From assembly GCA_024697885.1 (NCBI GenBank), contig JAILSA010000026.1, positions 1 to 27,085 on the forward strand: 27,085 nt of DNA, in the 5' to 3' direction. Source of the DNA: Eubacterium sp. (GTDB taxonomy: Bacteria > Bacillota > Clostridia > Lachnospirales > Lachnospiraceae). The notes beneath the pieces were generated by a model. That model was not told the origin of the DNA. It saw only the letters and a list, made by a program, of their open reading frames with translations, and did not search any database. Both the position numbers and the translations under genes were made by a program. How positions within the stretch are numbered: the first letter of the stretch is position 1; every line of letters starts with the position of its first letter. This document shows positions 1-27,085 of the stretch, piece by piece.

Positions 1-1
1 C

Positions 2-679
2 CCAAGGGATGTTTTTCACTTTGCAGAAAAAGGTCTTGCCATAGGAATATTCTCAAGAGTATTGACTGCCTTAAATAATGGTATTTCCAAGAAAGACTTG
101 GATATCATCACATCTGAGTATAGTGCGGGACAAGTCGATGAAATCATAGATGGTTTCAAGAATGGCTTGAAATTAAAGGAGGTCAAAATCTATTCTGATG
201 TGAGAATTTCAGCGCCAGAAATGGGAGCCATAAAGAAAAAGCTCTGCGACGGCGAAGATGTGTCAGACGCTCTACGCTTTGTGGGTTTTAAGCCAAACAT
301 AAGCGCTTTTCTTCGTTCATGTGCTGATAAAGAGCGACAAGAAGCCCTTATAAGAATTGCAAAAATAGGCTACGATCTTCGTCAGTTAAAACTAATTGAC
401 GAGATTATAGAAGATACCTCTGTGGATGTAGCTAATTATTGTCTGGCCTCTGAAACAAAGCTCTCCTATAAAGAGTTACTGGAAAGGAAAGACTTGTTGT
501 CACAGGATAACATTTCGTATATAGAAAATGTATTTCCAGAAAAAACATTCTCTCTTCCACAACAGGCTGTATTGATAAGGGCCATGCGGGAAAAACTGCC
601 ATTTCCAAAATTAAGAAAATTGGCAAATCCTAGGTTTACAGCGTTAGAAATGAATTTATTATTATCTTCCATGCTGTAA
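2..679 (+). CDS. Helical-repeat protein, 5'-truncated by window edge
   Basis: The frame is open from the left edge of the window to the stop at 677-679, so this is the C-terminal part of a longer gene. A TTG at 62 could act as a start but has no convincing Shine-Dalgarno sequence, and the residues before it read naturally, so I treat the gene as entering from outside. The protein is Lys/Glu-rich and predicted helical. A stretch around the TTG-numbered residues 20-70 has paired short helices of the type 'QVDEIIDGFKNGL ... EMGAIKKKLCDGEDV', which resemble the 'QMEEIRLGLEKGLDV' repeats seen in many Clostridia plasmid and integrative-element proteins. That resemblance is from memory of the pattern only. 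No catalytic motif is visible and the function is unknown. A strong terminator follows directly. Confidence 0.75.
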   Translation, partial: PRDVFHFAEKGLAIGIFSRVLTALNNGISKKDLDIITSEYSAGQVDEIIDGFKNGLKLKEVKIYSDVRISAPEMGAIKKKLCDGEDVSDALRFVGFKPNISAFLRSCADKERQEALIRIAKIGYDLRQLKLIDEIIEDTSVDVANYCLASETKLSYKELLERKDLLSQDNISYIENVFPEKTFSLPQQAVLIRAMREKLPFPKLRKLANPRFTALEMNLLLSSML

Positions 680-691
680 TATGATTTTTTT

Positions 692-725
692 AGGCATCTA
701 ATTTTTAATTAGGTGCCTTTTTTTT
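692..725 (+). terminator. Rho-independent terminator after helical-repeat gene
   Basis: A 12-bp stem pairs AGGCATCTAATT (692-703) with AATTAGGTGCCT (707-718), with a 3-nt loop, and is followed by eight T. Nearly the same hairpin recurs after the thermonuclease gene at 3841-3878. Confidence 0.9.
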
Positions 726-727
726 CG

Positions 728-762
728 CATTAAAAGAGACATCTCCACATGATGGTAATGTA
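728..762 (+). promoter_or_regulatory. Module A promoter-like block, copy 1
   Basis: This is a copy of a 35-bp block that recurs ten times in the window. The layout is CATTAAAAGAGAC, then CACATGAT at offset 19, then a segment ending in TGTA at offset 35. It lies between a terminator and the leader of the VWA gene, where a promoter is expected. It does not give a clean sigma-70 pair of hexamers. Confidence 0.55.
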
Positions 763-779
763 AATTATAATTTTTTAAA

Positions 780-845
780 AGACAGGAGTTTTTTCCATAA
801 TGGCTCCTGTCTGTTTTTTATGCCTTGAAATAAGGCGGAAAGGAG
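780..845 (+). promoter_or_regulatory. Module L two-hairpin leader, copy 1 (VWA gene)
   Basis: Hairpin 1 pairs AGACAGGAG (780-788) with CTCCTGTCT (804-812), followed by T6 at 814-819, which looks like a terminator although it lies in front of the gene. Hairpin 2 pairs GCCTT (822-826) with AAGGC (832-836) and abuts the Shine-Dalgarno AAAGGAG (839-845). The same arrangement precedes four other genes. I infer attenuation or translational control. Confidence 0.7.
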
Positions 846-852
846 AAAAGTT

Positions 853-3069
853 ATGGAAGAAAAATTGAAGAAAATGGAGATAGGTACTCTCTTTAAATGG
901 TTAGAGAGAAAATACCTACACATAGTAGGACGCAAAGGTCAAGTAAAATCCGTTCCTAGGGACGAAGACGCTTTGGCGTATACTATGCCAGGAGACAAGG
1001 TGTTTCTCAACGAGAGACATCCTGGCGTGACATCGGTAATCCTCTTGATAGGCTTATTTGTCCATGAATGTATGCACCAGGTGTACACGGCTTTCCAAGA
1101 AAGCCAAAGAACCGGACAGCTCTACAAAGGAGCAGAGCGCTCTCAGTTCCACTCTTTTGCAAATATTTGCGAAGACCCTGCGATTGAGAGAGCAGCCAGC
1201 AAAACTGTAGGTGGCTTTTTGTTGAAGTGCTTATATCAAGCAATAAAACATTTCAGCGACAACGCTGTACCCTTGCAGGACTGTGAACATCCGTATGAAC
1301 AGTTATTGGACGCTTTAATAATGTTCGGAGACACCGGGCGTCTCAAGGGATATTTTACATATCCAGAAGCATACGAAATGTATGTAAAACTTAGGCCTTT
1401 GTTCCTCCAAAACATTATCGAGCCAAACGGGAAAAAGAGGGTCAAACTTCAAAAATTGATGTTCGACGCAACCAAGGACCTAAGAGAGGATTATACGCCA
1501 TCGGAAAATGCTCCAAAGGGTCATTCAAGTCCATCGCTGGGTGACGGGGACGGGCAAGAAAGCCCTATGTCGCAGAAAGAAAAACAGCGCCTCAAAGATA
1601 TGTTGGAAAACTTATCAAAAGAAGAAGTAGAGGCTATGCTAGATGAAAATGGCACTCCAATTTCGCTTGATAGAGAGGATATTGAGCCAACAGGCAAAAA
1701 GAAAACCTCTAAAAACACGAGCGATGATGAAAGCGGCGAAGACGGTGCCGATAACGAGGAAGGTTCTGGTTCTTCTGGTGACGGTTCTGACGAAACGAAT
1801 GAAGAAGAAGGCTCTGGTTCTTCTGGTGACAGTTCCGAGGAGGCTGACGAAGAGGAAGACGCTGGTTCTTCCAGTAGCGGTTCCGACGGTGCTGACAATG
1901 AGGAGGATACTGGTTCTTCTGAGGCTGCTTCCGACGGTGCTGGTGATGATTTTGCAGGAGATAATTCCGATAATTCTTCTGACGAAGGCGAGAACGGAGA
2001 CGGAGCTTCTGACGAATCCAGCGAAGACGGGACTGCCAACAACGCTGAGCAGGACGGAATGACTTGTCCTAACATGGGGCATGTAGCTACCGGCGAAGCG
2101 CAAGGAATTGGCGAGGAGTTTTGGTCTGATGCGGAAATATCCGAAGAAGATGTAGACAAGATTTGCCAGGAAATCGTTGAAATCTCTCAAATAGATGCTA
2201 GTCGAGAGGGGGTCTATGTACCAAAAGACTATCCGATTACATCAGCAAATCTGGAGGGCGTTTCATGCAATAACGAAGTGATTGACATGGAACAAGTAAC
2301 CGATCGTTTGCAGGAACGCTATGAGACCATCGTGGACCAGATGTACGAAGGAATTGAGTACATTTACGAGGAACTTCTAAAACAGTTCAAGGCGGAAAGG
2401 TCTGTTAAATTCAAGGCGAAATCGGGCAAATTAAATGTAATGAGATATTACAGTCCGAAGATCACGCCAAGGATTTTCGACAAAAACACCGACCCCGGCG
2501 ATAAGTCGGACTGTTGTGTTATGTTCGTTGTAGACCAGTCTGGTTCTATGTCCGGGGCCAAAATGGAGGTTACGAGGGCCGCTGTGATTATGGCAGTAGA
2601 GGCTTTAAGTAAACTTGGTATTCCGTGTTATGTCATGGGATTTACCACCGAAGGCGGATACGTAAGTAAGCACCTACATTATGTATGGTGGGAACTTGAG
2701 GAAGAGGCTCGTATTCCACTTGTTTGTATGAATGCGAGAGGTGGAAACATCGATTCTTATGCGACCAGGTACGCTCACGAGCTGTTGAACGAGCGCCATG
2801 AAAAGCATAAGCTTTTGATAACTATCCATGACGGCCTTCCATCTGTCGCTTACGGTTCTTTCGAGGACGCCATAGGCGATTGCGCTAAAAGCGTAGAAGA
2901 AATCCGAGAGGACGATATTTATACCCTCGGGATTGGCGTTGGCGTGCCGGAGAACGACATCCCTCAATTTGAGGCGATTTACGGAGAGGATTTCACTTTG
3001 GTTAACCAAGTAAATGAATTTCCAGAAGAGCTGTGTACTCTTATCAACGATACCGTGGAAACATGGTAG
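853..3069 (+). CDS. CobT-like protein: HExxH metallopeptidase-type domain, acidic linker, VWA domain
   Basis: This 738-residue protein has three parts. The N-terminal part carries H71-E-C-M-H75 followed by N104-I-C-E-D-P-A-I-E112, the arrangement of the putative metallopeptidase domain that accompanies VWA-like domains (DUF2201 type) and of CobT-like proteins. Residues about 280-410 are a low-complexity Ser/Gly/Asp/Glu linker with imperfect GSGSSGD units. The C-terminal part is a von Willebrand A domain with a MIDAS motif D561-Q-S563-G-S565 and a later H-D660-G-L-P resembling the CobT 'ISDGAP' strand. VWA proteins of this kind act with MoxR/CobS-type AAA+ ATPases as metal-insertion or remodelling machines. 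A matching ATPase lies at 17373 behind the same leader. The start is set by AAAGGAG eight bases upstream. Cobalt chelation is not implied: no cobalamin genes are present. Confidence 0.85.
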   Translation: MEEKLKKMEIGTLFKWLERKYLHIVGRKGQVKSVPRDEDALAYTMPGDKVFLNERHPGVTSVILLIGLFVHECMHQVYTAFQESQRTGQLYKGAERSQFHSFANICEDPAIERAASKTVGGFLLKCLYQAIKHFSDNAVPLQDCEHPYEQLLDALIMFGDTGRLKGYFTYPEAYEMYVKLRPLFLQNIIEPNGKKRVKLQKLMFDATKDLREDYTPSENAPKGHSSPSLGDGDGQESPMSQKEKQRLKDMLENLSKEEVEAMLDENGTPISLDREDIEPTGKKKTSKNTSDDESGEDGADNEEGSGSSGDGSDETNEEEGSGSSGDSSEEADEEEDAGSSSSGSDGADNEEDTGSSEAASDGAGDDFAGDNSDNSSDEGENGDGASDESSEDGTANNAEQDGMTCPNMGHVATGEAQGIGEEFWSDAEISEEDVDKICQEIVEISQIDASREGVYVPKDYPITSANLEGVSCNNEVIDMEQVTDRLQERYETIVDQMYEGIEYIYEELLKQFKAERSVKFKAKSGKLNVMRYYSPKITPRIFDKNTDPGDKSDCCVMFVVDQSGSMSGAKMEVTRAAVIMAVEALSKLGIPCYVMGFTTEGGYVSKHLHYVWWELEEEARIPLVCMNARGGNIDSYATRYAHELLNERHEKHKLLITIHDGLPSVAYGSFEDAIGDCAKSVEEIREDDIYTLGIGVGVPENDIPQFEAIYGEDFTLVNQVNEFPEELCTLINDTVETW

Positions 3070-3088
3070 TCCATTTTCTTTTTTCAAG

Positions 3089-3127
3089 AGACCTATCAGC
3101 AGAGAAATCTGTTGATGGGTCTTTTTT
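3089..3127 (+). terminator. Rho-independent terminator after VWA gene
   Basis: A 15-bp stem with two G-T pairs joins 3089-3103 to 3108-3122 across a GAAA tetraloop and is followed by six to seven T. Confidence 0.92.
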
Positions 3128-3155
3128 GTATATAAAACATTTTCTCTTTTTTCTT

Positions 3156-3190
3156 CATAAAAAAAGACACGCATACATGATATCATAGAC
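3156..3190 (+). promoter_or_regulatory. Module A promoter-like block, copy 2 (divergent)
   Basis: The left half CATAAAAAAAGAC and the central TACATGAT are kept at the usual spacing, but the right end reads CATAGAC instead of a TGTA ending. It lies 32 bp before the thermonuclease start. It is the weakest of the ten copies. Confidence 0.4.
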
Positions 3191-3221
3191 AAAATTTTTT
3201 AAACGAAAGGAGAAATAAAAA

Positions 3222-3833
3222 ATGAGGAAAATTCTCAGAATATTGTCTATTTTGGCAATTATCGGCAGTCTTACAACAGGGATTGCAAGCACCGCATCGA
3301 AATGGTGGGGTGACAGTAACATAAAAAAGGAAGGTCAAGAGCTTCTTAATAGTGTTACTAGCACAATGGAAGATAGCACTTCTTCCCTCGAAAAGGCTAC
3401 GGTAAAAAAAGTAACCGACGGCGACACCCTCACGGTAACGCTAAACGGAAACGACACAAAAATCCGTTTAATCGGTGTAGACACACCGGAGTCGGTCGCA
3501 AGTAAGGAATACTTGCAACGGACGGGAAAGAAAAATAATAAGTGGGGCAAAAAAGCTTCCGATTTTTCGAAAAAAGTCCTGAAAAACGCTGTCGTATACC
3601 TAGAATACGACGAGGAGAGAGTAGACCGCTACGGGAGAACGCTAGCGTATGTGTATATCAAGAAAGATGGAAAAATGGTCATGCACAACAAAACGCTAGT
3701 AAAGAAGGGTTTTGCCAGAGCGGTATATTATGCTCCAAATGGCAAGTACAAAAAAGAGTTTGAAAAGCTCCAAAAGAAAGCAAAGTCAAAAAAACTAGGC
3801 TTTTGGAAAGCTGGGTACGACGCTGCATTCTAA
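3222..3833 (+). CDS. Secreted thermonuclease (staphylococcal nuclease family)
   Basis: This 203-residue protein begins with a basic n-region and hydrophobic segment (residues 2-24), a likely Sec signal peptide or membrane anchor. The SNase domain spans about residues 58-197. Catalytic residues match Staphylococcus nuclease: D66-G-D68-T, R82 in 'IRLIGVDTPE', D87, T88, E90, and R139 in 'RVDRYGRT'. The family is a calcium-dependent phosphodiesterase that cuts DNA and RNA. Export suggests it acts outside the cell, for example on competing or released DNA. It is a single-gene unit: module A lies upstream, AAAGGAG is at 3206-3212, and a terminator follows immediately. The extra residues between D87-T-P-E90 and the RYGR motif are typical of secreted Firmicute versions. 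Confidence 0.93.
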   Translation: MRKILRILSILAIIGSLTTGIASTASKWWGDSNIKKEGQELLNSVTSTMEDSTSSLEKATVKKVTDGDTLTVTLNGNDTKIRLIGVDTPESVASKEYLQRTGKKNNKWGKKASDFSKKVLKNAVVYLEYDEERVDRYGRTLAYVYIKKDGKMVMHNKTLVKKGFARAVYYAPNGKYKKEFEKLQKKAKSKKLGFWKAGYDAAF

Positions 3834-3840
3834 TCACAAA

Positions 3841-3878
3841 AGGCATCTAATTATTTTTTAATTAGGTGTCTTTTTTTC
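3841..3878 (+). terminator. Rho-independent terminator after thermonuclease
   Basis: The stem AGGCATCTAATTA (3841-3853) pairs with TAATTAGGTGTCT (3859-3871) across a T5 loop and is followed by a T-run. It is a near copy of the terminator at 692-725. Confidence 0.9.
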
Positions 3879-3880
3879 TA

Positions 3881-3915
3881 CATTAAAAAAGACAGTTTTA
3901 CATTATAATAATGTA
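3881..3915 (+). promoter_or_regulatory. Module A promoter-like block, copy 3
   Basis: CATTAAAAAAGAC is followed at the standard spacing by a perfect 17-bp dyad, TACATTAT-A-ATAATGTA (3899-3915). This copy contains a true TATAAT (3904-3909). It suggests the right half of module A is a TACA-N9-TGTA dyad, either a promoter core or an operator. Confidence 0.55.
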
Positions 3916-3949
3916 GTCCTAAATTATGTTAGAAAGGAGCAATTTATAT

Positions 3950-4291
3950 ATGACATTATTAGAACAGTTGCAAAATGCAAGCAAAAAATCAAAACAAGAA
4001 GTGGTAACTAAATATTTTAAAAAAATTGATGAATACTTACTGCGCATGGCTAATCAAGGGGAAACCTCATGCGATATGTTTTTTCACAATTTGGATATTT
4101 ACGCAAACTTGCGTCTGGAACCGGCAGACTGCGATCCCGATATCATATCGTCTTCGCTAATTATGGAGGATGTGATAGATTTACCAAGTGCTGTTGACGC
4201 TATTATTTCTCACTACCGAAAACAAGGTGTTGACTGTCGCTCTTTGCTCGTCCATAACTGCGTTCGCTTTACATGGGCCACTTCACTTTAA
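3950..4291 (+). CDS. Hypothetical protein, 113 aa
   Basis: I chose the ATG at 3950 because AGAAAGGAG at 3931-3939 lies ten bases upstream. An in-frame ATG at 3926 lies before that Shine-Dalgarno sequence and is unlikely. The protein is mainly helical with a basic N-terminal third (residues 10-28) and no recognisable family. Its three cysteines do not form a paired CxxC motif. There is no signal peptide or membrane segment. It has its own module A upstream and no clear terminator downstream, so transcription may run into the module B region before the DUF285 gene. Function unknown. Confidence 0.7.
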   Translation: MTLLEQLQNASKKSKQEVVTKYFKKIDEYLLRMANQGETSCDMFFHNLDIYANLRLEPADCDPDIISSSLIMEDVIDLPSAVDAIISHYRKQGVDCRSLLVHNCVRFTWATSL

Positions 4292-4294
4292 TTT

Positions 4295-4326
4295 CTTATA
4301 TACAAACAAGAATACCCTGTTATAAT
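4295..4326 (+). promoter_or_regulatory. Module B promoter, copy 1
   Basis: CTTATATACAA (4295-4305) is followed by an extended -10, TG-T-TATAAT (4318-4326). The gap between the two elements is about 10 bp shorter than in the other module B copies. It drives the DUF285 gene at 4370. Confidence 0.6.
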
Positions 4327-4369
4327 GTAAGTGTAAAATATATTTTAACGCAAATGAAAGGAGATAAAA

Positions 4370-5785
4370 ATGACCGAACTGTCTGTAGAAATCTCAATAG
4401 ACGAATATTTGAGAAACAAAGATGATTATTTAAAGGTGGAAGAACTCAAGGTAACTGGCAAGGCCCCGGAAGACTGCTATGGGTTGTTCTCTTGGTTCGA
4501 GGGTGAAAAGTTGGATTTGTCTGGCCTCGACACTAGCAAAGTGACAACCATGGAATGTTTCCTCAAGAATTGCCATAACCTAAAAGAAGTAGACCTGGCA
4601 GACCTCGACACTAGCAATGTGACGAATATGTATGGGTTTTTCGAGAATTGTGAATCCCTAGAAAAAGCCAATCTAACAGGCCTTAATGCCAGCAAAGTGA
4701 AAGATATGGCATTTTTCTTCTATAATTGTGCTTCCCTAGAAAAGGTAGACCTCTCAAGCCTTGACACTAAAAATGTGACGCATATGAGCGCTTTCTTTGA
4801 TGGTTGCAAGTCCTTAGAAGAAGTCAACTTATCGGGTCTTGATATCAGCAATGTGGTAGGTATGAACGATTTCTTCAATGATTGTGGTTCCCTAGAGAAG
4901 GTGGATTTGTCAGATGTCAAAATTAGTGAACAAACTGGAATTGACGGAAAATCTTTATTTTATTACAACAGATGTTGGGATATGGAATGTATCACAAACA
5001 GCCCCGAAGTGGAAAAGTTTATTGACGAATATCAAGAAAAAACAATTACTGTGGAAGAATTACTAAAAGACATAGAAGAAAATACAGAACTTTACAATGA
5101 GCGTGAGGGTAAATATCAAAATTGCTTTTGTCTAAAAGTAACCGGACAGGCACCAAAAGATTGTGGAAATTTATTCTATGGATATAAAGGAAACTACTTG
5201 AATTTATCCGAACTCGATACAAGTCAAACAACGGATATGTATGGTATGTTTTGGGAGGCAAGTGAATTATTGGCGATTAAAGGTATTGAGGACTTTGATA
5301 CATCCAAGGTAACAACCATGCACAATATGTTTTCTAATTGCCATAACTTAACTGATTTAGATTTAACCAACTGGGACACTAGCCAGGTAACGGATATGGG
5401 AAGTATGTTCCACCAATGCATGGAATTAGCGATAGAACAAAATTTCGACACTTCCAATGTAACCAATATGAGATGTATGTTTGAAGAAAATTATTACTTA
5501 CAAAACAACTTGCAAAATTTCGACACATCAAAAGTGAAAAACATGGAGAGAATGTTTAGTTCATTAAGCGAAGGCATGACATGGCCAGATCAAATTGACC
5601 TCTCCAGCTTCAACTTGGAAAATTGCGAAAATACAAATTGTATGTTTTTGGGCGTAGACGCTGAAATTATCGCAAGCGACCCTAAAATTATAGATGCCGT
5701 AGAACTTGAACAAGACAGACTAGAAGAACAGGAAAAAAACATATACATTGAAATTAAAAATGATATGGAAGACATTGACTATTGA
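4370..5785 (+). CDS. DUF285 (BspA-like) repeat protein with two repeat modules
   Basis: This 471-residue protein has no signal peptide. It opens with a short cap (EISIDEYL ... KVTGKAPEDC) followed by about six repeats of 26 residues built on 'FFxNCxSLEEVDLSGLDTSNVTNM'. From about residue 218 a second cap (VEELLKDIEEN ... LKVTGQAPKDC) starts a new set of about five repeats, so the gene looks like a fusion of two DUF285 units. It ends with the family tail (AEIIASDPKIIDAV and a terminal MEDIDY). DUF285 repeats are leucine-rich-repeat-like solenoids best known from Mycoplasma and Clostridia surface lipoproteins, but nothing here would export this one. The start is backed by AAAGGAG at 4357-4363. 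The molecular role is unknown; protein or nucleic-acid mimic binding is plausible. Confidence 0.85.
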   Translation: MTELSVEISIDEYLRNKDDYLKVEELKVTGKAPEDCYGLFSWFEGEKLDLSGLDTSKVTTMECFLKNCHNLKEVDLADLDTSNVTNMYGFFENCESLEKANLTGLNASKVKDMAFFFYNCASLEKVDLSSLDTKNVTHMSAFFDGCKSLEEVNLSGLDISNVVGMNDFFNDCGSLEKVDLSDVKISEQTGIDGKSLFYYNRCWDMECITNSPEVEKFIDEYQEKTITVEELLKDIEENTELYNEREGKYQNCFCLKVTGQAPKDCGNLFYGYKGNYLNLSELDTSQTTDMYGMFWEASELLAIKGIEDFDTSKVTTMHNMFSNCHNLTDLDLTNWDTSQVTDMGSMFHQCMELAIEQNFDTSNVTNMRCMFEENYYLQNNLQNFDTSKVKNMERMFSSLSEGMTWPDQIDLSSFNLENCENTNCMFLGVDAEIIASDPKIIDAVELEQDRLEEQEKNIYIEIKNDMEDIDY

Positions 5786-5795
5786 TTTTCTTCTA

Positions 5796-5830
5796 CATTA
5801 AAAAAGTCATTTTTACATGATGATATTGTA
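5796..5830 (+). promoter_or_regulatory. Module A promoter-like block, copy 4
   Basis: CATTAAAAAAGTC, TACATGAT and ATTGTA occur at the standard spacing, immediately before a module L leader. Confidence 0.55.
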
Positions 5831-5844
5831 AAACATTTTTAAAC

Positions 5845-5905
5845 TGACAGGAGCTTTTTTCTCATAAGGCTCCTGTTTTTTTATGCCTAAAAGGCGGAAA
5901 GGAGC
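5845..5905 (+). promoter_or_regulatory. Module L two-hairpin leader, copy 2 (5911 operon)
   Basis: Hairpin 1 pairs ACAGGAGC (5847-5854) with GCTCCTGT (5869-5876) and is followed by T7. Hairpin 2 pairs GCCT (5885-5888) with AGGC (5892-5895) next to the Shine-Dalgarno. The 3' arm GCTCCT is also perfectly complementary to AGGAGC at 5900-5905, which contains the Shine-Dalgarno, so an alternative blocking pair is possible. Confidence 0.7.
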
Positions 5906-5910
5906 TAATT

Positions 5911-6132
5911 ATGAGAGAGATTATGAAAGATTTCTTGGAAATCTTACGAACCTTGGTGGAGTTAAAAGAGATTTCCCCCGAAGATCGGAAACGTTTCTTG
6001 GCGGTGGCGGTGTCTGAAATGGACTGTTACCCTAAGAAAACATTCTCTTTATGCAGAGAAATATTGAAATTTTCTGTGCTAAGAGAAGAGATAGAGATTC
6101 TAATCGAAAGGGGAAATGAATTATGGCCTTGA
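5911..6132 (+). CDS. Small helical hypothetical protein, 73 aa
   Basis: A 73-residue charged, probably all-helical protein with no recognised domain, signal peptide or membrane segment. It sits directly behind a module L leader, with AGGAGC six bases before the ATG. Its last codons overlap the next gene by 10 nt (6123-6132), which suggests translational coupling with the 408-residue protein. Because it is the first gene behind this leader, any control by the leader would act on both proteins. Function unknown. Confidence 0.75.
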   Translation: MREIMKDFLEILRTLVELKEISPEDRKRFLAVAVSEMDCYPKKTFSLCREILKFSVLREEIEILIERGNELWP

Positions 6133-7349
6133 CATTACCAATTCTAAAGGAGTTTTCCATCGAGGGAACGAGTGAAAAAGAGTTTTTCGATAGTCTGGAT
6201 TACATTTCAGAAAATTCCGAATGCTATTCGGTAGACTTGAAAAATTCGACATTTCTCGCCTACCTCGAAGAAACTGAGGACTTCTATCGGTTCTGGCAGT
6301 TGCCGGACAGATTGGAGGACGAAATCAGAAACGCTGTATATGGCGTAAAGCCGAAAGTCGTAAATGCGACAAAGGCTTACCTCTACGCAAAGGGAGGAGA
6401 GAAGAAAGATGTTGACCGCTTCGTTAAAGAGAACTTAGTTCTATCAGAAAGTGGAAAGTCTTATTTCTTTTCAGACCGAAGCGTTCCCTCGATAAACATG
6501 CTGTGTAAAATCGGAGGCGAAACGAATAATGAAGCGTCGCTGTATGAACGACTGCAAGAGCTTCGTTATGCCTCTAACAAGAGGTCAACGCCAGTAATGC
6601 TTGTTTGCAGAAAGGAGAACTCGTTACGCTTATGTCAATATGTTGGCGGAAAGGATTTCTACTACCAACCGTTAAGCGAGTTGTCAAAATTCGTAAACGA
6701 GTTGAAGGCCTTATTTCAACCACACGACATGAATTTCAGGTCATATCTGTTGGAACAGGGCTTTGCAAGATGTTTATATACCTTTGACGAGGTGGGAGAC
6801 CGCATTGCCAATGTATATGGGGTCGAAAACCTAACGCCGGGTATTATAATTCAGACATCAGATGTAGGAGCAGCTTCCCTTACTGTATATGCCGTTTGGT
6901 TACATAAGAACGGCACGAAGACGTTCGAAGATTCTAAGAAATTCATCCATAGGGGAGAAATGAAACCTATGGAACGAATGGCACGGGAAAGCCATGAAAA
7001 CATTTTCCCGAATTTTTATGCGTTACCGGAAAAGCTTGCAGACTTGATGGCAATCGACGTGATCGGGCCTACTTGTATTAACCGCAAGCAAACATACCGT
7101 GACGTTTGCGAACGCATTCTTCGACGTTTAAAGTTGGACACCTCAAAATATTTGGGGACCCGACGAACAAATAAAATCCTTGACCAATTGGTGGCGCTTT
7201 ATGACGCTACGCAAGAGGTCACGGCCTACGACATGGCCGTAGACATCATGGGCCTTTCAGCCTATGTGCAAGGATTAGACCTACCAAGTACAGACATTCT
7301 GTGTCAAGCGCTTGGTAAAGTACCATTTGTTATAGAGGAATGCGTATAG
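6123..7349 (+). CDS. Hypothetical protein, 408 aa, possibly DUF932-like
   Basis: This gene is translationally coupled to the preceding small gene, overlapping it by 10 nt, with AAAGGGG at 6108-6114. It has no signal peptide. Around residues 240-262 the segment 'TPGIIIQTSDVGAASLTVYA' recalls the 'NSEVG-x-SSL' core of the DUF932 phage/plasmid proteins, which often sit near recombination genes, but the rest of that family's pattern (a 'C-x-N-G' segment) is not evident. I therefore give the family name only as a possibility. Its neighbours, a possible OB-fold protein and RecD2 downstream, are consistent with a DNA-metabolism block. The stop codon lies inside the loop and right arm of the terminator hairpin. 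Confidence 0.8.
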   Translation: MALTLPILKEFSIEGTSEKEFFDSLDYISENSECYSVDLKNSTFLAYLEETEDFYRFWQLPDRLEDEIRNAVYGVKPKVVNATKAYLYAKGGEKKDVDRFVKENLVLSESGKSYFFSDRSVPSINMLCKIGGETNNEASLYERLQELRYASNKRSTPVMLVCRKENSLRLCQYVGGKDFYYQPLSELSKFVNELKALFQPHDMNFRSYLLEQGFARCLYTFDEVGDRIANVYGVENLTPGIIIQTSDVGAASLTVYAVWLHKNGTKTFEDSKKFIHRGEMKPMERMARESHENIFPNFYALPEKLADLMAIDVIGPTCINRKQTYRDVCERILRRLKLDTSKYLGTRRTNKILDQLVALYDATQEVTAYDMAVDIMGLSAYVQGLDLPSTDILCQALGKVPFVIEECV

Positions 7350-7367
7350 CATTCCTCTGTTTTTTTT
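7334..7367 (+). terminator. Terminator overlapping a stop codon
   Basis: AGAGGAATGC (7334-7343) pairs perfectly with GCATTCCTCT (7349-7358) across GTATA and is followed by T8. The stop codon TAG (7347-7349) lies across the loop and the start of the right arm, so a ribosome finishing the upstream gene would cover the hairpin. The T-run is followed at once by A9 and the next Shine-Dalgarno. Confidence 0.88.
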
Positions 7368-7389
7368 AAAAAAAAGGAGGAAAAAAATT

Positions 7390-8124
7390 ATGAGTAAGTT
7401 TATATTAACAAGTGGGTTGGACTACAGCACCCAGCAGATGCTATTTACTGTAGTAGGAACTGTGTCTGGAAGAGTACAGGACCCGACTACGGGTAATGTG
7501 GCCTTCTATATTACAAACACGGAGTACAATGGTTCAACAAAGCAGCAAGAAACAAAAAGTTTCTATGTTGTAGTAGGACCACAAATCGGTGCTAGAATTA
7601 TGGGAGAGTATCCCGATGGCACTATCGCTGTCGTTGACTGCGTTCAGCGTGGCGAGTGGTATGAGGGTCTAAAGGTTACAAAAACCAGACATGTGAAAGC
7701 CCCTTACCAGAAGAAGGATGGAAGCGTGGGTCTGCGAAACTATTTCATAGGCCCTTGGAAGATTTCAACCTTCCAAAAGAAGGTTTGGGACCAAATCGTC
7801 TCCTCTTGCCGGATGCAGGCACAAGACATAAAAGCTTGTGGAGAACCTGCATACATCAACTACCTTAACAATGAAAGATGCTACTGTGGTGGTATCAAGG
7901 TAGAAGAGGTGGCAGCAAATGGTACTGTTTCAGAACAATGGAATAACTTCCAGTTCTACAATACCAAGTTTAAGCCAGAGCTAAAAGACAAGGCGATTAA
8001 GCTGCTTACCAAGTTTGACGGAAGCAACTTAGTAGCTCCAACGGTTATTATAACTGCTGGCGAGGCAAAGACTACGAAAACGGGATCCACATTTTATTAT
8101 GGCGACCGCTTTGACTTAGTTTAA
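7390..8124 (+). CDS. Hypothetical protein, 244 aa, possible OB-fold DNA-binding protein
   Basis: A soluble, beta-rich protein with no signal peptide. The first 100 residues alternate short hydrophobic strands (for example 'MLFTVVGTVSGRV', 'GTIAVVDCVQRG', 'YEGLKVTKTRHV'), a layout compatible with an OB fold. Aromatic and basic residues are frequent. Two cysteines occur in 'RCYCGG', which is too little for a zinc site. It is flanked by a terminator on each side, with AAGGAGG at 7374-7380, and lies just before RecD2. A single-stranded DNA-binding or recombination-partner role is an inference from fold impression and location only; I do not recognise the family. Confidence 0.75.
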   Translation: MSKFILTSGLDYSTQQMLFTVVGTVSGRVQDPTTGNVAFYITNTEYNGSTKQQETKSFYVVVGPQIGARIMGEYPDGTIAVVDCVQRGEWYEGLKVTKTRHVKAPYQKKDGSVGLRNYFIGPWKISTFQKKVWDQIVSSCRMQAQDIKACGEPAYINYLNNERCYCGGIKVEEVAANGTVSEQWNNFQFYNTKFKPELKDKAIKLLTKFDGSNLVAPTVIITAGEAKTTKTGSTFYYGDRFDLV

Positions 8125-8144
8125 GCTTCCATTCTTTCTCAAGA

Positions 8145-8178
8145 AAGTCTCTTGCCCTTTGGGGTGAGGGGCTTTTTT
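8145..8178 (+). terminator. Probable terminator after the 244-aa gene
   Basis: GCCCT (8154-8158) and AGGGGC (8167-8172) form a G/C-rich hairpin, possibly extended by AAG/CTT, and are followed by T6 (8173-8178). A small hairpin CTTTC/GAAAG (8134-8147) precedes it. The stem has an asymmetry, so this is less certain than the other terminators. Confidence 0.65.
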
Positions 8179-8219
8179 CTTATATACAAAAAACATTTCT
8201 TTTCAAGCTATGATATAAT
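8179..8219 (+). promoter_or_regulatory. Module B promoter, copy 2
   Basis: CTTATATACAA (8179-8189) is followed by an extended -10, TGA-TATAAT (8211-8219). The resulting transcript would begin about 160 bases before the RecD2 gene and include the structured leader. Confidence 0.6.
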
Positions 8220-8247
8220 AATTATGTAACTAATATTTTTATTTTTA

Positions 8248-8378
8248 CATGCTTTGGTATTCACGCCATAGCAAGCACCACCAATGGATTTTTACATCAC
8301 GGGCCGTAAAGCCATTGGTCAAACCTCCCTATATGCCTGGTGTCATACCAGGCTGGGGAGATATTTTAGAAAGGAAGA
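8248..8378 (+). promoter_or_regulatory. Structured 5' leader of the RecD2 gene
   Basis: The leader holds at least two strong hairpins. One has an outer stem ACCAATGG (8280-8287) with CCATTGGT (8312-8319) and an inner stem TTTAC (8291-8295) with GTAAA (8306-8310). The other pairs GCCTGGT (8335-8341) with ACCAGGC (8347-8353), flanked by CTCCC (8325-8329) and GGGAG (8356-8360). A weaker pair GCTTTGG/CCATAGC lies at 8251-8272. The Shine-Dalgarno AAAGGAAG is at 8370-8377. The layout resembles a cis-acting regulatory RNA, but I cannot match it to a known class. Confidence 0.55.
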
Positions 8379-8384
8379 GTATCT

Positions 8385-10760
8385 ATGGGTAAGAAGGAAA
8401 CAATAACTCCTACCACTACAATTAAAGGAAAAATCACAAGCGTAAACTGCGCCAAAAGTAATTGGTGTGCTTTTCGTGTGCGAACTGAACAAGATGTTGT
8501 TATAGGAATGAATGGCAACGACTTGCCAGCAATTCGTAAAGGGGAAGAGTATTCCTTTACAGGAACGCTTTATGAGGACCCAAAATGGGGAACGCAAATG
8601 AAAGTGCTGTCTATTAGTCCATGGATTAAGGAAACTAAGCGTGGCATCATCAACTACTTATCCTCAAGCAATTTCCCTGGCATTGGCCCTAAAATAGCAG
8701 AAAGTATTGTGTCTCATTTTGGCACTAAAAACACTTTGCGAATACTAAAAACAAAACCTGAACGATTAGACGAAATTCAGGGGTTAAGTAAGGCAAAAAA
8801 ACAAATTATTATAGATGGAATAAGAACCGACGAATTAGCGTTAGAATTACAAACCATTACCAATGGTGGTCTAACCATGAACCAGATATCAAAAATTGCA
8901 AAGGCATATGGCAAAGACGCTTGTAAGCGTATCAAAAAAAATCCGTATGACCTATGCTATGATGTAGACGGGATCGGCTTTCTAAAAGCAGACGCTATAG
9001 CAAAAAATATGGGAATTGATGATTTTAGTCCGTTCCGAGTAGAGGAAGGCATCGTTTACGCCCTCAAAGAGCAGTCCGAAACACAAGGGAATGTATATTC
9101 TAACTTAAATGATTTGCTAGAGGATAGCATAGACGCTCTATTTCCGGTTGCGCTATCCTTCAAAAAGAGACAAGTCACAAAGAAAGTGTACGAAAGTTTC
9201 GAAAAAAGACAGGCAGCGTATGACAAGGCTGGTTTTAACACTTATGATTATCAGATATTACAGCAGTTTCGTCAAAATCGACCAAAATACGAACAAGCGA
9301 TATCCGAAGCCTTGAAAAAGGACATCGAAAATCAAAAAGTAGTGTACGAAATCGACCAAACGACAGGCGAAAAAAGAGTTTACTGGAAGAGATTATATGA
9401 TGCGGAGAAGGAAACTGCATACTACCTAAATCGTTTAATTCAGTCTGACCCGGTACGAGAATTTTCAGATGGGGAAATCCAGGCTGGTATTCTAGCGTTC
9501 GAAAAGGAACAGACCGAAAAAGGACACGCAGAAGGATGGCTTATGCCAAATCAGACATTTACCATGGAAGAAGAACAAAAATCCGCCGTCAAAACAGCGT
9601 TACAGAACAGAATTTCGGTTATTACCGGAGGCGCTGGATGCGGAAAAACCACGATTTTGTCTTGTATATGTAAAATTTGGGAAACTCAGGCTAAGAAAAA
9701 GGATAGTATCGTCTTGTCAGCGCCAACGGGAAAAGCTGCGCAGCGTATGAAAGAAACAACAGGACGAGATGCTACCACAATTCATATGCGTTTAGCAAGA
9801 GAGGAAACACACCAAAACGAGCTGTGCGTCATTGACGAGTCTAGTATGATTGACATTGTTTTGGCAGAAAAAACCCTTAGATTATTTAAGGATAAGTGCC
9901 AGCTTCTTTTCATTGGTGACTTCAACCAGTTGCCAAGCGTTGGCCCCGGTGCTTTCTTTCAAGATTTGTGCAAAAGTCCTCACATCTCAACGGCTAGGCT
10001 TACCAAAGGCCACCGAAACCAAGGAAATATCGCCTTAAACGCTAATCGCATAAATAAAGGCGAACCGTTTTCTACTTTCACTTTTGGGGATGATTATGTG
10101 TTTGTGGAATGCGAGAATGAGAATGTTATTCCATACATGAAGTCTTGTTACCAGAAGTTTTTAGAGAATGGCGTCACCGAAGAGCAAATGATTATCATTT
10201 CTCCCCAGGTCAAACAGGGACGCTCTTGCGTCAATAACTGTAATGATGCTATTCGTGAACTAAAGCGAGAAATGTATGGAGAACCGAAGAAAATCCCTAA
10301 AACACAATTCTTTGTGAATGATAGAGTTATGTGCATTCGAAATAATCATTACAAAGAGGGTGAAAACACGGAAGCCAACAACATTAAGGGCATCTATAAT
10401 GGCGACACCGGAACGCTAGACCGGTACGACGAAGGAAGGGAACAGGCAAGGTTTTTGTGTGATGATGGAAGAGAATATTGGCTGACCGCCAACGAACTCG
10501 ACGACTTTGCTCCAGCGTATGCGATCTCTTGTCATAAGTCTCAAGGTTCTGAATATCCCGTTGTAATGATGAGTATCACTATGGAATTTTACATGATGTT
10601 AAAGAGAAATATCTTATATACGGGAACTACACGAGCATCAAAAAGGCTTTTGCTCTTTGGCTCCTCGAAAGCGCTTAACGCTGCCATTAGAAATCAAGAG
10701 TATAACCAAAGAAATACCCTACTACAAGAAAGGATTAAATCGAATAATCCATTTTTATAA
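8385..10760 (+). CDS. recD2: RecD2-family ATP-dependent 5'-3' DNA helicase
   Basis: This 791-residue protein is close to the usual RecD2 length of about 740-800. Residues about 10-80 look like an N-terminal OB domain. Residues 95-145 hold helix-hairpin-helix motifs ('FPGIGPKIAESIVSHFG' and 'LDEIQGLSKAKKQ'). The superfamily 1B motor shows Walker A G415-G-A-G-C-G-K421-T, Walker B I483-D484-E485-S, motif III 'LLFIGDFNQLPSVGPG', and the C-terminal motifs 'AYAISCHKSQGSEYP' (713 onward) and 'LYTGTTRASKRLLLF'. RecD2 unwinds DNA 5' to 3' without RecBC and works in replication and repair. The gene stands alone behind a module B promoter and a structured leader; no terminator is visible after it. Assignment to the family is firm; the exact role in this element is inferred. 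Confidence 0.94.
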   Translation: MGKKETITPTTTIKGKITSVNCAKSNWCAFRVRTEQDVVIGMNGNDLPAIRKGEEYSFTGTLYEDPKWGTQMKVLSISPWIKETKRGIINYLSSSNFPGIGPKIAESIVSHFGTKNTLRILKTKPERLDEIQGLSKAKKQIIIDGIRTDELALELQTITNGGLTMNQISKIAKAYGKDACKRIKKNPYDLCYDVDGIGFLKADAIAKNMGIDDFSPFRVEEGIVYALKEQSETQGNVYSNLNDLLEDSIDALFPVALSFKKRQVTKKVYESFEKRQAAYDKAGFNTYDYQILQQFRQNRPKYEQAISEALKKDIENQKVVYEIDQTTGEKRVYWKRLYDAEKETAYYLNRLIQSDPVREFSDGEIQAGILAFEKEQTEKGHAEGWLMPNQTFTMEEEQKSAVKTALQNRISVITGGAGCGKTTILSCICKIWETQAKKKDSIVLSAPTGKAAQRMKETTGRDATTIHMRLAREETHQNELCVIDESSMIDIVLAEKTLRLFKDKCQLLFIGDFNQLPSVGPGAFFQDLCKSPHISTARLTKGHRNQGNIALNANRINKGEPFSTFTFGDDYVFVECENENVIPYMKSCYQKFLENGVTEEQMIIISPQVKQGRSCVNNCNDAIRELKREMYGEPKKIPKTQFFVNDRVMCIRNNHYKEGENTEANNIKGIYNGDTGTLDRYDEGREQARFLCDDGREYWLTANELDDFAPAYAISCHKSQGSEYPVVMMSITMEFYMMLKRNILYTGTTRASKRLLLFGSSKALNAAIRNQEYNQRNTLLQERIKSNNPFL

Positions 10761-10820
10761 AAAGAATAGGTAAAAAAGCAGCAATACAACAAATCATCTC
10801 CACAAGATATGTATAAATTT

Positions 10821-10862
10821 CTTATATACAAAAAAACGAGACGCAAAGAGATTTAGTACAAT
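10821..10862 (+). promoter_or_regulatory. Module B promoter, copy 3
   Basis: CTTATATACAA (10821-10831) lies 36 bases, start to start, before TACAAT (10857-10862). The following leader has an imperfect AGAAGAAG/CTTTCTTCT hairpin. The rest of the 10761-10952 gap shows nothing I can name. Confidence 0.55.
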
Positions 10863-10952
10863 ATATATAAGGTAAGAAGAAGCCACGATTTGACTTTCTT
10901 CTATACCAGGCGATTTCGTTTTACTCAACCACAACAAAGGAGATGATTAGTT

Positions 10953-11612
10953 ATGTATACAAATTATATCGAAAAAATAAGGAAAGCACTTGAAATTGAA
11001 ACTGAAAAAAAACAAGACGAAGCCATCCTCGAAAAAATGGACGAACTGACACAGGGTGCAAGAAACTTTAAGGAAAAAATCAAGATTACAAAAACAGAGG
11101 AGTATCAAACATTATTAAATGACTATGAAGAGGCGGTTGAAAAGGTCCATTTTCTAGAAAAGTGTTTAAAAACGGCAATCGAGTGCAACGCAAAAGACGA
11201 ACGCAACACGCTAAGAAAAGCAATCCAAGAAAATATTGAAAAATTAAATAAACCAGCCCATTACAAGAGAACGAAAGAGCTGATTGAAAGCCTTATTAAC
11301 GAAAACAATTTAAAAGGCACTTTCTGGTCTAATGGTCATTGTTTAAGCTACCAAAATAACCAGTATGACCAAAGATTGCATCTCTGTCGTCTTTCTGATG
11401 GAGTTATCGACCCTAACCAGGATTTTAACTTGGAAAAACTTCCTGCGCCTGACGAAATTGAAAAAGCAGTTAGAGAAGCTCATGAGCCTTTTAAAAAATG
11501 CAAGGAATATGCTGATAAAATAAACACTATTGCTCGTGAAGCAAGTGAAAAATATCCAAACGAATTAAGCGATTGTTTTAGATTTAATTATTATATTAAG
11601 CCTTTTTATTAA
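10953..11612 (+). CDS. Coiled-coil hypothetical protein, 219 aa
   Basis: A Lys/Glu-rich protein with long helical, probably coiled-coil stretches over residues 1-125, followed by a short globular part around residues 125-165 with 'GTFWSNGHCLSY', then more helix. No family, signal peptide or membrane segment is recognised. AAAGGAGATG at about 10935 sets the start. It leads a probable operon with the 67-residue gene 17 nt downstream and perhaps the CAP protein gene after that, under a module B promoter. Function unknown. Confidence 0.78.
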   Translation: MYTNYIEKIRKALEIETEKKQDEAILEKMDELTQGARNFKEKIKITKTEEYQTLLNDYEEAVEKVHFLEKCLKTAIECNAKDERNTLRKAIQENIEKLNKPAHYKRTKELIESLINENNLKGTFWSNGHCLSYQNNQYDQRLHLCRLSDGVIDPNQDFNLEKLPAPDEIEKAVREAHEPFKKCKEYADKINTIAREASEKYPNELSDCFRFNYYIKPFY

Positions 11613-11629
11613 AGGGGGGGACAGGTAAT

Positions 11630-11833
11630 ATGAACATTGAAAAATCAAATTTCACATATAAAAAGAATTGTAAAGGCCAAGTTTTTGATGGTAGAAAAAT
11701 AACCAACAATAGCAGCTATGTTGTTTTATATAATGGTTCATTGGTCGGAGAGGTTGCAACACTAAAAGAAGCAAGGTCTTTCATTGACAACCTTGTTAGA
11801 CATCAAAGATTGAAATATACAGCTGAATACTAA
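11630..11833 (+). CDS. Small hypothetical protein, 67 aa
   Basis: The gene begins 17 nt after its neighbour with an unusually G-rich Shine-Dalgarno region (AAAGGGGGGGACAGG, 11612-11626). The protein is basic with a predicted beta-beta-alpha outline (strands around 'YVVLYNGSLVGEVATL', then a helix). That outline recalls small accessory proteins of mobile elements but no family is recognised. It is followed after 50 nt by the CAP-domain gene. Confidence 0.65.
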   Translation: MNIEKSNFTYKKNCKGQVFDGRKITNNSSYVVLYNGSLVGEVATLKEARSFIDNLVRHQRLKYTAEY

Positions 11834-11883
11834 CAAATCGCTGAGCTAACGGCTTAACGGGCAGAAAGAGGAGAGTGAATTTT

Positions 11884-12612
11884 ATGGAAAAGAAAAATAG
11901 AAGATTATTAAAATGGCTATTCGGAGGCCTTGTGGTTCTGGGCCTATCCCTCGCCTGTCAAAGCGAGGCAAAAGCACGTACCCTATATGAGAATGTAGAT
12001 GTCGAGGAAAGTTCTTGTTATTCCGGCTTTAAAAAATGTTGGAAGTATGCTACCAGAGCCAAAATAAGCGTGAACAAAAAGGGATATCTAAAAAATATGG
12101 AGTTTTTTGGAGCAGAGCCTAAGAATGAAACTTGGGCCTCTTGGAATTTTGATACTACTAAAAAAGCTGGTGTTGTAAAAGTAAAACTCAAGCTTTACAA
12201 GAAAAAAAAGAAACTAAAAACCATCAAAATCCGTCTTGGTATCGGTATAAAGTATTGGAAGAGCGATCTGTTTACTTCCAAAAAAGCTTTTAAGTTGCAA
12301 AACAAGTATCGAAAAAAAGAAGGCGCTTCTAAAATAAAATGGTCAAATAAGTTATATGAAATCTGCGAACATCGTTTAAAAAAATACGACGTAAGCCACG
12401 ATTACCTAGTAGAAGATATGACATCTTTTGGTTTAGGCCATGTAAAGATGGGAGAAAATCTGACCTGGAATTGTATACAGTATAAAACCTCTATCCATAA
12501 TTGGCTTAATAGCCCAGGTCATCATAAAAACATGATGGACGAAAGATGGAAATACGGCGCTATAGCGCATATCGGCGGTACTTGGGTTGCGATTTATACA
12601 GATTCCTTGTAA
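11884..12612 (+). CDS. Secreted CAP-domain (SCP-like) protein
   Basis: I prefer the ATG at 11884 over the in-frame GTG at 11875, because AGAGGAGAG (11867-11875) needs the extra distance. Residues 1-30 form a Sec signal peptide: basic MEKKNRR, a hydrophobic core, and a likely cleavage after 'SEAKA'. A cysteine in 'LACQSEAKA' lacks a proper lipobox. The middle is Lys-rich with beta strands. The C-terminal ~110 residues form a CAP domain: helix 'AFKLQNKYRKKEG', the conserved 'GENLTWN' and 'NWLNSPGHHKNMMD', and the final strand 'WVAIYTDSL'. Bacterial CAP proteins of the YkwD type are extracellular and mostly of unknown activity. With the thermonuclease it is one of two evidently exported products here. 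Confidence 0.88.
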   Translation: MEKKNRRLLKWLFGGLVVLGLSLACQSEAKARTLYENVDVEESSCYSGFKKCWKYATRAKISVNKKGYLKNMEFFGAEPKNETWASWNFDTTKKAGVVKVKLKLYKKKKKLKTIKIRLGIGIKYWKSDLFTSKKAFKLQNKYRKKEGASKIKWSNKLYEICEHRLKKYDVSHDYLVEDMTSFGLGHVKMGENLTWNCIQYKTSIHNWLNSPGHHKNMMDERWKYGAIAHIGGTWVAIYTDSL

Positions 12613-12615
12613 AAA

Positions 12616-12655
12616 AATAGGAAGAGGCTCATTTTGGCATGAGTTTCTTCCTATT
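12616..12655. terminator. Shared terminator between convergent genes
   Basis: The stem AATAGGAAGA (12616-12625) pairs with TCTTCCTATT (12646-12655), with an inner stem CTCAT/ATGAG. A-rich sequence lies on the left, giving a T-run for the - strand gene, and T-rich sequence lies to the right. It can serve both the CAP gene and the recombinase gene. Confidence 0.75.
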
Positions 12656-12682
12656 ATAATACACTTTTTTATTTGTTTTTTT

Positions 12683-13237
12683 CTAAAGCATGAAATCTTC
12701 CAGACTGGAATCCACTTCATCACTTGTAATACCAATATACCTTAAAGTAATCGAAGGAGAAGAGTGATTAAACAATATCATTAAGAGGGCCACATTGTGA
12801 TAAGTCTTGTAATGCCAATAACCGAAAGTTTTGCGAAGGCTGTGTGTACCGATATTGTCAATACCGATATCCTGGCAAACGCCATGAAAGACACGCCAGA
12901 CCGTTTGACGCATAAGAGGTTGATTTTGTCCTTTTCGGCTCTGGAATAAATAATCACCTTCCTCTAAATGTTTTGTTTCAATATAGTCTCTAATTTCTTT
13001 TTGCAAATTTTTATTTAGCAAAAGACGGTTATGTTTTCCCGTCTTTTTTTCTTTTAGTTCCAAATGTCCCTTATCCTGTAAATCATCTACCTTGAGATGA
13101 AGGAGATCCGAAATACGAAGCCCGGTATTGATACCTAGAACAAAAATCAAATAGTATTTCAAATCGTATTCTTCCTTCAATAAAGTCTTAATGATTTTTA
13201 TGGATTTCTTGTCTCGAATCGGCTGCACATATTTCAT
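12683..13237 (-). CDS. Tyrosine recombinase, catalytic domain only
   Basis: This 184-residue protein starts at the complement of 13237, behind GGAG. All catalytic residues are present, counted with one extra N-terminal residue from an upstream TTG: R42 in 'TGLRISDLL', a lysine in 'KEKKTGKH' (K65/K66), H133-S-L-R136, H159 in 'LFNHSS', and Y168 in 'ITLRYIG'. The core-binding and arm-binding N-terminal domains of normal integrases are missing, as in FimB/FimE-type and other small Xer-like recombinases that invert or resolve short segments. The start lies within the preceding small gene, so the two are coupled. It may act on the dyad repeats at 13487-13630 or elsewhere. Confidence 0.9.
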   Translation of the reverse strand: MKYVQPIRDKKSIKIIKTLLKEEYDLKYYLIFVLGINTGLRISDLLHLKVDDLQDKGHLELKEKKTGKHNRLLLNKNLQKEIRDYIETKHLEEGDYLFQSRKGQNQPLMRQTVWRVFHGVCQDIGIDNIGTHSLRKTFGYWHYKTYHNVALLMILFNHSSPSITLRYIGITSDEVDSSLEDFML

Positions 13238-13442
13238 CAAGGTCCACTCCTATCTTTTTTAGTTGTTCGCAAATTTCCTCAACAGTTTCTTTTTCAGAAA
13301 AACTATTGCTCCAATGTAGCCACAAAATCTTCCATTCGATATATGAGATTATATCGCAAAAAGTTTCATATCGTTTCAAGTCTCGTTCCCGGTCACGCAA
13401 GGTTTCCACTTCTCGCAACAAACGCAACAATTTTAAGTGCAT
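13188..13442 (-). CDS. Small helical protein upstream of the recombinase, 84 aa
   Basis: This is an Arg/Glu-rich, all-helical protein with no recognised family. It overlaps the recombinase start by about 50 nt and has an AGAGGG-type Shine-Dalgarno. A good - strand promoter sits 36-64 bp upstream of its start. By position it could be a recombinase partner (perhaps replacing the missing N-terminal domain) or a regulator of the divergent promoters. That is inference. Coding is supported by location, length and ribosome site, not by homology. Confidence 0.6.
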   Translation of the reverse strand: MHLKLLRLLREVETLRDRERDLKRYETFCDIISYIEWKILWLHWSNSFSEKETVEEICEQLKKIGVDLDEICAADSRQEIHKNH

Positions 13443-13477
13443 CTTTTTCCCTCTTTTCCCCTTCTTTTTCTTCCTTT

Positions 13478-13506
13478 AGTATATCATTTTGAATGCGACA
13501 AAACAA
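13478..13506 (-). promoter_or_regulatory. Sigma-70-type promoter of the recombinase operon
   Basis: On the - strand, TTGTTT (complement of 13501-13506), a 17-bp spacer and TATACT (complement of 13478-13483) form a good promoter. Repeat copy 1, TTTTGAATGCGACA, fills the spacer, so a protein bound there would block or control transcription. Confidence 0.65.
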
Positions 13507-13537
13507 TAGAGAAATATATATTAAGTAACATTCAAAA
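13487..13537. repeat. Dyad repeat, site 1
   Basis: TTTTGAATGCGAC (13487-13499) and GTAACATTCAAAA (13525-13537) are inverted copies with two mismatches. The left arm recurs as a direct repeat at 13594-13607. Confidence 0.7.
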
Positions 13538-13593
13538 AGGCTAGATTTCGACCAATTTGAAAAAAACAACGATTTTACGCTATTTGCAGCGAT

Positions 13594-13630
13594 TTTTGAA
13601 TGCGACATAATAAACATTATGTAACATTTA
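13594..13630. repeat. Dyad repeat, site 2
   Basis: TTTTGAATGCGACA (13594-13607) is an exact copy of the site 1 left arm. Within site 2, ACATAAT-AAAC-ATTATGT (13605-13622) is a perfect inverted repeat, and GTAACATT (13621-13628) matches site 1. It lies just upstream of the probable promoter of the 13713 gene. Confidence 0.7.
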
Positions 13631-13638
13631 TGCAAACT

Positions 13639-13667
13639 TTGTCTTGATTATTGCAAGGGAATATGAC
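13639..13667 (+). promoter_or_regulatory. Probable promoter of the 13713 gene
   Basis: TTGTCT (13639-13644), a 17-bp spacer and TATGAC (13662-13667) form a weak sigma-70-like promoter. It is neither module A nor module B, so this DUF285-like gene is controlled differently from its relatives. Confidence 0.45.
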
Positions 13668-13712
13668 ACACTAAAAGAAGGAAAATATTAAGCTAAAGGA
13701 GAGGGGATTACT

Positions 13713-14822
13713 ATGCAAACAATTCATATTAACGATTACCAAAAATTGACTGGTAAAGAATTACAGAACGATTTGAAGATCGTGGGCCAGGCTCCACGTT
13801 CCTGTGCGGAGATATTTCGAGAGTTCAAAGGAAAGGCATTAGACTTATCTGACCTCGACATGAGTGCAACGGTAGATGTCAGTCGGATGGTGGCAGGATG
13901 TGAAAATTTAACAAGTCTGACTTTTCCCAAGCAAGAAAGTCACCCAGTATATTTAGACTATATGTGTGCGGGCTGTAAAAGTTTGACTACCATTGACCTC
14001 GCTGGCATAAAGACAGACCAGACAGTACGAGCAAGAGGAGCATTGTTGAATTGCACCTCTTTAGAGGAAGTTGACTTAGGGGGCCTAGACACCAGTTCTT
14101 TACGAGATGCAAGAGAGGTGTTTGCAAATTGTGAGCAATTAAGGGATGTGAACCTGGCCGGGGTTTCTGGCCCTCAGCTAATTAGCGTATCGGGTATCTT
14201 TGAAAATTGTAAAAGTTTAACGGAAATTGATTTAAGTGATTTTCAGTCGAACCAGATGAAAGATATGAGCGAAGCCTTTGCTGGGTGCCAGGCATTAAAA
14301 GAGGTAAAACTTCCTGCTCTTGAAAGCAAGGATTTGTTAGATTTATCTTCCCTGTGTGAAGACTGCCATGAGTTAGAGCATATAAATATAGGAAATCTGG
14401 ATACCTCTGCTGTCGTTGATATGAGTTCCATGTTGGAAAATTGTCGAGCGCTAGAAGATATAAACGCTTGTATATCTGGATTAGAAACAAACAATGTTCG
14501 GGACTTTAGTAGAACTTTTTACGGATGCGAAGCTGCAAAGACCTTAAACCTTTCCGATTTTGATTTATCAAATGCTTTGTATTTAGATGGTCTTTGCGCA
14601 GAATGTTCCTCTTTAGAAAGAGTAAACGCACAAACGCTCCAACTCGATAACGCTTTAACGACAGAACATATTTTTGATGGATGCCTTAATCTGGGCGAAG
14701 TTGTTTTGCCGGAAAACAGAAATGACAAACTAAAAACGATAGAAGCGCAAGCAGAAATTCAAATACATCATTACAACGAGATCGCTGCTCCCGAACTCGA
14801 AGCCAACGACTTAGAATTGTAA
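13713..14822 (+). CDS. Divergent DUF285-like repeat protein, 369 aa
   Basis: The N-terminal part keeps the family cap in changed form ('IHINDYQKL', then 'KIVGQAPRSCAEIFREFKG' and 'LDLSDLDMS'). About ten repeats of 25-26 residues follow, with the core 'C-x-x-L-x-x-[VI]-[DN]-L' and far fewer 'DTSNV' matches than the others. It lacks the AEIIASDP and DIDY tail shared by the other five and ends 'AAPELEANDLEL', still acidic. There is no signal peptide. AAAGGAGAGG at 13696-13705 sets the start. Its separate promoter beside the recombinase and its divergence suggest an older or separately acquired member. Role unknown. Confidence 0.8.
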   Translation: MQTIHINDYQKLTGKELQNDLKIVGQAPRSCAEIFREFKGKALDLSDLDMSATVDVSRMVAGCENLTSLTFPKQESHPVYLDYMCAGCKSLTTIDLAGIKTDQTVRARGALLNCTSLEEVDLGGLDTSSLRDAREVFANCEQLRDVNLAGVSGPQLISVSGIFENCKSLTEIDLSDFQSNQMKDMSEAFAGCQALKEVKLPALESKDLLDLSSLCEDCHELEHINIGNLDTSAVVDMSSMLENCRALEDINACISGLETNNVRDFSRTFYGCEAAKTLNLSDFDLSNALYLDGLCAECSSLERVNAQTLQLDNALTTEHIFDGCLNLGEVVLPENRNDKLKTIEAQAEIQIHHYNEIAAPELEANDLEL

Positions 14823-14849
14823 TCAGTAAATGTTTTATCTCGTTTTTTT

Positions 14850-14889
14850 CATTCAAAAAAAAAGACAGTTTCACATGATGAAATTGTAA
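14850..14889 (+). promoter_or_regulatory. Module A promoter-like block, copy 5
   Basis: This copy has CATTCAAAAAAAAAGAC, slightly longer in the A-run, then CACATGAT and ATTGTA at the standard distance from GAC. It precedes the exonuclease-DUF285 gene without a module L leader. Confidence 0.5.
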
Positions 14890-14925
14890 TTTAAACTTTG
14901 AAGTAAAAGAAAGGAATAACAATAA

Positions 14926-16578
14926 GTGATGGTATCTAACGAAGAAAGACATGAGTTTTTAAAAAAAGTTCAAGAAGCGGCCAAGGGAGCAACCGGAAAA
15001 ATCAATAATCCATCGGGTGTCGTAGTATTCGACACGGAAACAACTGGACTGGATTTTGATGATTCAGAGATTATACAGTTTTCTGCCATGGACGGGGACG
15101 GGAATGTTTTGCTTGACACTTTAGTACGACCTTATTGGTCCAAAGAGTGGCCAGAAGCAGAAAATATTAACCATATTTCCCCGGAAATGACAGCAACAGC
15201 ACCATATCCACACGAAATCGCAGCGAAGGTAAAAGAGATATTTAATTCAGCTGACACCCTTGTAGCCTACAACGCACCTTTTGATTTAACCATGCTTAAA
15301 TCTTGGGGAATTGAAGAACAGGAAGGGCAAAGAAGATTTGATGTTATGGTGAATTTTGCGTTTATCTACGGCGAATGGAACGACATGCGCCAGGATTACA
15401 AGTGGCAGAAATTGGTAAAATGCGCTGATTACTACGGTTATGACAAAGTTTTTTGCGATGGCACGAAAGCCCATGATAGTTTGGAAGATGTACGAGCAAC
15501 CTTATATTGTTACAATAAAATATTAGAACCATTAGAAGTGACAGTAGATGAATTAGTAAGAGACCAAAAAGAAAACAGCGAACTTTACTCTATGAATTGT
15601 GGAAAATACCAAAGAAACTATAATCTCAAGGTGACTGGTAAGGCTCCGAAAGACTGCTCTGATTTATTATCAGGGTTCATGGGAGAGAAGTTGGATTTAT
15701 CTGAATTGGACACAAGCGAAACGACAGATATGAGCTGTTTTCTCGCAGATTGCCCTTCCCTAAAAGAGGTAAACCTAACAGGGCTTGATACTTCCAATGT
15801 GACGAATATGCAAGGCTTCTTCGATAATTGCAAATCCCTAGAAGAACTGGATTTGTCAAGCCTCGATACTAGCAAGGTGACAGATATGCATTCGTTTTTT
15901 GAAAAATGCTATTCTCTAACAGAAGTAGACCTAACAGGCCTTGACACTTCCAATGTAACGGATATGGATAGTTTCTTCGCCGGTTGTGGTTCCCTAGAAA
16001 AGGTGGATTTGTCAAGTCTTAACACCAGCAACGTGGCAAATATGGGCTGGTTTTTCGAGGATTGCAATTCCCTAGAAGAAGTCAACCTGGCAGGCCTTGA
16101 TACTAGCAATGTATGGAATATGAGCTGTTTCTTCGATAATTGCCATTCCCTAAAAGAAGTTGACCTGGCAGGTCTTGACACCAGTAAAGTAGAGAATATG
16201 TGCTATTTCTTCGAAAATTGTGAATCCCTAGAAAGGGTAGATTTGTCAGACCTTGACACTTCCAATGTGACAAAAATGTATAGCTTCTTCGAAAATTGCC
16301 GTTCCCTAGAGGAAGTAGACCTAACAAACCTTAACACCAGTAATGTAAAGGATATGAACTATTTCTTTTCAAACTGCAAATCCCTTAAAAAACTCGACCT
16401 CTCCAGTTTCAATTTAGAAAACTGTGAAGATACAGATTATATGTTTGAAAATGTGCAAGCCGAAATTATAGCAAGTGACCCAAAAATTATTGATGAAGTA
16501 AAATTTGAACAAGACAGACCAAAAGAACCGGAGCAAGATATATTTCTTGAAAATGACATAGACGATATAGATTATTGA
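14926..16578 (+). CDS. DnaQ-like DEDDh exonuclease fused to DUF285 repeats
   Basis: Residues about 30-200 form a complete DnaQ/DEDDh 3'-5' exonuclease domain: Exo I D36-T-E38, Exo II 'AYNAPFD120', and Exo III H183-D-S-L-E-D188. From about residue 208 a DUF285 cap (VDELVRDQKEN ... LKVTGKAPKDC) begins, followed by about nine 26-residue repeats and the common tail ending IDDIDY. The joint is clean: each half would be complete on its own. No signal peptide is present, so the solenoid must work in the cytoplasm, presumably targeting the nuclease or being controlled by it. The start is GTG 14926 or ATG 14929; AAAGGA ends at 14915. It forms an operon with the DUF285 gene 23 nt downstream. Fusion of these two domains is not something I know from described families. 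Confidence 0.92.
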   Translation: MMVSNEERHEFLKKVQEAAKGATGKINNPSGVVVFDTETTGLDFDDSEIIQFSAMDGDGNVLLDTLVRPYWSKEWPEAENINHISPEMTATAPYPHEIAAKVKEIFNSADTLVAYNAPFDLTMLKSWGIEEQEGQRRFDVMVNFAFIYGEWNDMRQDYKWQKLVKCADYYGYDKVFCDGTKAHDSLEDVRATLYCYNKILEPLEVTVDELVRDQKENSELYSMNCGKYQRNYNLKVTGKAPKDCSDLLSGFMGEKLDLSELDTSETTDMSCFLADCPSLKEVNLTGLDTSNVTNMQGFFDNCKSLEELDLSSLDTSKVTDMHSFFEKCYSLTEVDLTGLDTSNVTDMDSFFAGCGSLEKVDLSSLNTSNVANMGWFFEDCNSLEEVNLAGLDTSNVWNMSCFFDNCHSLKEVDLAGLDTSKVENMCYFFENCESLERVDLSDLDTSNVTKMYSFFENCRSLEEVDLTNLNTSNVKDMNYFFSNCKSLKKLDLSSFNLENCEDTDYMFENVQAEIIASDPKIIDEVKFEQDRPKEPEQDIFLENDIDDIDY

Positions 16579-16601
16579 ATTTTTAAAAGAAAGGACAAAA
16601 A

Positions 16602-17240
16602 ATGACCGAGATTTCCATAGACGAGTATCTAAACAACAGAACTAATTTTTTAGATGATTATTTAAGAGTAAAAGAACTCAAGGTAACCGGCAAGGCTCCA
16701 AAAGACTGCTCTGGATTATTCTCCGGGTTCAAAGGCGAAAAACTTGATTTGTCTAAACTAGACACCAGTGAAACGACAGATATGTGCTATTTTTTCGCAG
16801 ACTGTCCTTCTCTAAAAGAAATCAACCTAACAGGCCTTGACACAAAAAATGTGACGAATATGGAAAGCTTCTTCGAGGATTGCCATTCCCTAAAAGAAGT
16901 CAACCTGGCAAGCCTTGATACCAGTAAAGTAGAGAATATGCGCTATTTCTTCGATAATTGCAAATCCCTAGAAGAAGTTGGTCTAATAGGCTTTGATACT
17001 AAAAATGTGAAAAATATGCTCTGTTTCTTCTTTGGTTGTGAATCCATAAAAAAACTTGACCTTTCCAGTTTTAATTTAAAAAAATGTAAATTTACAAATT
17101 GTATGTTTACAGATGTAAAAGCTGAAATTGTGGCAAGTGACCCAAAAATTATGGATGCTGTGAGACTTGAGCAAGAAGAACAAGAAGGAATGGAGCATAT
17201 TATATCCATTAAAAATGATATAGACGACATTGATTATTGA
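16602..17240 (+). CDS. Short DUF285 repeat protein, 212 aa
   Basis: This is the shortest family member: cap 'MTEISIDEYLNN ... KVTGKAPKDC', about four 26-residue repeats (DTSETTDM, DTKNVTNM, DTSKVENM, DTKNVKNM), then the terminal unit and tail ending IDDIDY. AAAGGA lies 8 bases before the ATG. It is 23 nt behind the exonuclease fusion and lacks its own promoter, so the two are co-transcribed; its cap and repeats resemble the fusion's C-terminal half, which suggests local duplication. No signal peptide. It could compete with or partner the fusion's solenoid, but this is inference. Confidence 0.85.
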   Translation: MTEISIDEYLNNRTNFLDDYLRVKELKVTGKAPKDCSGLFSGFKGEKLDLSKLDTSETTDMCYFFADCPSLKEINLTGLDTKNVTNMESFFEDCHSLKEVNLASLDTSKVENMRYFFDNCKSLEEVGLIGFDTKNVKNMLCFFFGCESIKKLDLSSFNLKKCKFTNCMFTDVKAEIVASDPKIMDAVRLEQEEQEGMEHIISIKNDIDDIDY

Positions 17241-17249
17241 TTTTTTCCA

Positions 17250-17284
17250 CATTAAACAAGACATCTTCACATGATAATAGCGTA
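17250..17284 (+). promoter_or_regulatory. Module A promoter-like block, copy 6
   Basis: CATTAAACAAGAC, CACATGAT and AGCGTA occur at the standard spacing. Apart from a base or two it matches copy 10 in front of the Rad50-like gene. Confidence 0.55.
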
Positions 17285-17299
17285 GAAAAATTTTTAAAC

Positions 17300-17365
17300 T
17301 GACAGGAGCTTTTTTTCATAAAAGGCTCCTGTCTATTTTTTATGCCTAAAAAAGGCGGAAAGGAG
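17300..17365 (+). promoter_or_regulatory. Module L two-hairpin leader, copy 3 (MoxR gene)
   Basis: Hairpin 1 pairs GACAGGAGC (17301-17309) with GCTCCTGTC (17325-17333) and is followed by a T-run at 17336-17341. Hairpin 2 pairs GCCT (17344-17347) with AGGC (17353-17356). The Shine-Dalgarno AAAGGAG is at 17359-17365. Confidence 0.7.
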
Positions 17366-17372
17366 TTCTATT

Positions 17373-19022
17373 ATGAACATAAATGTAACAAAAAAAGAGA
17401 TTTTGGAAGAGAAAAGCGGTGACGCTGTAGTAGTCTGCGAGGACGGGGTTCACGAGATCGGAAGCCGTGGGCCAAGCGTCTTTTCGGAAACAAGGAAGAA
17501 GACCGTTCAGGCAGGCTTTGCAAAAGTTCCTTGTGTGTGGAACACGGCAGGAATTGCTGCAAATGCTGTTATGGCGAAAGGCCTGAATAAAGCCTTCGTT
17601 GTAAACGAGGATACGGTAATGGTGTCTGGCGAGGGATATGACGATGCCGGATTTTCGGCAATGCTCGTAGAAAATGTTTTGACAACGAGCGTCCCAATTA
17701 TATCGCCAGTCGCTATGATAAGCGCCATGGTGGTAATTCTTGCGGATATCGCTCGTAAAAACGACGAGTTGCAGGAATTACTAAAAAAGGCGTTTTTTGA
17801 AAGGAACCAGAATGGCGCCATGTCTTCTTTCGTTGCAATTAAGATTTGCGATATTGCGTTACACGCAATGGAAGAGGAGTATGTAATCCAGGAAATGGAT
17901 AAGGAGACCATAGACGCAAGCCTTGAACAAGCGGTCTCTGTGAACGCTGCGAAAAAGATAGCGGACGGAGAGGGTATGGATGAAATGTTTCCGTGTCCAA
18001 GTATCCGTGAGTTGGAACAAAAGACAATTTCCGCTGGCGGAAGCGGAACAGCATTATACATGAAGTCACCACAAGAAATTTTGGAGATGGCAAAAGAGGG
18101 CAAATTCGTTGTCAATGCTCCGTTGGCAGAGGATATGAGGCAACAAGTTCCACCGTTGACGGAACTCGATTTGTATGTGCCAACAGAGGAGTTTAAGGAG
18201 TTTCTTCTAAAATGCGTGAGGGCCTTAGACCGTATTCAATGTAGAGTGGAATGCGGAAAAGAAAGCCTATTGGAACAACTCGGTTCCGATGTGGTTAACG
18301 CCTGTGCGCTTGGCGGACCGGGAACGGGTAAATCTACCATGTTCCACATGGCGGCCGCTGCGCTGCAATTACCTCATTCCATTAAAACGTTGTCTCCAGA
18401 CAGCGAGGAAAGTGATTTCCAAGGAGTGAATGTAGTGGTAAACGGGCAAGTACAGACGGTTGACCCAGAGATTCTCAAGGCCTTCCAAAGTCCGGGGATC
18501 CTCACCATGGAGGAAATCAAGCAGGCAAGGCAGCCATTGCTTATGAGTATGGTGTCGCAAATGCTTGAAGCTCCGTACTTCATTGCTAAAAACGGAACGG
18601 AACGAATTTATCGTCACCCTCTTTGCATCGTGACGGCAGCGTTTAACCCGTCAGCCGAGGGCGAAATCTATAATGCGACGAAGGACCGTTTCGGTACTTA
18701 TTATCGTATTGAGGAGCCAGAAACGGAGAAGATGCAGGAAATGTTGCAGTTAAAGGGCTATCCGAGAGAGCATGTAGAATGGGTGTACCATATGCACTTG
18801 AAGATAAAGAACTTTTTGAAGGGCAACAAGAAGTATCGTCGGCTTGTAGAGTTAGCGTCTCCTCGAAGGTGTCTGGCAGCCTTACAGTATTTGCAGGAAA
18901 TTCCTGTAAAAGGCTCCGAATACACAGCGATACGGAGAACAATGATTGACCTCTTTGAGGACGACACGCTTCGAGAAGGCTTGCTCGACATGATTTCAGA
19001 CGAGCCAGCGCTGTTTGAGTAA
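17373..19022 (+). CDS. MoxR/CobS-type AAA+ ATPase
   Basis: This is a 549-residue protein. The C-terminal ~250 residues are an AAA+ module of the AAA_5/MoxR type: Walker A G314-G-P-G-T-G-K320-S-T, sensor 1 'VTAAFNPS', arginine-finger segment 'KDRFG', and sensor 2 'ASPRRCL'. The Walker B strand reads 'GILTMEE' (E380, E381) instead of the usual 'FIDE', so the metal-coordinating aspartate is replaced by glutamate. The N-terminal ~300 residues do not match anything I recognise and may bind substrate. MoxR ATPases work as rings with VWA-domain partners. The CobT-like VWA protein at 853 has the same A-block and leader, so I infer the two form a pair. It is a single-gene unit ending in a strong terminator. 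Confidence 0.88.
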   Translation: MNINVTKKEILEEKSGDAVVVCEDGVHEIGSRGPSVFSETRKKTVQAGFAKVPCVWNTAGIAANAVMAKGLNKAFVVNEDTVMVSGEGYDDAGFSAMLVENVLTTSVPIISPVAMISAMVVILADIARKNDELQELLKKAFFERNQNGAMSSFVAIKICDIALHAMEEEYVIQEMDKETIDASLEQAVSVNAAKKIADGEGMDEMFPCPSIRELEQKTISAGGSGTALYMKSPQEILEMAKEGKFVVNAPLAEDMRQQVPPLTELDLYVPTEEFKEFLLKCVRALDRIQCRVECGKESLLEQLGSDVVNACALGGPGTGKSTMFHMAAAALQLPHSIKTLSPDSEESDFQGVNVVVNGQVQTVDPEILKAFQSPGILTMEEIKQARQPLLMSMVSQMLEAPYFIAKNGTERIYRHPLCIVTAAFNPSAEGEIYNATKDRFGTYYRIEEPETEKMQEMLQLKGYPREHVEWVYHMHLKIKNFLKGNKKYRRLVELASPRRCLAALQYLQEIPVKGSEYTAIRRTMIDLFEDDTLREGLLDMISDEPALFE

Positions 19023-19037
19023 TTAAAAATCTTTTTT

Positions 19038-19075
19038 ATCCTTATGCTTCGTTTGAGGCATAAGGATTTTTTTTT
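19038..19075 (+). terminator. Rho-independent terminator after MoxR gene
   Basis: ATCCTTATGCTTC (19038-19050) pairs with GAGGCATAAGGAT (19055-19067) across GTTT and is followed by T9. Confidence 0.93.
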
Positions 19076-19076
19076 A

Positions 19077-19111
19077 CATTAAAAAAGACATTTTCACATG
19101 ATGATATTGTA
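19077..19111 (+). promoter_or_regulatory. Module A promoter-like block, copy 7
   Basis: CATTAAAAAAGAC, CACATGAT and ATTGTA lie at the standard spacing. It is close to the consensus and begins two bases after the T-run of the preceding terminator. Confidence 0.55.
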
Positions 19112-19125
19112 AAACATTTTTTAAA

Positions 19126-19190
19126 AGACAGGAGCATTTTTTCCATAACAGCTCCTGTCTATTTTTTTGGCCCCAAAAGAGGGCAGAAAG
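19126..19190 (+). promoter_or_regulatory. Module L two-hairpin leader, copy 4, with compensatory changes
   Basis: Hairpin 1 pairs AGACAGGAGC (19126-19135) with GCTCCTGTCT (19151-19160) and is followed by T7. Hairpin 2 pairs GCCC (19170-19173) with GGGC (19181-19184). In the other four copies this stem is GCCT/AGGC, so both sides changed together and the pairing is preserved. The loop sequence also differs. Confidence 0.75.
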
Positions 19191-19200
19191 GAGATAAGTT

Positions 19201-20229
19201 ATGGAGAACACAAATGAAAGAATCATCTTAGAGGTAAGAGGAGAGACATCAAACAACGGAGGCGTTCCTCATTTTGCGGTATGCAAACCAGAAGCTAATA
19301 TTCCGGCCTGGGTTGCTGGTGACATGCCATTCAAGGGCGTCCTCGAACTGCTAAATTTAGAGTTCGAAATTTTTGACGACGACGACAAGGAAGAAAAATC
19401 GTCAGCGCTCGCTCAGGAGGCCATCCAGTTAGAGGTGTGTGAAGCAGAGAAGGAGGTCGTAAATGGCGGAACTATTCCAATATTTGCTGTGAGCAAACCG
19501 GATAGTAATGTCGCTATTTGCATTCCAACCGAAATGCCGCTTGAGGTTGTCCTTGAGCTGGTTAAGGATAATCTTGAAAACATTGACGAGAAAAAAATAA
19601 AGTCAGCGTTGTCCGATTATGAGGAGGTACAAAAAAACTTGTTCGTAAAGACAGTAAATTCTGACATGAACGAGGAATTACTAAAGAATCATCCACATAA
19701 AAAAGTGGACGATCTTGCGCTGATTGCCTGCGTTTGTGTCAAGAATGACGAGGAAGGTATCCATAGCACCTACGTGACCCAGGAGTTATTGAAAGACTGG
19801 AAAAAAACGCCGGAAGAGGTCATTGAGGCGGCAATAGACAACACGCCAAATGTGTTGTCGCCGTCCATAATGCGCTTGGGGGATATGCTGAGTGCAATAC
19901 TAGGACCAGGGGCAGAAGCTGTTTCAGAAGAAGCCTTTATTCCCCTCATTGTAACAGCGGGTACGGGATGCTATGGCGCTTCTTGTATTTTTGCACCGGG
20001 CATCTTGGAGGATATTGCCAAAAGGATGGGTGGTTCTTCATTCTATCTGATTCCAAGTAGCGTGCATGATTGGTTTGTGCTACCGTCATGTATCGCAAAA
20101 ACAAGCAAGACAAACATAGTCGATACTATTTCGTCTGTGAATAAAAGGTTGGAACCAGATGAAATCCTGTCAACGCATGCGTACAAGGCGAGACAGGAAA
20201 ACGGTGAATGGAAATTGATTTCCGCTTAA
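19201..20229 (+). CDS. DUF5688-like protein with duplicated N-terminal segment
   Basis: Residues about 145-342 resemble DUF5688, a family common in Lachnospiraceae mobile DNA: 'DDLALIACVCVK', 'TQELLKDWKKTPEEVIEAAIDNT', 'TAGTGCYGASCIFAPGILEDIAKRM', 'FYLIPSSVHDWFVLP', and 'LSTHAYKAR' near the end. The first ~130 residues hold two copies of a ~40-residue unit ('GGVPHFAVCKPEANIPAWV ... MPFKGVLELL' and 'GGTIPIFAVSKPDSNVAIC ... MPLEVVLELV'), which is not the usual N-terminus as I know it. The protein is acidic and soluble. The family's activity is not known to me. It sits behind module A and module L with AAAGGAG at 19188-19194, so it belongs to the same presumptive regulon as the VWA and MoxR proteins. 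Confidence 0.82.
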   Translation: MENTNERIILEVRGETSNNGGVPHFAVCKPEANIPAWVAGDMPFKGVLELLNLEFEIFDDDDKEEKSSALAQEAIQLEVCEAEKEVVNGGTIPIFAVSKPDSNVAICIPTEMPLEVVLELVKDNLENIDEKKIKSALSDYEEVQKNLFVKTVNSDMNEELLKNHPHKKVDDLALIACVCVKNDEEGIHSTYVTQELLKDWKKTPEEVIEAAIDNTPNVLSPSIMRLGDMLSAILGPGAEAVSEEAFIPLIVTAGTGCYGASCIFAPGILEDIAKRMGGSSFYLIPSSVHDWFVLPSCIAKTSKTNIVDTISSVNKRLEPDEILSTHAYKARQENGEWKLISA

Positions 20230-20268
20230 ATTCTGTTTAATCAAAATCCTGTAATCACCGAAAAAAGG

Positions 20269-20305
20269 CTACTCTGTTTTCTAACGAAAATGGAGTAGTT
20301 TTTTT
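20269..20305 (+). terminator. Rho-independent terminator after DUF5688-like gene
   Basis: The outer stem CTACTC (20269-20274) pairs with GAGTAG (20293-20298), and the inner stem TTTTC pairs with GAAAA around TAAC. T7 follows. Confidence 0.9.
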
Positions 20306-20306
20306 G

Positions 20307-20335
20307 TTGTCGTAAAACAAAAAATGTTGTATAAT
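20307..20335 (+). promoter_or_regulatory. Sigma-70-type promoter of a candidate small RNA
   Basis: TTGTCG (20307-20312), an exact 17-bp spacer and a perfect TATAAT (20330-20335). It lies just after a terminator and only about 80 bp before the next one. Confidence 0.7.
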
Positions 20336-20340
20336 AAAGA

Positions 20341-20423
20341 AGCTAAAAGTTAAATCAGGTCAAAAGTATTCCTTAATGACCGATAGCCCTACAAGAATTG
20401 CCCCTTGTGGGGCTATTTTTTTT
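20341..20423 (+). ncRNA. Candidate small non-coding RNA, about 80 nt
   Basis: The predicted transcript begins about six bases after the TATAAT and ends at a strong terminator. It contains a hairpin GGTCA (20358-20362) with TGACC (20377-20381), then a 13-bp terminator stem joining 20383-20395 to 20404-20416, followed by T8. No convincing ORF or Shine-Dalgarno sequence is present in it. The arrangement terminator, isolated promoter, short structured segment, terminator is that of a free-standing sRNA gene. The class is unknown. Confidence 0.6.
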
Positions 20424-20425
20424 AA

Positions 20426-20460
20426 CATTAAAATAGACGGTCGCACATGATAATTTTGTA
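20426..20460 (+). promoter_or_regulatory. Module A promoter-like block, copy 8
   Basis: CATTAAAATAGAC, CACATGAT and TTTGTA lie at the standard spacing, directly after the small RNA terminator. It precedes the DUF285 gene by about 75 bp without a module L leader. The rest of the 20230-20533 gap holds the terminator, promoter and small RNA listed separately. Confidence 0.52.
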
Positions 20461-20533
20461 ACTAAAAAAATATGATAAAATAGGAACATATTATGAATTA
20501 GTAAAACAGTACAAAAAAAGAAAGGATGAAACT

Positions 20534-21637
20534 ATGACAGAGATCACGATAGACGAGTATCTGAAAAATAAGGATGATTATTTGGAAGTAGAAGAACTCA
20601 AAGTAATTGGTAAGGCCCCGGAAAGCTGCCGTAATTTATTTGCAAATTTCAAGGGGAAAAAGGTGGATTTGTCTGAATTGGACACAAGCGAAACGACGGA
20701 TATGAACTGTTTTTTTGATGATTGCTATTCTCTAAAAGAAGTAAACTTAACAGGCCTTGACACCAGCAAGGTAGTGGATATGTATGCCTTCTTCTGTAAC
20801 TGCCGCTCCCTAGAAGAGGTAGACCTATCAGACCTTGACACCAGCAAGGTAACGAATATGGAATATTTCCTCTCAGGCTGTGAATCCCTAAAAGAAGTTG
20901 ACCTAGCGGGCCTCGACACTAGCAATGTAACTGATATGAGAGGTTTCTTCTCAGGCTGTGAATCTCTAAAAGAAGTTGACCTAGCGGGCCTCGATACTAG
21001 CAAGGTGGAAGATATGCACTGTTTCTTCAAAGATTGTGATTCCCTAGAAAAAGTCAACCTGGCAGGCCTTGACACTAGCAATGTATGGAATATGGAGGGT
21101 TTCTTCTTTGGTTGTGAATCCCTAGAAAAGGTAGACCTATCCGGTCTTGATACTAGCAAGGTGTCATATATGAACTGTTTTCTTGCAGATTGTTATTCCC
21201 TAAAAGAGGCGGATTTGTCAAACCTTGATACTAGCAATACGAAATATATGATACGTTTCTTCGAAAATTGCGAATCCTTAAAAGAAGTCAACCTAGCAAA
21301 CCTTGATACCAGTAAAGTGTGGAGTATGAACTGCTTCTTCTGTAATTGTGAGTCTCTAGAAAAGGTGGATTTGTCAGGCCTTAACACTAGCAAAGTGGAA
21401 GATATGGAAGGCCTTTTCTACAAGTGCTTTTCCCTAGAAAAACTTGACCTCTCCAGTTTTAATTTAGAGAATTGCGAAAATACACATTGTATGTTTGCAG
21501 GTGTAGAGGCTGAAATTGTAGCAAGCGACCCTAAAATTATTGAAGCTGTAGAATATGAACAGGAAAGACAAGAAAAGGGATATGATATGTGTATTTGGAA
21601 TAATATTGAAAATGCGATAGAAGACATTGACTACTGA
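20534..21637 (+). CDS. DUF285 repeat protein with about ten repeats, 367 aa
   Basis: Cap 'MTEITIDEYLKN ... KVIGKAPESC', about ten 26-residue repeats ('FF-x-x-C-x-SLEEVDLSGLDTS-x-V-x-x-M'), terminal unit 'LDLSSFNLENCENT', and the family tail ending IEDIDY. It has the longest uninterrupted array in the window. Two adjacent repeats are almost identical in DNA, which points to recent unit duplication. There is no signal peptide and the protein is strongly acidic. AAAGGA eight bases upstream sets the start. Expected fold is a right-handed or LRR-like solenoid with one cysteine per turn. Role unknown. Confidence 0.88.
   Translation: MTEITIDEYLKNKDDYLEVEELKVIGKAPESCRNLFANFKGKKVDLSELDTSETTDMNCFFDDCYSLKEVNLTGLDTSKVVDMYAFFCNCRSLEEVDLSDLDTSKVTNMEYFLSGCESLKEVDLAGLDTSNVTDMRGFFSGCESLKEVDLAGLDTSKVEDMHCFFKDCDSLEKVNLAGLDTSNVWNMEGFFFGCESLEKVDLSGLDTSKVSYMNCFLADCYSLKEADLSNLDTSNTKYMIRFFENCESLKEVNLANLDTSKVWSMNCFFCNCESLEKVDLSGLNTSKVEDMEGLFYKCFSLEKLDLSSFNLENCENTHCMFAGVEAEIVASDPKIIEAVEYEQERQEKGYDMCIWNNIENAIEDIDY
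20871..21003 (+). repeat. Near-identical tandem 78-bp repeat units
   Basis: Segments 20871-20925 and 20949-21003 differ at only two of 55 positions, both silent or near-silent, and are offset by exactly one 78-bp repeat unit inside the DUF285 gene. Confidence 0.85.
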
Positions 21638-21646
21638 TTTCCTTCA

Positions 21647-21681
21647 CATTAAAAAAGACGTTTTTACATAATAATTGTGTA
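21647..21681 (+). promoter_or_regulatory. Module A promoter-like block, copy 9
   Basis: CATTAAAAAAGAC is followed by TACATAAT-A-ATTGTGTA, a near-perfect 17-bp dyad (7 of 8 positions). It lies 33 bp before the next start codon. Confidence 0.55.
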
Positions 21682-21714
21682 AAATGATTTTTTTAAACGA
21701 AAGGAGTGACGGAT

Positions 21715-22227
21715 ATGCTCAAGTTTGAGAGAGAATTAAACCCGAAAGTATTAGACGCTAACGGGGACCCTTTTTTCGACAAAAAGGGGAGAGCGGCTGC
21801 GTTCTTTGCAGCGTTCGAACAAATAATCAAGCATTACCACGAAGCAAACGAAAGCGATTCCTATTGGGAAGCGCTTGTGGGAGATGCTGTATATGTCGGA
21901 AAAAAATGGGGGCGACTGGGCGAGAAACTTGTTATGAGTTTTCTTGACCTCCAGCAAAAGAAGTTGGACGCTCTCACGGAAGGGCATCCAATGGAAAAGG
22001 AGCCAGAGGAAGGATTTGACGAATTTTTCCTCAACTTTACGGCTCTCTGTTCGATTTATGGTGGCAAAATTGAACAAGACACTCAGTATTGGGTTGACAT
22101 GACCCATGATGCCATCAAGGTAGGAGAGTTATGGGGAAAGACCTCCTCAGCTCTTTGTTTAGGGTTCATTGACTACCTCCAAGAGAAACAGTTCGAGGAG
22201 GAAGTCGAAAAGGAGGTGGCCGTATGA
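21715..22227 (+). CDS. Hypothetical protein with internal duplication, 170 aa
   Basis: The ATG at 21715 is preferred because AAAGGAG (21700-21706) overlaps the alternative in-frame GTG at 21706. The protein consists of two related helical halves, for example 'YWEALVGDAVYVGKKWGRLGEKLVMSFLDLQQKK' (described here by its conserved W, A, V-G-x-x-W-G, L-x-F-x-D positions) and a second copy beginning 'YWVDMTHDAIKVGELWGK'. The shared pattern is YW, D-A, VG-x-x-WG, F-x-D-x-LQ. No family recognised. It overlaps the CHC2-finger gene by ATGA, so the two are translationally coupled. Confidence 0.78.
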   Translation: MLKFERELNPKVLDANGDPFFDKKGRAAAFFAAFEQIIKHYHEANESDSYWEALVGDAVYVGKKWGRLGEKLVMSFLDLQQKKLDALTEGHPMEKEPEEGFDEFFLNFTALCSIYGGKIEQDTQYWVDMTHDAIKVGELWGKTSSALCLGFIDYLQEKQFEEEVEKEVAV

Positions 22228-22880
22228 TAGACCAGTCTCGGATAGACAGAATAAAAGACTATTGGGACGGTGCCTCGGTGGCAGATTTGATAGATTTGCC
22301 ATACGACCCTAAAACAAAAAGATACTGCTGTCCAAAGCATCACGATTCACACCCGTCAGCGACGGCCAAAGATTACGGTCTTATGTGCTGGGCGGGCTGT
22401 GGTGCCATTGATGTAATAGAAATGGTAGAACTCGTAAAGGGATATCGTTTCCATGAGGCAGTACAGTTTCTCGAACAAGAGGCAGGTTTTTCGCAAGAAG
22501 TTCTGATGCCAAAAAAGACCTGCCCTCTCAACGAGGAAGAACTTCATGTCATAGGATTAAATAACTCCAAACCTGGCATGATGGTAAAAAAGTCGCAGAC
22601 GGATAGCGCAAAAGAGAGAGGAACATATATCAAAAAATCGTCAGAAGAGGGCGAGGACGCACCTCGATTTGATATATACGAACCAGTTCGTATGCGAATA
22701 TCCGACTTGTATTCGGATAATCCAGAAGCGACAAAAAAAATGATGCATGACCATGCCATAGAAAGCGTTTGCTATTATACAAGCGAAATGCTGGAAGCAG
22801 AAGACGACATGATCAAGCAGTTTTTCCGTGAACAAGTGAAAAAAACTTACAAAATCATGGAAAAATTGCAAAACGCATAA
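22224..22880 (+). CDS. DnaG-type CHC2 zinc-finger protein without a primase catalytic domain
   Basis: Residues 30-90 match the primase CHC2 zinc finger: C36-P-K-H39, then 'SHPSATAKDYGLMC55-W-A-G-C59-G' and 'DVIEMVELVKGYRFHEAVQFL'. In DnaG the second pair is C-x2-C; here it is C-x3-C. The remaining 130 residues are charged and helical, and no Toprim domain is present, so this 218-residue protein cannot be a full primase. Such stand-alone fingers on mobile elements may load or recognise DNA for a primase encoded elsewhere. AAAAGGAGG (22208-22216) lies just before the ATG, which overlaps the stop of the preceding gene. A strong terminator follows. Confidence 0.85.
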   Translation: MIDQSRIDRIKDYWDGASVADLIDLPYDPKTKRYCCPKHHDSHPSATAKDYGLMCWAGCGAIDVIEMVELVKGYRFHEAVQFLEQEAGFSQEVLMPKKTCPLNEEELHVIGLNNSKPGMMVKKSQTDSAKERGTYIKKSSEEGEDAPRFDIYEPVRMRISDLYSDNPEATKKMMHDHAIESVCYYTSEMLEAEDDMIKQFFREQVKKTYKIMEKLQNA

Positions 22881-22886
22881 AAAAAG

Positions 22887-22921
22887 ACAGTTCTCCTTAA
22901 AGTTGGAGGACTGTTTTTTTT
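22887..22921 (+). terminator. Rho-independent terminator after the CHC2 gene
   Basis: ACAGTTCTCC (22887-22896) pairs with GGAGGACTGT (22905-22914), with one G-T pair, and is followed by T8. Confidence 0.92.
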
Positions 22922-22923
22922 AA

Positions 22924-22958
22924 CATTAAAAGAGACATCTTCACATGATAATAGCGTA
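22924..22958 (+). promoter_or_regulatory. Module A promoter-like block, copy 10
   Basis: CATTAAAAGAGAC, CACATGAT and AGCGTA lie at the standard spacing, immediately before module L copy 5. Confidence 0.55.
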
Positions 22959-22972
22959 GAAAAATTTTTAGC

Positions 22973-23031
22973 AGACAGGAGCGTTTCCATAGCGGCTCCT
23001 GTTTTTTTATGCCTAAAAAAGGCGGAAAGGA
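22973..23031 (+). promoter_or_regulatory. Module L two-hairpin leader, copy 5 (Rad50-like gene)
   Basis: Hairpin 1 pairs ACAGGAGC (22975-22982) with GCTCCTGT (22995-23002) and is followed by T7. Hairpin 2 pairs GCCT (23011-23014) with AGGC (23020-23023). The Shine-Dalgarno region AGGAGC (23028-23033) is complementary to the GCTCCT in hairpin 1. Confidence 0.7.
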
Positions 23032-23038
23032 GCTTGTT

Positions 23039-24865
23039 ATGGAAATTAAAAAGTTAAACTTAAGAAACGTTAGGGGCCTGGAAGAGCAGAGTATCGAATT
23101 TGACGATATTACCGCAATTATGGGGCCAACCGGTTCCGGTAAAACCACCGTTGTAAGAGCATTAGAGAGCGCATTGGCGCATACATCAAAAAAAGATATT
23201 ACAATGATGTCCAATAATGCCAGGACAATGGAAATTGACCTTGACCTTGAAGATGGAAATAATCTCAAGGTGACAAGTTCAAAAAATTCCGCAGGGGGCG
23301 TTACCTCGAAGGTGGCGATAAACGGAACAGCAACAACGTTTGATGCTGCTTCTGAATTTCTGGAAAACACTTTCGGAATTAAGAAGGAAGCAGCACTAAG
23401 GGCGATTTCCCAAAGCGAGATGAAGAACTCGTTGACGGATATTGGTCCTTTTCTCCTAAGTTACATTCCAGAACAACTGAATGTAGCAAAGGTAAAGTCA
23501 TTCATCAAGGCACCTCGTAAAGAAGTCTTAGATGAAATTGACATGATATTTCCTGCAATGCCGGATACGTTCTCGTTGGACGAAGTGAAACGGATTCACG
23601 AGGATGTGAAAGCGTCACGAAAAAATGTGGGAAAAAAGGTAGAGGTTCTAAAATCATCTACGGCCCAGTATGAGCAAGAAAACCAAATCGACCATTTAGT
23701 CGAGTTGGAAAAACACGGGCTATCCTCTTTTGAGGCGGATCGTGAAAATGTCTTGCAGGAACTGGGAAAAGCCAGCGCCATGGAGCAGCTTCACAAACAA
23801 TGGCTTTCGGAAACGCAACGAAAAGAGGCTCTTCAAGTCGAGATATCGGCATTAACGAACCAGCTTTCTGGATTGGAAAATGTCCGAAAACCGGATGAAG
23901 AAGAAAAAGAAGCTCTGGCGATGGCTTTGGAAAAGAAAAAGGAGGAAAAATACAATGCGTCGGCCACGCTGTCAACTCTTCGTGAGAACATTGACGCATT
24001 CAAAAGGTCGTTAAGCTCTGACCGTATTACCTGTCCAATTACAGGGTGCCTCTGTTCCACGGATGCATCCGAATTTAAAAAGGAATTGGCAGATTTGATT
24101 AGAGCGAATGAGGAAGGCGCCGCTTACCAGGAGACCTTAATCCAAAAGCTCGAAGGTGAGATAGAAAGTCTCGCCAAAGATGTCAAGGAATGGCAGGATT
24201 TAGCGAATGCTTATCAAGAAAAACTGTCCTTGATTAAAAAAATCGAGGAAAGGAAAAAGGCTATTCCAACTATTGGGCCAGAACCGATGGTGATCGGCGA
24301 TAGCGTCTTATTATCCCAGAAATCCAAGTTGGACGACGATATTAAATCGTTAAGTCAGTTTTTGGAGTACAAGGAAGATAAGAAAAAATTGGCTCGAATG
24401 GAAAGTCGCTTAAGCGTGTTGAAAGAATTGTGTGACATGATGAATACCAAAGGTGACATCATGGTCGGCATTCACGACCACTATATCGGAATGTTTAATA
24501 AAATTCTGGAAGAACGCTCTGCGCTGCTTGACTGCGGAATGACGGTTCTTTTGAAGAACGAAAATGGCATCCGTGCTGAAATCCATTCCAAAGGGCAAAC
24601 GAAAGACATCAAGGATGCGTCTTCGGGCGAAACAGCACTCGCAATGTTCCTTATGGCTGACATGCTAAACCAGCTCACGGGTTCTCGCATTATCGTTCTC
24701 GATGATGTGGACAAGCTGGACGAAGGCATGTTCAGTAAACTTGCAAAATTCATAAAGCAAGTGAAATCCGAGTACGATAATATCATTATCCTTGGAATTA
24801 ACCATGAGGACACAATGGCCATGCTGAAAAAAGAGGGAGTTACCGTTCACGAACTCTCGGCCTAG
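23039..24865 (+). CDS. Rad50/SbcC-like SMC-type ATPase with a zinc-hook-like motif
   Basis: The ATG at 23039 follows AAAGGAG; an in-frame ATG at 23009 lies inside the leader hairpin and is rejected. The 608-residue protein starts with the ABC-type N-terminal lobe (Walker A G29-P-T-G-S-G-K-T36). Long coiled coils flank a central 'C332-P-I-T-G-C337-L-C339' that resembles a Rad50 zinc hook. The C-terminal lobe has signature 'SSGE531' and Walker B 'IIVLDD556VDKLDE'. It is shorter than cellular Rad50/SbcC (about 900-1300 residues). These ATPases tether and process DNA ends, normally with an Mre11/SbcD nuclease, which is absent here; the DEDDh exonuclease at 14926 could be a substitute. It has module A and module L upstream, so it joins the VWA/MoxR regulon. 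Confidence 0.9.
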   Translation: MEIKKLNLRNVRGLEEQSIEFDDITAIMGPTGSGKTTVVRALESALAHTSKKDITMMSNNARTMEIDLDLEDGNNLKVTSSKNSAGGVTSKVAINGTATTFDAASEFLENTFGIKKEAALRAISQSEMKNSLTDIGPFLLSYIPEQLNVAKVKSFIKAPRKEVLDEIDMIFPAMPDTFSLDEVKRIHEDVKASRKNVGKKVEVLKSSTAQYEQENQIDHLVELEKHGLSSFEADRENVLQELGKASAMEQLHKQWLSETQRKEALQVEISALTNQLSGLENVRKPDEEEKEALAMALEKKKEEKYNASATLSTLRENIDAFKRSLSSDRITCPITGCLCSTDASEFKKELADLIRANEEGAAYQETLIQKLEGEIESLAKDVKEWQDLANAYQEKLSLIKKIEERKKAIPTIGPEPMVIGDSVLLSQKSKLDDDIKSLSQFLEYKEDKKKLARMESRLSVLKELCDMMNTKGDIMVGIHDHYIGMFNKILEERSALLDCGMTVLLKNENGIRAEIHSKGQTKDIKDASSGETALAMFLMADMLNQLTGSRIIVLDDVDKLDEGMFSKLAKFIKQVKSEYDNIIILGINHEDTMAMLKKEGVTVHELSA

Positions 24866-24881
24866 TATTTTCCTCCAAGAC

Positions 24882-25072
24882 CTTGTATACCGTTTGGTAT
24901 ACAGGCAATGTCATTAAGTTAAGGGATAACAGTCAGATTTCAGTCCGACTGTTCCCTTAACCAAAATGGCAAAATGAAAAACTGAATAACGCCCAGATAA
25001 CCCATAATCTGGATGATAAGCCTATGAAGGCTGTGACTATTATTAAAATAGACAGCCTGATGGGAGGTTGTC
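24882..25072 (+). promoter_or_regulatory. Hairpin-rich non-coding region, possible switch leader
   Basis: Inverted repeats follow one another: TGTATACC (24884-24891)/GGTATACA; GTTAAGGG (24918) plus AACAGTC with GACTGTT plus CCCTTAAC (ending 24961); CCAGAT (24993)/ATCTGG (25007). Four mutually overlapping arms follow: AGCCT (25019-25023), AGGCTGT (25028-25034), GACAGCCT (25051-25058) and AGGTTGTC (25065-25072), where arm 2 can pair with 1 or 3 and arm 3 with 2 or 4. No T-run or ORF is seen. It precedes the 79-residue gene. Confidence 0.55.
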
Positions 25073-25095
25073 GGAAAGATTAAGAGGTAAGAAAA

Positions 25096-25335
25096 ATGGC
25101 AAAACAATTTATCATACCAGTAGAATGGTCCGTCTATTCGACAGTAAAAGTAACTGGTGTATCAAGTGTTGAAGAAGCGATAGCCTTAGTCGAAAAACAT
25201 TTAGACGACCTTCCTTTATGCAAAGACCCTGAATACATTGACGGAACATACCATATCGACAAAGAAGGTGCCGAAGTCGGATACGGGCATATCGGAGACG
25301 TTAGCGTTGATAAAGATGGAACGATAATACCATAA
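25096..25335 (+). CDS. Small hypothetical protein, 79 aa
   Basis: The protein has a beta-alpha-beta outline: a strand 'FIIPVEWSVYSTVKV', a helix 'SVEEAIALVEKHL', then an acidic segment 'YIDGTYHIDKEG'. That outline vaguely recalls small DpnD/PcfM-type proteins of Firmicute mobile elements, but the match is too weak to name it. It is acidic, with no signal peptide. AAGAGG (25082-25087) provides the ribosome site. It lies at the end of a long structured leader and before a terminator, so it is a single-gene unit that the leader may control. Confidence 0.7.
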   Translation: MAKQFIIPVEWSVYSTVKVTGVSSVEEAIALVEKHLDDLPLCKDPEYIDGTYHIDKEGAEVGYGHIGDVSVDKDGTIIP

Positions 25336-25382
25336 ACGAACTAATTACCATTTTGGGTAGGTTGCTTAATCAGTAATCACAA

Positions 25383-25416
25383 AATGTCATCAACTTTGGT
25401 TGGTGGCATTTTTTTT
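25383..25416 (+). terminator. Rho-independent terminator after the 79-aa gene
   Basis: AATGTCATCAAC (25383-25394) pairs with GTTGGTGGCATT (25399-25410), with two G-T pairs, across TTTG. T8 follows. Confidence 0.9.
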
Positions 25417-25469
25417 ATTCAAAAAATAATACATATGTACATATTATATATAGGAAGGAGATGGTGTGA

Positions 25470-25997
25470 ATGGCACAATTTAACAAAAATTATCCGATAC
25501 CATGGAAATACGAACAAACGGTGTGTATGAACTGTCTACAGACAATGACAAATATCGTTCCTTTGCGTGTAGACGGTATCATGTGGGGCGAGAGCGGAAG
25601 GACAGGCGCATACAGTTGGCTAAATCTCTGTCCAAAATGTTACGAAGATAGTACACGAAAAAATCCAGACCTTTGGAATGGAAGCGACGATTACGCAGAC
25701 ATGGACTTGAGAGAACCGGGCCAGGACGACTTCGATTTTGTCTACGAAGACGCTGAAAGCGAACTCTATCCCTACGAAGACGAGGTGTGCGAGTATTTGC
25801 GACAACTTCCCTTGGCAGGGCAGGAGCTTTTCTGGAACCGCTTTTATGTGACGAACAACGAAGAAATGGACCAATGGATGGCGTATCCCGGCGACTGGAT
25901 AAAGTTTAGGACCGGAATAATACAGCAAAACCAAATCCGGTATCAGAAACTCGATATCGTATTGGCGAAGAATATCCATACGCTGGAACTCATGTAA
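25470..25997 (+). CDS. Zinc-ribbon-like hypothetical protein, 175 aa
   Basis: C19-x2-C22 and C54-x2-C57 form a probable zinc ribbon spanning residues 19-57. The following segment (about 62-105) is very acidic ('YADMDLREPGQDDFDFVYED'), then comes a helical and aromatic C-terminal part ('LFWNRFYVTNNEEMDQW'). There is no signal peptide. GGAAGGAG (25453-25460) is well placed. Upstream, an AT-rich stretch with TACATATGTA and TATTATATATA could hold a promoter. The family is not recognised; zinc-ribbon proteins of this size on mobile elements are often transcription or DNA-binding accessories. Confidence 0.75.
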   Translation: MAQFNKNYPIPWKYEQTVCMNCLQTMTNIVPLRVDGIMWGESGRTGAYSWLNLCPKCYEDSTRKNPDLWNGSDDYADMDLREPGQDDFDFVYEDAESELYPYEDEVCEYLRQLPLAGQELFWNRFYVTNNEEMDQWMAYPGDWIKFRTGIIQQNQIRYQKLDIVLAKNIHTLELM

Positions 25998-26007
25998 TTC
26001 TATTTTT

Positions 26008-26049
26008 CTTATATACAAGTATGAGGACGAGAAAATAATCTGCTAAAAT
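26008..26049 (+). promoter_or_regulatory. Module B promoter, copy 4
   Basis: CTTATATACAA (26008-26018) is followed 36 bases later, start to start, by an extended -10, TGC-TAAAAT (26041-26049). The leader then has TCGG (26057-26060) pairing with CCGA (26073-26076), a layout repeated before the gene at 27041. Confidence 0.62.
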
Positions 26050-26105
26050 AATTATATCGGTACAGGAAAAAGCCGACACCCAAACATAAGAAAGGAAGAT
26101 ATGAC

Positions 26106-26888
26106 ATGACCGAGATTTCTATAGATGAATACTTATATAACAGGGCTGATTATTTGAAAGTAGACGAACTCAAAGTAACTGGCAAGGCCCCAGGAAACTG
26201 CGCTCATTTATTTTCAGGGTTCGATGGAGAAAAGTTGGATTTGTCTGAATTAGATACCAGCGAAACAACGGATATGCGTGGTTTTTTCCAAGATTGCATT
26301 TTCCTAAAAGAAGTCAACTTGGCGGGTCTTGATACCAGAAATGTGAGGTATATGAATTGTTTCTTCTTCCATTGTGAATCCCTAGAAGAAATAAACCTGG
26401 CAGACCTTGACACTTCCAATGTGACAAATATGTTTGGCTTCTTCAAAGGTTGTTATTCCCTAAAAGAAGTAGACCTATCAAACCTTGACACCAGTAAAGT
26501 GACAGGAATTGGAATGTTTTTCCAAGGTTGCATATTCCTAGAAGAAATCGACTTGTCAAGCCTCGATACTAGCAAGGTGGAGGATATGGGCTGTTTCTTT
26601 TATAATTGTAAGTCCCTAAAAGAAGTCAACTTGACAAACCTTGATACCAGTAAGGTAGAGAATATGGGCTGCTTTTTCTGTAATTGTGATTCCCTAGAAA
26701 AACTTGACCTTTCCAGTTTCAGTTTGGAAAATTGTGAAAATACAGATTACATGTTTAAAAATATGCAAGCTGAAATTATTGCAAGTGACCCAAAAATTAT
26801 TGACGCTGTAAGAGAAGAACAAGACAGACAAAAAGAACTGGAGCATACTATATCCCTTGAAACTGATATTGAGGATATGGATTACTAA
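26106..26888 (+). CDS. DUF285 repeat protein with about six repeats, 260 aa
   Basis: Cap 'MTEISIDEYLYN ... KVTGKAPGNC', about six 26-residue repeats, then the terminal unit and tail 'AEIIASDPKIIDAV' ending IEDMDY. By my count it has about 52 Asp+Glu against 22 Lys+Arg, so it is strongly acidic. One cysteine per repeat is conserved in the 'FF-x-x-C' position. There is no signal peptide, anchor or catalytic motif. AAAGGAAG sets the start at 26106 rather than the out-of-frame ATG at 26101. It has module B upstream; only a weak hairpin follows. The role is unknown. Confidence 0.87.
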   Translation: MTEISIDEYLYNRADYLKVDELKVTGKAPGNCAHLFSGFDGEKLDLSELDTSETTDMRGFFQDCIFLKEVNLAGLDTRNVRYMNCFFFHCESLEEINLADLDTSNVTNMFGFFKGCYSLKEVDLSNLDTSKVTGIGMFFQGCIFLEEIDLSSLDTSKVEDMGCFFYNCKSLKEVNLTNLDTSKVENMGCFFCNCDSLEKLDLSSFSLENCENTDYMFKNMQAEIIASDPKIIDAVREEQDRQKELEHTISLETDIEDMDY

Positions 26889-26923
26889 TTTTTTCAAAGA
26901 AAGGAAAGAAAACCTTGTTTTTT

Positions 26924-26965
26924 CTTATATACAAGAAAGAAGACAAGAAAAAAATTTGCTAAAAT
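26924..26965 (+). promoter_or_regulatory. Module B promoter, copy 5
   Basis: CTTATATACAA (26924-26934) is followed 36 bases later, start to start, by TTTGC-TAAAAT (ending 26965). The leader TCGG (26991-26994)/CCGA (27007-27010) and following bases match the leader at 26057-26098. Confidence 0.62.
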
Positions 26966-27040
26966 AATAAAAAGTAACATATAATAGTATTCGGTGCAGG
27001 CAGGAGCCGACACCTAAACATAAGAAAGGAAAGAAGATAT

Positions 27041-27085
27041 ATGATACGAAAGATTAGAAAAACAATACTAAGCGGCTTTTTGGCC
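27041..27085 (+). CDS. Start of a gene cut by the window edge, probable signal peptide
   Basis: Fifteen codons are visible: MIRKIRKTILSGFLA. The basic start followed by hydrophobic residues looks like the beginning of a signal peptide or membrane anchor. AAAGGAAAG lies upstream, together with a module B promoter and a leader shared with the DUF285 gene before it. Nothing can be said of the product. Confidence 0.65.
   Translation, partial: MIRKIRKTILSGFLA

Follow-up and report, generated by a model that had tools for sequence, protein, structure and literature searches.

A putative short leader RNA common to five genes of a mobile-element-like stretch from Eubacterium sp.

Among the regulatory leaders of the Firmicutes, attenuators with sequestration of the Shine-Dalgarno sequence (SD), such as those of VmlR and rplJL, combine mutually exclusive hairpins, a terminator with a U-run and masking of the SD; leaks are a weak point of transcription attenuators. 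As for terminators placed ahead of a gene and overcome by a factor, the AlpA study describes, in Pseudomonas aeruginosa, a terminator between the promoter and alpB, beginning 54 nt past the start site; in AlpA and lambda-Q systems, a DNA site at the promoter decides read-through, with a single factor acting on more than one operon (PMC7969949). A FourU thermometer is reported in a B. subtilis prophage (PMC10586365).

The locus considered here lies in a stretch of 27,085 nt (the window) from a Eubacterium sp. of the Lachnospiraceae, where five genes of what resembles a mobile element each appear, from the sequence, to begin with a common short leader RNA. A preliminary description had proposed five leaders made of a terminator-like hairpin (H1) with a T-run and a small hairpin (H2) at the SD; all were found, offset by 0-3 nt from the positions it gave, and the order H1, T-run, H2 and SD (GAAAGGAG) holds in all five copies. 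Each is preceded by a promoter/operator-like block, module A, the distance from module A to H1 being 15-18 nt in every copy, as the claim that this block always comes first had implied. The leader is best read in three segments: segment 1 is the SD-like GACAGGAG, which reads AAACTGACAGGAG in copies 2 and 3; segment 2 comprises the H1 loop and 3' arm, is U-rich and contains GCUCCUGU as well as CAUAA, which is CAUAG in copy 5 alone; segment 3 holds the SD, the ATG and the first codons, and is the partner of segment 2.

728-762, + strand: module A of copy 1 (no mismatch to the pattern)
781-811, + strand: H1 of copy 1; segment 1 at 781-788 (GACAGGAG), segment 2 (anti-SD/anti-start) at 789-808
814-845, + strand: T-run (814-819), H2 (822-836) and SD (837-845) of copy 1; gene start 853, CobT-like VWA protein
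837-867, + strand: segment 3 of copy 1
5796-5830, + strand: module A of copy 2 (no mismatch), dyad TTTTACA-N9-TGTAAAA
5846-5876, + strand: H1 of copy 2; segment 2 at 5854-5874
5877-5904, + strand: T-run, H2 (5885-5895) and SD (5896-5904) of copy 2; gene start 5911
17250-17284, + strand: module A of copy 3 (no mismatch)
17301-17333, + strand: H1 of copy 3; segment 2 at 17309-17330
17336-17365, + strand: T-run (17336-17341), H2 (17344-17356) and SD (17357-17365) of copy 3; gene start 17373, MoxR-like AAA ATPase
19077-19111, + strand: module A of copy 4 (no mismatch)
19127-19159, + strand: H1 of copy 4; segment 2 at 19135-19156
19162-19193, + strand: T-run (19162-19168), H2 (19170-19184, GCCC/GGGC) and SD (19185-19193) of copy 4; gene start 19201, DUF5688 protein
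22924-22958, + strand: module A of copy 5 (no mismatch)
22974-23002, + strand: H1 of copy 5; segment 2 at 22982-23000
23003-23032, + strand: T-run (23003-23008), H2 (23011-23023) and SD (23024-23032) of copy 5; gene start 23039, Rad50/SMC-like ATPase
5896-5925, 17357-17387, 19185-19215 and 23024-23053, + strand: segment 3 of copies 2-5

Regarding the genes, the product of the first matches CobT_C (8.3e-13), and the operon behind copy 2 encodes products of 73 and 408 aa, neither of which falls in a known family. Module A stands in front of 10 gene starts altogether; sites without a mismatch occur only at the five leaders, from which the pattern was derived, and the other five genes (3222, 3926, 14926, 20534 and 21706) have module A and no leader. 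In the short cassettes at 3222 and 21706, the SD AAACGAAAGGA occupies the place of segment 1 in copies 2 and 3. Module A may be the promoter of the leader transcripts; its matches to sigma-A are weak (9-10 of 12), and a clean sigma-A promoter is not supported.

The strongest signal, which the preliminary description had missed, is the complementarity of the H1 loop and 3' arm to the SD, start codon and first codons of the copy's own gene. Differences among the loops track the second codon (TCCAT/ATGGA, CTCAT/ATGAG, TTCAT/ATGAA), and segment 2 pairs with its own start at -13.3, -12.6, -6.3, -14.1 and -14.4 kcal/mol in copies 1-5, respectively. When loops and starts were permuted, the observed sum of energies was attained by 1 of 120 arrangements, the true one only; shuffled loops did as well in 0, 8, 130, 2 and 0 of 2000 trials for copies 1-5, and the best pairing of a start with its upstream sequence set the five leader genes apart from 13 others (p = 0.003). 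The tests of loop and start are not independent of each other, since the five copies are paralogues. Ranked among 23 gene starts, the own start came 1st for copies 1, 2 and 5, 2nd for copy 4 and 9th for copy 3.

The fold with H1 and the one masking the start are mutually exclusive; their computed energies for copies 1-5 are -25.6/-27.8, -28.9/-27.2, -33.1/-20.6, -27.2/-27.1 and -24.7/-29.5 kcal/mol (H1/mask), so that the gap is at most 5 kcal/mol in four of the five copies, which are thus near balance, with a complementarity that is specific to the gene. Copy 3 is the exception: H1 is favoured by 12.5 kcal/mol, and its loop pairs weakly with the start (7 pairs, the 130 of 2000 shuffles above). 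In copy 2, the favoured fold depends on the length of coding sequence included. Overall, two exclusive folds are predicted, in one of which an anti-SD lying upstream pairs with the SD and start, weakly so in copy 3, and the probability that the SD is unpaired is 0.10-0.22 in the five leader genes vs 0.25-0.98 in the 12 others examined (p = 1.6e-4). The T-run also pairs with the SD through H2, a second point absent from the preliminary description; when it was forced to be single-stranded, the SD was still masked in copies 1, 2, 4 and 5, so that in these copies the main mask must be something other than the U-run.

As for the terminator side, H1 is followed by T6-7 in all copies, and its energies (-14.1 to -20.6 kcal/mol) compare with -8.6 to -26.3 for neighbouring terminators; a strict terminator scan scored H1 with its T-run in copies 2 and 3, and did not list it for copies 1, 4 and 5. 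Hence all five genes have a GC-containing hairpin with a U-run ahead of them, the anatomy of a transcription attenuator if module A acts as the promoter. Copies 1, 4 and 5 have a separate terminator ahead of module A, and H1 is not the terminator of the upstream gene there. Terminator and SD junctions resembling half of the leader were met repeatedly elsewhere, so H1 alone proves nothing. No competing structure was seen upstream of H1, and the mask fold, which uses the SD and start downstream of the terminator, can come into play only once the terminator has been transcribed.

Compared with the systems above, the leader has the predicted exclusive hairpins, U-run terminator and SD masking of the Firmicutes attenuators, but the sequence upstream is too short to hold an antiterminator of the classical kind, and it is a repeated cassette with a gene-fitted loop. 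With AlpA and lambda-Q, it has in common a putative intrinsic terminator placed promoter-proximally, before the gene (PMC7969949); here, in contrast, the 3' half of the terminator is predicted to mask the SD and the start codon as well, and no candidate antitermination factor was recognised among the window proteins scanned. The module A dyad, common to the five, could be a shared promoter site of the Q/AlpA type, yet it also precedes five terminator-less genes. The pairing of U-run and SD in a short stem recalls FourU (PMC10586365), whereas here the U-run also trails a terminator hairpin, a temperature response is predicted in only two of the five copies, and there is no Rfam match. Reading of the five copies revealed no shared leader peptide.

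Within its bin, the leader was found on this contig only: the pattern GACAGGAG-N6-22-CTCCTGT for H1 had five forward matches in the whole 1.79-Mb bin of the source genome (79.5% complete), all on it, and its reversed control had none; R1, a covariance model built from the five copies, found no sixth copy in the bin, the next best match scoring 23.6 bits vs 75-98 (own reverse strands set aside). The claim that it occurs nowhere else in the window thus extends to the bin. Folding was equalled by 0 of 200 shuffles in four copies and by 11 of 200 in copy 5, and the observation that loops vary while stems are kept is borne out, with 20/22 invariant columns in stems against 9/43 elsewhere (T-run and SD excluded). 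Regarding the compensation in copy 4, one pair did change on both sides (U-A to C-G), but the adjacent U-G pair is lost; covariation among the five copies is not significant (87 of 500 shuffles equal it), and this compensation is too weak as proof of a leader RNA. Better proof comes from the loops that track the start codons in the window, and from a genome of the same family, G722, with stems changed on both sides. Rfam 15 had no match at gathering score within the window, and for copies 3 and 4 even permissive scanning yielded below-gathering matches only, FourU not among them. Of the proposed undescribed cis-regulatory RNA, the shared cis leader without an Rfam family at gathering score stands, and a cis-acting leader RNA common to the five genes is well supported; the covariation offered for it does not carry.

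R1 searches covered 61 genomes (the own and 60 relatives), 298 other genomes of the family and 391 other genomes of the order, in samples that partly overlap; those of more than 40 genomes ran with stricter filters. Among the 298, only G722 had matches at E <= 0.001, the only significant two-hairpin ones outside the bin: two copies before a DUF932 operon of mobile-element type that contains DUF5688. The order of parts is unchanged, 13 nt past a TATAA-type -10: a GACAG-based hairpin, T8, a GC hairpin, GGAARGGAG and the start; both sides changed in 4/9 pairs of H1 and 2/4 of H2, and the unpaired probability of the SD is 0.07-0.11. It differs by a shorter H1 without the anti-start loop; there is no start mask, the H1 fold being better by 6-7.5 kcal/mol, and the role of segment 1 as an SD decoy was set aside as a general feature since G722 lacks it. 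The search of relatives that had been suggested thus gave one genome with changed stems and no mask, and otherwise mostly look-alikes. Upstream of DUF932 orthologues, the two-hairpin leader was in none of 19 complete regions (20 besides that of G722, one ending at a contig edge); one of them, L480, has an H1-like hairpin only. In the 61 genomes, 34 had a match at E <= 1, approximately the chance expectation; L153, a match of 28.6 bits (E 0.026) in G008 of the same genus, shows a hairpin, T7 and a GCCC/GGGC hairpin, followed by AGAAAGGAG and, 7 nt further, the start of a secreted-looking protein, with an SD unpaired probability of 0.20; it is a candidate only, because one or two such matches are expected at that E-value. 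The five matches at E <= 0.003 in the order are three plain terminators and two terminator/SD junctions.

In IMG/VR, the GACAGGAG..CTCCTGT pattern hit at least 120 stretches, and none among the matches listed had the whole leader. A general two-hairpin form in phages (L182, L183, L210, L246, L253, L272, L311) was dropped, since the patterns themselves required a GCC/GGC hairpin and the numbers from looser ones were near chance; an unselected sample gave 0 tandem hairpins among the 117 places listed, and 12 SD-adjacent hairpins vs 3.3 expected. L182/L183, at a phage gene interpreted as encoding a scaffold, and L184/L187, at an ssb gene, found with a stricter pattern, are possible relatives, while the Streptococcus phage ClpP-capsid junctions, with only hairpin, T-run and SD in common, were rejected.

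Homologues of three leader genes form a cluster on the Ruminococcus albus 7 megaplasmid pRUMAL01, where Rad50-like, MoxR-like and CobT-like proteins are encoded within 14.5 kb together with a leucine-rich-repeat protein; protein identity is 26-32%, and the leader is absent from the 32-kb stretch examined. At E <= 0.05, R1 had no match around the VWA gene of pRUMAL01 or the DUF5688 genes on pCY186 and pCY360, nor in the stretches taken from two faecal phage records, the best score being 20.7 bits (E 0.07). Hence the leader does not define the five genes generally, given the DUF932 operon of G722 and the 32 kb of pRUMAL01 without a leader.

Tentatively, and at somewhat less than an even chance, we favour a three-segment leader that locks its gene twice, with a promoter-proximal terminator and with a translational mask when H1 has failed. 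Segments 1 and 2 would form H1, which with the U-run would be an intrinsic terminator; most transcripts should stop at approximately 50-60 nt, since it begins 15-18 nt past the promoter-like module A. If H1 did not form and the polymerase escaped, segment 2 would be free to pair with segment 3, hiding SD and AUG. Expression would then occur only if the polymerase read through with H1 formed, as H1 holds segment 2 away from the SD; this could happen in factor-driven antitermination loaded at the promoter, in lambda-Q or AlpA style. H2 and the U-run may contribute a weaker SD mask. The H1 stem hardly varies because its 3' arm partners both segment 1 and the SD.

The data on loop and start complementarity would also fit a purely translational switch. 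H1 would then be an anti-sequestor, in which the SD-mimic segment 1 prevents segment 2 from reaching the real SD; the U-run would be retained for pairing with the SD rather than for termination, and binding of a protein or an RNA to segment 1 would shift the RNA to the masked state; this is rather unlikely, although the SD of the 3222 and 21706 cassettes at the place of segment 1 and the pairing of U-run and SD in the fold with H1 and H2 speak for it, since H1 with U6-7 is built like a terminator and has a comparable energy, and G722 retains H1 and the T-run although it has neither a start mask nor a segment 1 that resembles an SD. A constitutive stem-loop at the 5' end, shielding the mRNA and keeping expression at a low, unregulated level, for which STAB-SD is the comparison, is less probable again: a stable hairpin near the presumed 5' end and the strong SD agree with it, but it predicts neither the invariant T-run nor a loop fitted to its own codons.

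It is improbable that nothing more than usual terminators and usual gene starts adjoin here, with H2 and the loop match arising by chance in a promoter cassette that was copied recently; intermediate-scoring R1 matches are indeed plain terminators (L148, L500, L503) or a terminator and SD without H2 (L501, L502), and the unselected sample points the same way, while the terminators that copies 1, 4 and 5 already have ahead of module A, the divergence of loops and not of stems, and the permutation and shuffle tests oppose it. A FourU-type thermometer, in which heat melts the pairing of U6-7 with AAAGGAG, has very little probability: the pairing exists in the fold with H1 and H2, and predicted SD accessibility from 20 to 52 °C rises from 0.04 to 0.43 in copy 3 and from 0.14 to 0.35 in copy 4, but copies 1, 2 and 5 show practically no predicted opening up to 52 °C, and the Rfam matches do not include FourU. 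Hardly credible, finally, are five trans-acting small RNAs of ~55 nt, leakage alone accounting for expression of the gene downstream; a promoter-like block directly before a terminator-like hairpin would suit them, but the loops differ among copies and each matches its own gene, so a common trans target is unlikely. ACAGGA was also considered as a CsrA binding sequence.

In conclusion, the double lock may, as a more doubtful extension, amount to a leak-proof attenuator cassette, in which the 3' half of the terminator is a gene-fitted anti-start, escapers with an unfolded hairpin are untranslatable and only hairpin-formed read-through gives protein, and with which a megaplasmid-like element would bring four kinds of protein under one presumed physiological signal: a MoxR ATPase with its VWA partner, a Rad50-like ATPase and a DUF5688 protein. 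If so, failure of the terminator would itself trigger the translational mask, a compact fail-safe against attenuator leaks, and the case would show how a mobile element can transfer a control cassette to another gene and afterwards adapt the loop to the start codon there. MoxR, VWA, Rad50 and DUF5688 proteins would then be one functional unit, and the roles of these little-known mobile-element proteins would become testable.

All five leaders claimed in the preliminary description are present where it had placed them in the window, which is the complete contig C35 of a 1.79 Mb bin (302 contigs, 79.5% complete). In each copy the parts follow the same order: module A, a promoter/operator-like block; 15-18 nt; H1, a terminator-like hairpin; six or seven T; H2, a small hairpin beside the Shine-Dalgarno sequence (SD); GAAAGGAG; and the start 6-7 nt further on. 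The H1 arms, GACAGGAG/CTCCTGT, are identical in all five copies, and the H1 pattern has five forward-strand matches in the whole bin, all in the window. With the T-run and SD excluded, 20 of the 22 columns in the two stems are invariant versus 9/43 elsewhere (Fisher 8e-8); therefore, the copies diverged and the stems hardly did. The compensated change reported earlier exists, but it is a single pair and not statistically significant.

Genes behind the five leaders, with family match and loop/gene complement
Copy 1: CobT-like VWA protein (PF11775, 8e-13); TTTTTTCCATAA / TTATGGAAGAAAAA
Copy 2: operon of 73-aa and 408-aa proteins, without family; CTCATAA / TTATGAG
Copy 3: MoxR-like AAA ATPase (PF07728, 4e-11); TTCATAA / TTATGAA
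Copy 4: DUF5688 (8e-47); TCCATAAC / GTTATGGA
Copy 5: Rad50/SMC-like ATPase (PF02463, 4e-14); TTTCCATA / TATGGAAA

As for module A, ten blocks in the window are aimed at a gene start, a count without the D7 repeat at 4292, the eleventh of its family, which is part of another cassette; five of the ten carry a leader, and the other five stand without one, directly or almost directly before the start. In the short cassettes (3222 and 21706) the sequence is AAACGAAAGGA, and the corresponding place in copies 2 and 3 is AAACTGACAGGAG; therefore, the H1 5' arm occupies the SD place of the short form. A dyad (TTTTACA-N9-TGTAAAA in copy 2; TACATTATAATAATGTA at 3899-3915) gives module A the look of a promoter with an operator; sigma-A matches inside it are weak ones only. 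In copies 1, 4 and 5, a separate terminator ends immediately upstream of the block.

A second promoter-like cassette, TTTCTTATATACAA, occurs at 4289, 8173, 10815, 26002 and 26918, five of the nine sites in the bin at ≤1 mismatch; it precedes other genes (BspA-type LRR, RecD2, 219-aa), and several copies are followed by a TATAAT-type hexamer. Another repeated leader, CGGTnCAGG...AGCCGACACCyAAACATAAGAAAGGA (about 26040-26105 and 26975-27060), flanks the LRR gene at 26106, with one copy ahead of it and the second behind it.

Regarding folding, the local fold has H1 formed and the U-run paired with AAAGGAG across H2, and the leader genes have a predicted SD accessibility of 0.10-0.22, versus 0.25-0.98 for 12 other window genes (p = 1.6e-4). 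When the folded sequence is extended to take in the start codon plus 35 nt of the gene, copies 1, 2 and 5 switch to a start mask, in which the H1 loop and 3' arm quit the 5' arm and pair with the SD, the AUG and the first codons; copy 4 is tied, and copy 3 retains H1. Mask fold minus H1 fold is -2.2, +1.7, +12.5, +0.1 and -4.8 kcal/mol for copies 1-5, copy 3 being the exception. The invariance of the H1 stem is explained by this double role, because the 3' arm has to fit two partners, the 5' arm and the SD, and the stem cannot vary freely. Pairing of each loop with its own start sums to -60.7 kcal/mol, a value reached by the true assignment alone (1/120; mean over the 120 assignments, -46.4); shuffled loops were equally good in 0, 8, 130, 2 and 0 of 2000 cases for copies 1-5, figures not multiplied together because the copies are paralogues.

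The covariance-model search of related genomes proposed in the preliminary description was run with R1, built from the five leaders; among 298 other genomes of the family, G722 alone had a significant match (E ≤ 0.001); its two copies score 40.8 and 36.3 bits, and both lie 13 nt downstream of a TATAA-type -10. In G722, H1 is GACAGATCA/TGGTCTGTC and H2 GCTC/GAGC; compared with the window leaders, both sides changed in four of nine H1 pairs and two of four H2 pairs, and all pairs were kept, which supports the proposed structure but is not decisive because the model search favours paired candidates. One copy lies ahead of an intact operon (DUF932, DUF5688, YqaJ, RecT, then an actin-like protein), thus the link between leader and DUF5688, a gene also led in the window, is seen twice; behind the other copy, a DUF932 gene is present for its first 32 codons only. 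The start mask was absent from the G722 leaders in the fold comparison, the leader was not found at DUF932 genes of 18 other genomes (20 upstream regions, one incomplete), and L153, a locus in a same-genus genome, holds a weaker candidate with an E-value at chance level. At the DUF932 orthologues L483, L485, L489 and L491 of other genomes, the hairpin is of another kind: it closely follows a TAT(A)-rich, -10-like stretch, and its 3' arm covers the SD (unpaired 0.26, 0.00, 0.21 and 0.00).

During transcription, H1 would form first, with termination expected. The start mask could form only after SD and AUG are transcribed; since both must exist first, it could not act as an antiterminator ahead of the T-run, and its target would be RNAs past the terminator. 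RNAs escaping through H1 failure would be masked, and those escaping with H1 formed would be under the weaker H2/U-run mask only; given these two fates, the simplest ON path would be antitermination by a promoter-loaded factor. The main rival, a purely translational leader, appears less probable to us. For promoter-loaded antitermination there is a tested precedent, AlpA: it recognises sites in target promoters and carries polymerase past a terminator that starts 54 nt behind the start site (PMC7969949). An AlpA-like factor was not identified among the window proteins scanned. Rfam gave no match at gathering level for the leaders, and no description was found by title or abstract start among openly licensed full texts; we regard the leader as a previously undescribed variant of known attenuator/sequestor leaders.

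Concerning the genes, 5.8 billion proteins were searched by a word-based method: no homologue came up for the 408-aa protein, whereas the MoxR protein had four (27-30% identity, among 7998 candidates scored). The window has a GC of 0.40 versus 0.42-0.52 in 13 readable bin contigs, and its tetranucleotide correlation with their pool is 0.75; this composition, unlike that of most sampled contigs, is suggestive at most, because three of the 13 deviate more. The window also contains the following features.

Further features of the window
4370-5785, 13713-14822, 14926-16578, 16602-17240, 20534-21637, 26106-26888: six BspA/DUF285-type LRR genes with 78-nt repeats, that at 14926 fused to an RNase_T-type exonuclease domain (PF00929, 2.9e-14)
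8200-8384: repeat-rich 5' region ahead of the RecD2-like helicase gene, structured-looking by reading
12683-13442 (-): short tyrosine recombinase, 185-aa ORF (PF00589, 6e-25), overlapping an upstream 84-aa minus-strand ORF in a different frame
24900-25095: long intergenic region, possibly a structured RNA, with the inverted repeat GTTAAGGGATAACAGTC/GACTGTTCCCTTAAC and further apparent pairing beyond

Another bin contig, L463 (G000:C286), encodes ParA-, ParB- and ssb-like proteins, as read from translations, and homologues of the window SNase (52%), exonuclease (44%) and CAP (31%) proteins; it may belong to the same element or to a sister one.

In conclusion, the window is probably a plasmid-like mobile element. 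DUF5688 is present on the Butyrivibrio plasmids pCY186 and pCY360, and pRUMAL01, a megaplasmid of Ruminococcus albus 7, has Rad50-like (26% identity), MoxR-like (26%) and VWA (29-32%) homologues inside 14.5 kb; thus, the leader joins genes that are close neighbours on another megaplasmid.
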